Assembly: GCF_000527135.1 (NCBI RefSeq)
Contig: NZ_AZUP01000001.1
Location: 2,790,001 to 2,854,000 of the forward strand
Direction: 5' to 3'
Source of the DNA: Methyloversatilis discipulorum
GTDB taxonomy: Bacteria; Pseudomonadota; Gammaproteobacteria; Burkholderiales; Rhodocyclaceae
DNA: 64,000 bases
The stretch's first letter is position 1. Every line of letters begins with the position of its first letter. Both the position numbers and the translations under genes were made by a program. Under the pieces are notes generated by a model. It was not told the origin of the DNA. It did not search any database and saw only the letters and a program-made list of their open reading frames with translations. Positions 1 to 64,000 of this stretch are shown one piece after another.

Positions 1-328
1 CGAGATCGCGCCGCAGATCAAGGCCGGCAAGAACGTGCTCATCGTCGCCCACGGCAACAGCCTGCGCGCGCTGATCAAGTACCTCGACAACGTGTCGGAA
101 CAGGACATCCTGGGCCTGAACATCCCGACCGCCCAGCCGCTGGTGTACGAGCTGGACGAAAACCTGAAGCCGATCCGCCACTACTACCTCGGCGACCAGG
201 AAGCCATCCGCGCCGCCATCGACGCCGTGGCCAACCAGAGCCGCGCCGTGCCGCAGCGCCAGCGCCCGCCCATCCCCGAAGCCGAAGAGCCGCAGACGGC
301 CGAACAGCGCGCACCGTGGATGGAGTGA
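1..328 (+). CDS. gpmA: 2,3-bisphosphoglycerate-dependent phosphoglycerate mutase, C-terminal part (5' end outside window)
   Basis: The reading frame is open from base 2 and lacks its start, so only about the last 108 codons are seen. They contain the second histidine-phosphatase motif (AHGNSLRAL) and the [14 protein letters not shown] stretch typical of dPGM, which interconverts 3- and 2-phosphoglycerate in glycolysis. After the usual end near AIDAVANQ there is an unusual Pro/Glu/Arg-rich tail of nearly 30 residues. The stop overlaps the GTG start of the next gene, so this gene very likely leads the operon gpmA-envC-ctpA. The family call is safe; the role of the tail is unknown. Confidence 0.93.
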
Positions 329-1548
329 AGCGCTGGCTGATCCGGGCGCTGCTATGCACGCTGCCCGGAACCGCCCTCGCCGAGCGCGCAGTCCAGTCCA
401 GCCCGGAACAGCTGCGCGCGCTGCAGCAGCGCATGGAAGCGCTGCGCGATGAACTTAACCAGTCGGAAGGCGCCCACCGCGAAGCCCGCGACGAGCTGCG
501 CAGCTCGGAAAAGGCCATTTCCGACGCCAGCCGTGCGCTGCGCGATATCGCCGGCCGCCGCAAGGCGGTCGAAAGCGCGCTGACGCAGACGCGCAAGGAC
601 GTTGCCGCCGGCGAGGAACGGCTGCGCACCCAGCAGTCGCAACTGGCACAACTGCTGCGCGGCCACCAGCGCGCCGGTGAAGCCGATGCGCTGCGCCACC
701 TGTTGTCCGGCACCGACCCCAACCAGAGCGCGCGCGACCTGCACTACCTGCGCAGCCTGTCGAAAAGCCAGCTCAAGCTGATGGACGAACACCGCGCGAC
801 GCTGAGCCGCCAGCGCGAACTGCTGGCGCAGCAGGACGCCCAGCTCGACGAAATCCGCACACTGGAAGCGGAACGCGAGCGCGAGCGCGGCAAGCTGCAG
901 TCCGAACACGACGTGCGGCGCAAGGTGCTCGACCGCATCGCCACCCAGTTGCGCACCGAGCGCAAGGAACTGGCCCAGCTCAAGCGCGACGAGGCGCGGC
1001 TGAGCCGGCTGATCGAATCGCTGTCGCGGCGCAGCGCCCGCAGCACACCGCCGAAGACACCCGCGGCAAGCCCGGCCGACGATGCGCCAGCGCCGGCCGG
1101 CCGCGAAAGCCGCGGCCCGGTCGTGCAGTCGACACCGGTCGATCACGGCGGCGTTGCCTTCCCCAAGCTGCGCGGTCGCCTGCCCTGGCCAGCCAGTGGC
1201 GAACTTGCGCGCCGCTTCGGTGCCCAAGGCGCGGATGGCGGAACACCGCTGCGCGGCATCTTCATCCGCGCAGCGGCGGGCGACGTCAAGGCGGTGGCTG
1301 CCGGTACCGTGGTGTTCGCCGACTGGTTGCGCGGTTTCGGCAACCTGGTCATCGTCGATCACGGCGACAACTATCTGAGCGTCTATGGCAACAACGAAGC
1401 CGTGCTGAAGTCGGTCGGCGCAACGGTGCGCGCGGGCGAGGTGATCGCCTCGATAGGCGCCAGCGGTGGGGCTTCGGAATCGGGTTTATACTTTGAATTG
1501 CGGCATCAGGGACAGGCGCTGGACCCGCTGAAATGGGTTGCTCGCTAG
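325..1548 (+). CDS. envC: EnvC-like murein hydrolase activator (degenerate LytM/M23 domain)
   Basis: A secreted protein of about 407 residues: an N-terminal signal peptide ([19 protein letters not shown]), a long Gln/Arg/Glu-rich coiled coil to about residue 235, a Pro/Ala-rich linker, and a C-terminal LytM domain. The zinc ligands of active M23 peptidases are missing: the HxxxD position reads GIFIRAA and the HxH motif is replaced by LYFELR. The [12 protein letters not shown] segment is EnvC-like. EnvC does not cut peptidoglycan itself; it activates AmiA/AmiB amidases at the septum. I chose the GTG at 325 (GTGA overlap with gpmA, GGA just upstream); GTG 316 is an alternative. Confidence 0.85.
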
Positions 1549-1606
1549 GCTGCACCGAGGACGGTGCGGCATCCGTTCCGGCCTAAAAATATGCGGAGTG
1601 CAATCG

Positions 1607-2995
1607 ATGCAAAAGAAGCTGCAGCAAACCGGGCTGGTCATGATCGGACTGTGTGCCGGGGTACTGCTCAGTCTCAATTTCTCCGCCAACGCGAACAAGC
1701 CGGTCGGCAGCACGTTGCCGGTCGAGGAACTGCGCCAGTTCGCCGACGTGCTGAATGCGGTGAAGTCGGGCTATGTCGAGCCGGTCGATGACAAGAAGCT
1801 GATCACCCACGCGATCAGCGGCATGCTGTCCGGTCTCGACCCGCACTCGGCCTATCTCGACCAGGACGCGTTCAAGGATCTGCAGGCCGGCACCCAGGGC
1901 GAATTCGGCGGCCTCGGCATCGAGGTCGGCATGGAAGACGGCTTCGTCAAGGTGGTGTCGCCGATCGAGGACACGCCGGCCTTCCGCGCCGGCGTCAAGG
2001 CGGGCGACCTGATCATCAAGCTCGACGACACCTCGACCAAGGGTTTGACGCTGAGCGACGCGGTCAAGCGCATGCGCGGCAAGCCGGATACCAGCATCCG
2101 CCTGACCATCGCGCGCAAGGGTGAAACCAAGCCGATCGAGGTCACGCTGACGCGCGAAATCATCAAGGTGCAGTCGGTGAAATCCAAGCTGGTCGAGCCC
2201 GGCTACGGCTATCTGCGCCTGACCCAGTTCCAGGAAGCCAGCGCCGAAGACCTCGCCAAGCACATCGGCAAGCTGTACAAGGATGGCGAGTTGAAGGGCC
2301 TGGTGCTCGACCTGCGCAACGACCCGGGCGGCCTGCTGCACGGCGCGGTCGGCGTATCGGCCGCCTTCCTGCCGCCGAAGGCGACCGTGGTATCGACCGA
2401 CGGCCGCACCGAAGATGCCAAGCGCCGCTTCATCGCCGCGCCGGAAGACTACCTGCGCGGATCGCGCGACGATTACCTCGCCACGCTGCCGGCCGGCGCC
2501 AAGTCGGTACCCATGGTCGTGCTGGTCAATTCGGGTTCGGCCTCAGCCTCGGAAATCGTCGCCGGCGCACTGCAGGACCACAAGCGCGCGGTCATCATGG
2601 GCACCCAGACCTTCGGCAAGGGTTCGGTGCAGACCATCATGCCGCTGGCCAACAACACCGCGATCAAGCTGACGACAGCGCGTTACTACACGCCGAACGG
2701 CCGCTCGATCCAGGCCAAGGGCATCGTGCCGGACATCATCGTCGAAGAAACGCCGAATGGCAGCGGCGGCGGCATCCGCCTGCGCGAAGCCGATCTCGAC
2801 CGTCACCTCGGCAACGACAAGGAACCGGAAGAGGCGGCGCCGAAGCCCGCAGTCGGCGCCAAGGGCAAGCCAGCAAAGGATGAGGACGAAGACGAAAAGC
2901 CGGCCGCGCCGTTCGAATTCGCCACCGCATCGGATTACCAGTTCACCCAGGCCTTGAATCTGCTGAAGGGATTGCAGATCATCCAGAAAAACTGA
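1607..2995 (+). CDS. ctpA: Carboxy-terminal processing protease, S41 family
   Basis: A periplasmic serine protease of 462 residues with an N-terminal signal or anchor (residues 5-27), a PDZ domain (FGGLGIEVG ... AGVKAGDLIIKLDD) and an S41 catalytic core. The nucleophile Ser lies in NSGSASASEIVAGAL and the general-base Lys in GTQTFGKGSVQ, the Ser-Lys dyad of tail-specific proteases. The C-terminus carries a charged, low-complexity Lys/Asp/Glu/Pro segment. The ATG at 1607 follows GGAG; upstream in-frame codons are non-homologous. Position behind envC suggests co-transcription and a shared role in envelope turnover. Confidence 0.92.
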   Translation: MQKKLQQTGLVMIGLCAGVLLSLNFSANANKPVGSTLPVEELRQFADVLNAVKSGYVEPVDDKKLITHAISGMLSGLDPHSAYLDQDAFKDLQAGTQGEFGGLGIEVGMEDGFVKVVSPIEDTPAFRAGVKAGDLIIKLDDTSTKGLTLSDAVKRMRGKPDTSIRLTIARKGETKPIEVTLTREIIKVQSVKSKLVEPGYGYLRLTQFQEASAEDLAKHIGKLYKDGELKGLVLDLRNDPGGLLHGAVGVSAAFLPPKATVVSTDGRTEDAKRRFIAAPEDYLRGSRDDYLATLPAGAKSVPMVVLVNSGSASASEIVAGALQDHKRAVIMGTQTFGKGSVQTIMPLANNTAIKLTTARYYTPNGRSIQAKGIVPDIIVEETPNGSGGGIRLREADLDRHLGNDKEPEEAAPKPAVGAKGKPAKDEDEDEKPAAPFEFATASDYQFTQALNLLKGLQIIQKN

Positions 2996-3060
2996 GGCCC
3001 GCCGTCCGCGGTGGGCCGTGCGGCGATCTCCGGATCGCCGCCGGATGCAGGAGCTGAACC

Positions 3061-3522
3061 ATGGTCGCACATGCCAGCCAGCGTCGTTTCGGCCGCGAAC
3101 ACCGCGCGCCGCGCAAGCCCGGATACGGCCCCCAGGCCGGCCTGATGAAGCACCGCGAACTGCGTTTCTGTCGCCGCTGCCCGCGTCGCGTGGACGAAGC
3201 GCTCGCGCTGCTCGCCGCGGTCGGCGGCATCTCCGTCACCGCCCAGGGCGATCGTATCGTCGCCATCGAGTACAGCCTCACGGACCACAGCTTCCGCAGC
3301 ATTGAGCGGGCACTGCGCGCGCACGGCTTCGTGCTCGACGGTTCGCTGAAGATGCGGCTGATCCGCACCATGCTCTATTTCTGCGAAGACACCCAGTTGC
3401 GCAACCTGAAGCAGCCGGAACGACTGATCAAGAAGTCGAACGAAATCTACGTCCAGGCCTGGCAGCACCACCCGCACGGCGATCACGACGACACGCCGAG
3501 CGAATTGCGCGAGTACCGCTGA
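3061..3522 (+). CDS. Conserved hypothetical protein with small alpha/beta (HMA-like) segment
   Basis: 153 residues, same strand as ctpA and moeB, with a basic N-terminus. I do not recognise the family. Residues about 40-85 (CPRRVDEALALLAAVGGIS ... IVAIEYSLTDHSF ... IERALRAHGF) have the beta-alpha-beta-beta-alpha rhythm of a heavy-metal-associated ferredoxin-like fold, but a CxxC is not cleanly placed (CRRC lies just before it). The C-terminus is His/Asp-rich (HHPHGDHDD), which could bind metal. An internal Met at residue 29 could be the true start. Function unknown. Confidence 0.7.
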   Translation: MVAHASQRRFGREHRAPRKPGYGPQAGLMKHRELRFCRRCPRRVDEALALLAAVGGISVTAQGDRIVAIEYSLTDHSFRSIERALRAHGFVLDGSLKMRLIRTMLYFCEDTQLRNLKQPERLIKKSNEIYVQAWQHHPHGDHDDTPSELREYR

Positions 3523-3576
3523 CCGCCCGCTTTCCCACCGCTACACACCGCCGCATCCGCCGGCGGTCAACCTTTC

Positions 3577-4329
3577 ATGAATGACCAGCAACTGCTGCGC
3601 TACAGCCGCCACATCCTGCTCGACCCGATAGGCATCGAAGGACAGGACAGGCTGCTCGCCTCGCGTGCCCTCATCGTCGGTGCCGGCGGCCTCGGCTGCC
3701 CGTCGGCGCTCTACCTTGCGGCGGCCGGCGTCGGCACGCTGGTGATCGCCGACGACGACGAGGTCGATCTGACCAATCTGCAGCGGCAGATCCTGCACCG
3801 CGAACACTCGGTCGGCCGCGCCAAGGTGGAATCGGCGCGCGAAACGCTGCACGACATCAATCCGGGCACCGAGGTGATCGCGCTGAAGAAGCGCCTGACC
3901 GGCGACGAACTGCTTGAACAGATCGCCGCCGCCGACGTCGTGCTCGACTGCAGCGACAACTTCGCCACCCGCCACGCGATCAACCGCGCCTGCGTGGCGA
4001 CCCGCACGCCGCTGGTCTCCGGTGCGGCCATCCGCTTCGACGGCCAGGTATCGGTATTCGACAGCCGCGAGCCAGACGCCCCCTGCTATCACTGCCTGTT
4101 TCCGGAAGGCGGCGAAGTCGAAGAGGTACGCTGCGCAGTGATGGGTGTGTTCGCGCCGCTGACCGGCATCATCGGCACGGTGCAGGCGGCCGAGGCGCTG
4201 AAGATACTGGCGCAGACCGGCCGCACACTGGCCGGCCGCCTGTTGCTGCTGGACGCGCTGGGCATGGAGTGGCGCAGCATCAGCCTGCCGCGCGACCCCG
4301 GCTGCGCCGTCTGTGGCGAGGGGGCCTGA
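3577..4329 (+). CDS. moeB: Molybdopterin-synthase adenylyltransferase / ThiF-family E1-like enzyme
   Basis: 250 residues, full length for MoeB/ThiF/HesA. The nucleotide-binding loop GAGGLGCPSALYLAAAGVG and the following DDDEVDLTNLQRQILH are hallmarks. Two zinc-binding CxxC pairs are visible (CYHC and, at the end, CAVC). Such enzymes adenylate the C-terminal Gly-Gly of MoaD or ThiS so that sulfur can be loaded for molybdopterin or thiamine synthesis. Which carrier it serves cannot be read from the sequence, as no moaD or thiS is nearby; MoeB is the commonest name at this locus. Confidence 0.88.
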   Translation: MNDQQLLRYSRHILLDPIGIEGQDRLLASRALIVGAGGLGCPSALYLAAAGVGTLVIADDDEVDLTNLQRQILHREHSVGRAKVESARETLHDINPGTEVIALKKRLTGDELLEQIAAADVVLDCSDNFATRHAINRACVATRTPLVSGAAIRFDGQVSVFDSREPDAPCYHCLFPEGGEVEEVRCAVMGVFAPLTGIIGTVQAAEALKILAQTGRTLAGRLLLLDALGMEWRSISLPRDPGCAVCGEGA

Positions 4330-4330
4330 A

Positions 4331-4393
4331 CCCCTGGCCCCTGGCCCCTAGCCCCTAGCCCCTAGCCCCTAGCCCCTAGCCCCTAGCCCCTAA
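4331..4393. repeat. Nine-unit heptanucleotide tandem repeat (CCCCTRG type)
   Basis: Exactly nine consecutive 7-bp units lie between the convergent moeB and ndh stops: two CCCCTGG, six CCCCTAG and a final CCCCTAA. Read on the minus strand this is a series of GGGG runs separated by CTA, a pattern able to form G-quadruplexes in DNA, or in RNA reading through from ndh. It is non-coding and its copy number could vary by slippage. Confidence 0.95.
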
Positions 4394-4397
4394 AAGA

Positions 4398-5720
4398 CTA
4401 GTGCAGCTTCACGTGCGGCTCGGTGCTCTGCTTGATGAAGCGGGCCACCGCGTCGAGCGAACTCTTGATCCAGCCGTGCAGCGCGATCTGGTGCATCTGG
4501 TACAGCGAGCGGTACATCATGCGCGCGACCAGACCTTCGATGAACATGCTGCCGCCGACCACGCCACCCATCAGGTTGCCGGTGGCGCCGCTCTTGCCGA
4601 GCGACACCAGCGAGCCGAAGTCCTTGTAGCGGAAGGGACCGGGGTCGCCCTTGCCTTCGAGCCGCATGGCGAAGATCTTCACCAGATAGCTGGCCTGCTG
4701 GTGCGCCGCCTGCGCGCGCGGCGGAATCGTGCCTTCGCCACCCAGCCACTCACAGGCCGCGCAGTCACCGAAGGCGTAGATGTCCGGGTCGTGCGTGGTG
4801 ACCAGGTGGTCATCCACCACCAGCTGGTTGATACGGTTCGACTCCAGCCCGCCGAAGCCGGACAGCATGTTGGGCGCCTTGATGCCGGCCGCCCACACCA
4901 TCAGGTCGCCGCGGATGAAATGGCCGCTGGCGGTGGCCAGCCCGTCGTGACGCACCTCGCTGACCCGCTCTGACTTCAGCACGTCGATGCCCATGCCGCG
5001 CAGCAGCTCTTCGGCTGATGCCGAAATGCGCGCCGGCAGCGCCGGCAGCACGCGGTCGGCCGCCTCGATCAAGGTGATCCGCACGTCCTGGCGCGGGTCC
5101 ATGCTGTGCACGCCAAAGGCGCGCAACACCTTGCTGGTGTGACGCAGTTCGGCCGACAGTTCAACGCCGGTCGCACCGGCACCGATGATGGCGATCGACA
5201 CTTCGTGCGGCTCGCCGCGCTCGGCACGCGCGTCCGCGCGCATGCAGGCAGCGACCAGCTTCTGCCGGAAGCGCTCGGCGTCGTGCGTGGTGTCGAGCGC
5301 CATCGTGTGTTCGTCGGCGCCCGGAATGCCGAAGGTGTTCACCGTGCTGCCGATGGCGATCACCAGGTAGTCGTAGTGCAGCTCCCGCTCGGGCAGCATC
5401 GGTTCGCCGTCGAAGTCGGCCACTGCCTCGATGTGGATGGTCTTGCGGCTGCGATCGATGGCCGTCATGCGGCCCATCTGGAACTCGAAGTTGTGCCAGC
5501 GCGCCTGCGCGACATACTCCAGCCGGTGCATGTGCATGTCCATGCGCCCGGCGGCGACTTCGTGCAGATGCGGTTTCCAGATGTGGATGGGCGAAGCATC
5601 GACCAGCACGATGTCGGCCTGCCCTTTGGCGCCGTAGCGGTCGCCGAGCTGGGTGACCAGTTCGAGGCCGCCGGCGCCGCCGCCGACCACCACGATGACG
5701 GGTTTCTTGGAATTATTCAT
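4398..5720 (-). CDS. ndh: Type II NADH:quinone oxidoreductase (NDH-2)
   Basis: 440-residue single-subunit flavoprotein. An N-terminal FAD-binding loop (VVVGGGAGGLELV), a second dinucleotide-binding GxGxxG (IIGAGATGVELSAEL) for NADH, and the FAD-contacting YAFGDCAACEW motif are in the expected order. The C-terminus is hydrophobic and amphipathic, as in membrane-associated NDH-2. It passes electrons from NADH to quinone at the inner face of the membrane without pumping protons. The start at 5720 follows a GAGGAGA ribosome site; ten upstream in-frame codons look untranslated. It is convergent with moeB. Confidence 0.9.
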   Translation of the reverse strand: MNNSKKPVIVVVGGGAGGLELVTQLGDRYGAKGQADIVLVDASPIHIWKPHLHEVAAGRMDMHMHRLEYVAQARWHNFEFQMGRMTAIDRSRKTIHIEAVADFDGEPMLPERELHYDYLVIAIGSTVNTFGIPGADEHTMALDTTHDAERFRQKLVAACMRADARAERGEPHEVSIAIIGAGATGVELSAELRHTSKVLRAFGVHSMDPRQDVRITLIEAADRVLPALPARISASAEELLRGMGIDVLKSERVSEVRHDGLATASGHFIRGDLMVWAAGIKAPNMLSGFGGLESNRINQLVVDDHLVTTHDPDIYAFGDCAACEWLGGEGTIPPRAQAAHQQASYLVKIFAMRLEGKGDPGPFRYKDFGSLVSLGKSGATGNLMGGVVGGSMFIEGLVARMMYRSLYQMHQIALHGWIKSSLDAVARFIKQSTEPHVKLH

Positions 5721-5845
5721 GATCTCCTCGGAGCGAAGCCCGCCCTGCACGGGAGCGGACGGCGCATTCTGCTACAGCCCCCGCCGCTTGTGCAGGGCGG
5801 GGCTCCGGGTGTCATGGCGGCGGAACAGTCGACCGCCCAGTGTGT

Positions 5846-6325
5846 TCAGCCGCGGCGCAACGAAAGCAGCACAGCGACGACGGCCAGCACGCTCAACCAC
5901 AGCAGCGACCACTCGGGAAGGTCGAGGCCGAGTATCGGCGGCAGCTTGGCGCCACATGCACCGTCGGCGAAAAAGGCCTGCGGAAACCACTGCGCCGGCG
6001 GCAGGCTGTTGACGAAGTCCTCGACCGGATCGAGGCCGCAGCTGACCGACGGGTTGTACAGCACATAGACGTGACGCCCGGCCACCGCCGCGCCGGCCGC
6101 CGCGATCAGCGCCGACACCCACAGCCCGCTGCGCGCCAGCGCACCGCCGAACAGGCCGCTGAGCAGGAAGAACACGCCGGCGCCGAAAAAGGCGTAGCGC
6201 TGCAGGATGCACAGCGGGCAGGGCGCCAGCCGCTCGACGTGCTGCAGCCACAGCGCGAAGGCGAGCAGACCGAAACAGAAGTAGGACAGCAGGAAATAGA
6301 TGCGCGTACGGGCAATCGGGGTCAT
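5846..6325 (-). CDS. dsbB: Disulfide bond formation protein DsbB
   Basis: 159 residues with four hydrophobic membrane segments. The first periplasmic loop carries the CPLC redox pair (APCPLCILQRY) and the second loop a further cysteine pair (SCGLDP and DGACGAK), the arrangement by which DsbB reoxidises DsbA and passes electrons to quinone. Start chosen at the ATG before TPIARTRIYF; upstream codons are not homologous. It lies 35 bp behind hslU on the same strand and may share its transcript. Confidence 0.9.
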   Translation of the reverse strand: MTPIARTRIYFLLSYFCFGLLAFALWLQHVERLAPCPLCILQRYAFFGAGVFFLLSGLFGGALARSGLWVSALIAAAGAAVAGRHVYVLYNPSVSCGLDPVEDFVNSLPPAQWFPQAFFADGACGAKLPPILGLDLPEWSLLWLSVLAVVAVLLSLRRG

Positions 6326-6360
6326 CGGGACTCGTTCTCGTTGTTGGGTCAGCCGGTGCG

Positions 6361-7683
6361 TCAGAGCACGTAGCGCGCAAGATCCTCGCTTTGCGCCAGT
6401 TCGCCCAGGCGGGCGTCCACGTAGGCGGCATCGATGGTGAGCGAGCGGGCGTGCTGGCCGGCGTCGAAGGACACCTCCTCCAGCAGCTTCTCCATCACCG
6501 TGTGCAGCCGGCGCGCACCGATGTTCTCGGTGCGCTCGTTCACCGACCACGCCACCTCGGCCAGCCGGCGGATGCCGTCCGGCGCGAAATCCAGCGTGAC
6601 GCCGTCGGTTTCCAGCAGTGCGGCGTACTGGCGGGTGAGGCAGGCGTCGGTGGCGGTCAGGATGCGTTCGAAGTCATCGACCGACAGCGATTCCAGCTCG
6701 ACGCGGATCGGAAAACGCCCCTGCAGCTCGGGAATCAGGTCGCTCGGCCGCGACAGGTGAAAGGCGCCGCTGGCGATGAACAGGATGTGGTCGGTCTTCA
6801 CCATGCCGTACTTGGTCGTGATCGTCGTGCCTTCGACCAGCGGCAGCAGGTCGCGTTGCACGCCCTGACGCGAAACATCGGCACCGCCGTGGTCGGAGCG
6901 CGACGCCACCTTGTCGATCTCGTCGAGGAACACGATGCCGTTCTGCTCGACCGCAACCAGCGCCTGCTGCTTCACTTCGTCTTCGTTGATCAGGCGCGCT
7001 GCCTCTTCGTCGGTCAGTACGCGCAGCGCCTCGCGGATCGGCATCTTGCGGCTGCGCCGGCGTTGCGAGCCCATGTTCTGGAACATCGATTGCAGCTGGC
7101 CGGTCAGCTCCTCCATGCCGGGCGGCGTCAGGATTTCCATCGTCGCCGGCGCCACCGCCACCTCGATATCGATCTCCTTGTCGTCCAGTTCACCCTCGCG
7201 CAGCTTCTTGCGGAATTTCTGCCGCGTGCCGCTCTCGTCGGTCGCCGGCGCATCGACACCGAAGCCGACCGGCCGCGCCGGCGGCAGCAGCACGTCGAGG
7301 ATGCGGTCCTCGGCGGCGTCCTCGGCGCGGGTACGTACCGCCTTCATCGCCCGCTCGCGCAGATCCTTGATCGCGATCTCGACCAGATCGCGGATGATGG
7401 TGTCAACATCGCGGCCGACATAGCCCACTTCAGTGAACTTTGTGGCCTCAACCTTGATGAAAGGCGCGTTCGCCAGACGGGCCAGCCGGCGCGCGATTTC
7501 GGTCTTGCCGACGCCGGTGGGCCCGATCATCAGGATGTTCTTCGGCGTGATTTCGCTGCGCAGCGGCTCGGCCACCTGGGCGCGGCGCCAGCGGTTGCGC
7601 AGCGCGACGGCCACCGAGCGCTTGGCGCGCGTCTGGCCGACGATGTGCTTGTCCAGTTCGGACACGATTTCGGAAGGGGTCAT
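6361..7683 (-). CDS. hslU: HslUV protease ATPase subunit
   Basis: 440 residues, the normal HslU length. It shows the Walker A loop GPTGVGKTE, the pore motif EVGYVGRD, the acidic Walker B VFLDEIDK, and the C-terminal tail LARYVL that inserts into HslV to activate it. The inserted I-domain (about residues 110-240) is present. HslU is the AAA+ unfoldase that feeds substrates to the HslV peptidase. The ATG at 7683 gives [10 protein letters not shown], the canonical start. It is 26 bp behind hslV. Confidence 0.96.
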
Positions 7684-7709
7684 GACTTGATCCGCAGGGG
7701 TCACGGCGC

Positions 7710-8249
7710 TCACCACTCGATGCTTTCTATGGTGTGACTCTGGTTGGTGTAGATACACAGGTCGCCGGCGATGCCGAGCGACTTCGATACCACGTCGCGC
7801 GCCGACAGCTCGGTGTTCTCGACCAGCGCACGCGCCGCCGACTGTGCGTAGGCGCCGCCGGAGCCGATGGCGACGATGCCGCCTTCGGGTTCGAGCACGT
7901 CGCCGTTGCCGGTGATGATGAGCGAGGACTCGCGGTCGGCCACCGCCAGCATCGCCTCCAGCCGGCGCAGCATGCGGTCGGTGCGCCAGTCCTTGGCCAG
8001 TTCGACCGCGCTGCGCAGCAGATTGCCCTGATGCTTCTCCAGCTTGGATTCGAAGCGCTCGAACAGCGTGAAGGCGTCCGCCGTGCCGCCGGCGAAGCCG
8101 GCCAGGATGCGGCCCTGATACAGCCGCCGCACCTTGCGCGCGGTCGCCTTGACGACGATGTTGCCGAGCGTCACCTGGCCATCGCCACCGAGGGCGACCT
8201 GACCCGGGCGACGCACCGAAAGTATGGTGGTGCCGTGATACTGTTCCAT
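7710..8249 (-). CDS. hslV: HslUV protease peptidase subunit
   Basis: 179 residues of a proteasome-beta-like Ntn hydrolase. The sequence begins [14 protein letters not shown]; the Thr after HG would become the N-terminal nucleophile after processing, followed by the conserved [24 protein letters not shown] and [15 protein letters not shown] are family signatures. It forms the double hexamer degraded-protein chamber capped by HslU. It leads an hslV-hslU-(dsbB) operon. I saw no clear heat-shock promoter in the 67 bp upstream. Confidence 0.96.
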
Positions 8250-8316
8250 CGCTATTCCCGAAAAATGCCGCGGAGGTTGCGCACTTTAAACCATGCGCAG
8301 CAGGGCGCCGGTGGCG

Positions 8317-9525
8317 CTAGAAGCGGCGTTGCTGGATTTCCGCCACGGCGGCGACACCGATCAGCAGCAGCAGCGCCGCCACCATCGGCCGCACATCGAC
8401 CAGACGGGGTTGGCGGCCGGTCGCCTGCACTGCGGTGATCACGTTGAACAGCAGGCCGGCGCTGATGAAGTCCATCCGGCAGAGCTCGGAACAATCGACC
8501 TTCATGACCCCCTGCGGCAGGTCGGCCGCCTGCAGCACGGCAAAGGCGTCCTGACGGGCGCCGACGATTTCGCCGCGCAGCGCGATGCGCGCATTCTTCT
8601 CGACCGGCGCCGGTTCTGCCGCGGCCGGCGCGAGCACCGACGACACCCAGCGGGCGTCCCACGACGGCGGTGACAGTTCGAAAGTGACCGCGTACTGGAT
8701 CGCGAATTCCTCGAAATTGGCTTCGTCGCCCAGCTGCTGCAGCGCCTCCAGATAGAGCAGCCACTGCGCCGGCCCCTCGGCCTTGCCCGGCTCGATGCGC
8801 GGCGCCAGCAGGTCGCGCAGTACGGTGGCGCTGAGCATGGCCACGCCGTGCCCGCAGCGGCGCAGCGCAACCAGCACGTCGAGCAGCATGCGCGCGCCTT
8901 CTTCGTCCACGTCGTGCAGACGGGCGACATCCACCCGCACTACGTGCGCCTTTGAACACAGGCGGTCGATCTGGTCGATGGAGGCGCGACTGGCTGCGGT
9001 CAGCTTGCCCGCCAGCGTCAGCGTGGGCGGGCCCGAGGTCACGCCGCGCGATGGGGACGCCGGCCACGCCGGCGCCGAACGTTCGAAGCGCTCGGCGTAG
9101 GCCAGCGCATGCGCCTCGAAGGCGTCGACACGGCCGAGCGCGTGGCAGAGGTCGAACAGCATGGCCCACACCTGTTCGGTCGAACTGCCGAGATCGCCGA
9201 AGGTGGCGCGTTCCAGCGTGGACAGCGCGGCCTCGTCGTCACCGTTGGCGAACAGCATGGCCGCTTCCTCGACCACCGGGTGCAGCCCGCTGGACACGTC
9301 CTGCACCTGCAGCTCGCCCTTGCCGGTACGACGGGCGCCTTCCAGCGGATCGCGCGACACGAAATCGAGCGACATCAGCCCCGCCGACGACGGCGGATCG
9401 CTGGCCGGCATGCTGTCGGGCGGACGCGACGCGGTGGCCGTCCCGGCAGCCGGTGCGGTCGGTCGCACCGGCTTGCGGGTTTCGACCTGCGGCGCAGGTG
9501 TTTTCTTGAAGAAGGAAAAAGCCAC
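8317..9525 (-). CDS. STAS-domain protein, probably with two STAS modules
   Basis: About 402 residues, cytoplasmic (no signal or membrane helices). The N-terminus is FSFFKK followed by a Pro/Ala-rich linker. A helical region (100-165) precedes a STAS-like segment near 170-235 (LTLAGKLTAASRASIDQID ... VVRVDVARLHDVDEEGARML), and a second lies near the C-terminus (IALRGEIVGARQDAF ... MKVDCSELCRMDFISAGLLF). STAS domains act in anti-sigma regulation or lipid-asymmetry transport; the Asp/Ser typical of phosphorylated anti-sigma antagonists is not obvious. The GTG at 9525 is my choice; an ATG at 9576 is possible. Partner unknown. Confidence 0.75.
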   Translation of the reverse strand: MAFSFFKKTPAPQVETRKPVRPTAPAAGTATASRPPDSMPASDPPSSAGLMSLDFVSRDPLEGARRTGKGELQVQDVSSGLHPVVEEAAMLFANGDDEAALSTLERATFGDLGSSTEQVWAMLFDLCHALGRVDAFEAHALAYAERFERSAPAWPASPSRGVTSGPPTLTLAGKLTAASRASIDQIDRLCSKAHVVRVDVARLHDVDEEGARMLLDVLVALRRCGHGVAMLSATVLRDLLAPRIEPGKAEGPAQWLLYLEALQQLGDEANFEEFAIQYAVTFELSPPSWDARWVSSVLAPAAAEPAPVEKNARIALRGEIVGARQDAFAVLQAADLPQGVMKVDCSELCRMDFISAGLLFNVITAVQATGRQPRLVDVRPMVAALLLLIGVAAVAEIQQRRF

Positions 9526-9728
9526 GGATGGGTCCGGATCGGGGCGCGAACCGTAATTAACGGCGCATCGATTCACAACTGCAACGATCGGTAACTTTAC
9601 CTTTCAACCGTGGCCGGCGGCACCCCCGAAGGCGTAAGAAGACGTGACAAGGTGCTGCAAGGGCAGAAATCGGCGCCCAGGCGCGACGGGCGCGGCATTC
9701 ACCACACCCGTGACGCACCGGACAAAGG

Positions 9729-11732
9729 TCAGAAGGTGGCGCGCAGGCCGGCCATGATGCTGCGGCCCGGCATCGGCGCGATGCCCTTGAGGAAGGACAC
9801 GTGGTTGCGCGCCTCGGTGTCGAACAGGTTGTTGCCGCGCAGCCAGGCCTCCCAGTTCACGCCGGCCGCCTGGAATCCGTAGCTGGCGAAGGCATTGACC
9901 AGCGCGTAGCCGGCAGTCGGCGTGCCAAGGTCGTCGACCCGGTCCTGCCGGCGCGCGCCCTGCACCTCCAGCCGCAGGTTCAGCGCCTCGCGGTGCCAGT
10001 TCAGCGCCGCCATGCCGCGTACCGGCGCGATGCGCGGCAGCGGCTCGCCGGTATCGCGGTTGGCGGCGCGCACCATGTCGGCCTGCAGGTCGAGATGCAG
10101 CTCGCCGGCACAGCGGCACAGCAGCAGATGGGCCTGCGCCTCCAGCCCGTAGAACTTGGCCGGTACCGCCTGGTAGGCGAACTCGGGCAGTTCGCCGGCC
10201 GGATCGATCAGGCCGTCCTCTTCGCGCCGGTTGCCGGTTCCGGCGAGCGCGATGAAGTTGCGGAAACGGCTGTGGAACACGCCGATGCTGCCGCTGTGCT
10301 CGCCGCGCTTGATGCGCAGCTGGGCGTCGATCGAGTTCGACTGTTCCTTGTCCAGCGCCGCATTGCCGACCTCGTAGTTGCCGGTGGCGGCGTGCGGGCC
10401 GTTGGCGAACAGTTCATAGAAGGTCGGCGCGCGCTCGGTGTGCGCCAGCTGGGTGGCGACCGAGAAGGTGTCGTTGAGCGGATAGACCGCACCGAAGGCA
10501 GCGCTGCGCGCGGTGAAGCGACGTTCCTGCGCCGGGTCGAAACGCGGCGTGCCCGGATTGTTCGCATCGTCCGGGCCGCCGCCGTCGCTGCCGACCTCGA
10601 CCCGCTCGACGCGACCACCGAAAGTGAGCTTGAGGTCGCCGACGCGGGTTTCCTCGAACAGGAAGAGCGCGCGCGTGTCGGTATCGGTCGGCGGCACGAA
10701 GGCCTCGTCGCCCAGCGCCGAGAACTCGCTGCTGTCGAGTTGCACGCCGACCACACCGCGGAAGGGGCCGAGCTGAGCGTGCGCCGCCTCGACCCGCAGG
10801 TCGGTGCCCTTGCTGAAGAAGCGCGTCTCCGGCGAGCCGTCGTCCAGTTCGACGTGCTTGTAGTCGGTATGGCCGGCGCGGAATTTGACGCCGGTGATGA
10901 AGCCGTCAATCTCGCGCAGTTCGCCGGCGAGGTCCCAGCGCTCGCTGCGCATGTCTATCGTGATGGACTCTTCGGCCACCGTGCCGTAGGTCGAGTCGAA
11001 CACGCCGTAGGAGGCACCGACATAGCCGCGCTCGCCGGCAAAGGAAGCGCCGAAGCCGCCACCCTCGGTGTCGGCGGCCGAATTGCGCAGCCGGCCATCG
11101 GGGATGCGCAGATCGGACGTCGAGCGGGTGAAGCCGTCGGCGTGCAGATTGAGGCCGTTCTTGCCGAACTCGACGCGGCCGGCCAGCGCACGGGTCGAGT
11201 CGGCGCCGCCGACGATGCCATCGACGCGACCGCTGGCGCCGCTCATCGGCGACTGCGGAATGCGGTTGTCGAGCGCATTCACCACGCCGCCGACCGCGTT
11301 GCCGCCGTACATCAGCGCCGCCGGGCCACGCACCACCTCGACCCGCTCGACCACCAGCGGATCCACCGTGGTCGCGTGGTCGAAGGACAGCGAGGACGCA
11401 TCGACGGTGGCGCCGCCGTTGCCGAGAATGCGCACGCGGTCGCCGTCGAGACCGCGGATGACCGGCCGGCTGGAGTTCGGGCCGAACCAGGTCGAACTGA
11501 CGCCCGGCAGATTGCCGACGGTCTCGCCCAGCGTGCTGGCGCCGCGCAGCGTGAGGTCGTGATCGTCCATCACCGACACCGGGCTGACGAGATCGGACAG
11601 GTCGCTGCCCAGCGGATTGCCGGTGACGACGATGGCCGGAAGGTCCTGGATGGCCTGGGCGAAGACCGGAACGGAAAAGGACACGGAAGCGGCTGCCGCG
11701 AGGGCGCCGCCGACAAAACGATGGATCTGCAT
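9729..11732 (-). CDS. TonB-dependent outer-membrane receptor
   Basis: 667 residues with a signal peptide, a plug domain starting IVVTGNPLGSDLSDLVSPVSV (TonB-box region) and RGLDGDRVRILGNGG, and a beta-barrel ending GLRATF with the terminal Phe needed for barrel assembly. The plug signature VERVEVVRGPAALMYGGNA is clear. Overall it looks like the ZnuD/heme-type receptors, but the His-rich loop expected of a zinc receptor is not seen, so the ligand is open. A DUF2946 gene lies 97 bp upstream on the same strand, a common pairing for metal-related receptors. Confidence 0.88.
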   Translation of the reverse strand: MQIHRFVGGALAAAASVSFSVPVFAQAIQDLPAIVVTGNPLGSDLSDLVSPVSVMDDHDLTLRGASTLGETVGNLPGVSSTWFGPNSSRPVIRGLDGDRVRILGNGGATVDASSLSFDHATTVDPLVVERVEVVRGPAALMYGGNAVGGVVNALDNRIPQSPMSGASGRVDGIVGGADSTRALAGRVEFGKNGLNLHADGFTRSTSDLRIPDGRLRNSAADTEGGGFGASFAGERGYVGASYGVFDSTYGTVAEESITIDMRSERWDLAGELREIDGFITGVKFRAGHTDYKHVELDDGSPETRFFSKGTDLRVEAAHAQLGPFRGVVGVQLDSSEFSALGDEAFVPPTDTDTRALFLFEETRVGDLKLTFGGRVERVEVGSDGGGPDDANNPGTPRFDPAQERRFTARSAAFGAVYPLNDTFSVATQLAHTERAPTFYELFANGPHAATGNYEVGNAALDKEQSNSIDAQLRIKRGEHSGSIGVFHSRFRNFIALAGTGNRREEDGLIDPAGELPEFAYQAVPAKFYGLEAQAHLLLCRCAGELHLDLQADMVRAANRDTGEPLPRIAPVRGMAALNWHREALNLRLEVQGARRQDRVDDLGTPTAGYALVNAFASYGFQAAGVNWEAWLRGNNLFDTEARNHVSFLKGIAPMPGRSIMAGLRATF

Positions 11733-11829
11733 GAAGTTCTCCCCGCGCCCGGACACGGACGCGCGCCCGCGCGTGATCACGCGGGTCAGTCTGAATGTAT
11801 GAAGTGCATGCCCCGGAGGGGGCGACGGA

Positions 11830-12159
11830 TCAGAGCGGGGAGGTGGCAGGCGGCCCGTGCGCACAGGGCTCGGGCGCCGCACCATGGGCCGCGACGCGCA
11901 GCGAGGCGGCGCGCAGCACGTGCGACAGATCGGGAACAGCCGGGTCGGGCGCGGCGCCGACAGACAGCTGGATCAGGGAATGGGCAGACAGGCAGTCCGG
12001 GCAGACCGGCGCATGCGCCGGGTCCCCGTCGTCCTCGGCGGTCAGCGAGACGCCGGCCGCCGGGACGTGTTCGAAGGCATGGACGAGCGTGACGTGCTGT
12101 GCCCCGATCAGGCACAGCAGCAGCATGACGAGCCGCAGCGCGGACAGGCGTCGGAACAT
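11830..12159 (-). CDS. DUF2946-type small exported protein
   Basis: 109 residues: an N-terminal hydrophobic segment (LVMLLLCLIGAQHVTLVHAF) consistent with a signal peptide, then a His-containing stretch and a CPDC pair (HAPVCPDCLSAHS). Small proteins of this kind (DUF2946) are often found before TonB receptors and are suspected metal-related periplasmic factors. The metal and exact role are unproven. ATG 12159 is preceded directly by a GTG that could serve instead. Confidence 0.7.
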   Translation of the reverse strand: MFRRLSALRLVMLLLCLIGAQHVTLVHAFEHVPAAGVSLTAEDDGDPAHAPVCPDCLSAHSLIQLSVGAAPDPAVPDLSHVLRAASLRVAAHGAAPEPCAHGPPATSPL

Positions 12160-12177
12160 CACGCGCCGGGCCCGGCC

Positions 12178-12615
12178 TCAGTCGCCGTACAGCTTCTGCA
12201 GACGTTCGCGGCGCTCCTGCGCCTCGATGGTCAGCGTCGCGGTCGGGCGGGCGAGCAGGCGGCCGATGCCGATCGGCTCGCCGGTTTCGTCGCAATAGCC
12301 GTACTCGCCGGCATCGATGCGGTCGATCGCCTGTTCGATCTTCTTCAGCAGCTTGCGCTCGCGGTCGCGCGTGCGCAGTTCCAGCGTGTGCTCCTCTTCG
12401 ACCGTGGCGCGGTCGGCGGGGTCGGACACATTGTCGACCTCGCGCATGTGCTCCACGGTTTCATCGGCCTTGCGCAGGATGTCGTCGCGCATGCGGGCGA
12501 GCAGGTCGCGGAAGAAGGCGAGCTGCGCCTCGTTCATGTAGTCCTTTTCCGGCATCTTCAGGATGTCGGCTTCGGTCAGCGGCTTGTCGGCCTTGCTGGC
12601 GTTCTTGGTGGCCAT
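12178..12615 (-). CDS. dksA: RNA polymerase-binding transcription factor DksA
   Basis: 145 residues. The coiled-coil tip keeps the acidic DPADRATVEEEHTLELR region (the Asp pair that reaches the RNA polymerase active site), followed by RDRERKLLKKIEQAIDRI. The C-terminal zinc-finger region reads YCDETGEPIGIGRLL ... ATLTIEAQERRE, so only one of the four zinc cysteines of E. coli DksA remains. Proteins with this substitution can still fold and work with ppGpp. ATG 12615 lies 9 nt after GGGAG; an ATG two codons earlier is possible. A second DksA is at 27.5-27.9 kb. Confidence 0.93.
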   Translation of the reverse strand: MATKNASKADKPLTEADILKMPEKDYMNEAQLAFFRDLLARMRDDILRKADETVEHMREVDNVSDPADRATVEEEHTLELRTRDRERKLLKKIEQAIDRIDAGEYGYCDETGEPIGIGRLLARPTATLTIEAQERRERLQKLYGD

Positions 12616-12685
12616 CCGCATGAACTCCCGGGGATTGGAAAGGCGAAGAGGATACCAATGTTTTGGCAAAAAACTGCGTAACGCT

Positions 12686-13900
12686 TCACTCGATCCTGAG
12701 CAGCAGCCCCTTCAGGTACTCGCCCTCGGGAAAAGCCAGCCCCACGGGGTGATCCGCCCCCGCCGACAGACGCTTCAGCACGCGCGCCGACACGCCGGCG
12801 TCGGCTGCCGCGTCGGCGACGATCTTCTGGAAGAAATCGACGTCTACGCCACCGGAACAGGAGTAGGTCATCAGCAGGCCGCCCGGCGCCAGCAGCCGGA
12901 AACCGAGCAGATTGATGTCCTTGTAGGCGCGCGCCGCCGACTTCGCGTGCGCGGCCGACGGCGCGAATTTCGGCGGATCGAGCACGATCAGGTCGAACTT
13001 GCGGCCTTCGGCACGGAAGGTGCGCAGCGCCTGGAACACGTCCGCTTCCAGCCATTCGGCGCGCGCGGCGTCGATCTGCGGGTTGTGGCCGACATTGCGC
13101 TGCGCCGTCGCCAGCGCGGGACCGGAGGAATCGATGGACAGCACCGATTCGGCGCCGCCGGCCAGCGCGTGCAGCGAAAAGCCACCGGTGTAGCAGAAGC
13201 AGTTCAGCACGCGACGACCGGCGGCCAGTCCACCGCACAGCCGGCGGTTTTCGCGCTGATCGAGGTAGAAGCCCGTCTTGTGGCCGCCGGCCACGTCGAT
13301 TTCGATGTTCACGTCGCCGGCCACGCCGGGTTCGGCAATCACCGGGAAGGGCGCATCACCGTCGCCGATCAGCCAGCCGCTGCGCGGCTCCAGACCTTCG
13401 AGCGCGCGCACGTCCGAATCCGAGCGCTCATAGACGCGTTCGATGCCGGTCGCGCGCACCAGCGCGTCGGCGATGGTGGTGCGCCACTTCTCGCCACCGG
13501 CACTGGTGATCTGCAGCACGATCACGTCGGCGTAGCGGTCGGCGATGACGCCAGGCAGACCGTCGGACTCGCCGTGCAGCAGGCGCACACCGCCACGCGG
13601 GCCGAATTCGCCGGCCAGCTCCGGCAGGTCACGCCGCTGTTCGACTGCGCGTGCGACGGTGCGGCGGAAGAAGGCGTCGTCAATCGATTCGTCGCCGAAG
13701 GTCCACATGCGGGCGCGTATCTGCGACGCCGGCGAGAACGCGGCACGGCCGAGTGCGCGGCCATTGGCCGCCTGCACCAGCACGGTGTCGCCCGGCCGGG
13801 CACGACCGTCTAGGCGGTCGACCGAACCGGCGAATATCCACGGGTGACGGCGCATGACCGAGCGCTCACGGCCAGGAGCGAGAATCAGGGTGGCACTCAT
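12686..13900 (-). CDS. rlmI: 23S rRNA m5C methyltransferase RlmI family
   Basis: 404 residues. An N-terminal PUA domain (RRHPWIFAGSVDRL) is followed by an EEHEE-type connector and a Rossmann SAM-binding fold (LNCFCYTGGFSLHALAGGA). Motif IV reads LIVLDPPKFA and the catalytic cysteine sits in TYSCSGGVD, the pattern of RlmI/YccW enzymes that modify C1962 of 23S rRNA. It is a stand-alone gene on the minus strand; a paralog acting on another site cannot be ruled out. Confidence 0.88.
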   Translation of the reverse strand: MSATLILAPGRERSVMRRHPWIFAGSVDRLDGRARPGDTVLVQAANGRALGRAAFSPASQIRARMWTFGDESIDDAFFRRTVARAVEQRRDLPELAGEFGPRGGVRLLHGESDGLPGVIADRYADVIVLQITSAGGEKWRTTIADALVRATGIERVYERSDSDVRALEGLEPRSGWLIGDGDAPFPVIAEPGVAGDVNIEIDVAGGHKTGFYLDQRENRRLCGGLAAGRRVLNCFCYTGGFSLHALAGGAESVLSIDSSGPALATAQRNVGHNPQIDAARAEWLEADVFQALRTFRAEGRKFDLIVLDPPKFAPSAAHAKSAARAYKDINLLGFRLLAPGGLLMTYSCSGGVDVDFFQKIVADAAADAGVSARVLKRLSAGADHPVGLAFPEGEYLKGLLLRIE

Positions 13901-13969
13901 GTTCTGTCAGTCACGAAGCTACGCTTGCCGAACGGACCGGCTATGCAAGGCCGGCCCTGTGCGAACGCA

Positions 13970-14066
13970 TTAGGGGCGGGGGCAAACGCGCCGCCCGAAG
14001 GGCCGACCCGAGGGCGAGCGCAGCCCCCTCGGGGGGCAGCGAACAAAGTGAGCGTGGGGGCCAACA
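13970..14066. repeat. GC-rich intergenic element with hairpin
   Basis: The space between DUF484 and rlmI holds a compact GC-rich block: a CGCCGCCCGAAGGGCC-like segment, then a GCCCCC-TC-GGGGGGC hairpin at 14023-14037, then CAGCGAACAAAGTGAGCGTG. From memory, very similar blocks recur between genes in other Betaproteobacteria, so I read it as a dispersed intergenic element. It may also end DUF484 transcription, although it has no T-run. Confidence 0.55.
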
Positions 14067-14069
14067 CTC

Positions 14070-14720
14070 TCAGCCGAGTTCGCGGATCAGCGCGGCGCCG
14101 AGCAGCTCGCCGATGCGTTCCAGGTAGAGCGTGCCCATGTCCGGCACGAAGCGCGCGGCGTCGTTGGCACCCAGCGCCAGCAGGCCGACCACGCGCGATT
14201 CACGGCGCAGCGGCACCAGCGCCATCGACTGCACGACGGGGGCCGCCTCGCCAAACCAGGCGACGACACCAAGGTCGCTCACCGGGCCGCAATAAGGCTG
14301 GCGCGCCTCGTTGGCGAACACGCGGATGCGCTCCTCGACCGGCTCGAACACGTCGCCGTCGCGGGTGAGCACGCTGTTCCACAGACGCAGCGCGGTATGC
14401 GGCACCGAGAAACCCTCGGACAGCTGTTCGCGCAGCGCGGTCATCACGGCGTCGAAGCTGCCGGCCGTCATCAGCGCGATGGACAGCGCGTGCACGCGCG
14501 TCGAAATGACGTCGTTGTCCTCGCCGAAACGCAGCAGCTCGGCCAGTTTCAGCTCCAGCAGCTTGGCCTTCTCGCGCAGCGTCAGGATCTGCCGCTCGGT
14601 GATCGAGATGGCGCGCCCGCCGTGCGGGTGCGGCACGTACAGATGGGCGAGCAGATCGTGGTAATCCTCGAAGAACTGCGGGTGGTCCTGCAGGTAACGC
14701 GCGACGTCGTCGGCTTTCAT
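14070..14720 (-). CDS. DUF484 family protein (GAF-like)
   Basis: 216 residues. The start MKADDVARYLQDHPQFFEDY is the family's characteristic N-terminus, followed by a short coiled coil (ITERQILTLREKAKLLELKL) and a GAF-like domain (SMALVPLRRESRVVGLLALG). The molecular role of DUF484 is not established. The gene usually sits between dapF and xerC; here it follows dapF by 6 bp but no xerC comes after it. Confidence 0.88.
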   Translation of the reverse strand: MKADDVARYLQDHPQFFEDYHDLLAHLYVPHPHGGRAISITERQILTLREKAKLLELKLAELLRFGEDNDVISTRVHALSIALMTAGSFDAVMTALREQLSEGFSVPHTALRLWNSVLTRDGDVFEPVEERIRVFANEARQPYCGPVSDLGVVAWFGEAAPVVQSMALVPLRRESRVVGLLALGANDAARFVPDMGTLYLERIGELLGAALIRELG

Positions 14721-14726
14721 GGGGTA

Positions 14727-15560
14727 CTACTCCAGATGGATGTCGGCTTCGAATACGGTGACGGCGGGGCCGGTCATCAGGACAGGCTGGCCCTCGCCGG
14801 CCCAGGCGATGTTCAGTTCGCCGCCGCGCGTGCTGACGCGCACCGGACTTTCCAGCAGGTTGCGGACGATGCCGGCCACCACGGCGGCACAGGCGCCGGT
14901 GCCGCAGGCCAGCGTTTCGCCAGCGCCGCGCTCGTACACGCGCAGCCTGATGTGGTGTGCATCGACCACCTGCATGAAGCCGGCGTTCACGCGCGCCGGA
15001 AAACGCGGGTGCGATTCGATCAGCGGACCCTGCTGCGCCACCGGCGCGTGGTCGACGTCGGCCACCACCTGCACTGCGTGCGGGTTGCCCATCGACACCG
15101 CAGTGATCGGCACCGCGCGGCCGGCCACGTCCAGCGGCTGGACGAAGGCGTCGGAATCGGACTGGAAGGGGATGCGCGCCGGCTCGAACACCGGTACGCC
15201 CATATTCACCGTCACGTTGATGTCGTCGGCGGCGGTCAGCGTGATCACGCCACTTTTCGTTTCGACGCGGATTTCGCGCTTGTCGGTCAAACCCTGCTCG
15301 CGCACGAAACGCACGAAACAGCGCGCGCCGTTGCCGCACTGTTCGACCTCGCCGCCGTCGGCGTTGAAGATGCGGTAGCGGAAATCGACGCCCGGCTGCT
15401 GCGCGCGCTCGACCACCAGCAACTGGTCGCAGCCGACGCCGAAATGGCGGTCGGCCAGGAAACGCACCTGGTCCGGGGTCAGATCGACGCGCTGGCGGAT
15501 CGCGTCGATCACGACGAAATCGTTGCCCAGACCGTGCATCTTGGAAAAACGGAGCTTCAT
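14727..15560 (-). CDS. dapF: Diaminopimelate epimerase
   Basis: 277 residues, standard length. Both catalytic cysteines are visible: [12 protein letters not shown] near residue 75 and [14 protein letters not shown] near residue 220. The start [19 protein letters not shown] is canonical. The enzyme converts LL- to meso-diaminopimelate for lysine and peptidoglycan synthesis. Its ATG overlaps the stop of the CoA-binding gene upstream, and DUF484 follows closely, so these minus-strand genes form an operon. Confidence 0.97.
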
Positions 15561-15994
15561 TCAGTCACCATCGAGCTGTAGTCGCGCCAGACGCAGCGGT
15601 CCATCACGACGGTCAGGCCAGCCGCCTGCGCGCGCAGCGCCGCCGCCTCGTCGATCACGCCGTCCTGCAGCCACACTGCGGGCAGGCCGAGCGCGATTGC
15701 CTGGTCGACGAACGTACCGACGCGGTCGGCGGCGATGAAGAGGTCGACCAGATCGATCTGCCGGCGCAGGTCTTCGGGAATGTCGGCCAGCGAGGCATAG
15801 GCCGGCTCGCCCAACACTTCGGTGACTGCCGGTCGCACCGGCACGATGCGCCAGCCGAAACGCTGCATGCCGCGGGCGACGCGATGACTGGGACGGGATG
15901 CGTTAGGCGACAGGCCGACCACGGCCACCGTGCGCACGCGGCGCAACAGGTCTGCGATGGCCTGCGGCGCAGGATTCGTAAACATGGTCGTCAT
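15557..15994 (-). CDS. CoA-binding (YccU-like) protein
   Basis: 145 residues of a CoA_binding_2 Rossmann protein: [21 protein letters not shown] with the glycine-rich loop, then [30 protein letters not shown] and the ending VVMDRCVW. Such proteins bind CoA or a related nucleotide; their physiological role is unknown. The ATG overlaps the stop of the upstream acyltransferase, and its own stop overlaps dapF. Confidence 0.85.
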
Positions 15995-16866
15995 TCTACA
16001 GGGGCGGGCCGCTGCACACCGGGCGGACACTTGTAGCGCTTGTAGCCCCATATGTACTGCTGCGGATATCGCCGCACCAGCGCCTCGACATTGCGGTTGA
16101 TCGCCTCGACCCGCTGCGCCGTGTCGCCCTCGACCGGCACGCCGGGTTCGATGAAATGCAGGTGGAAACCGCGCCCGGCCGGCAGGCGCTCGGCGAACAC
16201 CATGATGGTGCCGGCCGCCATCGCGGTGAGCCGGGCGGCCAGCGTCATCGTGTAGGCAGGGCGGCCGAAGAAATCCGCCCACATGCCTTCGCCGTTGGCC
16301 GGCACCTGGTCGGGCAGGATGCCAACCAGCCCGCCGTCCTTGATCGTGCGCAGCAGCCGGCGCACGCCCGATCCGTCGGCCGCCGCCAGCGACACGCCGT
16401 CGCCGTCGCGCCCCTGTTCCATCAGCGGGCGCAGCCAGTCCTGGCGCGGTGCGCGGTAGAGCACGGTGATCGGAATGCGCGAACCGATCAGCCGGGCGGC
16501 GATCTCGAAGGCGCCCATGTGCGGCGTCAGCAGCACCACGCCGCGGCCGCTGGCGTGCAGGCGCTCGACGTGTTCCCAGCCGCTGACCTCGACCACGCCG
16601 GCCACCACGGCCGGCCGCGGCCGCATCCAGATCCACGGCAGTTCGAGCATGGCACGGCCGGAATGGGCGGCCGCCTCGCGGATCAGCGCGGCGTCGGCAC
16701 CGGGTATGGCCGACGTCAGATTGCGGTCGAACTCGCGCCGGAACCGGGCGGAGCGCGCATGAATCAGACGCCCGGCGACGGCGCCGATCGCCTGCAGCGT
16801 GCGCAGCGGAAGGTGGGAAAGCAACCGGAAGGCCCCCATGGCCACCCGGCTCGCGAGGTCTGACAT
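15991..16866 (-). CDS. Lipid A biosynthesis acyltransferase, LpxL/HtrB family
   Basis: 291 residues with an N-terminal hydrophobic helix (MGAFRLLSHLPLRTLQAIG) and the acyltransferase motif HMGAFE (His and acid of the HX4D/E box) near residue 115. PDQVPANGEGMWADFFGRPAYT is also typical. These enzymes add a secondary acyl chain to lipid A at the inner membrane. LpxL and LpxM activity cannot be separated here. The gene diverges from metK, as in other Betaproteobacteria, and starts the operon to dapF and DUF484. Confidence 0.88.
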   Translation of the reverse strand: MSDLASRVAMGAFRLLSHLPLRTLQAIGAVAGRLIHARSARFRREFDRNLTSAIPGADAALIREAAAHSGRAMLELPWIWMRPRPAVVAGVVEVSGWEHVERLHASGRGVVLLTPHMGAFEIAARLIGSRIPITVLYRAPRQDWLRPLMEQGRDGDGVSLAAADGSGVRRLLRTIKDGGLVGILPDQVPANGEGMWADFFGRPAYTMTLAARLTAMAAGTIMVFAERLPAGRGFHLHFIEPGVPVEGDTAQRVEAINRNVEALVRRYPQQYIWGYKRYKCPPGVQRPAPVE

Positions 16867-16971
16867 GGAAAAAAGCTGGATTCGCGAAAACGACAGGACG
16901 CGGTAGACTACTGTTTCCGCCGAGTTAAACGAGACAACTTGCAGGGCGGATTAAAAATACTGCTAAAGCGT

Positions 16972-17034
16972 CGCCTGCTCGCTTCCCGGGGCTGGTTCGA
17001 CGAACCGCAACAGGGAAGTTACAAGGAGCAGGTG
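16972..17034 (+). ncRNA. Candidate structured 5' leader of metK (ribosome-site-sequestering hairpin)
   Basis: Three nested stems lie immediately before metK. P1 pairs 16972-16980 with 17026-17034 (core CCTGCTC/GAGCAGG plus a G-U and a C-G). P2 pairs CTTCCC 16982-16987 with GGGAAG 17013-17018. P3 pairs GGTTC 16994-16998 with GAACC 17002-17006 around a GAC loop. The 3' strand of P1 overlaps the Shine-Dalgarno GGAG (17025-17028), and the ATG begins 2 nt later, so formation of P1 should block translation. A possible promoter (TTGCAG 16939, 17-bp gap, GCTAAA 16962) is weak. No SAM riboswitch class I know fits. Confidence 0.55.
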
Positions 17035-17035
17035 C

Positions 17036-18199
17036 ATGTCAGAGTATTTCTTCACGTCTGAGTCAGTGTCCGAAGGTCACCCGGACAAGGTGTCCGACCA
17101 GATTTCCGACGCCATCCTCGACGCCATCCTGGCGCAGGACCCGACCGCCCGCGTCGCCGCCGAAACGCTGTGCAATACCGGCCTCGTCGTGCTTGCGGGC
17201 GAGATCACCACGACCGCCAACGTCGATTACATCCACGTCGCGCGCGACACCATCAAGCGCATTGGCTATGACAACACCGAGTACGGCATCGACTACAAGG
17301 GCTGCGCGGTGCTGGTGGCCTACGACAAGCAGAGCCCGGACATCGCCCAGGGCGTGGACCGCGCCAGCGACGATTACCTGAACCAGGGCGCCGGCGACCA
17401 GGGCCTGATGTTCGGCTACGCCTGCGACGAAACGCCGGTGCTGATGCCGCTGGCGCTGCACCTGTCGCACCGCCTGGTCGAGCGCCAGGCCCACCTGCGC
17501 AAGGACGGCCGCCTGCCCTGGCTGCGCCCGGACGCCAAGGGCCAGGTCACCATCCGCTACGTCGACGGCAAGCCGGAGCGCATCGACACCGTGGTGCTGT
17601 CCACCCAGCACGCGCCGGACATGTCGCTCGAAGCCATCCGCGAAGCGGTGATCGAGGACATCATCAAGCCGGTACTGCCGCCGGAACTGGTCAAGGGCGA
17701 AATCAAGTATCTGGTGAACCCGACCGGCCGCTTCGTCATCGGCGGCCCGCAGGGCGACTGCGGCCTGACCGGCCGCAAGATCATCGTCGACACCTACGGC
17801 GGTGCCGCACCGCACGGCGGCGGCGCCTTCTCCGGCAAGGATCCGTCCAAGGTGGACCGCTCGGCCGCCTACGCCGGCCGCTACGTGGCGAAGAACATCG
17901 TCGCCGCCGGCCTCGCGTCGAAGTGCCAGGTGCAGGTGAGCTACGCCATCGGCGTCGCCCAGCCGACCTCGGTCATGGTCGAAACCTTCGGCACCGGCAA
18001 GGTTTCGAACGAGAAGCTGACCGAACTGGTGAAGCGCCACTTCGATCTGCGGCCGAAGGGCATCGTGCAGATGCTCGACCTGCTGCGCCCGATCTACCAG
18101 AAGACCGCCGCCTACGGCCATTTCGGCCGCGACGAGCCGGAATTCAGCTGGGAAGCGATCGACAAGGCAGCGGCATTGCGGGCTGACGCGGGCCTCTGA
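17036..18199 (+). CDS. metK: S-adenosylmethionine synthase
   Basis: 387 residues, full length. Signatures in order: the N-terminal [16 protein letters not shown] with the catalytic His, [15 protein letters not shown], and the phosphate-binding [20 protein letters not shown]. It makes SAM from methionine and ATP. An AAGGAG ribosome site lies 7 nt before the ATG within a predicted hairpin. No ahcY follows; the transcript ends at a strong terminator 30 bp downstream, so metK is monocistronic here. Confidence 0.98.
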
Positions 18200-18228
18200 C
18201 CCGGAAACATCGCCGGGCGCTGACAGAA

Positions 18229-18251
18229 GGGCCGCGGTGCGGCCCTTTTTT
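18229..18251 (+). terminator. Intrinsic terminator of metK
   Basis: Perfect 7-bp stem GGGCCGC/GCGGCCC with a GGT loop, followed directly by six T residues, 30 bp after the metK stop. Confidence 0.92.
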
Positions 18252-18361
18252 CCGTCCGTCGACGATGCAACGCCAAGCGCTTCGCACCGGAATGAAAAGA
18301 GCATGTGCCAGAATTTCCGTTTCGCCCATTGGGTCGCCCTCGCGGCCGGAACGGAGAACTT

Positions 18362-20995
18362 TTGCGCACGTCGACAACCGCATTCCAAAGCCTGTTCGGC
18401 CTGCTCCTCATACTGCTCGGCTGGGGTACGGATGCCGGGGCCGCCGACTACCGCATCACGCCGACGCCTGCCTGGGTAACACCGATATCGCCTGGAAATC
18501 GGGCGCAAGTTCCGGTCGGTCAGATCAGCAGCGGCGCCTATTTCCTGCTCGGCGACTTCCAGACACGCAGCGGCCCTGAAGGGCGGACGGAATTCCGCCA
18601 CTTCGCCACGCAGGCGCTCAACGACCAGGGCGTCGATACGATCGCCAACATCGAACTGCTGTTCGACCCGTCCTACCAGTCGCTGCAGGTGCACGCGCTG
18701 GCAGTCATCCGCAACGGTCAGCGGATAGACAAGCTGCGCCGGGCGACCATCCGCGTTCTGCAGCGCGAGAAGGAACTGGAGTACCGCATCTACGACGGGC
18801 GCAAGAGCGCACACATCTTCCTCGACGACATCCGGACCGGCGACATCGTCGAGTACGCCTACAGCGTGCATGGCTCGAATCCGGTGTTCGGCGCGCGCGA
18901 GTTCGGCAGCCAGTCGCTGCAGTGGGCGGTGCCGATCGAGCGCCTCCACGTCAGGCTGCTGCTGCCGATCGATCGCGACCCGCGCCTGACCGTCCGCAAC
19001 AGCGCAAGACAGCCGCTCGTCCGCACGACGGCCACCCATCGCGAATACGTGTGGGACGAGTCATCGCTGGCGCCGCTGGCGCTCGAGAACGATGCCCCGG
19101 GTTGGTTCGACCCCTACCCCGCACTCGAGTGGAGCGAGTTCGCCGACTGGAATGCCGTCGCGCGCTGGGCTGTCCCGCTTTACCGCCCGCCGGCGCAGCT
19201 CGGCCCCTCGCTGCGCGCCAAGGTGCTTTCCATCGAAATCGGTGCCCGCAGCCAGGCCGACAAGGTGCTCGCTGCACTCCGACTGGTGCAGGGCGACGTG
19301 CGCTACCTCGGCGTCGAGATCGGCAGCGGCTCCTTCGTGCCATCGCCGCCCGACCGCGTGTATGACCGACGCTTCGGCGACTGCAAGGACAAGACGCTGC
19401 TGCTGCTGAGCCTGTTGCACCACATGGGCATCGACGCCCAGGCGGCGCTGGTCAACACCGTGCTGACACGCGGGGTCAGCGACATGGCGCCGAATCCGGC
19501 GGCATTCAATCACGTGCTCGTGCATGTGAAGGTCGACGGGCGCAGCTACTGGCTGGACCCGACCCGCGCCCCGCAACCCGGCTCGCTCGACGCCGTGCAC
19601 CAGCCGGACTTCGGCCTTGCGTTGCTGGTCAGCGATACCTCGCGCGAACTTCTACCGATGCGCCGCGACCCGGCGGCGGCAATCAAGCGACGCATCGACG
19701 CACGTTTCGACGCGCGCGACGGCTTCGATCAGCCGGCCCGACTGACCATCACGACGACCAGCGAGGGCCGCGAAGCTGAAGAGGCGCGCAATCTGCTCGC
19801 CACGACCAGTCCGGACGCGCTGCAGAAGCAGTACCTGAACTATTACGCGCGCTACTACCCCGGCGTACTCGTGACCCAGGCCATGGCGGTCAGCGACGAC
19901 ACCGAGCACAACCGCATCACGGTGACCGAGTACTACGCCATTCCCGATTTCTGGCCGCTGGACGAAGGCGGCAGTCGCCGCGAAGCCACTTTCTATTCGC
20001 CCGAAATGATGGATGTACTGCGGCTGCCTTCATCGACCGTGCGCCATTCGCCGGTGGCCCTGGCGTCGCCGCTGGACGTCACGCTGGTCACCGAAGCCCT
20101 GCTGCCGGAATCGTGGCCGATCACGCCCGAAACGACACGGATCGAGGATGCCCACTTCACGCTCGAACGCCATGTAGCGGGTAGCGACCGGCAACTGCTG
20201 CTGACCGATCATTTCCGGTCGCACGCCGATCACGTGAAGACGGACGCCATCCCGGCCTATGTCGCCAATCTGGAACGCGCGCGCAATACGCTGGGCTACC
20301 GCCTGTTTCACCACCTGAATCCGCCTTCTGCCTCACTTGCCGAGCGCTTCAACTGGATGATCGCGCTGCTGGCAGCGATGGTCACCGGTGCGCTGGCCTG
20401 GCTGGCAGTGCGTCTGTACCGCTACGACCCGCCACCTTCAGACTTCACGCCCATCCCGGCACTGACCGGCATCCGCGGATGGCTGCTGCTGCCAGCACTC
20501 AGCCTCCTCCTGCTGCCATTCCGGCTGCTTCTCGACTTCCTGCCGGGCATCGATGCGTACTCGGTTTTCACGTGGGCCCATCTGACGCATCCCGGCGGCG
20601 CCAACTACGATCCGATGTGGGCGCCCACACTGCTTTTCGAACTGGTGGCCACCCTGAGCCTCGGCACGCTGGCCCTGCTGACGCTGGTGCTCTTCATCAA
20701 GCGCCGCAGCAGCACACCCCGCTTCTTCATCGCGCTTGTAGTGGGCCTCGTGATATTGCAATTGATCGACCAAGCGCTCGTGATGGCGCTCCCACTGACA
20801 GAGGAAGCCGCCGAAACGGCACGCAATCCGGCCGAATTGATCCAGGCAGTGCTGTCCCTGGCGATCTGGGGCACTTATTTCGTGCGTTCGCGGCGCGTCA
20901 AGTCGACATTCACCCGCACCTGGCGCGCGCGTCCGCCGGAAGCGGAACCTTCCTCGCCACCTCCCGACATCGCGCAAGGGCAGCCTGCCGGTTGA
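18362..20995 (+). CDS. DUF3857/transglutaminase-like protein with C-terminal DUF2569-like membrane domain
   Basis: 877 residues from a TTG start that follows GGAG by 5 nt; a longer frame from 18305 lacks a ribosome site. A signal-like segment (LFGLLLILLGWGTDAGAADY) leads into a DUF3857 region (about 50-220) and a transglutaminase-like domain (about 285-405) with a plausible Cys341 (RRFGDCKDKT), His384 (FNHVLVHV) and Asp399 (YWLDPTR) triad. The last 210 residues hold at least four membrane segments, resembling DUF2569. The catalytic part would face the periplasm. Substrate unknown; many relatives accompany envelope or polysaccharide functions. Confidence 0.82.
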   Translation: MRTSTTAFQSLFGLLLILLGWGTDAGAADYRITPTPAWVTPISPGNRAQVPVGQISSGAYFLLGDFQTRSGPEGRTEFRHFATQALNDQGVDTIANIELLFDPSYQSLQVHALAVIRNGQRIDKLRRATIRVLQREKELEYRIYDGRKSAHIFLDDIRTGDIVEYAYSVHGSNPVFGAREFGSQSLQWAVPIERLHVRLLLPIDRDPRLTVRNSARQPLVRTTATHREYVWDESSLAPLALENDAPGWFDPYPALEWSEFADWNAVARWAVPLYRPPAQLGPSLRAKVLSIEIGARSQADKVLAALRLVQGDVRYLGVEIGSGSFVPSPPDRVYDRRFGDCKDKTLLLLSLLHHMGIDAQAALVNTVLTRGVSDMAPNPAAFNHVLVHVKVDGRSYWLDPTRAPQPGSLDAVHQPDFGLALLVSDTSRELLPMRRDPAAAIKRRIDARFDARDGFDQPARLTITTTSEGREAEEARNLLATTSPDALQKQYLNYYARYYPGVLVTQAMAVSDDTEHNRITVTEYYAIPDFWPLDEGGSRREATFYSPEMMDVLRLPSSTVRHSPVALASPLDVTLVTEALLPESWPITPETTRIEDAHFTLERHVAGSDRQLLLTDHFRSHADHVKTDAIPAYVANLERARNTLGYRLFHHLNPPSASLAERFNWMIALLAAMVTGALAWLAVRLYRYDPPPSDFTPIPALTGIRGWLLLPALSLLLLPFRLLLDFLPGIDAYSVFTWAHLTHPGGANYDPMWAPTLLFELVATLSLGTLALLTLVLFIKRRSSTPRFFIALVVGLVILQLIDQALVMALPLTEEAAETARNPAELIQAVLSLAIWGTYFVRSRRVKSTFTRTWRARPPEAEPSSPPPDIAQGQPAG

Positions 20996-21005
20996 GGCCC
21001 TGCGC

Positions 21006-22085
21006 TCACTCCACCGGATGCCTGCCGACGAAGGCATCCACCGAGTTCTCGGCGATGCGGGTCCACAGGTGCTGCTCCGAGCGGAAGCGATTCCACGGTT
21101 CAAACACCTTGCGGAAGTTCGGATTGGCGGCGGCGGTTTCGCGGTACAGCGCGAACGCCTCCTTCTGCAGCGCGAGCAGGATGTCGCGCGAGAACATGCG
21201 CAGCTGGGCGCCGCCCTCGATCAGCTTCTTCATCGCCGCCGGATTGCGCGCGTCGTAGCGCGCCTGCATGCCGATGTGGGCCGCCGCGCAAGCGGATTCG
21301 AGGATCTGCCGGTACTCGGCCGGCAAGGCGTCATACGCCTGCCGATTGACGTAGATGGTCAGCTGCGGGCCGGCTTCGGCCCAGCCCGGGTAGTAGTAAT
21401 AGGGCGCGACCTTGTAGAAGCCGAGCTTCAGATCGTCGTACGGCCCGACCCACTCGGCGGCGTCGATCGCCCCCTTTTCCAGCGCCGGATAGACGTCGGC
21501 GCCCGGAATCTGCTGCGGCACCACGCCCAGCCGTGACACCACCTGACCGGCGTAGCCGCCGATGCGCATCTTCAGGCCCTTGAGGTCGGCCACGCTGCGG
21601 ATTTCGCGGCGGAACCAGCCGCCCATCTGGGCACCGGTGTTGCCGCAGGGGAAATTGACGACGTTGTAGCCGGCGAACAGCTCGCGCATCAGTGCCATGC
21701 CGCCGCCATCGACCAGCCAGGCCGCCTGCTGCCGGCTGTTCAGGCCGAAGGGCATGGCGCAGTCGAAGGCGAAGGTCGGGTCCTTGCCGATGTAGTAGTA
21801 GGACGCCGAGTGGCCGCACTCCACCGTGCCCTCGCGCACCGCGTCGAGCACACCGAAGGGCGGCACCAGTTCGTTGGCGGCGAACACCTGGATCTGGAAG
21901 CGGCCGCCGGTGGCGGCGCTGACCTGCTGCGCCACCTGCTCGGCGGCGGCATACAGCGCGTCCAGCGCCTTCGGGAAGCTGGACGCCAGCCGCCAGCGGA
22001 TGGCCGGCTGGGCGCCGACGACCGTCGGTGCGCCGGCAAGCGCGGCGAGTGGCGCCGCTTTCAGGAAGCTGCGCCGGTCGGTCAC
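21006..22085 (-). CDS. TRAP transporter solute-binding protein (DctP/TakP-like), Tat-exported
   Basis: 359 residues. The N-terminus carries a twin-arginine signal (DRRSFLKAAPLAALAG), then a DctP-type periplasmic binding fold (WRLASSFPKALDAL ... MPFGLNSRQQAAWL ... LKGLKMRIGGYAGQV). The GPYDDLKLGFYKVAPYYYYP segment resembles TakP-type 2-oxoacid binders. It uses a GTG start one base after the pmbA stop. No DctQ/DctM membrane subunits are in the window, so it is an orphan here and must use a transporter elsewhere or sense its ligand. Confidence 0.85.
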   Translation of the reverse strand: MTDRRSFLKAAPLAALAGAPTVVGAQPAIRWRLASSFPKALDALYAAAEQVAQQVSAATGGRFQIQVFAANELVPPFGVLDAVREGTVECGHSASYYYIGKDPTFAFDCAMPFGLNSRQQAAWLVDGGGMALMRELFAGYNVVNFPCGNTGAQMGGWFRREIRSVADLKGLKMRIGGYAGQVVSRLGVVPQQIPGADVYPALEKGAIDAAEWVGPYDDLKLGFYKVAPYYYYPGWAEAGPQLTIYVNRQAYDALPAEYRQILESACAAAHIGMQARYDARNPAAMKKLIEGGAQLRMFSRDILLALQKEAFALYRETAAANPNFRKVFEPWNRFRSEQHLWTRIAENSVDAFVGRHPVE

Positions 22086-23426
22086 TCAGGCACCTGCGAT
22101 GCGCATGCGGTCGATCAACACCGAGCCGCTCTGTTTCGAGCCACGCACCAGCGCGTCGGCGCCGACATCCTGTATGCCCATGAACATGTCGCGCAGATTG
22201 CCGGCGATGGTGATTTCCTGCACCGGGTAGGCGATTTCGCCGTTCTCGATCCAGTAGCCGGCGGCGCCGCGCGAATAGTCGCCGGTCACGTAATTGACGC
22301 CGTGGCCCAGCAGTTCGGTCACCAGCAGGCCGCGCTTGATGCCGCGGATCAGCTCCTGCAGGCTCTTCTTGCCGGACTGCAGGATGAGGTTGTGCGAGCC
22401 GCCGGCGTTGCCGGTGGTTTCCATGCCCAGCTTGCGCGCCGAGTAGGTGCTGAGGAAATAGCCGTTCAGCACGCCGCCCTGTACCACTTCGCGGTCACGC
22501 GTGGCGACACCGTCGTCGTCGAACATGCCGGAGCCCATCGCGCCCGGCAGGTGCGGCCGTTCGGAAATATTGATGTGCTTCGGGAAGATCTGCTTGCCCA
22601 GACTGTCGAGCAGGAAGGAGGACTTGCGGTAGAGCGCGCCGCCGCTGGTCGCCTGCACGAAATGGCCGAGCAGGCCGATGGCTAGCGGCGCTTCGAACAG
22701 CACCGGCACGCGGGTCGTCTTGACGCGCCGTGCGCCGAGCCTCGACAGCGCGCGGCGCGCGGCGTAGTCGCCGATCGCCTCCGGTGCCGGCAGGTCGTGC
22801 GCGTTGCGGCGGCTGGCGTACCAGTCTTCGCGCTGCATGCCATCGCCTTCGCCGGCGATGACCGAGCAGCTGATGTACTGCCGCGTGCTGGCGTAGCCGG
22901 CCATGAAGCCCAGGCTGTTGGCGGAAATGAATTGCGACTGCTGGGCCGACACCGAAGCGCCTTCCGAATTGCGGACGTCCGGCGACAGGCCGAAGGCCGC
23001 GTCCTCACAGCGGCGGGCGAGGTCGATCGCCTGTTCGACCGGCAGTTCCCACGGGTGGAACAGGTCGAGGTCGCGGAACTCGGTGGCCAGCAGCGACTTG
23101 TCCGGCAGGCCAGCCGCGTCGTCCTCGGCGGTAAAGCGGGCGATCGACAGTGCGGCATCGACGGTGGCGCGCATCGCGTCCAGCGAAAAATCGCTCGAAC
23201 TGGCGTAGCCGCGGCGCTGGCCGACATAGACGGTGACACCTATGCCCTTGTCGCGGTTGTACTCGATGGTTTCGACCTCGCCGCGGCGCACGGTGACCGA
23301 CTGGCCGAAGCCTTCGGACACATCGACTTCGGCGGCGGTCGCGCCGCCGGCGCGGGCATGATCGAGAAGCTGTTGCGCGATATCGCGCATGCTGGCGTCG
23401 GTATAGCTGAAACCCTGTCGGGACAT
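22086..23426 (-). CDS. pmbA: Metalloprotease PmbA (TldE)
   Basis: 446 residues. The protein shows the PmbA pattern: an N-terminal domain with RRGEVETIEYNRDKGIGVTVY and RRGYASSSDFS, and a C-terminal domain with TGDYSRGAAGYWIENGEI. With TldD it forms a heterodimeric peptidase; the catalytic zinc motif resides in TldD, as expected here. The gene diverges from darP, a conserved arrangement. Confidence 0.95.
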   Translation of the reverse strand: MSRQGFSYTDASMRDIAQQLLDHARAGGATAAEVDVSEGFGQSVTVRRGEVETIEYNRDKGIGVTVYVGQRRGYASSSDFSLDAMRATVDAALSIARFTAEDDAAGLPDKSLLATEFRDLDLFHPWELPVEQAIDLARRCEDAAFGLSPDVRNSEGASVSAQQSQFISANSLGFMAGYASTRQYISCSVIAGEGDGMQREDWYASRRNAHDLPAPEAIGDYAARRALSRLGARRVKTTRVPVLFEAPLAIGLLGHFVQATSGGALYRKSSFLLDSLGKQIFPKHINISERPHLPGAMGSGMFDDDGVATRDREVVQGGVLNGYFLSTYSARKLGMETTGNAGGSHNLILQSGKKSLQELIRGIKRGLLVTELLGHGVNYVTGDYSRGAAGYWIENGEIAYPVQEITIAGNLRDMFMGIQDVGADALVRGSKQSGSVLIDRMRIAGA

Positions 23427-23498
23427 GGCGGATTCGTGGTCGGGCAAAGGCTGCAATAATAGCCGCTTGCCACGCTCTGCCCCGTCCTCTGTATCCCA

Positions 23499-24077
23499 AT
23501 GCGCCCCAAATCGATATCCACCACCGAAAACCCCGACGATCAGGATCTGCCGGACCGTCCGAGCAAGAGCCAGAGGAAGCGCGACGCCCATGTGCTGCAG
23601 GACATCGGTACGCAGCTGGTCGCGCTGTCGGCCGAACAGATCAAGCGCATCGACATGCCGGAGAACCTGCGCATCGCCATCACCGAGGCGCAGCGCACGC
23701 GCAGCCATGAAGGCCTGCGCCGGCAGATGCAATACGTCGGCAAGGTGATGCGCGGCATCGACACCGCGCCGCTGACCGAAGCGCTGGACGCCATCCACGG
23801 CCGCTCCGCCCGCGCCGTCGCGCGCGAACAGATGCTGGAACGCATGCGCGAACGGCTGATCGCCGACGAACAGGTGCTGGGCGACATCGCCGCCCAGTGG
23901 CCGGGGGCCGACCTGACCCATCTGCGCACGCTGCGTCGCAACGTGCTGCGCGAACGCGAACTGAACAAGCCGCCGCGCGCCTTCCGCGAAATCTTCCGCG
24001 TGCTGCGTCAGCTCGACAACGCGCAGAGCGGCGAAGAGGACATCGAACCCGAACAGGACGAAAACGACGATGAGTGA
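23499..24077 (+). CDS. darP: Ribosome biogenesis factor DarP (YjgA, DUF615)
   Basis: 192 residues, strongly charged and helical, with the family features RPSKSQRKRDAHVLQDIG, LVALSAEQIKRIDMPENL and RQMQYVGKVMRGID. YjgA/DarP binds the large ribosomal subunit late in assembly. Its last 8 bases overlap the mog start, so the two are translated from one message. Confidence 0.93.
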   Translation: MRPKSISTTENPDDQDLPDRPSKSQRKRDAHVLQDIGTQLVALSAEQIKRIDMPENLRIAITEAQRTRSHEGLRRQMQYVGKVMRGIDTAPLTEALDAIHGRSARAVAREQMLERMRERLIADEQVLGDIAAQWPGADLTHLRTLRRNVLRERELNKPPRAFREIFRVLRQLDNAQSGEEDIEPEQDENDDE

Positions 24078-24669
24078 CACACAGGATCTGCTGACGGTCG
24101 GCCTGGTTTCCGTTTCCGACCGCGCATCGAGCGGCGTCTACCAGGACCAGGGCATCCCGGCACTGAAGGAGTGGCTGTCGGCCGCGCTGAAGAACCCGGT
24201 CATGTTCGAAACGCGGCTGATCCCGGACGAACAGCCGCAGATCGAGGCGACACTGATCGAACTGTGCGACAGCGCCGGCTGCGATCTGGTGCTGACCACC
24301 GGCGGCACCGGCCCCGCGCCGCGCGACGTGACGCCGGACGCCACCGTCGCCGTGGCAGACCGCGTGATGCCCGGTTTCGGCGAGCAGATGCGGCAAATCA
24401 GCCTGCGCTTCGTGCCGACCGCCATCCTGTCGCGGCAAACTGGCGTGATCCGCGGCAGGACGCTCATCCTCAATCTGCCGGGCCAGCCGAAGTCGATCAA
24501 GGAAACGCTGGAAGGCGTCAAGGACGCCGACGGCAACCCGCTCGTAGCCGGCATCTTCGCCGCCGTGCCCTACTGCATCGACCTGATAGGCGGGCCTTAC
24601 ATCGAGACCGACGACAGCGTGGTCAAGGCCTTCCGTCCGAAATCAGCGATCCGCCCGACGAAAGCCTGA
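24070..24669 (+). CDS. mog: Molybdopterin adenylyltransferase
   Basis: 199 residues, with the MogA signatures VGLVSVSDRASSGVYQDQG, LTTGGTGPAPRDVTPDAT and LPGQPKSIKE. The enzyme adenylates molybdopterin before molybdenum insertion. It overlaps darP by 8 bp. Together with the E1-like gene at 3.6 kb it shows that the strain makes molybdenum cofactor. Confidence 0.94.
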   Translation: MSDTQDLLTVGLVSVSDRASSGVYQDQGIPALKEWLSAALKNPVMFETRLIPDEQPQIEATLIELCDSAGCDLVLTTGGTGPAPRDVTPDATVAVADRVMPGFGEQMRQISLRFVPTAILSRQTGVIRGRTLILNLPGQPKSIKETLEGVKDADGNPLVAGIFAAVPYCIDLIGGPYIETDDSVVKAFRPKSAIRPTKA

Positions 24670-24725
24670 ATCGGCCGAGACCCGTCGCATGCTCCTGCGC
24701 TGAAGGCAGCGACCCGCACGCGCCA

Positions 24726-24812
24726 AATCGCGACCAAAGGTCGCTCCCACAAAAATGCGCTCCCGATCGGCGGGCGGACCTGACATTTGTGGGAGCGAGC
24801 TTGCTCGCGATT
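24726..24812. repeat. REPIN-like pair of inverted REP sequences
   Basis: Between the convergent mog and glycosidase genes lie two REP-type units in inverted orientation. The left (24726-24753) has the hairpin GCGACC-AAA-GGTCGC followed by TCCCACAAA; the right (24786-24812) begins TTTGTGGGAGC with the hairpin GCGAGC-TT-GCTCGC. Both share the GTGGGAGCG core and are separated by 32 bp. From memory, such units are mobilised by RAYT transposases encoded elsewhere in the genome. Confidence 0.85.
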
Positions 24813-24889
24813 CCACTGTATCGAGGCTCGCGGCCGTCATGCGCTGCACGGCAGCCAGAAGGCGCGTGCAGGAACGCGCGCAGCGCCGA

Positions 24890-26101
24890 TCACCGAACCA
24901 GAAACGGCAGATTGGCCGTCGCCACCTTGCCGGTCCGGTCCGTCACCGTGATGAACAGCCGGTAGGCGCCGGGCACGGCCGGCGCGATGAAGCGCACGCT
25001 GCGCGCGTCGGCGTGCAGCACGCGCACCGGGACGTGGGGCGGCACGACCTCTTCGTCACCGCCGAGGCGCAGATCGGTGGCTTCGGCCCACACCGTCCAT
25101 TCGGTCTTCAACGCCGAACCATCGGACGACTGCGCATCGACGCCCGCCGACACCTCGCCCCCGGTCGGAAACTCGTCGGCTGCAATACCGATGCCGAGAA
25201 TACGTGGCGCAAGCACTTGCGGCGGGCGGCCCCACGCGTCCGCCAGCGCATCGGTCATTGCGGTCGGCCTGCCGACGTCGAGCAGGCTGTGCCAGGTCGC
25301 GGTCTGTTCCTGTTTCTCGCCCCACAGGAAGGGAAAGGCAGCGACGATCTGCGGCTGACGAGAGACGAAAGCCAGCGCATCGCGATAGAAGTCGGCCTTC
25401 TGCGTGCTGGTGAGCTCCACCGGCGCGCCCCAGGGTTTGCGCCCGGCCTGCCACTGACCGAGCGGACCCAGCTCGGTCACCAGCACCGGCTTCGTGATGC
25501 CCAGCCGCTGCAGGCGGGCCGGCAGTTCGAAGATGGAACCGCCATACAGATTCAAGCCCAACATATCGACATCGGGACAGCAGCCGGCAAGCGGCGCCAG
25601 CCATGCGTCGCTGTTGTCGGCAACCACCATGACGGTCGGGTGTTTCGCGTCGAGCGCCTTCACCAGCGCGGCGACGCGGTTCACTTCGTTCCATAGCGGT
25701 CGCGGATCGCCGACGCCGGTCTCGATCTCGTTGCCGATCCCCCAGGCGAGCAGCGCCGGGTGCTCACGGTAGCGCCGCACGAAATCCGCGATCCGCGCGT
25801 CCTGGGCGGCGACGAGCCGAGCGTCGCGGTAGTTGAATCCGTGCCGCGGATGGCCGAGCCACAGCCCCATCACCACCTTCATGCCCATCGTCTGCGCCGC
25901 ATCCAGCACCCAGGCGTCGCTCTCGCGATAGACGCGCACCACGCGCGCGCCGGCATCGGCCAGCTTCTGCAGCGCGGCGCGGTCGCCTTCGAAAGCGGCA
26001 CCCTGCCAGGCCGGATCGGCGGCGCGACCCGGCAGCGGCAGGCACAGCAGTGCGATCAGCGCGAGCAGGGACAGCGCCCGGGAGAATTCACGGAATGCCA
26101 T
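24890..26101 (-). CDS. Secreted TIM-barrel glycoside hydrolase (GH2/GH5-like)
   Basis: 403 residues. A signal peptide (ALSLLALIALLCLPLPGRAA) is followed by a TIM-barrel glycosidase: the acid/base Asn-Glu pair in LLAWGIGNEIE (Glu125) and the nucleophile in KPVLVTELGPLG (Glu210) are spaced as in clan GH-A. A C-terminal beta-rich domain (AGVDAQSSDG ... YRLFITVTDRTGK) may bind carbohydrate. No polysaccharide locus is adjacent and the substrate is unknown. An ATG four codons upstream, inside a TATATATATG run, is an alternative start. Confidence 0.78.
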   Translation of the reverse strand: MAFREFSRALSLLALIALLCLPLPGRAADPAWQGAAFEGDRAALQKLADAGARVVRVYRESDAWVLDAAQTMGMKVVMGLWLGHPRHGFNYRDARLVAAQDARIADFVRRYREHPALLAWGIGNEIETGVGDPRPLWNEVNRVAALVKALDAKHPTVMVVADNSDAWLAPLAGCCPDVDMLGLNLYGGSIFELPARLQRLGITKPVLVTELGPLGQWQAGRKPWGAPVELTSTQKADFYRDALAFVSRQPQIVAAFPFLWGEKQEQTATWHSLLDVGRPTAMTDALADAWGRPPQVLAPRILGIGIAADEFPTGGEVSAGVDAQSSDGSALKTEWTVWAEATDLRLGGDEEVVPPHVPVRVLHADARSVRFIAPAVPGAYRLFITVTDRTGKVATANLPFLVR

Positions 26102-26178
26102 ATATATATGCACGACGCCGCCAACCGGCGGCCACGAAGCTGAGAGGCGCTACGCCGTCCCGTGTTCCCGCCCTGCCC

Positions 26179-26928
26179 TCAGGCGGGCTGAGTCAGCGTC
26201 ATCAGAATGTCCGCATACCAGGCGCAGTTCAGGCCCAGCGCCTCGTCCATCTTGAGATCGCGCGTGCCGACATCGAGCCGTGCCGAGTGCACGCCAAGCA
26301 GCATCCACGGCAGGTCGCCGAGCGTGGCGGGATCGTCGGGCACGCGCATCACCACTGGGGCGCCGCTGATGCCGCGGTGGGTGCGGGCGTCGGTCAGGAA
26401 ATAGCCTTCGCCCTGGAAACGCAGACCGAAGGACGAGGCGATGCCGGCCTGACGCACCACCGGCATGTGGTGCAACGTGTCGTGGAAGCCGAGCGGGAAA
26501 CCGACCACCAGCAGCGAACTGCCGACTTCGATGCGATCGAGGTCGGCCGACAGGTGGGCCGGCGTGAAGGCGCGCCAGACTGCCGTCGGCGGCAGCGCGG
26601 CGCGGTCCAGTTCGATCAGTGCGACGTCGATGGCGCCGGCGCGGTCGGCGCCCTGGCGCCACAGGCTCTTGCCGTTGCGATAGAGCGGGATCGAGAAGCC
26701 GGTCGAGCGCGCCATGTTGGCGGCGTCGATGTGCAGTTCGATCTCGATGCGGTCGGGAAAGTGACGACTCGGCTGATCGACCAGCACGTGGCGACTGGTC
26801 ACCAGGTAGAGCCGCCCGTCGCGTTCGAAGAAGAAGCCGCTGGCGTTGGTGAGCGCGCGTGCGCCATCGAAAGTGCAGATGCGCGCAGCGGCGAGAAGAA
26901 TGGGTTCTATCATCAGATTCGGCGGCAT
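26179..26928 (-). CDS. Trypsin-like serine peptidase
   Basis: 249 residues with a chymotrypsin-fold triad: His47 (LVTSRHVLV), Asp101 (AIDVALIELD) and Ser188 (HRGISGAPVV). No signal peptide or PDZ domain is visible, so it is a short, apparently cytoplasmic S1-type protein rather than DegP. The start at 26928 is supported only by a distant GAGGG; Met at residue 6 is possible. Substrate unknown. Confidence 0.72.
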   Translation of the reverse strand: MPPNLMIEPILLAAARICTFDGARALTNASGFFFERDGRLYLVTSRHVLVDQPSRHFPDRIEIELHIDAANMARSTGFSIPLYRNGKSLWRQGADRAGAIDVALIELDRAALPPTAVWRAFTPAHLSADLDRIEVGSSLLVVGFPLGFHDTLHHMPVVRQAGIASSFGLRFQGEGYFLTDARTHRGISGAPVVMRVPDDPATLGDLPWMLLGVHSARLDVGTRDLKMDEALGLNCAWYADILMTLTQPA

Positions 26929-27197
26929 GAAACGGCCCTCATTGTGAACGTCTTCGGCAGATATCCCGGCAGAAAGCCCGCAATCGGTGCATAGTGTCGG
27001 CCGGCGCCGCACGGTTTCATCGACTCCGGCCGCGTCGTCACTGCAGTTTTCCGGTTTCCTTCTCGCACAGACCTCGTCGTCGGCGACCCGAATCCCGTCG
27101 CATCCCAAAGCGATCCCGCAGTCAGCCCCCTGACGCTCCACGGCCCGCGCGCCTGCGGCCCGGCGTCCACTTTTCACGCCCACCCGGGAGAGCCGCA

Positions 27198-27458
27198 ATG
27201 GCCAAGGAAGAACTGATCGACATGAACGGCGTAGTGACGGAAGTCCTGCCCGATTCGCGCTACCGCGTCACGCTGGAGAACGGCCACATGGTGGTCGCCT
27301 ACACCTGCGGCAAGATGCGCAAGCACCACATCCGCATCATCGCCGGCGACAAGGTGTCGCTGGAAATGTCGCCCTACGACTTCAGCAAGGGACGCATCAC
27401 TTTCCGTCACATCGAAGGCCGTGGCGCCACGTCCGCACCGGCACGCCGCACGCATTGA
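27198..27458 (+). CDS. infA: Translation initiation factor IF-1 (longer paralog)
   Basis: 86 residues with an S1/OB fold: [20 protein letters not shown], then [20 protein letters not shown] and the ending [24 protein letters not shown]-1 is usually 72 residues; a C-terminal tail ([16 protein letters not shown]) extends it. Betaproteobacteria often carry two infA genes, and this lies outside the ribosomal-protein cluster, so it is probably the accessory copy. It uses GGGAGA before the ATG. Confidence 0.93.
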
Positions 27459-27473
27459 GCCCCTGCTGCGCGG

Positions 27474-27902
27474 TCAGCGCCCGCGCATCTTGCGGCGCTT
27501 TTCGTGCAGTTCCTGCGCCTCGACCGACATCGTCGCGGTCGGCCGCGCCAGTAGCCGGGCGAGACCTATCGGCTCGCCGGTGAATTCGCACCAGCCGTAA
27601 CTGCCGTCGTCGATGCGCGCCAGCGCCTCGTCTATCGTGTGCAGGTGCTTGCGTTCGCGATCGCGTACGCGCAATTCCAGCGAATGATCCTCCTCCAGCG
27701 ACGCGCGGTCCGACGGGTCGGGCGTGCGCTCGAACTCGTGCAGGTGCTGCGTCGTTTCATGCGCCGACTGCAGCAGCGCGTCGCGCTCGGCGAGCAATCG
27801 CTGCCGGAAGAAGGCGAGTTGCTCCGGCGACATGTATTCCGACGGCGGGGATGCGAGCAGGCGGGCTTCGGCGTCCGCCTCGGCAAGGAGGGTAGCGCTC
27901 AT
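27474..27902 (-). CDS. DksA-family protein (second paralog)
   Basis: 142 residues, clearly paralogous to the protein at 12.2 kb: the coiled coil has PDPSDRASLEEDHSLELR and RDRERKHLHTIDEALARI, and the C-terminus GWCEFTGEPIGLARLL ... ATMSVEAQELHEKRR. Again only one Cys of the zinc finger remains. The acidic tip (Asp-x-x-Asp) is kept, so RNA polymerase binding is plausible. Whether it replaces, antagonises or specialises from the first DksA is unknown. Convergent with infA. Confidence 0.88.
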   Translation of the reverse strand: MSATLLAEADAEARLLASPPSEYMSPEQLAFFRQRLLAERDALLQSAHETTQHLHEFERTPDPSDRASLEEDHSLELRVRDRERKHLHTIDEALARIDDGSYGWCEFTGEPIGLARLLARPTATMSVEAQELHEKRRKMRGR

Positions 27903-28127
27903 GGTACGGGCCTTCCGGGTGAGCGGTGGATGGGCGCACGCAGCGGTGCGTGCCCGCCGGCCGCCGCGGGAATCGGCGATCCGGTGCACTAAAGATACAC
28001 GTCCCGGATGACGGCGGTGCGCACAACTTTTCCCGCAGCCGGCGAATACCGCCCGCGTCCGGCAGCGATTGACAGGGCCGGCGTCGCCGACGCAAGGTAT
28101 GCGCCCCGCGACGCCCCGCCCACACCT

Positions 28128-29249
28128 GTGCTCAGACTTCTCCACACCGCCGACTGGCAGATCGGCAAGCAGTACGGACAGTTCGACGCCGACGAGGCGG
28201 CACTGCTGGCCGAAGCCCGCATCGCCGCGGTCGAGCGGCTGGCCGTGCTGGCGACCGAGCAGCGCGTCGATCTGGTGCTGGTTGCCGGCGACGTGTTCGA
28301 CGCCCAGGGCATCGCCGACAAGACGGTACTGCGGCTGTTCAACGCGACGCGCGCGCATGCCGGCCCGTGGGTCATGATCCCCGGCAACCACGACGCCGCG
28401 CTCAGCGAATCGGTGTGGACGCGTGCGCAGCGGCTCAACGCGGTGCCCGACAACGTGCACCTGTGCCTGCAGCCCGAGCCGCTGCGGTTCGACGGGCTGA
28501 ACGCCGTCGTGCTGCCGGCGCCGCTGACCCAGCGCCACACCTACAACGACCTGACCGACTGGTTCGCCGCCGCTGATACACCCGACGGCGTCTTCCGCAT
28601 CGGCATCGCGCACGGGGCGGTGCAGGGCCTGCTCGCCGACGGCATCGACTCCGCCAACCCGATTGCGGCCGACCGCGCCGCACAAGCGCGGCTGGACTAC
28701 CTTGCGCTCGGCGACTGGCATGGCTGCCGCCAGGTCGATGCACGCTGCTGGTACAGCGGCACGCCGGAAACCGACCGCTTCCGCAACAACGATTCCGGCC
28801 GCGCGCTCATCGTCGACATCGACGCACCGGGCGCCGTGCCACGGGTGACGCCGGTGGATACCGGTCGCTACCGCTGGCGCAGCGAGGCGTTCACGCTGCA
28901 GGTGGCGAGCGACGTCGATGCGCTGTGCGCACTGCTCGGCGCGCTCGCGGCAGACGACGTGCTGCAGCTCGACATCGATGGCCGCACCGATCTCGATGGT
29001 CTGACCCGCATCGGCGACGCGATCACGCAAGCGCGCGGCCGCGCACGCGCCGTGCTGGCCGAGCTCGATCGCGTACGCATCGAACCGACCGCCGACGACC
29101 TCGAACGACTGGCCGCCGAAGGCTATCTGGGCGAGGTGATCGCCGATCTGCGCGCCGCGCAGGACGGTGCCGACGGCGACACCGCGCGCGACGCACTGGT
29201 GCTGCTGGCCGGCCTGCTCGACGCGCGCCGCGCGGGGGTGACGCGATGA
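28128..29249 (+). CDS. SbcD/YhaO-like calcineurin-type DNA repair nuclease
   Basis: About 373 residues. All metallophosphoesterase motifs of SbcD/Mre11 are present: LLHTADWQIG, VAGDVFDAQG, MIPGNHDAAL, IAHGAVQGL and LGDWHGCRQV. The partner ATPase overlaps by 4 bp (ATGA). Together they would form an SbcCD/YhaON-type nuclease that trims DNA ends or hairpins. I place the start at GTG 28128, just before the first motif; an in-frame ATG at 28008 would add 40 non-homologous residues. Confidence 0.83.
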   Translation: MLRLLHTADWQIGKQYGQFDADEAALLAEARIAAVERLAVLATEQRVDLVLVAGDVFDAQGIADKTVLRLFNATRAHAGPWVMIPGNHDAALSESVWTRAQRLNAVPDNVHLCLQPEPLRFDGLNAVVLPAPLTQRHTYNDLTDWFAAADTPDGVFRIGIAHGAVQGLLADGIDSANPIAADRAAQARLDYLALGDWHGCRQVDARCWYSGTPETDRFRNNDSGRALIVDIDAPGAVPRVTPVDTGRYRWRSEAFTLQVASDVDALCALLGALAADDVLQLDIDGRTDLDGLTRIGDAITQARGRARAVLAELDRVRIEPTADDLERLAAEGYLGEVIADLRAAQDGADGDTARDALVLLAGLLDARRAGVTR

Positions 29250-31885
29250 AGATCAGCCGCCTGCGCGTCGACCAGTTCCGCCGCTTCCGCCAGCCCTTCG
29301 AACTGCGCGACCTCGGCCCCGGACTCAATCTGTTCGCCGGCCCCAACGAAGCCGGCAAGAGCACGCTGGTCGCCGCGCTGCGCGCCGCCTTCTTCGAGCG
29401 TCACCGCTCCGGCACGGTCGAGCACCTGCGCCCGTGGGGCGACACCGGCGCCGCCCCCGAGGTCGAACTCGATTTCGAACTCGATGGCACGCCCTGCCGC
29501 CTGTCCAAGCGCTTCCTCGGCAAGAAGCGCTGCACGCTGCAGTTCGGCACGCGCACCTACGACGGCGCCGAAGCCGAGGATTTCATCGCCGAACAGCTGG
29601 GCTTCGCCTTCGCTGCCAAGGGGTCGAGCAAGGCCGAGCACTGGGGTATTCCTGGTCTGCTGTGGATGGAACAGGGCAGCGCGCAGGACATTCGCGCCGC
29701 CGTCACGCACGCCACCGATCACCTGCGCACCGCGCTGAACGCCTCGCTCGGCGAGATCGCCGGCGGCGACGGCGACGACGTGACGAACGAGGTGGAACGG
29801 CTGCGCAACGAATTGCTGACGCCGTCCTCCGACCGTCCGCGCGGCGCCTACGCCGAGGCGCTGCAGGCAGAGCAATCGCTGCACGAAGCGCTGACGAAAG
29901 TGGACGACGATCTGCTCGCCGTCCGCCAGAAGGTGGACCGGCTGGCACAACTGCGCCGCGAGCACGACGCCGACGCCGCACAGCGGCCATGGGAGGACCT
30001 GCGCGCGCGTGCCGCCGCCGCTGCCGCGACGCTGCGCGAGGCGCAGTCGCTGCAGGAACGCCTGCTCGTCGAGAAGCGCTCGGCGCAGTCACTGCAGGAG
30101 CGCGCCGATCTGTTGCGCCAGCAGCTCGACCGCTGGGCGGCCGAGGCGAGCGACGCCCAGGCGCGCGCCGAAGCGGTGAGTGCGGCACAGCGCGCGCTCG
30201 ACGACGCGACCGCGCTGGCCGCGCCCTGGCAGCAGCGCGAACGCGATGCGCAGACGCAGCACGACGCCGCACGCCGCACGCTGGCGCTGACGCGCGCACG
30301 CGACAACCGGCGCGCGCTGGTACGCGAGCTGGACGAGCTCCGCCGCAAGAGCGAAGCGCTGGCCGCCACGCTGGCGCAGGCCGAAGCGGAACAGGCGCGC
30401 CAGCTCGCGCTGCAGGCCGAAGTGGCGGCCAGCGAAATCAGGGCGGGCGATCTGAACGCACTGCGCGACCAGGCGCGGCAGCTGCGCGAACTGGACATCC
30501 GGCGTACGGCGATCGCCACCCGGCTGCGCTTCGCGCTCGACGCCGGGCGCGAACTGCGCATTGGCGACGACGTGCTCAGCGGCGACGGCGAACGCCTGCT
30601 GCTCGATGCCACCACGCTGACGCTGCCCGGCTACGGCCGGCTGCGCATCGAACCCGGCGGCGGCGACCTCGCCGCGCTGGCGCGCGAAGCGGCCGAAGTG
30701 CAGGACCGCCACGCCAGCGCGCTGGCCCGGCTCGGCGTCGACTCGCTCGACGCCGCCGAGGCACGCCAGCAGCAGCACGCGCACAGGCTGTCCGATCTGA
30801 AGGCGGCGCAGGCAACGCTGAAGGCGCTGGCGCCGCAGGGCGTCGATGCGCTGCGTGCCGAACGCGCGGCGCTCGCCGGTCGAGCGGCCGAACTGACGCA
30901 GCGACTCACGGCGCCGGCGGACGAAGGCGACGACACGCTCCCGCCGGTCGCCGAAGCCGAAGCCGCCGAAGACGCCGCACGCCACGCGCTGGCCGAAGCC
31001 ACCCGCCGACTGGCCGACGCACGCAACCGTTGCGCCGCTGCGCAGGCGGCGCTGGACGCCGCGCAGCGCGAACTCGGCGCGGCCCGCGCCCGGCTCGACG
31101 ACCCGACGCGCGCGCAGCAGCTGGCCGACACCCGCGTCGCGCTGACCGACGCGCTGGCGCAGCAGGAAGCGGCCGCGCTGCGCATCGCCGATCTGGCGCG
31201 CCAGCTCGACGCCGCCCGCCCGCAGGCGCTGGCGCAGGACGTCGAGCGCTACACGCGCAGCGCCGAGCAGATCGAACGCAGCTTCGCGCAGCGGCGCGAC
31301 GCGCTCACCGTGCTCGAAGTCGAACTGCAGGCGGCCGGCGCGCAGGGGCTGGACGAACGCCGCGCCGGGCTGGCACGCGACCACGCCGCAGCCGAGCGCC
31401 GCGCCGGCCAGCTGGCACGGCGGGCCCGCGCGCTCGACCTGCTGCTGCGCAGCCTGCGCGACAAGCGGCACGCGCTGACGCAGCGGCTGCAGGCGCCATT
31501 GCAGACGCATCTGAACCACTATCTCGGCCTGCTCTTCCCGGGTGCGCGCATCGCCCTCGACGACAGCCTGAGCCCCGGTCCGCTGACACGCGACGGCACC
31601 GCCGGCAGCGAAAGCGGCGAGGTCGACGAGCTGAGCTTCGGCGCGCGCGAACAGATGGGCGTGATCGCCCGCCTCGCCTATGCCGATCTGCTGAAGGAAG
31701 CCGGAAAGCCGACGCTCATCATCCTCGACGACGCGCTGGTGCACAGCGACGACGCGCGGCTGGAACGGATGAAGCGCGTGCTGTTCGACGCCGCACTGCG
31801 CCACCAGGTGCTGCTGTTCACCTGTCATCCGGACAAGTGGCGCGACATGGGCGTGCCGGTGCGTACACTGGAAGCCGCTTTGTAA
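29246..31885 (+). CDS. SbcC/YhaN-like coiled-coil ATPase
   Basis: 879 residues. Walker A GPNEAGKST (32-40) and the C-terminal signature ELSFGAREQMGVIARLAYAD followed by Walker B LIILDDALVHSDD frame two very long Ala/Arg/Glu-rich coiled-coil arms, the Rad50/SbcC layout. A CxxC zinc hook is not seen at the arm apex, which fits YhaN rather than true SbcC/Rad50. It is translationally coupled to the nuclease gene. Confidence 0.84.
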   Translation: MKISRLRVDQFRRFRQPFELRDLGPGLNLFAGPNEAGKSTLVAALRAAFFERHRSGTVEHLRPWGDTGAAPEVELDFELDGTPCRLSKRFLGKKRCTLQFGTRTYDGAEAEDFIAEQLGFAFAAKGSSKAEHWGIPGLLWMEQGSAQDIRAAVTHATDHLRTALNASLGEIAGGDGDDVTNEVERLRNELLTPSSDRPRGAYAEALQAEQSLHEALTKVDDDLLAVRQKVDRLAQLRREHDADAAQRPWEDLRARAAAAAATLREAQSLQERLLVEKRSAQSLQERADLLRQQLDRWAAEASDAQARAEAVSAAQRALDDATALAAPWQQRERDAQTQHDAARRTLALTRARDNRRALVRELDELRRKSEALAATLAQAEAEQARQLALQAEVAASEIRAGDLNALRDQARQLRELDIRRTAIATRLRFALDAGRELRIGDDVLSGDGERLLLDATTLTLPGYGRLRIEPGGGDLAALAREAAEVQDRHASALARLGVDSLDAAEARQQQHAHRLSDLKAAQATLKALAPQGVDALRAERAALAGRAAELTQRLTAPADEGDDTLPPVAEAEAAEDAARHALAEATRRLADARNRCAAAQAALDAAQRELGAARARLDDPTRAQQLADTRVALTDALAQQEAAALRIADLARQLDAARPQALAQDVERYTRSAEQIERSFAQRRDALTVLEVELQAAGAQGLDERRAGLARDHAAAERRAGQLARRARALDLLLRSLRDKRHALTQRLQAPLQTHLNHYLGLLFPGARIALDDSLSPGPLTRDGTAGSESGEVDELSFGAREQMGVIARLAYADLLKEAGKPTLIILDDALVHSDDARLERMKRVLFDAALRHQVLLFTCHPDKWRDMGVPVRTLEAAL

Positions 31886-31970
31886 GCGGGGTTTGCGTCA
31901 CCGGCCAGCGGCGGAACTGCCTGCGCGGCGCCGGATCGGAGCAGCATTGCCGCCAACCGACGGAGTGCCG

Positions 31971-32921
31971 ATGAATCCTGACAACGCCCTGCTCACCATT
32001 GCCCTGTTCGCCGCCTTCGCCGATGGCGTCAAGGACGACCGCGAGCGCGAACACGTGCGCCGCTTCGCCGACTCGCTCGGCGCGCAGGCGCCCGATCTGC
32101 CGCGCCTCTACCAGGACGTGCTGCTCAAGCGGGTGACGCTGCGCGACGCGACCTCGGCGCTGGGCGATCTCGGCCAGCGCCAGTTCGCCTATGAAATGGC
32201 GCTGTGCATCTGTGACGCCGACGGTCGCCAGTGCGACACCGAACGCGCCTTCCTCGCCGACCTGAAGCGTCAGCTCTGTCTCGACGGCGACGCGCGGGTG
32301 GCTGATGCCGAGAGCAAGGCCGACGCGCTGGCCGACCTCGACCAGTACGCGCCCGCCACGGTCCCTGCAGTCGCCGCACCGGTTACGGCCACGCAGCCGG
32401 CGCCGTCGGACGCCGAGCTCGACAAGACCATCCTGAACTACGCCATCCTCAACGGCGCGCTCGAACTGCTGCCGCAGAGCTGGGCCTCGGTCGCCATCAT
32501 TCCGCTGCAGATCAAGATGGTCTATCGCATCGGCCGCGCGCACGGCTACGAACTGGATCAGGGCCACATCAAGGAATTCCTCGCCACGGTCGGCGTCGGC
32601 CTCACCTCGCAGTACCTCGAACAATTCGGCCGCAAGCTGCTCGGCGGCCTGCTCGGCAAGATGGCCGGCAAGACCGTCGGCGGCCTCGGCCGCGCCGCCA
32701 CCGGCATGGCCTTCTCGTTCGCCAGCACCTATGCGCTCGGCCACATCGCAAAACGCTATTACGCGGGCGGCCGGCAGATGAGCGCAGCGGCGCTGCAACA
32801 GGGCTTCCAGCAGATGCTGGAACCGGCAAAGAAGCTGCAGGCCGACTACCTGCCGCAGATGCGCGAGCGCGCGTCCGGCCTGGACGCCGGGCAGATCATG
32901 GCAATGGTGCGCGGCGGCTGA
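31971..32921 (+). CDS. TerB-like / DUF697 protein
   Basis: 316 residues. The N-terminus (LLTIALFAAFADGVKDDRE ... CICDADGRQCDTERAFL) resembles a TerB tellurite-resistance domain with acidic metal-binding-like pairs. The C-terminus (ILNGALELLPQSWASVAIIP ... LLGGLLGKMAGKTVGG) matches the DUF697 (YcjF-like) helical region with hydrophobic, glycine-rich helices. A CGGAG site precedes the ATG. Such proteins are linked to envelope stress, but the function is not established. Confidence 0.75.
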   Translation: MNPDNALLTIALFAAFADGVKDDREREHVRRFADSLGAQAPDLPRLYQDVLLKRVTLRDATSALGDLGQRQFAYEMALCICDADGRQCDTERAFLADLKRQLCLDGDARVADAESKADALADLDQYAPATVPAVAAPVTATQPAPSDAELDKTILNYAILNGALELLPQSWASVAIIPLQIKMVYRIGRAHGYELDQGHIKEFLATVGVGLTSQYLEQFGRKLLGGLLGKMAGKTVGGLGRAATGMAFSFASTYALGHIAKRYYAGGRQMSAAALQQGFQQMLEPAKKLQADYLPQMRERASGLDAGQIMAMVRGG

Positions 32922-33025
32922 GCGCACCCAGGCCCGTTTGCGCTGGCGCAACGGGCCCGACGCACCGGCAGTGCACAATGGCGGCCCCCGCAGTCCGCGG
33001 GCGATCAATCATGAATGGGTAGGCC

Positions 33026-33364
33026 GTGAGTTCACTTCCGAAATGTCCGCAGTGCGGTTCCGAATACACCTACGAGGACGGCAGCATGTACGTCTGTCCG
33101 GAATGCGCGCACGAGTGGCCGCAGTTGGCCGCCGAAACCACCGATCAGGCGCGCGTCGTCAAGGACGCCTACGGCAACGTGCTGGCCGACGGCGACAGCG
33201 TCACGCTGATCAAGGACCTGAAGGTGAAGGGCTCGTCGTCGGTGCTGAAGGTGGGCACCAAGGTGAAGTCCATCCGCCTGGTCGAAGGCGACCACGACAT
33301 CGACTGCCGCATCGACGGCTTCGGCGCGATGCAGCTGAAGTCGGAGTTCGTGAAGAAGGCCTGA
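33026..33364 (+). CDS. PhnA/YjdM-type zinc-ribbon protein
   Basis: 112 residues, GTG start. An N-terminal zinc ribbon ([21 protein letters not shown]) is followed by the conserved C-terminal domain [20 protein letters not shown] ... [15 protein letters not shown]. The historical name PhnA links it to phosphonate use, but most homologs are not in phn operons and this one is not; its role is unclear. Confidence 0.9.
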
Positions 33365-33378
33365 GTGCGGCCGTGCGC

Positions 33379-33395
33379 GCCGGTCGACGACCGGC
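33379..33395. terminator. Hairpin between convergent genes
   Basis: Perfect 7-bp inverted repeat GCCGGTC-GAC-GACCGGC in the 43 bp between two convergent stops. Neither side has a T-run, so it may only slow polymerase or protect 3' ends. Confidence 0.35.
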
Positions 33396-33407
33396 ACGCA
33401 TCCGCGA

Positions 33408-34160
33408 TCAGAAGCGCTCCACCTCGACCTTCACGTCGTCGATCGCCAGACCGTGATCGAAGCTGAAGTTGTTGCGCACGGACCAGCGCAGCCACAGGCG
33501 GCTGCCGGCCGTCCATGCCGGCGTGATGACGCCGCCGAGTGTCTGTTTGGCCAGCGGGTCACGACCGAACACCGGTGCGCCGCTCGGCGTGACGATCAGC
33601 GGCGACGGCGAGTCGAAATCGAAGCCGGCGCCCGGGCGCACCCAGTCGACATGACCGAATTCCTCGCCGACGCCGTACTCGAACACCAGCACGTTCAGGT
33701 CGTCGCTGGCGCCCTGCCGCCACTGCTGGCCTTCGAACGCGACGCGCACCGCGTCGATGCCGCGGCCGCCCGCATTGCGGAAGGACACGGCGATGTAGCC
33801 GGCGAGCTGGCCGGCGGCCGGCGTGCCGAAGTAGCTGCCGCCGGTGCCGACCGCGCCGAGCGCGCGGTTGCCGTCGCCTTCGAGGCCGTAGCTGTAGAAG
33901 CTGCCGCCTGCGTCGTCACCGGTGTCGCCGCGGTAGGTCGGCGTCACCAGCGGCTGTTCGACGAAGTTGAGCAGGCGCCAGCCGGGCAGCGTGTCGTTGT
34001 CGCGCCAGTCGAAGGCGCGACTGGTGGCGCCCAGCGTGTCGAAGTCCTGCACGTAGACGAAGCGCCCGGTGGCGTCCGGCGCCACCGCGATGTCGGCCGT
34101 GGCCGGCAGCGCAGCCGCGCCGAGTGCGGCTGCGAGCAGGAAAGCACGTATCGAGATCAT
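33408..34160 (-). CDS. Secreted protein, paralog of the neighbouring PEP-CTERM protein but without sorting signal
   Basis: 250 residues with a signal peptide (FLLAAALGAAALPATA). Throughout, it parallels the next protein: YVQDFDTLG/YFQDFDMLA, GDDAGGSFYSYG/GSDAGGYFYSYG, RALGAVGTGGSYFGTP/RALGALGSGGAYWGSP and FDHGLAIDDVKVEV/FDHGLAIDNVSLSV. It ends right after this last motif and so lacks the PEP-CTERM anchor. It should be secreted free rather than processed by exosortase. The beta-sandwich-like pattern suggests a lectin-like fold; the ligand is unknown. An upstream GTG at 34166 could be the start. Confidence 0.75.
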   Translation of the reverse strand: MISIRAFLLAAALGAAALPATADIAVAPDATGRFVYVQDFDTLGATSRAFDWRDNDTLPGWRLLNFVEQPLVTPTYRGDTGDDAGGSFYSYGLEGDGNRALGAVGTGGSYFGTPAAGQLAGYIAVSFRNAGGRGIDAVRVAFEGQQWRQGASDDLNVLVFEYGVGEEFGHVDWVRPGAGFDFDSPSPLIVTPSGAPVFGRDPLAKQTLGGVITPAWTAGSRLWLRWSVRNNFSFDHGLAIDDVKVEVERF

Positions 34161-34173
34161 CGCCACCGTCCGC

Positions 34174-35025
34174 TCAGGCGCGCTTGCGGCGCGCGACTGC
34201 GCCGACGATGCCGAGGCCGGCGGCCAGCAGCGCGATCGAGGTCGGTTCCGGCACCGCCGGGATGGCGACGCTCAGCGACACGTTGTCGATGGCCAGGCCG
34301 TGGTCGAAGCCGGCGCTGTTGTAGTCGATCCAGGTGATCCACAGCGTCTGGCCGGCCTCCCACTCGAGCGCGATGTCACCGCCGCGCAGCACGGCATTAG
34401 CGTTGCCGTCGGAGGCGAAGCCTGCGGTCGAGGCGGCGTTGGTCACCGTCGAGTTGTACTTGAACGCGCTGCCCGGATTGATCCAGGTGCCCACGCTGGC
34501 GAAGCTGTCGCCGAAGCCGTAGCGGAAGTCCAGCGTGTCGCTGCCTTGGTTGGATTCGCCGACGCGCCATTGCTCGGCATCCCAGAACACGCTGACGCCT
34601 TCGATGGTGGCACCGCTGTCGTTGCGGAAGGCGGCCGCGGCATAGCCGGACAGCGCGCTGGAAGCGGGCGAGCCCCAGTAGGCGCCGCCGGAGCCGAGCG
34701 CTCCCAGCGCGCGGTCGCTGTCGGCGTTCTGCCCGTAGCTGTAGAAGTAGCCACCGGCGTCGCTGCCGTTGCCGGCGCGGTAGAAGGTCTTGGCGACCTT
34801 GGCCGAATCGAACAGCGACCAGCCGGCGAGGGTGCTGTCATTGCTCCAGGCGACGTTGCTGCTGCCGTTGGCGGAGGCCAGCATGTCGAAGTCCTGGAAG
34901 TACTCGAAGCTGTCGAACAGGCCCGAGGCGTCACGTTCCAGCGTGACGCTGACGGCGGCGTGAGCCGGGGCGGCCAGTGCAGCGAAGGCGACGGCCAGAG
35001 CGGTGGCGAGGGTGCGGTGGATCAT
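34174..35025 (-). CDS. PEP-CTERM sorting-domain exported protein
   Basis: 283 residues: a signal peptide (TLATALAVAFAALAAPAHA), a beta-rich body, and a C-terminal VPEPTSIALLAAGLGIVGAV followed by ARRKRA. That is the Pro-Glu-Pro motif, membrane helix and basic tail recognised by exosortase, which links such proteins to exopolysaccharide-producing Gram-negatives. No exosortase is in the window. The gene lies between its anchor-less paralog and phoD on one strand; the three may be co-regulated. Confidence 0.85.
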   Translation of the reverse strand: MIHRTLATALAVAFAALAAPAHAAVSVTLERDASGLFDSFEYFQDFDMLASANGSSNVAWSNDSTLAGWSLFDSAKVAKTFYRAGNGSDAGGYFYSYGQNADSDRALGALGSGGAYWGSPASSALSGYAAAAFRNDSGATIEGVSVFWDAEQWRVGESNQGSDTLDFRYGFGDSFASVGTWINPGSAFKYNSTVTNAASTAGFASDGNANAVLRGGDIALEWEAGQTLWITWIDYNSAGFDHGLAIDNVSLSVAIPAVPEPTSIALLAAGLGIVGAVARRKRA

Positions 35026-35060
35026 GGTGAGGTTCTCCGTGAGGTGCGGTGGGTTCGGAT

Positions 35061-36740
35061 TCAGGCGAGCGGCAACAGCGCGCGCTGGGCGCTGCCGGGC
35101 AGCGTGCGCACGGTGGCGCCTTCGCTGAGCGTGTACTGGCGGGACTTGACGGTGCTGACGAAGTACCAGGTGGAGCGGCACTCGTCGCGCGTGGCGGTCA
35201 GCACCATGAAGCCGCGGTGAGCGGTTTCGGCGTACTTGAGGTCGGGAATCGTGTCGACCATCCATTGCGCGACCACTTCCGGCGCGTCGGTGCGGCGGCT
35301 GACTTCCATGCCGGGCGAGGACACGCCAGGTGTGGCGAACTCGACGCCGATGCGGTTGCCGGCGGCGTCGACCAGGTCACTCGCCCAGGCGTTGTGCGTG
35401 TCGCCGGCGACCACGACCAGGTTCTTGTCGAGCCGGCGCGCAGCAGCGTAGACCGCCTCGCGCGCTGCTTCGTAGCCGCCCCAAGCGTCGGTGCTGCGCG
35501 GGATCGACGGCTGGCCAAGGATGTAGCGCTCGGCACGGGTGAGCGCCTCCGGCTGCGTCGCCGCCTTGTCGTTCAGCGCAATCCAGTTGGCGATCGAGAT
35601 CTGGTCGAGCGCGATGGCAGCCGGAATTTCGGCGCGCGCCATCAGCACCTGCTGGCCCAGCACCTGCCAGGTCGCGGTCGAATCGGCCATCTGCTGTTCC
35701 AGCCAGGCCTGCTGCACGCTGCCCAGCATCTGCCGGCTGTCGTCGCCAATCGCCGCGCGCAGTGCGTCGGCATTGATGCCGTCGGGGCCGACGAAATCGC
35801 CGAAGGCGAGCTGTTCGGTGCGCGCCAGCAGGCGGGTTTCCAGCATGTGCAGCGACAGCAGGTCGCCGAAGTCGAAGGAGCGGTAGATGCGGCGCAGGTC
35901 GGCGGTGTCCGGCGTACGCACCGGCAGCCACTCGTGATAGGCCTTCAGCGCAGCAGCGCGACGGTCGGCGTAAGGGCCTTCGGTGGCCGGGGTGTGATTG
36001 GCGGCGCCGGACACGAAGGTGTTGTTGCACACCTCGTGATCGTCCCAGACCGCGATCAGCGGCACCGCGGCGGTCAGCGCCTGCAGGCCGGGATCACCGC
36101 GGTACAGCGCGTGACGGGTGCGGTAGTCGGCCAACGTGATGCACTCGCCCGCCGGCAGCACTTCGCGGCCAAGCGCTGCGGCGTCGTCGGTGGCATACCC
36201 GCTGCGGCCGTATTCGTAGATGTAGTCGCCGAGATGCAGCGCGGCATGGAGGTCGTCCATGCGCGCCGCTTCGGCGTAGGCGTGGAAGTAGCCGGCCGGG
36301 AAGTTCGAGCACGAAAAAACGGCGAGCTTCACCTGGTCGACCGCGCCCTCGGGCAAGGTACGCGTGCGACCGACCGGCGAGCGCTGGCTGCCGTAGGTGA
36401 AGCGGTAGTGGTAGCGCGTGTCCGGGCGCAGGCCATCGACGTCGATCTTGACCGTGAAGTCGCGCGTCGCATTGGTGCGGAACAGGCCGCTGCGCACGAC
36501 ACGGCTGAATGCGGCATCGATCGCCACTTCCCAGAACACGCGCGGCTGGGCGTCGCCCGGCGCGGTAATGCGGGTCCACAGGATGACGCGGCGGGCCAGC
36601 GGGTCGCCGCTGGCGATGCCATGAACGAAGGGCGCGGCGGCGGCCTGCGCGGTCGAGCCGGAAAGAAGGGCCGGCGCGGCGAGCGCGGCGGCGCCGAGGG
36701 TGCCGATGAACTTGCGGCGGCTGGTCGGGGACGTGGTCAT
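35061..36740 (-). CDS. phoD: Alkaline phosphatase D (PhoD-like), Tat-exported
   Basis: 559 residues with a twin-arginine signal (SRRKFIGTLGAAALAAPALL). The PhoD core is evident: FSCSNFPAGYFHAY, LHLGDYIYEYG, WDDHEVCNN and VVVAGDTHNAWASDL, which supply the metal ligands of this calcium/iron phosphodiesterase-phosphatase. It releases phosphate from organic esters in the periplasm or outside. A Pho box was not identified in the 194 bp upstream. It lies behind no transport gene but directly before the PEP-CTERM pair. Confidence 0.9.
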   Translation of the reverse strand: MTTSPTSRRKFIGTLGAAALAAPALLSGSTAQAAAAPFVHGIASGDPLARRVILWTRITAPGDAQPRVFWEVAIDAAFSRVVRSGLFRTNATRDFTVKIDVDGLRPDTRYHYRFTYGSQRSPVGRTRTLPEGAVDQVKLAVFSCSNFPAGYFHAYAEAARMDDLHAALHLGDYIYEYGRSGYATDDAAALGREVLPAGECITLADYRTRHALYRGDPGLQALTAAVPLIAVWDDHEVCNNTFVSGAANHTPATEGPYADRRAAALKAYHEWLPVRTPDTADLRRIYRSFDFGDLLSLHMLETRLLARTEQLAFGDFVGPDGINADALRAAIGDDSRQMLGSVQQAWLEQQMADSTATWQVLGQQVLMARAEIPAAIALDQISIANWIALNDKAATQPEALTRAERYILGQPSIPRSTDAWGGYEAAREAVYAAARRLDKNLVVVAGDTHNAWASDLVDAAGNRIGVEFATPGVSSPGMEVSRRTDAPEVVAQWMVDTIPDLKYAETAHRGFMVLTATRDECRSTWYFVSTVKSRQYTLSEGATVRTLPGSAQRALLPLA

Positions 36741-36934
36741 GTACGGTCGGCGCGATACGGAAATGCGAAGGCCGCACAGTGTTGTTTGCCGACATTACAG
36801 GCCGCATCTGCGCGACGCCGCCGCTCGTGGTCCGTTCAGACTATCGGCGGCGACGGCGCACATCGTTCACCCGGTTTGCGCAAATTGACCGAAAATCGTG
36901 CGCCGCATCGGCCGCCCGCGGTATTTTCCCGGTC

Positions 36935-38221
36935 ATGGACAGACGACGCACCGCCCCACTCGAAGCCGTAATGGACCTCCTGCTCGACGCCGTATGCGTC
37001 GTGGACGAGTTCGGGCACTTCGTATTTGTCAGCGCCGCCTTCGAGCGCATCTTCGGCTACAGCTGCGACGAGGTGATCGGCCGCCGGATGATCGACCTGG
37101 TGCTGCCGGAAGACCGCGAACGCACGCTGCGCGCGGCGGCCGAAATCATGTCGGGCGACCCCAAGCTCAGCTTCGAGAACCGTTACGTGCGCAAGGACGG
37201 CGCCATCGTGCACATCCTGTGGTCGGCGCGCTGGTCGGAAAGCGAACGGCTGCGCGTGGCGATCGCGCACGACATCACTGCACGCAAGCGTGCTGGCGAC
37301 ATGCAGGCGGCGATGTACGCGATGTCCGAGGCGGCGCACGTGGCGACCGACCTGTTCGACCTGCTGGCACGCGCGCATCGCATCGTCGCCGACCTGCTGC
37401 CGGCCGAGCGCCTGATGGTGGGCGTGCGCAATGAGATCGACGGCGCGCTCAACATCGCCTACGCGGCCGACGCGCACGGCGATCCGGTCGACGGTCTGCC
37501 GTCGCGGTGTATCGATTTCTGTGCCGACGTGGTGGCGCGCGGCGAAACCCGACTGATGGCCGGCGAACGCGGCGAAACCTGGCTCGGCGCGCCGCTGGTG
37601 TCGGCCGACGGCTGCCTCGGCGCGCTGGCGCTGAAACGCGCCCCGGGCGCCGCAGTGTTCACCGAACGCGACCGCGAACTGCTGAATTTCGTCGCCACCC
37701 AGATCGCCACCGCGCTCGAGCGCATGCAACTGCAGACGCGGCTGCGCCGCATGGCGCAGTACGACGGCCTGACCGGCCTGCCCAATCGAGCGCTGCTGCA
37801 TGACCGCATCGAAACGGCGATCGCCGCCGCGCGGCGCACCAAGGGCAGGCTCGCCCTGCTCTACCTCGACCTCGACCGTTTCAAGGAAGTGAACGACACA
37901 CTGGGCCACGCCGCTGGCGACGTGCTGCTGCATGACGTGGCGCAGCGCCTGCGCCTGTGCGTGCGCGAGGCCGACACGGTGGCGCGCATCGGCGGCGACG
38001 AGTTCGTCGTGCTGCTGGCCGACGTGCGCCGCATGGAGGACGCCGAGACGGTGGCCGACAAGATCCGCGAAGTGCTGGCACGACCCGTGACGATGGACGG
38101 CCACGAACTCACCGTCGGCGCCAGCATCGGCATCGCCCGCTGGCCGGAAAACGGCGACAGCGCGAAGGATCTGCTGCTGATCGCCGACGCCGCGATGTAC
38201 GCGGCGAAGCGTCGGCGCTGA
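36935..38221 (+). CDS. Diguanylate cyclase with PAS and GAF domains
   Basis: 428 residues, cytoplasmic: PAS (about 10-125, FGYSCDEVIGRRMIDLVLPE), GAF (about 140-265) and a C-terminal GGDEF domain. The active-site loop reads RIGGDEF, intact, and an inhibitory-site RxxD (READ) lies five residues upstream, so it should make c-di-GMP with product inhibition. No EAL domain follows. No ribosome site precedes the ATG, and no earlier start looks better. Divergent from phoD. Confidence 0.88.
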   Translation: MDRRRTAPLEAVMDLLLDAVCVVDEFGHFVFVSAAFERIFGYSCDEVIGRRMIDLVLPEDRERTLRAAAEIMSGDPKLSFENRYVRKDGAIVHILWSARWSESERLRVAIAHDITARKRAGDMQAAMYAMSEAAHVATDLFDLLARAHRIVADLLPAERLMVGVRNEIDGALNIAYAADAHGDPVDGLPSRCIDFCADVVARGETRLMAGERGETWLGAPLVSADGCLGALALKRAPGAAVFTERDRELLNFVATQIATALERMQLQTRLRRMAQYDGLTGLPNRALLHDRIETAIAAARRTKGRLALLYLDLDRFKEVNDTLGHAAGDVLLHDVAQRLRLCVREADTVARIGGDEFVVLLADVRRMEDAETVADKIREVLARPVTMDGHELTVGASIGIARWPENGDSAKDLLLIADAAMYAAKRRR

Positions 38222-38232
38222 GCGCCGGCCGC

Positions 38233-39144
38233 TCAGCGCGCAGTCAGCTGCGGTTTCAGGCTGCGGCTCAGCGCCAGCTTGCGCACGATGGACGAGAAGG
38301 AACGCATCTGGCTTGCTTGCTGCCGGCTGCCGCGCTTCCACAGGATGCCCGGCGTGCGGATCGGTGTCGGACTTTCCAGCAGCACACGCTTCAGCCCTGA
38401 CTGCGGCGTCACCGCGTTCGCCGCGACGACCGAGCCGATCTGCGTGCGCGCCACGAGGCCCAGCATCGGAGCGATCGTGTTCATCTCCGCCACCACCTGA
38501 GGTTCGGCGCCGCAGGCGCGGAAGCACTCGTCGAGCATCACGCGGGTTGCGAACTCCTTGGGCAGCAGCACCAGCTGCTGCCGGTGCAGTTCGACCAGCC
38601 GTACCTTCTTGCGGTTGGCCAGCGGGTGATCATCAGCGACCACCAGCACCATTTCTTCGTTGTACAGCGGCTCGAACCACAGATCGTCCGGCGCCGCCGG
38701 GCGATAGGCGATGCCCAGGTCCAGTTCGCCCGACTTCACCTTGGCGCTGATGTCGTCGGCCGACAGTTCCTCGACGATGACGCGCGCGGTCGGATGACGG
38801 GTCAGGAAGATGGCGACGCACTCCGGTATGAAACCGAGATTGAAGGTGTGCGTGGCACCCACCCTTACCTCGCCGGCCAGGTCACCCGACGCCTCCTTCA
38901 GCGCGCCGATGCCCTGGTCGACCGCGCCCAGCGCCTGGCTGGCGTATTCGAGGAACAGTTCGCCGGCGTCGGTGAGCAGCACCTTCTTGCCGACGCGCTC
39001 GAACAGCGTCTTGTCCAGTTCCTCCTCCAGCTGGCGGATCTGGTGCGACAGCGTCGATTGCGTGACATGAACCCGCTCAGCCGCCCGGGTGAAATTGAGG
39101 CATTCGGCGAGGGTGACGAAGTAGCGCAGATGTCTCAACTCCAT
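38233..39144 (-). CDS. LysR-family transcriptional regulator of the catabolic operon
   Basis: 303 residues: an N-terminal winged helix-turn-helix (MELRHLRYFVTLAECLNFTR ... VTQSTLSHQIRQLEEEL) and a periplasmic-binding-like effector domain with VGATHTFNLGFIPECV and ELDLGIAYRP. It diverges from the dioxygenase gene over a 155-bp gap with two dyad sequences, the classic layout in which a LysR protein senses a pathway intermediate and activates the operon. I chose the ATG before ELRHLRYF; seven upstream codons overlap the putative operator. The effector is unknown. Confidence 0.9.
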   Translation of the reverse strand: MELRHLRYFVTLAECLNFTRAAERVHVTQSTLSHQIRQLEEELDKTLFERVGKKVLLTDAGELFLEYASQALGAVDQGIGALKEASGDLAGEVRVGATHTFNLGFIPECVAIFLTRHPTARVIVEELSADDISAKVKSGELDLGIAYRPAAPDDLWFEPLYNEEMVLVVADDHPLANRKKVRLVELHRQQLVLLPKEFATRVMLDECFRACGAEPQVVAEMNTIAPMLGLVARTQIGSVVAANAVTPQSGLKRVLLESPTPIRTPGILWKRGSRQQASQMRSFSSIVRKLALSRSLKPQLTAR

Positions 39145-39165
39145 GCTCAGGTACCTCGCACACAA

Positions 39166-39202
39166 CTATCGATGCCATAGATGGTAACGATGAAAATTCA
39201 TC
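39166..39202. promoter_or_regulatory. Putative LysR operator dyads in the regulator/dioxygenase intergenic region
   Basis: Two inverted repeats lie between the divergent genes. CTAT-N7-ATAG at 39166-39180 has the arm length and spacing of LysR sites such as ATAC-N7-GTAT. GATGAA-AA-TTCATC at 39189-39202 is a second dyad nearer the operon. Binding is inferred, not shown. Confidence 0.5.
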
Positions 39203-39299
39203 ATTTCTACATCTTGTAAGCGCTCTCTATCCTCCACTCAACAAAGCGTCACCGACCCGCAACCGAGGCGGATGACGCACAGGAACCGGAGGAGAAGAG

Positions 39300-40187
39300 A
39301 TGACCCACCCCGTGGGCGCGGACCTGACACAGGCCGTGCTGGCCCGACTGGACAGCTGCAGCGACCCGCGCTTCAAGGCAGTGATGAGTGCGCTGGTGGC
39401 GCACCTGCACGCCTTCATGCGCGAGGTCGACCTGACGCCCGAGGAGTGGATGGCCGGCATCGAATTCCTGACTGCGACCGGACGGGCGTGCGACGCGCAG
39501 CGTCAGGAGTTCATCCTGCTGTCGGACACCCTCGGCGCGTCCATGCTCGCGGTGGCACTGCAGCAGGCGCGTGCCATCGGCAGTGGCCGGGGCGCGACGG
39601 AGGCGACCGAAGCGACGGTAGAGGGCCCCTACTACCTGGACTGCGCACCCGATCGCCCCCTGGGCGCCGACATCGGCGAGGGCCTTGCAGGCGAGCCGAC
39701 CTTCTACGCCGGCCGCGTCACCGACACCGAGGGCAATCCGATCGCAGGTGCGCTGCTCGACGTCTGGTCCGGCGACGGCGAAGGGGTGTACGACATGGCG
39801 GCCGGTGGACGGCGCGGCATGCCGGCGCGCGGCCGCTTCCGCACCGACGACCAGGGCCGCTACTGGTTCTGGTCCATCCGTCCGGGCCACTACCCGGTGC
39901 CGATGGACGGCCCGGTCGGCCGCATGCTCGAACGCATGGGCAGCCATCCGAACCGCCCCGGCCACATCCACATGAAGGTGTCAGCGACCGGCTTCGTGCC
40001 GGTGACCACCCATCTCTTTGTCGCAGACAGCCTCTATCTCGATTCCGACGCCGTGTTTGGTGTGCGCGACAGCCTGATCGTCGATTTCGACGCGCACGGG
40101 CCGGGCGAAGCACCGGACGGCCGCCTGCTCGACCGGCCCTACTGGTCGGCCCACTACGACTTCCGCCTCGCCCCGCTCGCGGGGTAG
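39300..40187 (+). CDS. Intradiol ring-cleavage dioxygenase, hydroxyquinol 1,2-dioxygenase type
   Basis: 295 residues with an N-terminal helical dimerisation domain and a C-terminal beta-sandwich. The four ferric-iron ligands are visible at expected positions: Tyr164 (EGVYDM), Tyr198 (PGHYPVPMDGPV), His222 and His224 (RPGHIHMKV). The sequence is closest in style to hydroxyquinol/chlorocatechol 1,2-dioxygenases, which cleave between two ring hydroxyls to give muconates or maleylacetate. It is the first gene of the operon, after GGAGAAGAG. A maleylacetate reductase is absent. The exact catechol or triol substrate is unknown. Confidence 0.88.
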   Translation: MTHPVGADLTQAVLARLDSCSDPRFKAVMSALVAHLHAFMREVDLTPEEWMAGIEFLTATGRACDAQRQEFILLSDTLGASMLAVALQQARAIGSGRGATEATEATVEGPYYLDCAPDRPLGADIGEGLAGEPTFYAGRVTDTEGNPIAGALLDVWSGDGEGVYDMAAGGRRGMPARGRFRTDDQGRYWFWSIRPGHYPVPMDGPVGRMLERMGSHPNRPGHIHMKVSATGFVPVTTHLFVADSLYLDSDAVFGVRDSLIVDFDAHGPGEAPDGRLLDRPYWSAHYDFRLAPLAG

Positions 40188-40228
40188 GCGTCCGCCGCGC
40201 TTCGGTGCGGCCTCACGAGGACAGAACA

Positions 40229-41029
40229 ATGAAGATAGGCAAGGAAGTGATTCCGAGAACGGCAATCTCGACCTCGGACGAGCACTCCATCACCGTGCGC
40301 GGTGCCGATCTGTGCGCGGACCTGATCGGCCGCATCGGTTTCACCGAGTATTTCCATCTGCTGGTGACCGGCCGCCGCGCCACACCGGCAGCGACCGCCA
40401 TCATCGACGCGACGCTGGTCGCCATCGCCGAGCATGGGCTGGTGCCCAGCGTGCAGGCCAGCCGGATGACGCTGGCCGCGGCACCCGATGCGCTGCAGGG
40501 CGCGGTAGCGGCCGGCATCCTGGGTTGCGGCTCGGTCATCCTCGGCGCGTCGGAAACAGCCGGTCGGCTGTTCCATGAAATCGAGCAGCACGCAGCCGGT
40601 GGTGACATCGACGTCGCGGCGCGCGAGGTGGTGCAGGAATGGCGCGCGGCAAAGAATGCGATTCCGGGTTACGGACATCCGCAGCACAAGGCACGCGACC
40701 CGCGCGTCGATGCACTGTTCGCAGTGGCGCGTGAGCAGGCCATCGACCTGCGCTACGTGGCGATCGCCGAAGCGGTCGAGCGGGCGATTCCAGATGTCAT
40801 CGGCAAAGACCTGAAGCTCAACGTGTCGGCCGCCATTCCGGCGCTGCTGCTGGGCGTGGGCTTTCCGCTGGACGCGCTGAAGGGCGTGCCGATACTGGCG
40901 CGCACCGCCGGGCTGATCGCCCACCTGACCGAAGAACTGCAGCGCTCGATCGGCTTCGCGCTGTCCTACCAGGCGACGCGCGAAGCGCAGTACGACGGCG
41001 AACCGGCACGCGACGGAGCAGCGGAATGA
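40229..41029 (+). CDS. Citryl-CoA-lyase-like member of the citrate synthase superfamily
   Basis: 266 residues, matching only the C-terminal citryl-CoA-lyase module of ATP citrate lyase rather than full citrate synthase. His69 (AIAEHGLVPS) and His150 (GYGHPQHKARDPR) correspond to two catalytic histidines. The third residue, the Asp in NVD, is Ser200 here (LKLNVSAAIP). If my hand alignment is right, the chemistry may differ from normal citryl-CoA cleavage. It overlaps the CaiB CoA-transferase by 4 bp, suggesting transferase-lyase coupling on a citrate- or malate-like CoA ester. Confidence 0.8.
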   Translation: MKIGKEVIPRTAISTSDEHSITVRGADLCADLIGRIGFTEYFHLLVTGRRATPAATAIIDATLVAIAEHGLVPSVQASRMTLAAAPDALQGAVAAGILGCGSVILGASETAGRLFHEIEQHAAGGDIDVAAREVVQEWRAAKNAIPGYGHPQHKARDPRVDALFAVAREQAIDLRYVAIAEAVERAIPDVIGKDLKLNVSAAIPALLLGVGFPLDALKGVPILARTAGLIAHLTEELQRSIGFALSYQATREAQYDGEPARDGAAE

Positions 41030-42192
41030 GCGGCGTGCTGTCCGGCGTGCGCGTGATCGAACAGGGTACTTTCATCACCGGCCCCGCAGCCGGGATGATT
41101 CTGGGCGATCTGGGCGCGGACGTGATCAAGGTCGAACAGCCGGAATCGGGTGACCCCTTCCGCGCCTTTAAGGGCGGCCTCTACAGCCCGCACTTCCAGA
41201 CCTACAACCGCAACAAACGCAGCATTGCGCTGAATCCGAAGAACGCCGACGACCTTGCGGTATTCGACGATCTCATCCGCAGCGCCGACGTGTACATCCA
41301 GAACTTCCGTCCGGGTGCCGCCGAGCGTCTGGGCGCCGGCGAAGCCCGACTGCGGGCACTGAACCCGCGACTGATCTATTGCGCCATCAGTGGCTTCGGG
41401 CAGACCGGCCCGGCTGCACAACGGCCGAGTTATGACACGGTGGCCCAGGCTGCAAGCGGATATCTGAAGCTGCTGGTGAACCCGGCGGATCCGCGCGTCG
41501 TGGGGCCGGCCGTCGCCGACGCGATGACCGGCTACTACGCCGCCTTCGGCATCCTCGGCGCGCTGTACGAGCGCGCACGCACCGGCATCGGCCGCACGGT
41601 CGAGGTGTCGATGCTGGAGGCGATGTGCCACTTCAATCTCGACGCCTTCACCCACCTGCTGTCTGAAGGCGAGGTGATGGGGCCGTTCAGCCGCCCCAGC
41701 GTCTCCCAGTCCTACGTCATGCGCTGCAGTGACGGCAAATGGCTGGCGCTGCACATGTCTTCGCCGGAGAAGTTCTGGCAGGGGTTGGCCGACGCCATGG
41801 GCCGGCCGGACATCTTCAGCGACCCGCGCTTCTGCTCGCGCGAGGCGCGCATCAATCACTACGAAGAACTGATCGCGCTGATGCGCGAAATCTTCGCGAC
41901 CGACACGCGTGCCGCCTGGTGCATACGGCTGGCCGAGCGCGACGTGCCGCACGCGCCGATGTACGACACCGACGAAGTGCTGACCGACCCGCAGGTGCGC
42001 CATCTCGAACTCGAGGTCAGCGCGCGCCATCCGCAGATGGGCCCGTTCCGGACCATCCGCTTCCCGGTGTCCTTCGACGGCCGTCGCGCCTTCGACGTGC
42101 AGCCGCCGCCGCTGCTCGACGAGCACGCCGACGACATCCGCAAGAGCTTGCAGCAGAACGACGACGGCCCGTCGCACAAGGGCAGCGACTGA
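41026..42192 (+). CDS. CaiB/BaiF family (type III) CoA-transferase
   Basis: 388 residues, standard length. Signatures: GVRVIEQGTFITGPAAGMIL, LGADVIKVEQPESGDPFR, the catalytic Asp165 in VGPAVADAMTGYYAAFG, and SVSQSYVMRCSDGKWLALHM. The family moves CoA between carboxylic acids through an aspartyl-CoA intermediate. It is coupled by an ATGA overlap to the citryl-CoA-lyase-like gene, so its acceptor is probably the acid that enzyme then cleaves. Substrates unknown. Confidence 0.9.
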   Translation: MSGVLSGVRVIEQGTFITGPAAGMILGDLGADVIKVEQPESGDPFRAFKGGLYSPHFQTYNRNKRSIALNPKNADDLAVFDDLIRSADVYIQNFRPGAAERLGAGEARLRALNPRLIYCAISGFGQTGPAAQRPSYDTVAQAASGYLKLLVNPADPRVVGPAVADAMTGYYAAFGILGALYERARTGIGRTVEVSMLEAMCHFNLDAFTHLLSEGEVMGPFSRPSVSQSYVMRCSDGKWLALHMSSPEKFWQGLADAMGRPDIFSDPRFCSREARINHYEELIALMREIFATDTRAAWCIRLAERDVPHAPMYDTDEVLTDPQVRHLELEVSARHPQMGPFRTIRFPVSFDGRRAFDVQPPPLLDEHADDIRKSLQQNDDGPSHKGSD

Positions 42193-42258
42193 AGGAAGGC
42201 AGACACACGACGCAAGGCCCCGCTCGTCCGGAGCCGCACATGCCAAGAAGGAGGAGAC

Positions 42259-43890
42259 ATGAAAAAGAAACACGCACCGCAGCCGGGCAGGAACAGGCGC
42301 TCATGCCGCAAGGCGTTGCCGCTGGCCATCGCCGCCATGGCCGGACTGGGCGGCTCGGCGCCGGCCGTGGCGTTCGAGATCGAGTCCGGCAATCCGGACG
42401 TGAAGATGCGCTGGGACAACACGGTGAAGTACTCGAATGCCTGGCGCCTCGAAGACCGCTCGCGCACGCTGACCAGCGACATCAACCAGGACGACGGCAA
42501 CCGCAATTTCGGCCGCGGCCTGATTTCCAACCGTATCGACCTGCTGTCGGAATTCGACCTCAGCTACAAGGGCAGTTACGGCCTGCGGCTGAGCGGCGCC
42601 GGCTGGTACGACACGGTGTACCAGCGCTCGAACGACAACAATTCGCCGGCTACGATCAACCAGCTATCGCGCCCGTCGGACGAGTTCGTCGACGCGACAC
42701 GCGACCTGCACGGCGGCCGCGCCGAATGGCTGGATGCATTCGTCTATGCCAACGGCGAGCGCGGCAACGTCCGTCTCGGCCGCCACTCCATCCTGTACGG
42801 CGAGACGCTGTTCTTCGGCGCCAACGGCATTGCCGCTGCGCAATCGCCGACCGACATCGTGAAACTGCTGTCGGTACCGAACTCGCAGTTCAAGGAGATC
42901 ATCCTGCCGGTGAACCAGGTGTCCGGCCAGATCCAGCTGACCGACACGGTTTCGCTCGGCGCCTACTACCAGTTCGAATTCCGCAAGAACCGCATTCCGG
43001 GTGTCGGCAGTTACTTCTCCGGCGCCGACGTGCTGGGGTCGGGCACCGAGCGCTTCCTGTTTGCACCGGGCGTCGGTGTGCCGCGTGTCGAAGACGGCAA
43101 TGCGCCGGATTCCGGACAGGGCGGTGTGCAGCTGCGCTGGCGTCCGGAAGGCACGGACATCGAGTTCGGCTTCTACGCCGTGCGTTACCACGACAAGAAC
43201 TTCCAGGTGTATCTGCGCCCGGTCGCCGGCGACCTGCAGATGGTCTATCCGGAGGACGTGCGCGCCTATGGTGTGAGCTTCAGTACAGAGATCGCCGACT
43301 TCAATCTTGCAGGTGAGTTTTCAGTCCGCCGCAACACGCCGCTGGTCAGCGGGCCGGTGGTCGACATGAGCCCGACCGGTGTGGCCGACAACGACAGCAA
43401 TGCGCTCTATGCAATCGGCAATTCCGCACACGCCAACCTGTCGGCCATCTTCTTCCTGAACCGGTCGAAGTTCTGGGACAACGCCTCGCTGGTGGGCGAA
43501 ATCGCCTGGAACCGGCGTACCAGCATCACGAAGAACGCTGCCGAGCTGGACCCGAACACCTCGCGTGACGCCTGGGGTCTGCGCTTCGTGTTCGAACCGC
43601 AGTGGTTCCAGGCCGCGCCGGGCCTCGATCTGTCGATGCCCATCGGCCTTGGCTACAACCCGAAGGGCAATTCGTCCGTGGTGCAGCTGTTCAACGGCGG
43701 CGTCGAGCACGGCGGCGACGTGTCGATTGGCGTCAAGGGTGTCTATCAGCAGGTGTGGCGCGGCGGCATCAACTACACGCACTACATCGGCCGTGCCGGC
43801 AACGCACTGGGCACCGACGCCAACCTCACCTTCCGACAGAACTACGCGGACCGCGATTTCATCTCGGTTTCGCTGCAGCGCACCTTCTAA
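42259..43890 (+). CDS. DUF1302 outer-membrane protein
   Basis: 543 residues with a long signal region (KALPLAIAAMAGLGGSAPAVAF) and alternating beta strands ending in SVSLQRTF, an outer-membrane barrel end. The start of the mature part (FEIESGNPDVKMRWDNTVKY) and NRIDLLSEFDLSYKG are DUF1302-like. The family is found beside DUF1329 in gene clusters for breakdown of hydrophobic compounds; a role in uptake is suspected, not proven. AGGAGGAGA precedes the ATG. Confidence 0.88.
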   Translation: MKKKHAPQPGRNRRSCRKALPLAIAAMAGLGGSAPAVAFEIESGNPDVKMRWDNTVKYSNAWRLEDRSRTLTSDINQDDGNRNFGRGLISNRIDLLSEFDLSYKGSYGLRLSGAGWYDTVYQRSNDNNSPATINQLSRPSDEFVDATRDLHGGRAEWLDAFVYANGERGNVRLGRHSILYGETLFFGANGIAAAQSPTDIVKLLSVPNSQFKEIILPVNQVSGQIQLTDTVSLGAYYQFEFRKNRIPGVGSYFSGADVLGSGTERFLFAPGVGVPRVEDGNAPDSGQGGVQLRWRPEGTDIEFGFYAVRYHDKNFQVYLRPVAGDLQMVYPEDVRAYGVSFSTEIADFNLAGEFSVRRNTPLVSGPVVDMSPTGVADNDSNALYAIGNSAHANLSAIFFLNRSKFWDNASLVGEIAWNRRTSITKNAAELDPNTSRDAWGLRFVFEPQWFQAAPGLDLSMPIGLGYNPKGNSSVVQLFNGGVEHGGDVSIGVKGVYQQVWRGGINYTHYIGRAGNALGTDANLTFRQNYADRDFISVSLQRTF

Positions 43891-43908
43891 GAACACCGGA
43901 GACGGCAC

Positions 43909-45255
43909 ATGATTTCGATGAAAACCCTCGCGGCCGCGCTGGTGGCCGCATCGCTGGCGAGTACGGGCTGGGCGGCCGTGACCGCCGATGAAGCCGCAAA
44001 GCTCAAGTCGGAACTGACACCGCTGGGCGGAGAGAAGGCGGGCAACAAGGACGGCAGCATTCCTGCGTGGAACGGTGGCTACACCAAGGTTCCGGCCGGC
44101 TACAAGAGCGGCCAGCCGCGGCCCGATCCGTTCGCCGACGAGAAGCCGCTGTACACCGTGACGGCGGCCAATATGGCGCAGTACGCGGACAAGCTGGACG
44201 AAGGGCAGCAATACCTGCTCAAGAAGTACCCGGACTACAAGATCAACGTCTACCCCACGCACCGGAGCGCGGCCGCGCCGCAATGGGTGTATGACGAAAC
44301 GTTCAAGAACGCCACGCGCGCAAAGATGGATGGCGATTCGGTCATCGATGCATACGGCGGCATTCCTTTCCCGATTCCGAAAACCGGCGCGGAGCTGCTG
44401 TGGAATCACTCCTTGCGCGTGCGTTCGCAGGGCTATCGCCAGGCCTTCCGTACCTACACCATCGATACGAACGGCACTTCTTCGCTGGCAAGCGGCGCGG
44501 TGAACGAGGTGACGATTCCGTACTACACGAAAGGTCTGTCCCCGGAGCACATCAAGAACAACGGTGGCGCGTACTACCAGAACCTCCAGTCGGTCGAATC
44601 GCCTTCGATCCGCGCAGGGGAAATGCTGATGTACTACGACCAGCTGGACAACACGCGACCGGCCTGGCAGTACCTCGTCGGTCAGCGCCGTGTCCGTCGC
44701 GCGCCGACCATCTGCTGCGACACACCGAATTTCGTGGCCTCCGGTGTCGATTTCTTCGATCAGGTGTTCGTCTGGTTCGGCCCTGCGACCAACTATGACT
44801 GGAAGATCGCCGGCAAGAAGGAACTGATCATTCCCTACAACAACAACCGGCTCGTTGCATCGAAGCCGGAGGACGCGATGAGCAAGCACTTCGTGAATCC
44901 CGAGCTCGTCCGTTGGGAGGTTCACCGCGTCTGGGTGCTCGAAGGGACCGTCCGTCCCGGCAAGCGTGACGTGCGTCCGAAGCGCCGGCTCTACCTCGAC
45001 GAGGACACGTACATCGCCGCGATCGGCAACACCTGGGATGCACAGGGAACCCTGTGGCACACCAGCTATGGTTTCCCGTGGATGCAGTACGAGATACCGG
45101 CTGTCGGTCAGGAAACCTACACGACGCTGGACCTTATCAAGGGCACGTACTCCTACACGACGATGAGCGATCAGCACAACCAGATCCAGGTCATCGATCC
45201 ACTTCCTCCCAGCTACTACACGCCGGAATCGCTGTCTCGCCGCGGAGTGCGGTGA
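43909..45255 (+). CDS. DUF1329 exported lipoprotein-carrier-like protein
   Basis: 448 residues with a signal peptide (TLAAALVAASLASTGWA). Family features: LTPLGGEKAGNKDGSIPAW near the N-terminus, YLVGQRRVRRAP in the middle and TWDAQGTLWHTSYGF later. DUF1329 is thought to have a LolB/outer-membrane-lipid-carrier-like fold and pairs with DUF1302 (18 bp upstream). By eye, third codon positions from here through the next gene are less GC-biased than those of the neighbours. Confidence 0.88.
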   Translation: MISMKTLAAALVAASLASTGWAAVTADEAAKLKSELTPLGGEKAGNKDGSIPAWNGGYTKVPAGYKSGQPRPDPFADEKPLYTVTAANMAQYADKLDEGQQYLLKKYPDYKINVYPTHRSAAAPQWVYDETFKNATRAKMDGDSVIDAYGGIPFPIPKTGAELLWNHSLRVRSQGYRQAFRTYTIDTNGTSSLASGAVNEVTIPYYTKGLSPEHIKNNGGAYYQNLQSVESPSIRAGEMLMYYDQLDNTRPAWQYLVGQRRVRRAPTICCDTPNFVASGVDFFDQVFVWFGPATNYDWKIAGKKELIIPYNNNRLVASKPEDAMSKHFVNPELVRWEVHRVWVLEGTVRPGKRDVRPKRRLYLDEDTYIAAIGNTWDAQGTLWHTSYGFPWMQYEIPAVGQETYTTLDLIKGTYSYTTMSDQHNQIQVIDPLPPSYYTPESLSRRGVR

Positions 45256-45359
45256 GGCGAGCCGGCCATGCCCGCGACCGGTCGGCCCGTCTGCAGGAGG
45301 GTTACGGTCGCCGGGCGGCTGTGGAACAGGACAACAAGTGACGACCCGGGGAGTGCAAC

Positions 45360-47048
45360 ATGAGCAGCATTGAAGAATCCGTTCTGATCGTCGGGGCAGG
45401 ACCGACCGGCCTGATCCTTGCGCATGAACTTTTGCGCCGAAACGTGCCGGTACGCCTGATCGAAAAGAGAAAGGGGCCTTCACACACGACGAGGGCGATG
45501 ACGGTGCACGCGCGCTCGATGGAAATGTTCGAGCACATGGGCATTGCGCACCGACTCGAGGAGGTCTGCCTCCAGTGCCCGGGCAACATCTATCACTTTC
45601 CCCATCTGCCGGAGAGCGAGCAGCCGCGCACTGACTACCGCGTGCTGCCGACGCGCTTCGCGTTCTACTACAAGATCAACCAGAACGACTTCGAACAGGT
45701 CCTGCGCGAGCACCTGTTCTCCCAGTACAGCCTGAAGCCGGAGTACAGGACGGAGCTGGTGGGGCTGAGCCAGGATGCAGGGTCGGTTGAAGCCCGGATC
45801 ATGCGGCCGGACGGAACGGTCGACACCCGCCGGCATTCATGGGTTGTCGGTTGCGACGGCGTACGCAGTTTCGTACGCGGCGCCGCCGGCATCGACTTCC
45901 CCGGCGAAGAAGTGGCCGCAATGGCCATGATGGACGTCGAGCTCACCGACGTGAACTTTGACGACCACTGGATGAATTACTTCTTTGACGAGGAGTTGTT
46001 CATGAACTGCACCAAGCTGCCGGGCCGGTGCTGGCGCATCTACATGAGCGAGCCGACAGGTGCGCTGGTCCATGCCGATGATGCACGCGCCGCCTTTCAG
46101 ACCGTGGCGGACCGGCTGGGCATCGGCATGAAGATCGGAGAGCCCGAGTGGGCGACGGCCTGGGCGATCCGGAACAACATCGCCGACCGCTATCGAAACG
46201 GTCGCATGCTCATCTGCGGCGATGCATCGCATGTGCACTCGCCTTCGGGTGGCCAGGGCATGAACGGGTGCATGCAGGACGCCTTCAACCTCGGCTGGAA
46301 GCTTGCGGCCGTCTTCAAGGGGCTGGCGGCCGAAGCCGTGCTCGACAGTTACGAGCGCGAGCGCAAACCGATCGGTGAGCAGATCACCGAAGGGGCGATG
46401 GCGACGCACGAAATCGTGATGGGTTTCGGCATCGCACCGGAGGAGCGCCTGCATTACACGCAGGAACCCGGCTGGGAGGCACGCACGATACAGCTCGTGT
46501 CCGGGCTGTCGCACAACTACCGCGACGTGGCGCTCGTGCCGCCGGTGATTCATGCCGTGGCAGGCCCCCGGGCAGGCGAGCGGGCACCGGACGCACTGCT
46601 GGTAAGCGAACCTCGGAAGCGCCTTTACGACGTGTTCAGACATCCGCGATTCACCCTGCTCGTGGTGCCGGGCGCTGATGTGGACAGCCATCTGTCCGCC
46701 GGGCGTGCCTTGCGCGACGAACTGGAGCGGCGCTATCCGTCCCAGGTCGTGGCCTGCCTGGTTCCGCAGGGGAACACACGGATGTCCGAGCATCCGGACC
46801 CCGACCGGGCGACCAAGGCGACGGTCTCGCCGGAAGGCCGTGGCGATGACACGGGATTCGATTTCGACCATCGGGTATGTGACGAAACGGGCGAAATCCT
46901 GGCGCGCTATGGCATCGGTCCCGAAGGCCGGCTCATCCTGGTTCGCCCGGACCTGTATGTCGGCATGAGCTGCGTGCCGGAGGAGGCGGCGGCCATGCTC
47001 GGCTACCTCGAACAGTGGTTCCGGCCAGTCAGCGGATGCGCGGCATGA
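45360..47048 (+). CDS. FAD-dependent aromatic hydroxylase (phenol/3-HPP hydroxylase family)
   Basis: 562 residues of a class A flavoprotein monooxygenase: FAD-binding GAGPTG (12-17), the DG motif WVVGCDGVRSFVRG, and the GD motif MLICGDASHVHSPSGGQGMN. A C-terminal thioredoxin-like domain (RFTLLVVPGADVD ... GRLILVRPDLYVGM) is present, as in phenol and 3-(3-hydroxyphenyl)propionate hydroxylases. It would add an ortho or para hydroxyl using NAD(P)H and O2, supplying the dihydroxy or trihydroxy ring for the intradiol enzyme. Substrate unknown. GGGGAG precedes the ATG. Confidence 0.88.
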   Translation: MSSIEESVLIVGAGPTGLILAHELLRRNVPVRLIEKRKGPSHTTRAMTVHARSMEMFEHMGIAHRLEEVCLQCPGNIYHFPHLPESEQPRTDYRVLPTRFAFYYKINQNDFEQVLREHLFSQYSLKPEYRTELVGLSQDAGSVEARIMRPDGTVDTRRHSWVVGCDGVRSFVRGAAGIDFPGEEVAAMAMMDVELTDVNFDDHWMNYFFDEELFMNCTKLPGRCWRIYMSEPTGALVHADDARAAFQTVADRLGIGMKIGEPEWATAWAIRNNIADRYRNGRMLICGDASHVHSPSGGQGMNGCMQDAFNLGWKLAAVFKGLAAEAVLDSYERERKPIGEQITEGAMATHEIVMGFGIAPEERLHYTQEPGWEARTIQLVSGLSHNYRDVALVPPVIHAVAGPRAGERAPDALLVSEPRKRLYDVFRHPRFTLLVVPGADVDSHLSAGRALRDELERRYPSQVVACLVPQGNTRMSEHPDPDRATKATVSPEGRGDDTGFDFDHRVCDETGEILARYGIGPEGRLILVRPDLYVGMSCVPEEAAAMLGYLEQWFRPVSGCAA

Positions 47049-47091
47049 GCACCGGTTCCGCACGGCACGCGTTCAGTGCGCGGGAGAGCAC

Positions 47092-47487
47092 ATGAAGGTT
47101 CTGGACATTCTGGTCAGACACAACATGACCCTTGACCGGTTGGCGGCGGCCGTCGACTTCTACTGCGGTCTGCTTGCCGCGCCGGTCGAACTGGATCTGG
47201 ATCTGCTGGACGGCCGGCTGCGCGTCGTGCAGGTCGGAAAGATGGTCCTGGTGGGCTATCACCCGCAGATCGCGTCCGCGATCTCAATGGCAGGCGCCGT
47301 CTATCTGGTCCGGGATATCGAATCCTTCCGGACAGCCCTGAGCGCACAGGGGTGCGAAACACTCGAAGCGCTGACGGACGTGGTCACCGGCAAGGTGATG
47401 GTGATGAAGCATCCGGACGGCCTGGTGGTCGAGTATGTGGAGCATCTCGATGCCGTGCGGACCGCCGGTTCAGGAGAGCATCGATGA
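47092..47487 (+). CDS. VOC/glyoxalase-fold small protein
   Basis: 131 residues. One beta-alpha-beta-beta-beta module can be seen (DRLAAAVDFYCGLLAAPVEL ... VMVMKHPDGLVVEYVEHLD), resembling a VOC module, but the first metal-ligand His is not clear, so it may be a non-catalytic or binding member. It overlaps the YCF48 gene by 4 bp. The function is not recognised. Confidence 0.65.
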   Translation: MKVLDILVRHNMTLDRLAAAVDFYCGLLAAPVELDLDLLDGRLRVVQVGKMVLVGYHPQIASAISMAGAVYLVRDIESFRTALSAQGCETLEALTDVVTGKVMVMKHPDGLVVEYVEHLDAVRTAGSGEHR

Positions 47488-48587
47488 ACGGAAGTTTTCT
47501 CCGCACGGCAGTGCGATGCGGCGCAGGCGGCTGCGCGCTGCTGGCGCTGATTGCCGGCGCCGGTGCGGCGATCCAGGCAACGGCGGGAAACGCGGCCGGT
47601 TCGCTCGATCCGCTTGATCCGCTGTCGCGAAAGGCCGCCGTGGTGCCGAACGCGCCGGCTTCCGTATTGATTGCCGCAACGCGTGCCGATCAGCGTGTGA
47701 TCGTCGCCGGTGAGAACGGCATCGTTCTGTTCAGCGACGACGCGGCTGCGCACTGGCAGCAGGCTGCGGTGCCGGTGAGCGTCACGCTGACCGCAGTGAG
47801 CTTCGCGGATGCGGAACGGGGCTGGGCTGTCGGCCACAGTGGTGTGGTGCTGGCCACCACCGATGGCGGCCGGACCTGGACGCGTCAGCTCGATGGCCGT
47901 GCCATCGCCGGCCTGCCGGAAGAAGCAGCCGCAGGCGCGGACGATGGCGATCCGCCACTGCTGCCCAATGCGGGCGATCCGCTGCTCGACGTGCTGTTCC
48001 TCGATGCGAACGAAGGCTTCGCCATCGGTGCGTTCGGACTGTTCCTGCACACCGCCGACGGCGGTGCGCACTGGACGCGGGCATCCGCACGTCTGCCCAA
48101 TCCGGATGGCAATCACCTGTACGGCATCCGCCTGATCGGCGACCGCCTGTATGTGGTGGGCGAACGCGGCGCGGTATTCGTGTCGTCTGACCGCGGCGCG
48201 CGCTTCGAGGCGCTGAAGACGCCGTATGAAGGCAGCTTCTTCGGCGTTGCCGGCAACGCCGACGGTGCCGTCGTGGTGTTCGGGCTGCAGGGGCGGGCTT
48301 TCGTGTCGACCGATCACGGTGTGCACTGGAACGACGTGGGCGGCGACGGCAGCAGCGCCTGGACCGGTGGCGCCACGCTGGACGATGGCCGGATGGTACT
48401 GGTCGGCCAGGCGGGCGACGTCCGGTTGCAGCAGGCGGCAGGCGGACGCTTTGACGGATGGACGGGCAAACAACCGCCGCTGTCAGCGGTGGCGGCCGGT
48501 CCGGACGGGCGGCTGGTGGCGGTGGGGCCGCGTGGCGTGCATGTGATCGAAACGGCTGCGGCCACACAGGGGAGTGAACAACCGTGA
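47484..48587 (+). CDS. YCF48/BNR-repeat beta-propeller, exported
   Basis: 367 residues: a signal-like N-terminus (CGAGGCALLALIAGAGAAI), then repeated propeller blades with Asp/Gly/Trp boxes: VLATTDGGRTWTR, LHTADGGAHWTR, VFVSSDRGARFEAL and AFVSTDHGVHWND. YCF48-like propellers named after a photosystem II assembly factor occur here without photosynthesis; in catabolic clusters they sit beside DUF1302, DUF1329 and an RND pump, as here. It probably scaffolds or gates transport in the periplasm, which is inference. Confidence 0.83.
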   Translation: MNGSFLRTAVRCGAGGCALLALIAGAGAAIQATAGNAAGSLDPLDPLSRKAAVVPNAPASVLIAATRADQRVIVAGENGIVLFSDDAAAHWQQAAVPVSVTLTAVSFADAERGWAVGHSGVVLATTDGGRTWTRQLDGRAIAGLPEEAAAGADDGDPPLLPNAGDPLLDVLFLDANEGFAIGAFGLFLHTADGGAHWTRASARLPNPDGNHLYGIRLIGDRLYVVGERGAVFVSSDRGARFEALKTPYEGSFFGVAGNADGAVVVFGLQGRAFVSTDHGVHWNDVGGDGSSAWTGGATLDDGRMVLVGQAGDVRLQQAAGGRFDGWTGKQPPLSAVAAGPDGRLVAVGPRGVHVIETAAATQGSEQP

Positions 48588-51013
48588 TGCCGACGCCTCC
48601 GCAGGATGCGGTCGCCTTCGACGCGACCGGGCAGGGCTTCGATGCGCAGTCCGGCAGCTGGGCCGAGCGCCTGTTCTTCAACAACCGGCTGCTGGTGATC
48701 GCCCTGTGCGCGCTGGCCACGCTGCTGCTCGGCTATCAGGCCACGCGCCTGCAGCTGGCGGCGAGCTTCGAGCGCATGCTGCCGACGGATCACCCGTATG
48801 TGCAGAACTTCCGTGCCCACGAGAAGCAGCTCGCCGGCTCCGGCAACGTGCTGCGCATCGTGGTGGCCACCGAAGGCGACAGCATTCTCGATCCGGCCTA
48901 CATGGACACGTTGCGCCGGATCAACGACGAGGTCTATCTGCTGCCCGGTGTCGATCGCGCCTACATGAAGTCGCTGTACATGTCGGCGGTGCGCTGGGTG
49001 GCGGTGACCGACCAGGGGCTGGAGGGCGGGCCGGTCATGCCGGACGGATTCGACGGATCTCCGGACAAGCTGGCGGAGCTGCGCAGCAACATCGAACGGT
49101 CAGGGCAGATCGGTCAGCTGGTGGCGGCGGACTTCCGGTCCAGCGTGCTGCAGGTGCCGCTGATCGATCGCGATTTCAACAGCGGACGGCCGCTGGATTA
49201 CCAGGCGCTGAACGCGAAGCTGGAGGATCTGCGTGCGAAGTACGCATCCGACGGCATTCACATCCACATCACCGGCTTTGCCAAGGTCGCGGGCGACCTG
49301 ATCGACGGCATGCGGCAGATCCTCGTGTTCTTCGCCGTCGCCATCGGCATCTGCAGTGCGGTGCTGTATGGCTACACGCGCTGCGTGCGCAGTACCGGGC
49401 TGGTGATGGCCTGTTCGCTGGTCGCCGTGGTGTGGTTGCTGGGCTTGCTCCCGCTGCTCGGCTTCGAACTGAACCCGTACTCGATACTGGTGCCCTTCCT
49501 GGTGTTCGCCATCGGCATGAGCCACGGCGCGCAGAAGATGAACGGCATCATGCAGGACATCGGTCGCGGTGCGCCGAAGTGGGTGGCGGCGCGACTGACC
49601 TTCCGCCGTCTCTTCCTCGCCGGACTGACCGCACTGCTGGCGGACGCGGTGGGCTTTGCCGTGCTCATGATCATCCGCATCCCGGTCATCCAGGATCTGG
49701 CGCTGGCCGCCAGTCTGGGTGTGGCGGTGCTCATCTTCACCAACCTGGTGCTGCTGCCGGTGCTGCTGTCCTACACCGGCGTCAGTCCGGTTGCCGCAGC
49801 GCGCAGCCTGCGCGCCGAACAGGCCGGCGAGGACGGCAACAAGCACGCGTTCTGGGCCTTCCTCGATCTGTTCACGCAACGTCGCTGGGCGACGCGGGCC
49901 GTCATCGGTGCGGCGGTGCTGGGCGTGGCCGGATTCGTGGTGAGCCTGAACCTGAAGATCGGCGATCTCGATCCGGGGGCGCCCGAGTTGCGCGCCGATT
50001 CACGCTACAACGTGGACAACGCCTACGTGATCGGCCACTACGCCGCCAGCAGCGACGTCTATACGGTCATGATTCCGACGCCCAAGGACAGCTGTTCCAA
50101 GTACGGCACGCTGCTGCGGGTGAACGAACTGGAATCCCGGCTGCGCGCCCTGCCCGGCGTCGAGTCGACGGTGTCCTTCGTCGGTACGGCCAAGAGCGGC
50201 ATGGTGGGTTTCGCCGAAGGCAATCCGAAGTGGTACGAACTGTCGCGCGACCAGGCCAGCATCAACTCGGTGACGCAGTACGCACCGCGCGAAACGCTGG
50301 ACGCGCAGTGCAGCTTCCTCACCATCCAGACCTTCCTGCGCGACCACAAGGCGGACACGCTGGATGCCGTGTCATCGGTGGTCGATGCCTTCGGTGCCGA
50401 GTACAACGGCCCGGATGCGCAGTTCCTGTCCGCGGCCGGCAACGCCGGCATCGAGGCCGCCACCAACATCGTCGTGCGGCAGGCCAACCGCGAAATGCTG
50501 GCCATGGTGTACGCCGCGGTGGTGGTGCTGTGCTTCGTCACCTTCCGCTCCTGGCGTGCCGTGGTGTGCGCCGTGGTGCCGCTGGTGCTCACCTCCATCC
50601 TGTGCGAGGCGCTCATGGTGGCGCTGGGCATCGGCGTGAAGGTGGCCACGCTGCCGGTGGTGGCGCTGGGCGTGGGCATCGGCGTCGACTACGCGCTGTA
50701 CGTGCTCAGCGTGACGCTGGCCAATCTGAAGGCGGGCCGCACGCTGTCGCAGGCCTACTACGGCGCCCTGCTGTTCACCGGCAAGGTGGTGGTGCTGACC
50801 GGCGTCACGCTGGGCATCGCGGTCGCCACCTGGGCCTTCTCGCCGATCAAGTTCCAGGGCGACATGGGTGTGCTGCTCGCCTTCATGTTCGTCTGGAACA
50901 TGCTCGGCGCCCTCATCCTGCTGCCCGCCCTTGCCTACTTCCTGCTGCGCCGCGATGTCCAGCAGGATGCCGCACACCAACCGGCGCCGGTCGAGCACAG
51001 CCTCGCCGCCTGA
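48587..51013 (+). CDS. RND-superfamily transporter (MMPL-type)
   Basis: 808 residues with about twelve membrane segments in two halves, each preceded by a large periplasmic loop. Helices such as QILVFFAVAIGICSAVLYGY and LVWLLGLLPLLGFELNPYSI-like stretches and VVALGVGIGVDYALYVLSV are typical of the COG1033 RND exporters. It would move hydrophobic molecules with the adjacent DUF1302, DUF1329 and YCF48 proteins; the direction (uptake or export) is not evident. A GTG one codon upstream is an alternative start. Confidence 0.88.
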   Translation: MPTPPQDAVAFDATGQGFDAQSGSWAERLFFNNRLLVIALCALATLLLGYQATRLQLAASFERMLPTDHPYVQNFRAHEKQLAGSGNVLRIVVATEGDSILDPAYMDTLRRINDEVYLLPGVDRAYMKSLYMSAVRWVAVTDQGLEGGPVMPDGFDGSPDKLAELRSNIERSGQIGQLVAADFRSSVLQVPLIDRDFNSGRPLDYQALNAKLEDLRAKYASDGIHIHITGFAKVAGDLIDGMRQILVFFAVAIGICSAVLYGYTRCVRSTGLVMACSLVAVVWLLGLLPLLGFELNPYSILVPFLVFAIGMSHGAQKMNGIMQDIGRGAPKWVAARLTFRRLFLAGLTALLADAVGFAVLMIIRIPVIQDLALAASLGVAVLIFTNLVLLPVLLSYTGVSPVAAARSLRAEQAGEDGNKHAFWAFLDLFTQRRWATRAVIGAAVLGVAGFVVSLNLKIGDLDPGAPELRADSRYNVDNAYVIGHYAASSDVYTVMIPTPKDSCSKYGTLLRVNELESRLRALPGVESTVSFVGTAKSGMVGFAEGNPKWYELSRDQASINSVTQYAPRETLDAQCSFLTIQTFLRDHKADTLDAVSSVVDAFGAEYNGPDAQFLSAAGNAGIEAATNIVVRQANREMLAMVYAAVVVLCFVTFRSWRAVVCAVVPLVLTSILCEALMVALGIGVKVATLPVVALGVGIGVDYALYVLSVTLANLKAGRTLSQAYYGALLFTGKVVVLTGVTLGIAVATWAFSPIKFQGDMGVLLAFMFVWNMLGALILLPALAYFLLRRDVQQDAAHQPAPVEHSLAA

Positions 51014-51037
51014 GACCGGAACATTGAGGAGACCACG

Positions 51038-52123
51038 ATGACCCCCTACCTGCTCGACACCTGGTACGCCGCGGGCTGGAGCGACGACTTCGGCGCGGAC
51101 ATGAAGCCGCTCACGCTGCTCGACCAGCCGCTGCTGTTCTTCCGCGACAGCGCCGGCCGGGTGCGGGCGATGAGCGACCGTTGCCCGCATCGCTTCGCGC
51201 CGCTGCACATGGGCACCCTGTGCAACGACCGCGTGCAGTGTCCCTACCATGGCCTGCAGTTCGACGGCGACGGCCGTTGCGTGCATAACCCGCACGGCGA
51301 CGGCGCCATTCCGAAGGCAGCCGTGCTGCGCAGCTACCCGACGGAGGAAAGGCATTCGCTGGTGTGGATCTGGATGGGTGATCCGGCGCGCGCGGACAGC
51401 ACCCTCATTCCGGACTTTGCTTTCCTGTCCGATCCGGCGCTGGTGACCAACAGAGGCACGCTGCGCGGGGCCGGTCACTACGAGCTGTACAGCGACAACA
51501 TCATGGATCTGGGCCATGCCGAATTCCTGCATCCGGGGCTGGGTGCGCCCGCCTTCACGCAAGGTCCGCGGGACATCTACCAGCGGGGCAGTACGGTGTG
51601 GTCCAACGTGGCCAGCCTCGACTCGGAACTGTCGCCCCTGCATGCCGCGATCAAGCAGCTCGAAGGGCGCCGCCTGGACTGGTGGGTGGATGTGCGCTGG
51701 GACCCGCCGGCGTCGATGGAACTGACGCTGTACGTCGATGAGGTCGGCGGCAGCCGCGAAACGGCGAAATGGACGGACAGGGGCTGCCACATCATGACCC
51801 CGGAAACCGCGGACAGCACCCTGTACTTCTGGGCCAACTGCCGCAACTACCGCCGCGACGACGCCGCACTGACAGCAGCCATCCAGGCCGGTCTCGAAGC
51901 CGCGTTCGAGAACGAGGACAAGCCGATGATCGCAGCCCAGTCCGCAATGATGAAGGGCGCCGATTTCTGGTCACTGAAGCCGGTGCTGCTGGCGGGCGAC
52001 GCGGGAGGCGTGCGCGCCCGTCGCGTGCTGGCCAAGCTCATTGCCGACGAGTCGGCCCGCAATGCCCGCGCCGCCGATGCGTCGCCCCCTGCCGCATCGC
52101 CCGCCACCCCCGCCACCTGCTGA
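51038..52123 (+). CDS. Rieske non-heme iron oxygenase, VanA/phthalate-dioxygenase type (first copy)
   Basis: 361 residues. The Rieske cluster ligands are Cys49-His51 (RCPHRF) and Cys68-His71 (CPYHGLQF). The mononuclear iron site reads YSDNIMDLGHAEFLH, giving Asp157, His160 and His165. The length and single subunit fit VanA-like O-demethylases and phthalate 4,5-dioxygenases. It needs a reductase; the only candidate is the VanB-like protein at 54.7 kb. GAGGAG precedes the ATG. The substrate is unknown; demethylation or hydroxylation are both possible. Confidence 0.9.
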   Translation: MTPYLLDTWYAAGWSDDFGADMKPLTLLDQPLLFFRDSAGRVRAMSDRCPHRFAPLHMGTLCNDRVQCPYHGLQFDGDGRCVHNPHGDGAIPKAAVLRSYPTEERHSLVWIWMGDPARADSTLIPDFAFLSDPALVTNRGTLRGAGHYELYSDNIMDLGHAEFLHPGLGAPAFTQGPRDIYQRGSTVWSNVASLDSELSPLHAAIKQLEGRRLDWWVDVRWDPPASMELTLYVDEVGGSRETAKWTDRGCHIMTPETADSTLYFWANCRNYRRDDAALTAAIQAGLEAAFENEDKPMIAAQSAMMKGADFWSLKPVLLAGDAGGVRARRVLAKLIADESARNARAADASPPAASPATPATC

Positions 52124-52159
52124 CCGTACCAACATCGCCCCACCGAGGAGGAGCACACC

Positions 52160-52759
52160 ATGAGTCTTGAAAACTGGACCCCGAGCGAAATCGATCTTGA
52201 CCGCGCACGCGAAGTCGCCAGCGAGCGGCGTGCCGCAAACAAGGTGAAGATGCTGCATCACCACGCCTTCCGCTGCCGCAGCGCGGAGGAGACGCGCGCC
52301 TTCTACGAGGGCATCCTCGGCTTTCCGCTGGTGGCGGCCTGCATCGAGCCCATCGATCCGCTGACCAACGAGCCCAAACCCTACATGCACCTGTACTTCG
52401 AACTGGCCGATGGCAGCGCACTGGCCTTCTTCGACTACCCGGCACACTTCAGGCCGGAAGACTTTCCCGAAGTCGACCAGTTCGGCCACCACATCGCGAT
52501 GGAAGTGAGCGGCGGCCACGAAACCATAGACGGCTACAAGAAGAAGCTCCAGGACGCAGGCATCGACGTGCTGGAAATCGACCATGGCTACTGCCGTTCG
52601 ATCTACTTCTACGATCCGAACGGCATGCGGGTCGAATTCGCCACCAACGTGACGGTGACCGAACGCTTCTTCGCCGACAAGTATCAGTCGGTCGATGCCG
52701 ACATGGCGCAGTGGAAGAAGATCCGCGCACAGCATTTCGGCGAGGCCGCGAAGGCCTGA
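52160..52759 (+). CDS. VOC-superfamily (extradiol-dioxygenase-like) protein
   Basis: 199 residues with a VOC fold: KMLHHHAFRCRSAEETRAFY, a second His in FGHHIAMEVSGG, and Glu in GMRVEFAT, the 2-His-1-carboxylate pattern of type I extradiol dioxygenases and glyoxalases. It is shorter than classical two-domain extradiol enzymes. It could open a ring, isomerise an intermediate or act as a dioxygenase for a product of the Rieske enzymes. GGAGGAG precedes the ATG. The reaction is unassigned. Confidence 0.75.
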   Translation: MSLENWTPSEIDLDRAREVASERRAANKVKMLHHHAFRCRSAEETRAFYEGILGFPLVAACIEPIDPLTNEPKPYMHLYFELADGSALAFFDYPAHFRPEDFPEVDQFGHHIAMEVSGGHETIDGYKKKLQDAGIDVLEIDHGYCRSIYFYDPNGMRVEFATNVTVTERFFADKYQSVDADMAQWKKIRAQHFGEAAKA

Positions 52760-52778
52760 AGCGCCGACGGTGGATGAC

Positions 52779-53660
52779 ATGACGCAACACACCCCACGCC
52801 CGGCCTTCCTGCGCCACGACTGCGTGTCCGAGGACGGATGCCGGATCGCCTGGTGGTCGGCCGGCAATCCGGACGGATCTCCGATCGTACTGCTGCACGG
52901 CTTCGCGCTCGACCACTCGGTGTGGGCGCCGCTCTATGCGCAGCCGGCACTGCTCGAACGCTGCCACCTGGTCATGCCCGATCTACGCGGTCACGGTGCA
53001 TCGGACCGCATGCAAACAGCGGCCCACTACACCTCAGGCGACGCCTGGGCAGCCGACCTGGACTCCGTCATCCGCGCCTCGGGCGTGGTGCAGCCGAGCG
53101 TGGTCGCCTGGTCCTTCGGTGGTCGCAGTGTGCTCGACTATGCGCGCCGCTACGGCACCGACGGGCTGCACGGCATCCAGTTCGTCGCGGCTGCCAGTCT
53201 CGCGCATTTCGCCTCGGCAGGACCGGATCACGTCGTTCTCGAGGCGCTGTGCTCGGAGGACGAAACCACTGTTGCCGACGCGACCGCGCGCTTCATCGGC
53301 GACGTGCTGGGCGTGCCGCGCGACAGCGCCGACTTCGCCGCGCTGACCGCGGTCGCGGCGCGCTGTCCGGTCGAGCACCGGCGCTGGATGCGCCAGCGCG
53401 GGCTGGATTACGACGCACTGATCGGCGGCCTCGACCTACCGCTGATGTGGGTGAACGGCGAGCACGACAACATCGTGCTGGCCTCGCGTGCCGAAGTGTT
53501 CCGCGAACTGCTGCCCGACAGCCGCACATCGATCCACGCCGGTGCACGCCATGCACCCTTCCGCGACGACCCGGCGCGCTTCACTCGCGAACTGCTGGAT
53601 TTCATCACCGATCCGCCGCCCTGCCGGCGCACCGCTCGCGCGGTCGCGCGGCAAGGCTGA
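52779..53660 (+). CDS. Alpha/beta hydrolase
   Basis: 293 residues. The fold is clear: oxyanion motif LLHGFALDHSVW, nucleophile elbow AWSFGG with Ser112 (the first Gly of GxSxG is Ala), acid Asp230 (WVNGEHDN) and base His258 (GARHAPF). Relatives include ring-fission-product hydrolases and enol-lactone hydrolases, so it could hydrolyse the ring-cleavage product or an ester. It lies 20 bp after the VOC gene. Confidence 0.84.
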   Translation: MTQHTPRPAFLRHDCVSEDGCRIAWWSAGNPDGSPIVLLHGFALDHSVWAPLYAQPALLERCHLVMPDLRGHGASDRMQTAAHYTSGDAWAADLDSVIRASGVVQPSVVAWSFGGRSVLDYARRYGTDGLHGIQFVAAASLAHFASAGPDHVVLEALCSEDETTVADATARFIGDVLGVPRDSADFAALTAVAARCPVEHRRWMRQRGLDYDALIGGLDLPLMWVNGEHDNIVLASRAEVFRELLPDSRTSIHAGARHAPFRDDPARFTRELLDFITDPPPCRRTARAVARQG

Positions 53661-53692
53661 GCAAGACCATACAGAACATCAGAGGAGACACC

Positions 53693-54745
53693 ATGTACCC
53701 GCTACCCGAAGGCTGCTTCGCCCCCCGCAACCAGTGGTATATCGCCGCCTGGGCGGACGAGATCAGGCGCGAGCCGATGGAACGCTGGATCCTGAACGAG
53801 CCGATTGCCTTCTACCGCACCGAAGACGGTCGCGCGGTCGCACTCGAAGGCCGCTGCCCGCACCGCCACTTCCCGCTCGGCAAGAGCCGGCTGATCGGCG
53901 ACAACATCGAATGCATGTACCACGGCATCACCTTCTCGCCGAAGGGTGACTGCGTGCGCATCCCGTCGCAGGGCATGGTGCCGGCCAGCTGCAAGGTGAA
54001 GGCCTATCCGCTGGTCGAGCGCTGGAAGTGGCTGTGGATCTGGATGGGCGATCCGGCGCTGGCCGACGAATCGCTGATTCCGGATCACCACGAGATCGGT
54101 CTGACCGACCCGGCCTTCACGGTCGAGTCCGGCACCTATCACGCAGTGCCCGGCCGCTACATGCTGATGCACGACAACCTGTTCGACCTCACCCACCTCG
54201 GCTTCCTGCATCAGACCAGCATCGGTGCCGGCGACTACAGCGTGGTCGACGAGCAGCGGGACAACGGCGACAACTGGATCAGCAGCCAGCGCGAGTTCCC
54301 GAATATCCAGTGCCCGCCGCTCTATGCGCAGGTGTTCGGTTACGAGGGCAAGGTCGACCGCGCTTTCGGCATGAAACTTTTCCTGCCTTCGCTGCATGCC
54401 GGCTACGACTTCCTGTGCAAGTCCAGGACCGACAGCGACGACCCGGGTGCCGTGCTTGGCAAGGTGCGCGTCTATCACGCGATCACGCCCGCCACGAAGA
54501 ACACCGCCCACTACTTCTTCGCCTACGGCCGCACGTTCAAGCAGGACGACGACGCTTTCGGCAAGGCCATGCTGGCCAGCTTCAATGCGGTGATCGAGGA
54601 GGACATGCTGGCCACCCGCGAAATCGAGTCCATGCTCACCACGCTGGGCACGACGCCGCCGGAGGTGCTGCTGAAGGCCGATGCCACCTGCGTGCGCGGA
54701 CGGCGGCTGTTTGAAAGTCTCATCCGCAAGGAACAGGCGGTCTGA
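53693..54745 (+). CDS. Rieske non-heme iron oxygenase, VanA type (second copy)
   Basis: 350 residues. Rieske ligands: Cys55-His57 (RCPHRHF) and Cys74-His77 (CMYHGITF). Mononuclear iron ligands in LMHDNLFDLTHLGFLH: Asp165, His168, His173. It differs clearly from the first Rieske protein and is more VanA-like (LPEGCFAPRNQWYIAAWADE), so the two probably act on different substrates rather than being a recent duplication. It overlaps the reductase by 1 bp (TGATG). Confidence 0.9.
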   Translation: MYPLPEGCFAPRNQWYIAAWADEIRREPMERWILNEPIAFYRTEDGRAVALEGRCPHRHFPLGKSRLIGDNIECMYHGITFSPKGDCVRIPSQGMVPASCKVKAYPLVERWKWLWIWMGDPALADESLIPDHHEIGLTDPAFTVESGTYHAVPGRYMLMHDNLFDLTHLGFLHQTSIGAGDYSVVDEQRDNGDNWISSQREFPNIQCPPLYAQVFGYEGKVDRAFGMKLFLPSLHAGYDFLCKSRTDSDDPGAVLGKVRVYHAITPATKNTAHYFFAYGRTFKQDDDAFGKAMLASFNAVIEEDMLATREIESMLTTLGTTPPEVLLKADATCVRGRRLFESLIRKEQAV

Positions 54746-55710
54746 TGGCTACGGTCCAGACGCTGCAGGTGCGCGTCGCGCGTCGCGAAGCCGAGGCCGA
54801 GGGCATCGCCCGCTTCGAGCTGGTCAGTGCGGACGGCGCACCACTGCCCGCCTTCACCGCGGGTTCCCATGTCGATGTGCTGCTGGGCGACGGTTTGACC
54901 CGGCAGTACTCGCTGTGCGGCCATCCGGCCGATCGCAGCCGCTACCAGCTGGGCGTGCTGCTTGACCCGGCGTCGCGCGGTGGCTCGCGTGCGATGCACG
55001 CGCTGGCAGAGGGCGCCACGCTTGCGATCAGCGCGCCGCGCAACCACTTCGAACTGGCGGCCGATGCGCGCCACCATCTGCTGCTGGCCGGCGGCATCGG
55101 CGTCACGCCGCTGCTGTGCATGGCGGAGCAGCTGGCGGCCGACGGCGCCGATTTCACGCTGCACTACTGCACCCGCTCGCTCGATCGCACCGCCTTCCGC
55201 GCGCGGATCGCGTCCGCCGGCTGGGCGGCGCGTACGCAGATTCACGTCGACGACGGCGACGCATCCCAGTCCTTCGACATGAAGGGCGTGCTGGCGACCC
55301 CCGAGCCGGGCACGCATCTCTACGTATGCGGCCCCAGGGGTTTCATGGACGCTGTGCTGGCGACCGCGCGCGCGCAGGGCTGGCCGGAAGACCGCATCCA
55401 CTACGAGTTCTTCGGGGCGACCGTGGTGACGACGGACGCCGACGCCGACTTCGACGTGAAGCTGGCCCGTTCCGGCCGTGTCATTCCGGTGCGGCGCGAA
55501 CAGACGGTGGCGCAGGCGCTTGCCGCGGCTGGCGTCGATCTGCCGGTGTCCTGCGAGCAGGGCGTGTGCGGCACCTGCCTGACACGCGTCATTGACGGCA
55601 CGCCTGACCACCGCGACATGTACATGACCCCGGCGGAACAGACGAAGAACGACCAGTTCACGCCCTGCTGCTCGCGCTCGCTGAGCCCGCTGCTGGTGAT
55701 CGATCTCTGA
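54745..55710 (+). CDS. VanB/phthalate-type oxygenase reductase (FMN, NADH, 2Fe-2S)
   Basis: 321 residues: a flavin-binding RQYSLCG near 53-59, the nucleotide motif LLAGGIGVTPLLCMAE, CGPRGFMDAV, and a C-terminal plant-type ferredoxin with Cys270, Cys275, Cys278 and Cys308 (SCEQGVCGTC ... TPCCSRS). It moves electrons from NADH through FMN to the Rieske cluster of the oxygenase. As the sole reductase in the operon it may serve both Rieske proteins. Its stop is directly followed by the CoA-ligase ATG. Confidence 0.93.
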   Translation: MATVQTLQVRVARREAEAEGIARFELVSADGAPLPAFTAGSHVDVLLGDGLTRQYSLCGHPADRSRYQLGVLLDPASRGGSRAMHALAEGATLAISAPRNHFELAADARHHLLLAGGIGVTPLLCMAEQLAADGADFTLHYCTRSLDRTAFRARIASAGWAARTQIHVDDGDASQSFDMKGVLATPEPGTHLYVCGPRGFMDAVLATARAQGWPEDRIHYEFFGATVVTTDADADFDVKLARSGRVIPVRREQTVAQALAAAGVDLPVSCEQGVCGTCLTRVIDGTPDHRDMYMTPAEQTKNDQFTPCCSRSLSPLLVIDL

Positions 55711-57390
55711 ATGCCGGACACGATGATTCCAGACGAACTGCCCGCAGAACCCGCGACCGAGCTGACGCCGGCGCAGGTGTTTGCCCTCTTCCCGCAGCAC
55801 GACGACACCCTGCCCTCGCTCCTCGCCTCGCGCGCCGCCGTCATGCCGGATGCCGAAGCCGTGCTTTTCCAGACGCGCAGCTGGACTTACCGCCAGGTGA
55901 GCGAAGCGGTGGAGACGCTGGCCGCCGCGCTGAACGCACACGGCATCCGCGCTGGCGACCTGGTCGCGCACGTGGCGCCGAACAGCGACGTGGCCGTCCT
56001 GCTCTTCCTGGCGCTGGCGCGCATCGGCGCCGTGTTCGTACCGCTCAATCCGGCGCTGACCGACGACGAGCTGCACTACCAACTGCAGCACTCGCAGGCC
56101 GTCGCCGCCTATGCGCCACAGTCGCTGTGCGCGCGCGTCGAGCAGATCGCCACCCGGTGTGCCCGCCCGGCACGCGTGGCACCGCTGGAGCCCTGCGGAC
56201 TCGACGCGGCCAGCGCCGCCGCCGCGCTGGCATGCATTGCCGGCGAGTCGCCGGCCGACGCACCGCCGCTGCCTATGCCCTCGCCAGATGATCCGGCGGT
56301 GGTCATCTACACATCCGGCACCACCGGCTTCCCGAAGGGCGTGGTGCACAGTCAGCGCACGGTGGTGTGGTCGGCCGAGGTTTTTGTCGGCCGGCTGAGG
56401 CTGCAGCCGCGCGAGCGCATGCTCACGGTGTTCCCGCTGTTCCACGTCAACGCGCTGTTCTATTCCTTCGCCGGTGCGCTGGCCTGCGGCGGCACCTTCA
56501 TCACCGCGGCGAAATTCAGCGCGTCGACCTTCTGGCAGACCGCGGTCGACACCGGTGCCACCCAGCTCAACATTCTGGCGGCGCTGGGCTCCATCCTCGG
56601 CCTGCGGCCGCGTTCCGAATTCAATCCGGCGCACCGCATCCGCAAGATCTACGGCGGTCCGATCAGCGTCGACATGTTCCGGCTGTTCCAGCAGGAATTC
56701 GGCGTGCCGCTGCTGATCGAGGGCTACGGCATGTCGGAGATTCCGTCCACCTGCAGCAACCCCTACGAAGGGCCGCACAAGCCCGGAAGCATCGGCCGCG
56801 CCGGTGTGCATCCGCGCTTCGACGGCGCGTTTGCACAGCTGCGCGTGGTCGATGATGACGGCCGCGACGTCGAGGTGGGCGAAGCCGGTGAATTGCTGGT
56901 GCAGACACCGACCCTGTTCGTTGCCTACCTGAACGATGCGCAGCAGACCGCCGAGGCGTTCCGCGACGGCTGGTTCGCCACCGGTGATCTGGTGCGCATG
57001 GACGCCGACGGCTATTTCTATTTCGTTGCGCGCAAGAAGGACATCATCCGCAAGCGCGGCGAAAACATATCCGGCGCCGAGCTCGACGTCTTACTGGGCC
57101 GACATCCGGAGCTGGCGGAGGCGGCGACCATCGCGGTGCCGTCCGAACTGGGCGAGGACGACATCCTGGCAGTGCTCGTTGCGCGGGACGGCGCCACGCC
57201 GACGCACGAGGCGGTGATTGAGTGGTGCCACGCCCACATGGCGGCGATCAAGGTGCCGCGCTACCTGGTGTTTGCCGATGCATTGCCGAAGACACCGACG
57301 CAGCGCGTGGCCAAGCATCTGCTGAAGAAGGACGCGGCGCTGATCGCCCGTGCCCGCGACATGGAAGCCGCCCAGGCGGCGACGCGCTGA
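55711..57390 (+). CDS. AMP-forming acyl-CoA ligase
   Basis: 559 residues of an ANL-superfamily enzyme. P-loop [17 protein letters not shown]5-like [12 protein letters not shown]7-A8 region [20 protein letters not shown] and [11 protein letters not shown]; and the C-terminal catalytic Lys in [14 protein letters not shown]. It would activate a carboxylic acid (aromatic, crotonobetaine-like or fatty). Relatives near this sequence include CaiC-like ligases. It overlaps leuC by 1 bp. Confidence 0.89.
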
Positions 57391-58796
57391 TGCAGCCGCG
57401 CACTCTGTTCGACAAACTCTGGACGCGCCACGTCGTCGCCATGCGCGGCGAAAACACGGCGCTGCTCTACGTCGATCGTCATCTGGTCTATGAGGTGACC
57501 AGCCCGCAGGCCTTCGAGGGTCTGCGGCTTGCCGGTCGCACGCCCTGGCGTCGCGACACGGTGTTGGCCACGGCCGACCACAACGTGCCGACCACTTCGC
57601 ACGCCGGCGAGATCCGCGACCCGCTGTCGCGCGCGCAGGTCGAGCAGCTCGGGCACAACTGTCGTGAGTTCGGTATCACGCTGTTCCCGCTCGGCGACCG
57701 CCGGCAGGGCATCATCCACGTGATCGGGCCGGAACAGGGCGCCACGCTGCCCGGCATGACGGTGGTAGCCGGCGATTCGCACACCAGCACGCACGGCGCC
57801 TTCGCCGCGCTGGCCTTCGGCGTCGGCACATCGGAGGTCGAGCACGTGCTGGCTACGCAGTGCCTGCCGGTCGACCGCATGAAGACGCTGTACATCGATG
57901 TCAGCGGCACGCTGCCACGTGGCGTGACCGCAAAGGACCTGGTGCTCGACCTGATCCGATGCCTCGGCGCTGCGGGCGGCGCCGGCTGTGCCATCGAGTT
58001 CGGCGGCGACACCGTGCGCGGGCTGTCGATGGAAGGCCGGATGACCCTGTGCAATATGGCGATCGAGGCCGGTGCGCGCGTCGCGCTGGTGGCGGTCGAC
58101 GCGGTGACGCTGGATTACCTCGAAGGCCGGCCGCTGGCACCTCGCGGCGCCGAGTGGGACGCCGCCTGCACATACTGGCGCACGCTGGTCAGCGACGATG
58201 GCGCAGTGTTCGACGCGCGGCTGCAGATCGACGCCAGCACGCTGCGCCCGATGGTGAGCTGGGGTACGTCGCCAGCGCAGACGGTGCCGGCCGACGGCCG
58301 CGTGCCGGACCCGCGCGACGAGGCCGACCCGGTGCGCCGCGCGCAGATGCAGCGCGCACTTGACTACATGGCGCTCGAACCGGGCACCGCCGTCACTGAT
58401 ATCCGGCCCGACCGCGTATTCATCGGTTCCTGCACCAATGCGCGCATCGAGGATCTGCGCGCGGCTGCAGCCATCGCGCGCGGTGGCCGCGTCGCAGCCT
58501 CGGTCAGTCAGGCGCTGGTGGTGCCCGGCTCCGGTCTGGTCAAGGCACAGGCGGAAGCAGAAGGGCTTGATCGCGTCTTCATCGAGGCCGGCTTCGAGTG
58601 GCGCGAGCCTGGCTGTTCAATGTGTCTGGGCATGAATGACGACAGCCTTCAGCCCGGCGAGCGCTGCGCCTCGACCTCAAACCGCAACTTCGAAGGTCGC
58701 CAGGGCGCCGGCGGCCGCACCCATCTTGTCAGCCCGGCAATGGCTGCCGCCGCGGCACTGGCCGGCCACTTCGTCGATATCGGCGCGGAGGCCTGA
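57390..58796 (+). CDS. Aconitase-superfamily large subunit (LeuC-like), catabolic context
   Basis: 468 residues, full LeuC length. The three 4Fe-4S cysteines are in [13 protein letters not shown] and [11 protein letters not shown], and [20 protein letters not shown] closes the domain. LeuC/LeuD homologs hydrate or isomerise hydroxy-di/tricarboxylates (isopropylmalate, citraconate, maleate, dimethylmaleate, homocitrate). No leuA or leuB is nearby, so leucine synthesis is unlikely here. Start at ATG 57390 overlapping the ligase stop. Confidence 0.88.
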
Positions 58797-58797
58797 C

Positions 58798-59442
58798 ATG
58801 CAGCCTTTCACCGCACTGACCTCGCACGTCGCGCCGCTGGACCGCGCCGACGTCGATACCGACGCGTTGATTCCGAAGCAGTTCATGAAGTCGATCGCGC
58901 GCACTGGCTTCGGCGACAACCTTTTCGACGCCTGGCGTTACCGTGACCCGGGCTATCCCGGCAAGCCGCAATCGGCGCGCGAACCCGAACCGGATTTCGT
59001 GCTCAATCGGCCGTCCTGCAGAGGCGCGCAGATCCTGCTCGCACGCGACAACTTCGGCTGCGGCTCCAGCCGCGAACACGCGCTGTGGGCACTTGCCGAC
59101 TATGGCTTCCGCGTCATCGTGGCGCCGAGCTTCGCCGACATCTTCTTCAACAACTGCTTCAAGAACGGCGTGCTGCCCGTCGTGCTGCCGACCCCACAGA
59201 TCGACCGCCTGTTCGCCGACGTCGGCGACGGACGCGAGGACTACCGGTTGACGGTCGATCTGGCAGAACAGACGCTGCGTTTGCCAGATGGCGAACGGCT
59301 GGGCTTCGAGGTGGACGCCTATCGAAAACACTGTCTGCTGCATGGTCTGGACGACATCGCATTGACGCTGCAGCAGGCGGACGACATCCGCGCCTACGAG
59401 CAGCGGCGGTGCACGCTCGAACCATGGCTTTTTCCGGCATGA
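58798..59442 (+). CDS. Aconitase-superfamily small subunit (LeuD-like)
   Basis: 214 residues. It has the LeuD N-terminus ([20 protein letters not shown]) with the swivelling-domain motif [15 protein letters not shown] and [15 protein letters not shown]. It pairs with the large subunit one base upstream to form an active hydro-lyase. Its stop overlaps the ATG of the next gene. Substrate as for the large subunit, unknown. Confidence 0.88.
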
Positions 59443-60302
59443 GCGCCCGCCGCACGCGGCTGCGCAACGCGCTCGCCGGGACGCAATGCCTGAACTGCCC
59501 GTCGGTATTCGATCCGATGTCGGCACGACTGGCCGAGGCTGCCGGCTTCGGTATCGGCATCCTCGGCGGCTCGGCGGCAGCGCTGACCCTGCTCGGTCTG
59601 CCCGACCTGAACCTGATCACGCTGACCGAACTGAGCGGGCTGACGCGCCGCATCACCGACACCAGCGACGTCGCGTTGATCGTCGATGCCGACGGCGGCT
59701 ACGGTAACGCGCTCAATGTGATGCGCACGGTGGGCGAGCTGGAGGCAGCAGGCGCCGCTGGCCTGTCGATCGAGGACAGCTGGCTGCCGCAGGCCTACGG
59801 CCGGCACACCGACCCGCTGATACCGATAGACGAGGCGGCCGACAAGCTGCGCGCCGCGGTTTCCGCGCGGCGCGATCCGTCCTTCGTGTTATTCGCGCGC
59901 ACCTCGGCGCGCGCCTGCAGATCGGACGACGAACTGATCGAGCGCCTAACGCGTTACGCCGACACCGGTGTCGACGCGCTGTGCATCGTCGGCTCCGACA
60001 ATGATGAACGGCTGGCGAAGATATCCGCGCACATCCGCCTGCCATGGTTGCTGATCGGCTACGCAGGCTCCGATCCGGCAAGGCTCGACACGCTGGCGAG
60101 CCACGGCGCACGCCTGCATCTCGACGGACATCACGGCATGCTCGCCGCGCTGGAGGCGATGCAGACCGCCTACCGCTCCCTGCCCGGCGCTGCGCCGGCG
60201 ACGCCGCCCCTGTCGACCGACGCATTGGTGCCGCACCTGAGCCGCGTGGCGCGATATCGAGAGGCAGAGCGTTACCTGAAGCCGGCAACCGCCAGCGGCT
60301 GA
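59439..60302 (+). CDS. PEP mutase/ICL-superfamily protein, oxaloacetate decarboxylase-like
   Basis: 287 residues. The metal-binding core is [17 protein letters not shown] with Glu112-Asp113 (SIEDSWLP). The lyase loop with the catalytic Cys (K-[KR]-C-G-H in isocitrate and methylisocitrate lyases) is absent; instead the loop reads [10 protein letters not shown], and His231 ([11 protein letters not shown]) matches the conserved His of PA4872-type oxaloacetate decarboxylases. I therefore favour decarboxylation of oxaloacetate or a 3-substituted analogue over lyase activity. This is the last gene of the operon. Confidence 0.82.
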
Positions 60303-60369
60303 ACACCCGACGTCCTCGTGCCGGCCACGCCCAAGTGCCCCACTGACCCGGGCGCGGCCCGGTGTTTGA

Positions 60370-60396
60370 TGGAGCGCCGCGTGCGCTCCATTTTTT
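60370..60396 (+). terminator. Intrinsic terminator closing the catabolic operon
   Basis: Stem TGGAGCGC/GCGCTCCA (7-bp GC core 60371-60377 and 60383-60389) followed by six T at 60391-60396, placed after the decarboxylase-like gene and 1 bp before the convergent ABC gene's stop. Confidence 0.9.
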
Positions 60397-60397
60397 C

Positions 60398-62149
60398 TCA
60401 AGCGCCGTCGTCGATGAACTGCAGCCGTGCCAGCTGTGCGTATAGCCCGTTGCGCGCCAGCAGTTCTGCGTGCGTGCCGGATTCGATGGCGTGGCCGTGG
60501 TCGAGCACGACGATGCGGTCGGCGCGCTGCACGGTGGCCAGGCGGTGCGCCACCACCAGCGTAGTGCGGCTGGCCATCAGCGGCGCCAGCGCGGCCTGCA
60601 CCATGCGTTCGCTTTCGGCGTCGAGCGCCGAGGTGGCTTCGTCCAGCAGCAATATCGGGCGGTCGGCGAGAATGGCGCGGGCAATGGCGAGACGCTGGCG
60701 CTGGCCGCCGGACAGGCGCACGCCGCGCTCGCCGAGCGGGCTGTCATAGCCGCCGGGCAACTGACGGATGAAGGCGTCGGCGAAAGCGGCCTCGCAGGCT
60801 GCGCGCACTTCCTCGTCGCTCGCCTCCGGTCGCGCGTAGCGCACGTTGTCGGCGACGCTGGCGGCGAAGATGACCGCCTCCTGCGGCACCAGCGCGATGC
60901 GCGCGCGCACGGCGGCCGGGTCGGCCTGCGCCAGCGGCACGCCGTCGATCTCGACGCTGCCGGCCTGCGGGTCATAGAAGCGCAGCAGCAGCTGGAACAG
61001 CGTGGATTTGCCGGCGCCGGACGGGCCGACCAGCGCCACCGTCTCGCCAGCACGCACCGTCAGGTCGAAGCGGTCCAGCGCCGGAATGTCCGGCCGGCTG
61101 GGGTAGCAGAAGCGCACGCCGCGGAAGGCGATGTCGCCGCGCGACGGCTGCGGCAGCGGCTGCGGGTCGGCCGGGGCGGCGATGTCCGGCTGGGTATCGA
61201 GTAGTTCGATCAGCCGTTCGGTGGCGCCCGCGGCGCGCTGCAGTTCGCCCCACACCTCGGACAGCGCACCGACCGAACTGGCGACGATGGCGGCGTAAAA
61301 CACGAAGGCCGACAGCTCGCCGGCGCTGAGCCGCCCGGCCAGCACGTCATGACCGCCCACCCACAGGATGAGCGCGACCGAGCCGAACACCAGCAGGATG
61401 ACCATGACGATCATGACTGCCGTATGGCGATAGCGGCGCACGCCGGTGTCGAAGCTGCGCTCGACCAGCGCGGCGAAATGCGTGCGGTCGGCCGCCTCGT
61501 GACCGCAGGCCTGCACGATGCGGATGGCGTGCACGCTCTCATCGACATGAGTGCCGAGGTCGGCCACCCGTGCCTGTCGCTCACGCGACAGCCCGCGCAC
61601 GCGGCGGCCGAAGATGACGATGGGCGCCACCACCACCGGCACGCCGGCCAGCACCAGCAGCGTCAGCCGGCCACTGGTCAGCCCCAGCATGACCAAGCCG
61701 CCGGCCAGCATCAGCGTGTTCCGCAGCGCGATCGACAGGGTCGATCCGACCACGTTCTCGATCTGCGCGGTGTCATTGGTCAGCCTGGAAATGACCTCGC
61801 CGGTGCGACCGGCTTCGAAGAAGGAGGGCGGCAGCGTCAGCAGGTGGGCATACACCCGCGTGCGCAGGTCGGCCGCCACCCGTTCGCCCAGCCAGGACAC
61901 GTTGTAGAAGCGCAGCCAGGTGGCACCAGCGAGCAGCACGACCAGCCCCAGCGTGCCGGCCAGCGCGCGGTCCAGCCACTGCGGGTCGCCAGCGGCAAAA
62001 CCCTGGTCGATCACGCTGCGCAGGCCTTGGCCGAGCGCCAGCGCCGAAGTGGCAGCGAGCACCAGCCCGAGCGCCGCCAGCGCAAGACGGCCGCGGTGCG
62101 GCCTCACAAGTTCCCACATCACCTGCCTGGCACGACTCAAATCACTCAC
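60398..62149 (-). CDS. MsbA-like ABC exporter (membrane-ATPase fusion)
   Basis: 583 residues: an N-terminal six-helix ABC membrane domain and a C-terminal nucleotide-binding domain with Walker A LVGPSGAGKSTLFQ, signature RLSGGQRQRLAIARA, Walker B PILLLDEATSALD and the H-loop VVAHRLATV. It functions as a homodimer moving lipids or drugs. MsbA itself would be expected near lpxK; that is not seen, so it may be a multidrug-type exporter. It ends against the operon terminator. Confidence 0.93.
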   Translation of the reverse strand: MSDLSRARQVMWELVRPHRGRLALAALGLVLAATSALALGQGLRSVIDQGFAAGDPQWLDRALAGTLGLVVLLAGATWLRFYNVSWLGERVAADLRTRVYAHLLTLPPSFFEAGRTGEVISRLTNDTAQIENVVGSTLSIALRNTLMLAGGLVMLGLTSGRLTLLVLAGVPVVVAPIVIFGRRVRGLSRERQARVADLGTHVDESVHAIRIVQACGHEAADRTHFAALVERSFDTGVRRYRHTAVMIVMVILLVFGSVALILWVGGHDVLAGRLSAGELSAFVFYAAIVASSVGALSEVWGELQRAAGATERLIELLDTQPDIAAPADPQPLPQPSRGDIAFRGVRFCYPSRPDIPALDRFDLTVRAGETVALVGPSGAGKSTLFQLLLRFYDPQAGSVEIDGVPLAQADPAAVRARIALVPQEAVIFAASVADNVRYARPEASDEEVRAACEAAFADAFIRQLPGGYDSPLGERGVRLSGGQRQRLAIARAILADRPILLLDEATSALDAESERMVQAALAPLMASRTTLVVAHRLATVQRADRIVVLDHGHAIESGTHAELLARNGLYAQLARLQFIDDGA

Positions 62150-62193
62150 GCAGAATCATCCTTTTTGTTGTATATTCGCGCCCCTACCCAAGT

Positions 62194-62278
62194 GCGCGGG
62201 TGGCGAAATTGGTAGACGCGCTGTCTTGAGGGGGCAGTGCCGCAAGGCGTGAGAGTTCGAGTCTCTCTCCGCGCACCA
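62194..62278 (+). tRNA. tRNA-Leu(GAG)
   Basis: 85 nt with an encoded CCA. Acceptor GCGCGGG pairs with TCCGCGC before A-CCA. The anticodon stem CTGTC/GGCAG encloses the loop TTGAGGG with anticodon GAG at 62228-62230, reading CUC/CUU leucine codons. It has a long variable arm (GCCGCAAGGCG) as in class II tRNAs, and a T loop TTCGAGT. A -10-like TATATT lies at 62171-62176; no good -35 is seen. Confidence 0.97.
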
Positions 62279-62286
62279 CACCTTCA

Positions 62287-62331
62287 GCACCTTCCGGTGC
62301 GCATCCCGAACCGTCCGGATCGGGATTGTTT
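62287..62331 (+). terminator. Probable terminator after tRNA-Leu
   Basis: Two adjacent hairpins, GCACC-TTCC-GGTGC (62287-62300) and ATCCCGA/TCGGGAT (62303-62309 and 62320-62326), followed by TGTTT. The T-run is short, so confidence is limited. The rest of the 212-bp gap shows only a -10-like TACTAT at 62398-62403. Confidence 0.45.
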
Positions 62332-62490
62332 CATGTCATTCAAATTGCCCGCAGCCTTCCGTGCTGCAGTGCGCTGCTGCCGTTCCACGCGCTTTGCTAC
62401 TATGCGCGTCGCAATTCCGAGCCAATCAACCCAAATCAAGACTTCCTGACTACGAGCAGGAGGCGGACGAGGTCGGAGAAGGAGACAGCG

Positions 62491-63225
62491 ATGGCGTTGG
62501 ACAAGGTCCTGCTGGGACGCTTGCTGCAGTTGAACGAACCGTGGACGGTACGCGATTTCCGCTTCGACCCGGGTGCCCGCCGCATCGACGCATGGATAGG
62601 GCTCGAAGTTCAGCGCGGCTGGTTCGGTCTGGCGCGCAAGCAGGAGCCGGAGGCGGCAGAGCGCGTCTGGCGTCACATCGATCTTGCCGGCTGGCGCTGT
62701 CATCTGCGCGTGCTGGCGCCGCCCAACGCCGATCTCAGCTCGCTGCCGTGGGCCGGCCCGGCCGACATGCCCTTCTCGCAGGCACTGTCCAAACAGGTGT
62801 TCGCACTGTTCAACGAAGGTGTTTCGCTGAACGGCATCTGCGCCATCACCGGCATTCCGCTGCAGGAACTGTGGAAGTTCAAGTTCGCGCTCGACCAGGG
62901 CAAGGCGGCGATCGCCGAACCGTCGAAGGCCTCCGCCACGCCAAGCATGCAGCCCGCCGCTGATCCCGGTGCGCCGCCCGCAGCGGCGTCCGACGACGAC
63001 ATTCCCGACGTGGCCGATCCGGTCTGGCTGCAGCTGATCGAAGGCCAGCGCGACATCGACATCCGTGCGCTCAGCCTGAAGCTGTTGATGACCCGCCTGC
63101 GCAGCCAGATGGAAGTGATCACCGACGACGAGGTGCGCATGCTGAAGCTGCGCGAGCTGCACCGCTACTTCGTCAAGAACGCCCGCATGCTCGGTCACGA
63201 ACTGGCGCAACTGCGCACGCACTGA
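62491..63225 (+). CDS. Protein with ISL3-transposase-like N-terminal region
   Basis: 244 residues, GGAGAAGGAGA ribosome site. The first 130 residues follow the order of the N-terminus of ISL3-family transposases: LLQLNEPWTVRDFRFDPGAR, RVWRHIDLAGWRCHLRVLA, PWAGPADMPFSQALS and an HTH-like GVSLNGICAITGIPLQELW. However, the zinc-binding cysteines are missing, and no DDE catalytic domain follows; the rest is a Pro/Ala linker and a helical C-terminus. No inverted repeats are seen. I suspect a domesticated DNA-binding protein. Confidence 0.6.
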   Translation: MALDKVLLGRLLQLNEPWTVRDFRFDPGARRIDAWIGLEVQRGWFGLARKQEPEAAERVWRHIDLAGWRCHLRVLAPPNADLSSLPWAGPADMPFSQALSKQVFALFNEGVSLNGICAITGIPLQELWKFKFALDQGKAAIAEPSKASATPSMQPAADPGAPPAAASDDDIPDVADPVWLQLIEGQRDIDIRALSLKLLMTRLRSQMEVITDDEVRMLKLRELHRYFVKNARMLGHELAQLRTH

Positions 63226-63242
63226 TTCCCGGACGGACTTAC

Positions 63243-64000
63243 ATGACGACTCAGAACACGCCCGCGGTGAGCGGACGCATGATGGGGCTGTCCGAAGCGA
63301 CGGCCCTGATCCGCGGCGGTGGTCACTTCAGCGTCGCCGGCGACGAGGCGCTGCTGCGCCAGCTGCCGCGCGGCCACTGGATAGGCGGCACCATTCCCTA
63401 CTTCATGGGCCAGGACGGCGGTGTCACCACGCGCGACCAGCTCTATGTCGCGCAGGTGCCGGTGATCAACGGCCTGCCGATGATCCGCTTCTACGACCAG
63501 ATCAGCCTCGAACGCGTCTGCGCCGACGCGCCGGAGAATGGTTTTTCCATCATCGTGATGCCTGCCTTCTCGGCCGTGCATTCGCTGTTCGCGCGCAACG
63601 CGCCGGGCTACGAAGACATGTACCTGAAGCCGCTGGTCGGCTGGATTTCCGGCATTCACCTGTCGGATCTCGGCCGCGCCAGCCCGCTGGTGGTCAATGG
63701 CGAAACGCTGGAATTCGACGGCGAGCGTGCGCTGGTGATGCATGTGCCGCTGCCGGAGAACAAGTACGCGCAGATCGACATCATCAACCTGTTCACCCAA
63801 GGCGAAGGCGACCGCATCCGCTTCCCGGCCAAGGGTTTCAGCGCGACCGAATGCCTGATCAACGGTCAGCCCGGCAACTTCGCCCAGTACGTGAGTTCGC
63901 GCGCGATCGACACCAAGCTGCCGCTGGTCGCCGACTACAGCGGCGCGATGATCAACGTGAGCATCAAGTCGGTCGATGCCGGCAAGGGCACGGTCGATTT
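63243..64000 (+). CDS. Conserved protein of unknown function (3' end outside window)
   Basis: 252 codons are visible and the frame is still open at the edge. It starts 17 bp after the preceding stop and reads MTTQNTPAVSGRMMGLSEAT, GNxFSV-like GGGHFSVAGDEALLRQLPRG, HWIGGTIPYFMGQDGGVTT and later FSIIVMPAFSAVHSLFARNA. No signal peptide or known catalytic motif is recognised. Adjacent placement suggests co-expression with the ISL3-like gene. Confidence 0.75.
   Translation, partial: MTTQNTPAVSGRMMGLSEATALIRGGGHFSVAGDEALLRQLPRGHWIGGTIPYFMGQDGGVTTRDQLYVAQVPVINGLPMIRFYDQISLERVCADAPENGFSIIVMPAFSAVHSLFARNAPGYEDMYLKPLVGWISGIHLSDLGRASPLVVNGETLEFDGERALVMHVPLPENKYAQIDIINLFTQGEGDRIRFPAKGFSATECLINGQPGNFAQYVSSRAIDTKLPLVADYSGAMINVSIKSVDAGKGTVD

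Follow-up and report, generated by a model that had tools for sequence, protein, structure and literature searches.

The window, a 64-kb stretch of DNA, carries 18 plus-strand genes (39300-60302) that begin with an intradiol dioxygenase gene (IDO) and end with a gene of the PEP-mutase family (PEPM), opposite a divergent LysR-type regulator gene (Table 1). Intergenic spacing across this operon ranges from -19 to +104 bp, with six overlaps. Promoter scans of 37000-56999 and 55000-64000, which like the terminator scans detect simple consensus sites only, returned no sigma-70-like site. Plus-strand terminator-like sites within coding sequence, at 46838, 47708 and 59120, are at chance level: the first scan counted 6 on the two strands together where shuffles gave 9.5, and the second 5 where they gave 3.3. 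An earlier sequence-only reading had described 18 co-directional genes, many of them overlapping, with a divergent LysR gene and a terminator, all of which are present; its view of a single LysR-controlled unit is supported. Its enzyme list held up as well. Specifically, domain matches recover the flavin hydroxylase, both Rieske oxygenases and the intradiol and VOC enzymes, the family assignments of CaiB and the LeuCD pair are strong, the citryl-CoA-lyase-like protein is right by family (NF004868 over cut-off), and so is the oxaloacetate-decarboxylase-like protein.

Table 1 Features of the LysR-controlled operon, with positions in the window
Feature	Position	Strand	Basis
LysR-type regulator, divergent	38233..39144	-	PF00126+PF03466
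Probable LysR operator ATCGATGNNATMGATGNTANC..TGAAAATTCATCATTT	39168..39206	+	19-nt consensus conserved in relatives
IDO: intradiol dioxygenase, hydroxyquinol 1,2-dioxygenase type	39300..40187	+	PF00775+PF04444; 1tmx
CCL: citrate-synthase-fold 'citryl-CoA lyase', Ser for catalytic Asp	40229..41029	+	NF004868 over cut-off
CaiB: family III CoA-transferase	41026..42192	+	PF02515, E 1e-108
AmeA-like outer-membrane protein (DUF1302)	42259..43890	+	PF06980; cassette in PMC6394551 (excerpt)
AmeB-like periplasmic protein (DUF1329)	43909..45255	+	PF07044; cassette in PMC6394551 (excerpt)
FMO: FAD aromatic hydroxylase	45360..47048	+	PF01494; solved relatives are flavin monooxygenases
VOC1: small VOC-fold protein	47092..47487	+	PF00903, weak
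AmeC-like YCF48/BNR periplasmic protein	47484..48587	+	PF14870; cassette in PMC6394551 (excerpt)
AmeD-like MMPL/RND transporter	48584..51013	+	PF03176; cassette in PMC6394551 (excerpt)
RO1: Rieske oxygenase, probable O-demethylase	51038..52123	+	Rieske+VanA_C; DdmC E 3e-68
VOC2: VOC-fold protein, possible extradiol enzyme	52160..52759	+	PF00903; solved relative 9u42 'glyoxalase'
ABH: alpha/beta hydrolase	52779..53660	+	PF00561
RO2: Rieske oxygenase, probable O-demethylase	53693..54745	+	Rieske+VanA_C; DdmC E 1e-47
RED: Rieske oxygenase reductase	54745..55710	+	PF00175+PF00111
ACS: AMP-forming acyl-CoA ligase	55711..57390	+	PF00501
LeuC-type hydratase large subunit	57390..58796	+	TIGR00170 over cut-off
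LeuD-type hydratase small subunit	58798..59442	+	TIGR00171 over cut-off
PEPM: PA4872-type oxaloacetate decarboxylase-like protein, PEP-mutase family	59424..60302	+	PF13714
Intrinsic terminator	60368..60392	+	stem of 10 pairs, then TTTTTCT

Judged by gene families, the operon combines three parts: a predicted efflux cassette of Ame type, genes for an upper pathway, and IDO-CCL-CaiB-LeuCD(-PEPM) as the lower module. The DUF1302, DUF1329, YCF48/BNR and RND genes (42259-45255, 47484-51013) are best described as a putative transport cassette and not as pathway enzymes; the sequence-only reading had listed these four genes in the operon without recognizing them as an AmeABCD-like efflux cassette. 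An excerpt of PMC6394551 describes AmeABCD of Castellaniella defragrans as a monoterpene efflux system, with DUF1302, DUF1329, COG4447/YCF48-like and RND genes in the same order; unlike there, FMO and VOC1 split the cassette here, and the cargo is presumably aromatic. The predicted upper pathway set consists of two putative O-demethylases, both with dicamba O-demethylase DdmC as best solved relative, their reductase, the flavin hydroxylase, two VOC proteins, the hydrolase and the CoA ligase. A ligase 46% identical to ACS adjoins a CCL homologue at another locus (L144), and acidimicrobial IDO-VOC2 neighbours occur at loci L074, L077 and L080. The operon has four known carriers (the genome studied here, G001, G002 and G017; two are MAGs), although their gene content differs, with PEPM and RO1 each absent from two of the four.

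Conservation of the core is far broader. IDO is found at 58% identity or more in 60 of 79 related loci, CCL lies on the same locus in 59 of those 60, and IDO, CCL and CaiB stand together, in several gene orders, in 58 of the 79, accompanied by LysR in 56 of the 58. A LysR protein of 49-97% identity adjoins the core in most relatives, of the 60 related lysR genes 58 have the 19-nt operator consensus upstream with at most four mismatches, and the 39-nt operator pattern has a single occurrence in the whole genome. In Polaromonas P2-4 the operator sits before the core and also before LeuCD, which ties LeuCD to the core pathway. In a further genome (G194), CCL, CaiB, a TctC-like gene and LeuC (60% identity) form one run beside the same LysR type, with no dioxygenase on 20 kb. 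The Polaromonas operators and this run thereby support the earlier claim that the CoA-transferase, lyase-like and LeuCD genes serve one pathway.

Of 58 core loci, one has LeuC inside its fetched flanks, which span at most 10 kb; three more, all operon carriers, have it further out. The operon LeuC is the second copy in its genome; the other has a leuB-like gene nearby, so a role of the operon pair in leucine synthesis appears unlikely. Because a LeuC gene is present in 36 of 36 genomes tested, a housekeeping LeuC could act. Two further LeuCD pairs were not counted as support, since one (G022, L099) resembles a leucine operon, judged by neighbour sizes only, and the other (Caldimonas, L098) consists of LysR and LeuCD on their own, unconnected to the core.

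IDO combines the intradiol N and C domains with the residues Tyr/Tyr/His/His (alignment to 1tmx, its best solved relative, E 4e-73), which we take to be iron ligands. In the tree, core-linked IDOs form a separate clade with 100/100 support, apart from maleylacetate-reductase-linked dioxygenases; as nine positions distinguish this clade from the others, the ring substrate may be something other than hydroxyquinol.

The predicted CCL model (pLDDT 90.8) best matches the citryl-CoA lyase 6hxp (Foldseek E 7e-14, TM 0.81/0.84), and the protein keeps the GYGH and DPR motifs, presumably citrate- or anion-binding residues. In the alignment, NVS stands in place of NVD and VILGA in place of HGGA in 59 of 59 IDO-linked proteins, and further homologues have S or T at the Asp position and no His (29/29). 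Both residues are thus missing from 88 of 88 aligned family members, while the citrate synthase of the same genome, as a control, keeps both. We assume that the Asp of NVD and the His of HGGA are catalytic in citryl-CoA lyase, which leaves CCL without two of the three catalytic residues of that enzyme and of citrate synthase. The titles of solved structures of the ATP-citrate lyase mutants D541A and D1026A, presumably altered at the same Asp, name citryl-CoA or substrates as bound. With the catalytic Asp and one His missing, CCL is probably not a citryl-CoA lyase despite its fold. The idea that the Asp loss was confined to the IDO-linked clade proved wrong, as the wider family shares the substitution, and some relatives adjoin CoA ligases, not ring-cleavage genes.

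The best solved relatives of CaiB are formyl-CoA and succinate-HMG CoA-transferases. CaiB-CCL adjoins a 61% identical maleylacetate reductase homologue in G361, and in G216 a CCL homologue is preceded by 3-oxoacid CoA-transferase genes (TIGR02429, TIGR02428); given these neighbours, 3-oxo-acid substrates fit. In Aminobacter sp. MSH1, CCL (60%) and CaiB adjoin an extradiol, not an intradiol, dioxygenase, and in Paraburkholderia the LysR gene, operator, CCL and CaiB are accompanied by an MFS transporter only, so that the CCL-CaiB substrate may be a simpler acid.

PEPM, 89% identical at locus L101, has PA4872 (3b8i) as closest solved relative at E 7e-55, against only E 6e-19 for 2,3-dimethylmalate lyase 3fa3. 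In the alignment, the Cys of CGH, a motif that we take to mark C-C lyases of this superfamily, is missing from PEPM. A C-C lyase function was rejected on these two grounds, and the protein is classed by homology as a PA4872 oxaloacetate decarboxylase-like enzyme.

Maleylacetate reductase had been called missing from the operon, which is borne out and extends to the whole genome. There is no homologue in its 4.3 Mb at E <= 1e-3 and no match at E <= 1e-20 in the four operon genomes, for a query that matched in both control genomes and whose identity rests on public annotation of its relatives, NCBIfam being without a matching model. The absence is not special to the operon, because 23 of 36 core genomes (the 36 include three of the four operon carriers) have a reductase at 54% identity or more, four core loci have the gene beside the core, and 10 genomes without the operon likewise lack a clear one. 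Of the four thiolases in the genome none exceeds the pcaF cut-off, which 0 of 14 control genomes pass either. At a distance from the operon, the genome encodes one CoA-transferase that passes the cut-off of the PcaI family, which is broader than PcaI, and four matches to D-malate dehydrogenase all stay below theirs.

The gene set suggests that the operon probably degrades a greasy (poorly soluble) methoxylated aromatic. O-demethylation and hydroxylation would yield a hydroxyquinol-type ring, which IDO would open to a maleylacetate-type unsaturated beta-keto diacid. CaiB would convert this acid to its CoA thioester and CCL would cleave that beta-ketoacyl-CoA, giving acetyl-CoA plus a C4 acid of maleate type, the two enzymes together filling the role of PcaIJ and PcaF in the 3-oxoadipate pathway, with no NADH spent on maleylacetate reduction. 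From the C4 acid LeuCD would then form, by hydration, an acid of (R)-malate type, an unlinked dehydrogenase would oxidize it, and PEPM would decarboxylate the oxaloacetate-type product to pyruvate. We put this reading as a whole at roughly one in three. It draws on the core linkage, the IDO clade, the conserved and unique operator shared with LeuCD in Polaromonas, LeuC in G194, the reductase-free operon genomes, the neighbours in G361 and G216, the loss of citryl-CoA lyase acid/base residues from CCL, the PEPM-PA4872 match, and maleate hydratase activity reported for an archaeal LeuC in an excerpt of PMC8307300. Against it, how CCL would handle an acetyl-CoA enolate is not evident with the canonical His and Asp both missing, relatives with no IDO linkage carry the same substitution, and neither the Aminobacter extradiol nor the Paraburkholderia transporter-only context suggests maleylacetate. 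The non-specific reductase absence, the nine IDO positions, the sub-threshold D-malate dehydrogenases, the absence of PEPM from two of the four operons and of RO1 from two, and the distance of LeuCD from most cores weigh in the same direction.

The sequence-only reading had placed LeuCD first. In that order LeuCD, or a housekeeping LeuC, would add water to an unsaturated acid with two or three carboxyl groups, giving a product like malate, citramalate or citrate; CaiB would then attach CoA, CCL would split the hydroxyacyl-CoA to give acetyl-CoA plus an oxo acid, and oxaloacetate or an analogue would be decarboxylated by PEPM. Every gene family fits, LeuCD belongs to the regulon, PEPM would directly follow an oxaloacetate-making lyase, and the retained GYGH and DPR are presumably citrate-binding; moreover, LeuC is in all genomes tested, and a common hydroxy-acid intermediate fits the finding of CCL-CaiB beside a transporter alone, beside LeuC minus the dioxygenase (G194) and beside an extradiol dioxygenase. 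Citryl-CoA lyase activity is nonetheless doubtful for a family lacking the Asp and His throughout, the ATP-citrate lyase mutants, if indeed altered at the same Asp, are by their titles structures with citryl-CoA or substrates bound, and LeuC is seen near only 4 of 58 cores, which makes this order rather unlikely. The family-wide loss of acid/base residues and the relatives beside CoA ligases would suit a CCL that breaks no C-C bond and acts as a CoA-ester hydrolase, isomerase or hydratase, the carbon skeleton being cleaved elsewhere. That is unlikely, as the fold and the presumed anion-binding residues are kept and neither a thiolase nor a crotonase turned up in the operon.

Improbable, in our view, is a scheme in which CaiB and CCL replace PcaIJ and PcaF on saturated 3-oxoadipate, with the reductase elsewhere and LeuCD in a different branch: G361, G216 and the reductase in 23 of 36 core genomes are in line with it, but the four operon genomes lack a reductase homologue and LeuCD has the same operator as the core in Polaromonas. 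A hydratase/lyase pair of LeuCD and PEPM, on the model of dimethylmaleate hydratase and 2,3-dimethylmalate lyase, is very improbable; the superfamilies are right and 3fa3 is among the PEPM relatives, but PEPM resembles PA4872 much more closely and has no Cys at the CGH motif, whose role we presume. The plasmid records from Aminobacter and Paraburkholderia weaken the notion that CaiB-CCL is always paired with intradiol cleavage, and thereby make the maleylacetate and 3-oxoadipate readings less likely and the LeuCD-first and no-C-C-cleavage readings more likely.

It is conceivable, though somewhat unlikely, that the 'citryl-CoA lyases' linked to IDO make up a new class of enzymes, with a citrate-synthase fold, that cleaves CoA esters of ring-cleavage products (e.g. 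maleylacetyl-CoA) without the canonical His/Asp pair. With CaiB they would form a reductase-free lower pathway, found here and there in Burkholderiales and as far afield as Alphaproteobacteria, and the name citryl-CoA lyase would be wrong for a large protein family. Should the module act as proposed, many soil and freshwater Burkholderiales would finish intradiol cleavage by a second route that carries no NADH cost and leads to acetyl-CoA and malate-level products. Ring-cleavage pathways are usually annotated only as far as a known reductase or thiolase, and a proteobacterial 'citryl-CoA lyase' label calls for a check of the catalytic residues before citrate metabolism is inferred. The operator, together with a regulon that seems to consist of one operon, makes the system directly testable.

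The recurrence of the IDO-CCL-CaiB core in related bacteria appears to be new: as the sequence-only reading had surmised, no such pathway, nor one with this gene set, was found described in the literature searched. The Herbaspirillum naringenin (fde) operon was considered as a match; the searched terms are absent from the one paper examined, which does not disprove it. Plasmid pUSP2 of Aminobacter sp. MSH1 likewise has CCL (60%), with a gene of the CaiB family (51%) next in line, but carries an extradiol dioxygenase, a TRAP transporter and a uroporphyrinogen-decarboxylase-family protein, and has no IDO, Rieske enzymes or core LysR. CCL shares its predicted fold, length and GYGH and DPR motifs with 6hxp of Hydrogenobacter thermophilus and differs in Ser/Thr for Asp, the missing HGGA His and the linkage to ring-cleavage dioxygenases. 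A hydrolytic branch of the gentisate pathway, reportedly described by Liu in 2015, is said to use a specific maleate hydratase of LeuCD type, as LeuCD would here, although maleate there comes from maleylpyruvate hydrolysis and here supposedly from a CoA ester. Finally, the hydroxyquinol/3-oxoadipate pathway consists of hydroxyquinol 1,2-dioxygenase, maleylacetate reductase, PcaIJ and PcaF. The operon resembles it in the flavin hydroxylase, the hydroxyquinol-type intradiol dioxygenase and the putative CoA-transfer and CoA-ester cleavage steps, whereas it has no maleylacetate reductase, a CaiB-family protein for PcaIJ, a citrate-synthase-fold protein for the thiolase, and LeuCD in addition.

The operon is a single unit facing a divergent LysR gene, as the sequence-only reading had proposed. 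Its 18 genes, identified with Pfam and NCBIfam, lie at intergenic distances of -19 to +104 bp and run to an intrinsic terminator, and scans limited to simple consensus sites gave no convincing internal promoter or terminator. The host genome is one contig of 4.3 Mb. On the lysR side, the gene of a PAS-GAF-GGDEF protein stops just short of lysR; beyond the terminator lie an ABC exporter gene and, behind it, a tRNA gene. An ABC-exporter-like protein (named by eye) likewise lies downstream of the operon in M. universalis (L096).

Coordinates of the operon, its neighbours and related units in other genomes (window positions unless a locus is named)
Feature	Position	Strand	Remark
PAS-GAF-GGDEF protein gene	36779-38221		
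lysR	38233-39144	-	divergent from operon
Operon genes	39300-60302	+	
Intrinsic terminator	60368	+	10-pair stem; closes operon
ABC exporter gene	60398-62149	-	convergent with operon terminator
tRNA-Leu(GAG)	62194-62278		
Putative operator, Polaromonas P2-4	L014: 8674		ahead of CaiB-IDO-CCL
Putative operator, Polaromonas P2-4	L014: 14524		ahead of LeuCD
Caldimonas LysR-LeuCD	L098:8685-11823		stand-alone, divergent
G216 run	L145:5287-10549		
Aminobacter sp. MSH1 CCL-CaiB run	L166:3242-12876		plasmid pUSP2, conjugative

The operon recurs, with differing contents, in three further genomes. M. universalis EHg5 lacks one Rieske oxygenase (RO1) and the oxaloacetate-decarboxylase-like protein (PEPM), a Methyloversatilis MAG lacks RO1, and a gammaproteobacterial MAG lacks the FAD hydroxylase (FMO), VOC1 and PEPM. 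The Methyloversatilis MAG has an intradiol dioxygenase (IDO) 96% identical to that of the window, and most of its operon proteins are 84-100% identical, which places the host close to Methyloversatilis. More widely shared is a core of IDO, the citrate-synthase-fold protein CCL and the family III CoA-transferase CaiB. An IDO scan of genome contigs (best 80 of 81 relatives, giving 79 loci) is biased to close relatives, with patterns derived from the query; in it, 60 of 79 loci have an IDO of at least 58% identity, 59 of these with CCL alongside. CCL and CaiB both accompany IDO in 58 loci, 56 of them also with LysR; L053 has IDO without CCL, and the contig of L041 breaks off shortly past CCL. LysR faces IDO-CCL-CaiB in 26 loci, CaiB-IDO-CCL in 22, and IDO-CCL-CaiB with a maleylacetate reductase gene across LysR in four; seven loci are arranged otherwise. 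Such varied orders around the same core argue for selection keeping the set together. Ame-type transport genes occur with the core, within the fetched DNA, only in L002, L003 and L020, and extending these outward reveals the remainder of the operon. A sample of 399 genomes of the order includes 31 in which CCL has a homologue at E <= 1e-40 and four, the host's own counted, in which it has one at 68% identity or more, so the core is, judging by these counts, patchily distributed and not universal.

Regulatory sequence links LeuCD to this core. The putative operator ATCGATGNNATCGATNNTA stands upstream of lysR in 48 of 60 regions at up to 2 mismatches and in 58 at up to 4, against 0.03% and about 3% of 6,000 dinucleotide shuffles, a contrast inflated by a consensus taken from the same sequences and by one genome counted twice (G025 = G207). 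Within the host genome the 39-nt pattern has a single match at up to 3 mismatches. At L040 an alpha/beta hydrolase gene and a YciI-like gene (named by eye) have the putative operator ahead of them as well. In Polaromonas P2-4 it occurs twice, and in G194 LysR lies opposite CCL-CaiB, a TctC-like gene (named by eye) and LeuC (60%), with no IDO on the fetched 20 kb; these two cases give independent grounds for the earlier placing of LeuCD in the CCL-CaiB pathway. The core-adjacent leuC of Polaromonas sp. P2-4 (L014/L086/L100) is interrupted by an in-frame TGA in this assembly, where a second leuC and the maleylacetate reductase homologue are also fragmented; sequencing errors are a possible cause of the broken genes. 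The Caldimonas unit, whose LeuC shares about 75% identity with that of the operon, may be a maleate or citraconate hydratase unit in its own right.

The predicted CCL fold is of the citryl-CoA lyase type (mean pLDDT 90.8; match to the lyase structure 6hxp at E 7e-14). Compared with 6hxp and the host's own citrate synthase (HGGANE, GHR, NVD), CCL retains the GYGH His and the DPR Arg, with VILGA in place of HGGA and NVS in place of NVD. All 59 core CCL proteins have NVS, and all 29 more distant homologues aligned have S or T without the His (88 proteins in the alignment, out of at least 8,000 scored homologues). Since the aligned proteins thus lack both the NVD Asp and the HGGA His, the "citryl-CoA lyase" annotation is doubtful. 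ATP-citrate lyase PDB entries with Asp-to-Ala changes (D541A, D1026A), at what we take to be the Asp of the NVD motif, have titles that name bound citryl-CoA or substrates.

For the lower pathway, whose chemistry we infer throughout, the preferred model, itself less likely than not, starts from the beta-keto acid maleylacetate or an analogue, which the hydroxyquinol-type IDO would produce. Cleavage of its CoA ester would give acetyl-CoA and maleate; LeuCD would then hydrate the maleate, a reaction possible for LeuCD-type enzymes (PMC8307300), and PEPM would take CO2 off an oxaloacetate-type product. The dehydrogenase that would supply the PEPM substrate was not found. In this scheme the double bond needs handling, which would account for adjacent modules with either a reductase, as in G361, where a reductase homologue adjoins CaiB-CCL, or LeuC (G194, Polaromonas). 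A G216 run of 3-oxoacid CoA-transferase genes, biotin carboxylase, a pyruvate-carboxylase-B-like protein and a CCL homologue may represent a further CoA pathway built on the lyase-fold family of CCL; its transferase genes, upstream of the CCL homologue, fit the beta-keto acid reading. The sequence-only reading had instead let LeuCD act first, making a hydroxy acid to which CaiB adds CoA and which CCL splits. This order seems only somewhat less likely than the preferred model; two plasmid settings favour it and fit maleylacetate less well. CCL homologues occur in 92 plasmid records, three of which were examined in detail. In Aminobacter sp. MSH1, which was isolated from soil treated with dichlobenil, one run encodes a TRAP transporter, a CocE-type hydrolase, a uroporphyrinogen-decarboxylase-family protein, CCL, CaiB and an extradiol dioxygenase. 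In Paraburkholderia largidicola LysR (55%) and a putative operator accompany CCL and CaiB, followed in the list by an MFS transporter, and the 17 kb contain no dioxygenase. In Neorhizobium galegae CCL is present, and tblastn matches CaiB piecewise. With an extradiol dioxygenase or none in such settings, CCL-CaiB is the minimal unit, and sources other than intradiol cleavage could supply its substrate. The Aminobacter decarboxylase-family protein is 79% identical to a core-adjacent one in L051, and its family (f18) occurs at six core loci; by this measure it accompanies the module across two classes of bacteria.

Maleylacetate reductase was sought with a 355-aa L060 protein that is presumably this enzyme; NCBIfam has no model for it, but relatives at 64-77% identity in plasmid records are so annotated in 11 of 25 among the matches listed, of 354 records. 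With this query the host genome gives no homologue, in keeping with the earlier claim that the enzyme is lacking. A survey at E <= 1e-20 covered 43 genomes, including the 36 behind 37 chosen core loci. Clear orthologues (at least 54%) occur in 23 of the 36 (plus G361, G207, both controls), and the other 13 give no match or 30-37% only; G001, G002 and G017, which with the host are the four operon-bearing genomes, are among these 13. The four core loci that carry a reductase gene are L032, L042, L055 and L059.

A phylogeny of 89 IDO sequences, with long branches flagged, has a branch of 100/100 support that separates all 60 labelled core, together with L053, from the nine labelled reductase-linked, a contrast that is partly circular because the label combines the 58% limit with neighbour genes; lower-identity IDOs in tandem with a core (L029, L044, L050, L055, L059) were not labelled core. 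Nine alignment positions distinguish core IDOs, some presumably near the iron site, by 1tmx, the best solved relative. In Hydrogenophaga and relatives (L029, L032, L035, L038, L041, L044, L050, L052) a second, diverged IDO unit, 46-48% identical to the window IDO, adjoins the core, and several of these units include genes of TRAP-transporter, YciI, Dabb or nitroreductase-like type (named by eye); such tandems suggest two related ring substrates. A conserved actinobacterial neighbourhood (L074, L077, L080; Acidimicrobiia and a Ferrithrix-labelled MAG) groups IDO (45-48%) with VOC2-like (40-41%) and Rieske-reductase (RED)-like (36-38%) proteins.

No description of a pathway with this gene set was found in literature on the set, its intermediates or its parts, among the matches listed and with most subscription journals outside the scope. 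The acyl-CoA ligase ACS may belong to the lower pathway, since in L144 a ligase 46% identical to it lies next to a CCL homologue. O-demethylation by both Rieske oxygenases is likely, since dicamba O-demethylase is the best solved relative of RO1 and RO2, and the formaldehyde released could serve a methylotroph. The operon's DUF1302, DUF1329, YCF48-like and MMPL-type RND proteins make up all four members of the AmeABCD cassette and, by analogy, point to a hydrophobic substrate. AmeABCD of Castellaniella defragrans is described (PMC6394551) as an efflux system linked to monoterpene metabolism. In the window FMO and VOC1 lie within the cassette, whereas in the gammaproteobacterial MAG (L003/L097), which has neither, it is uninterrupted.
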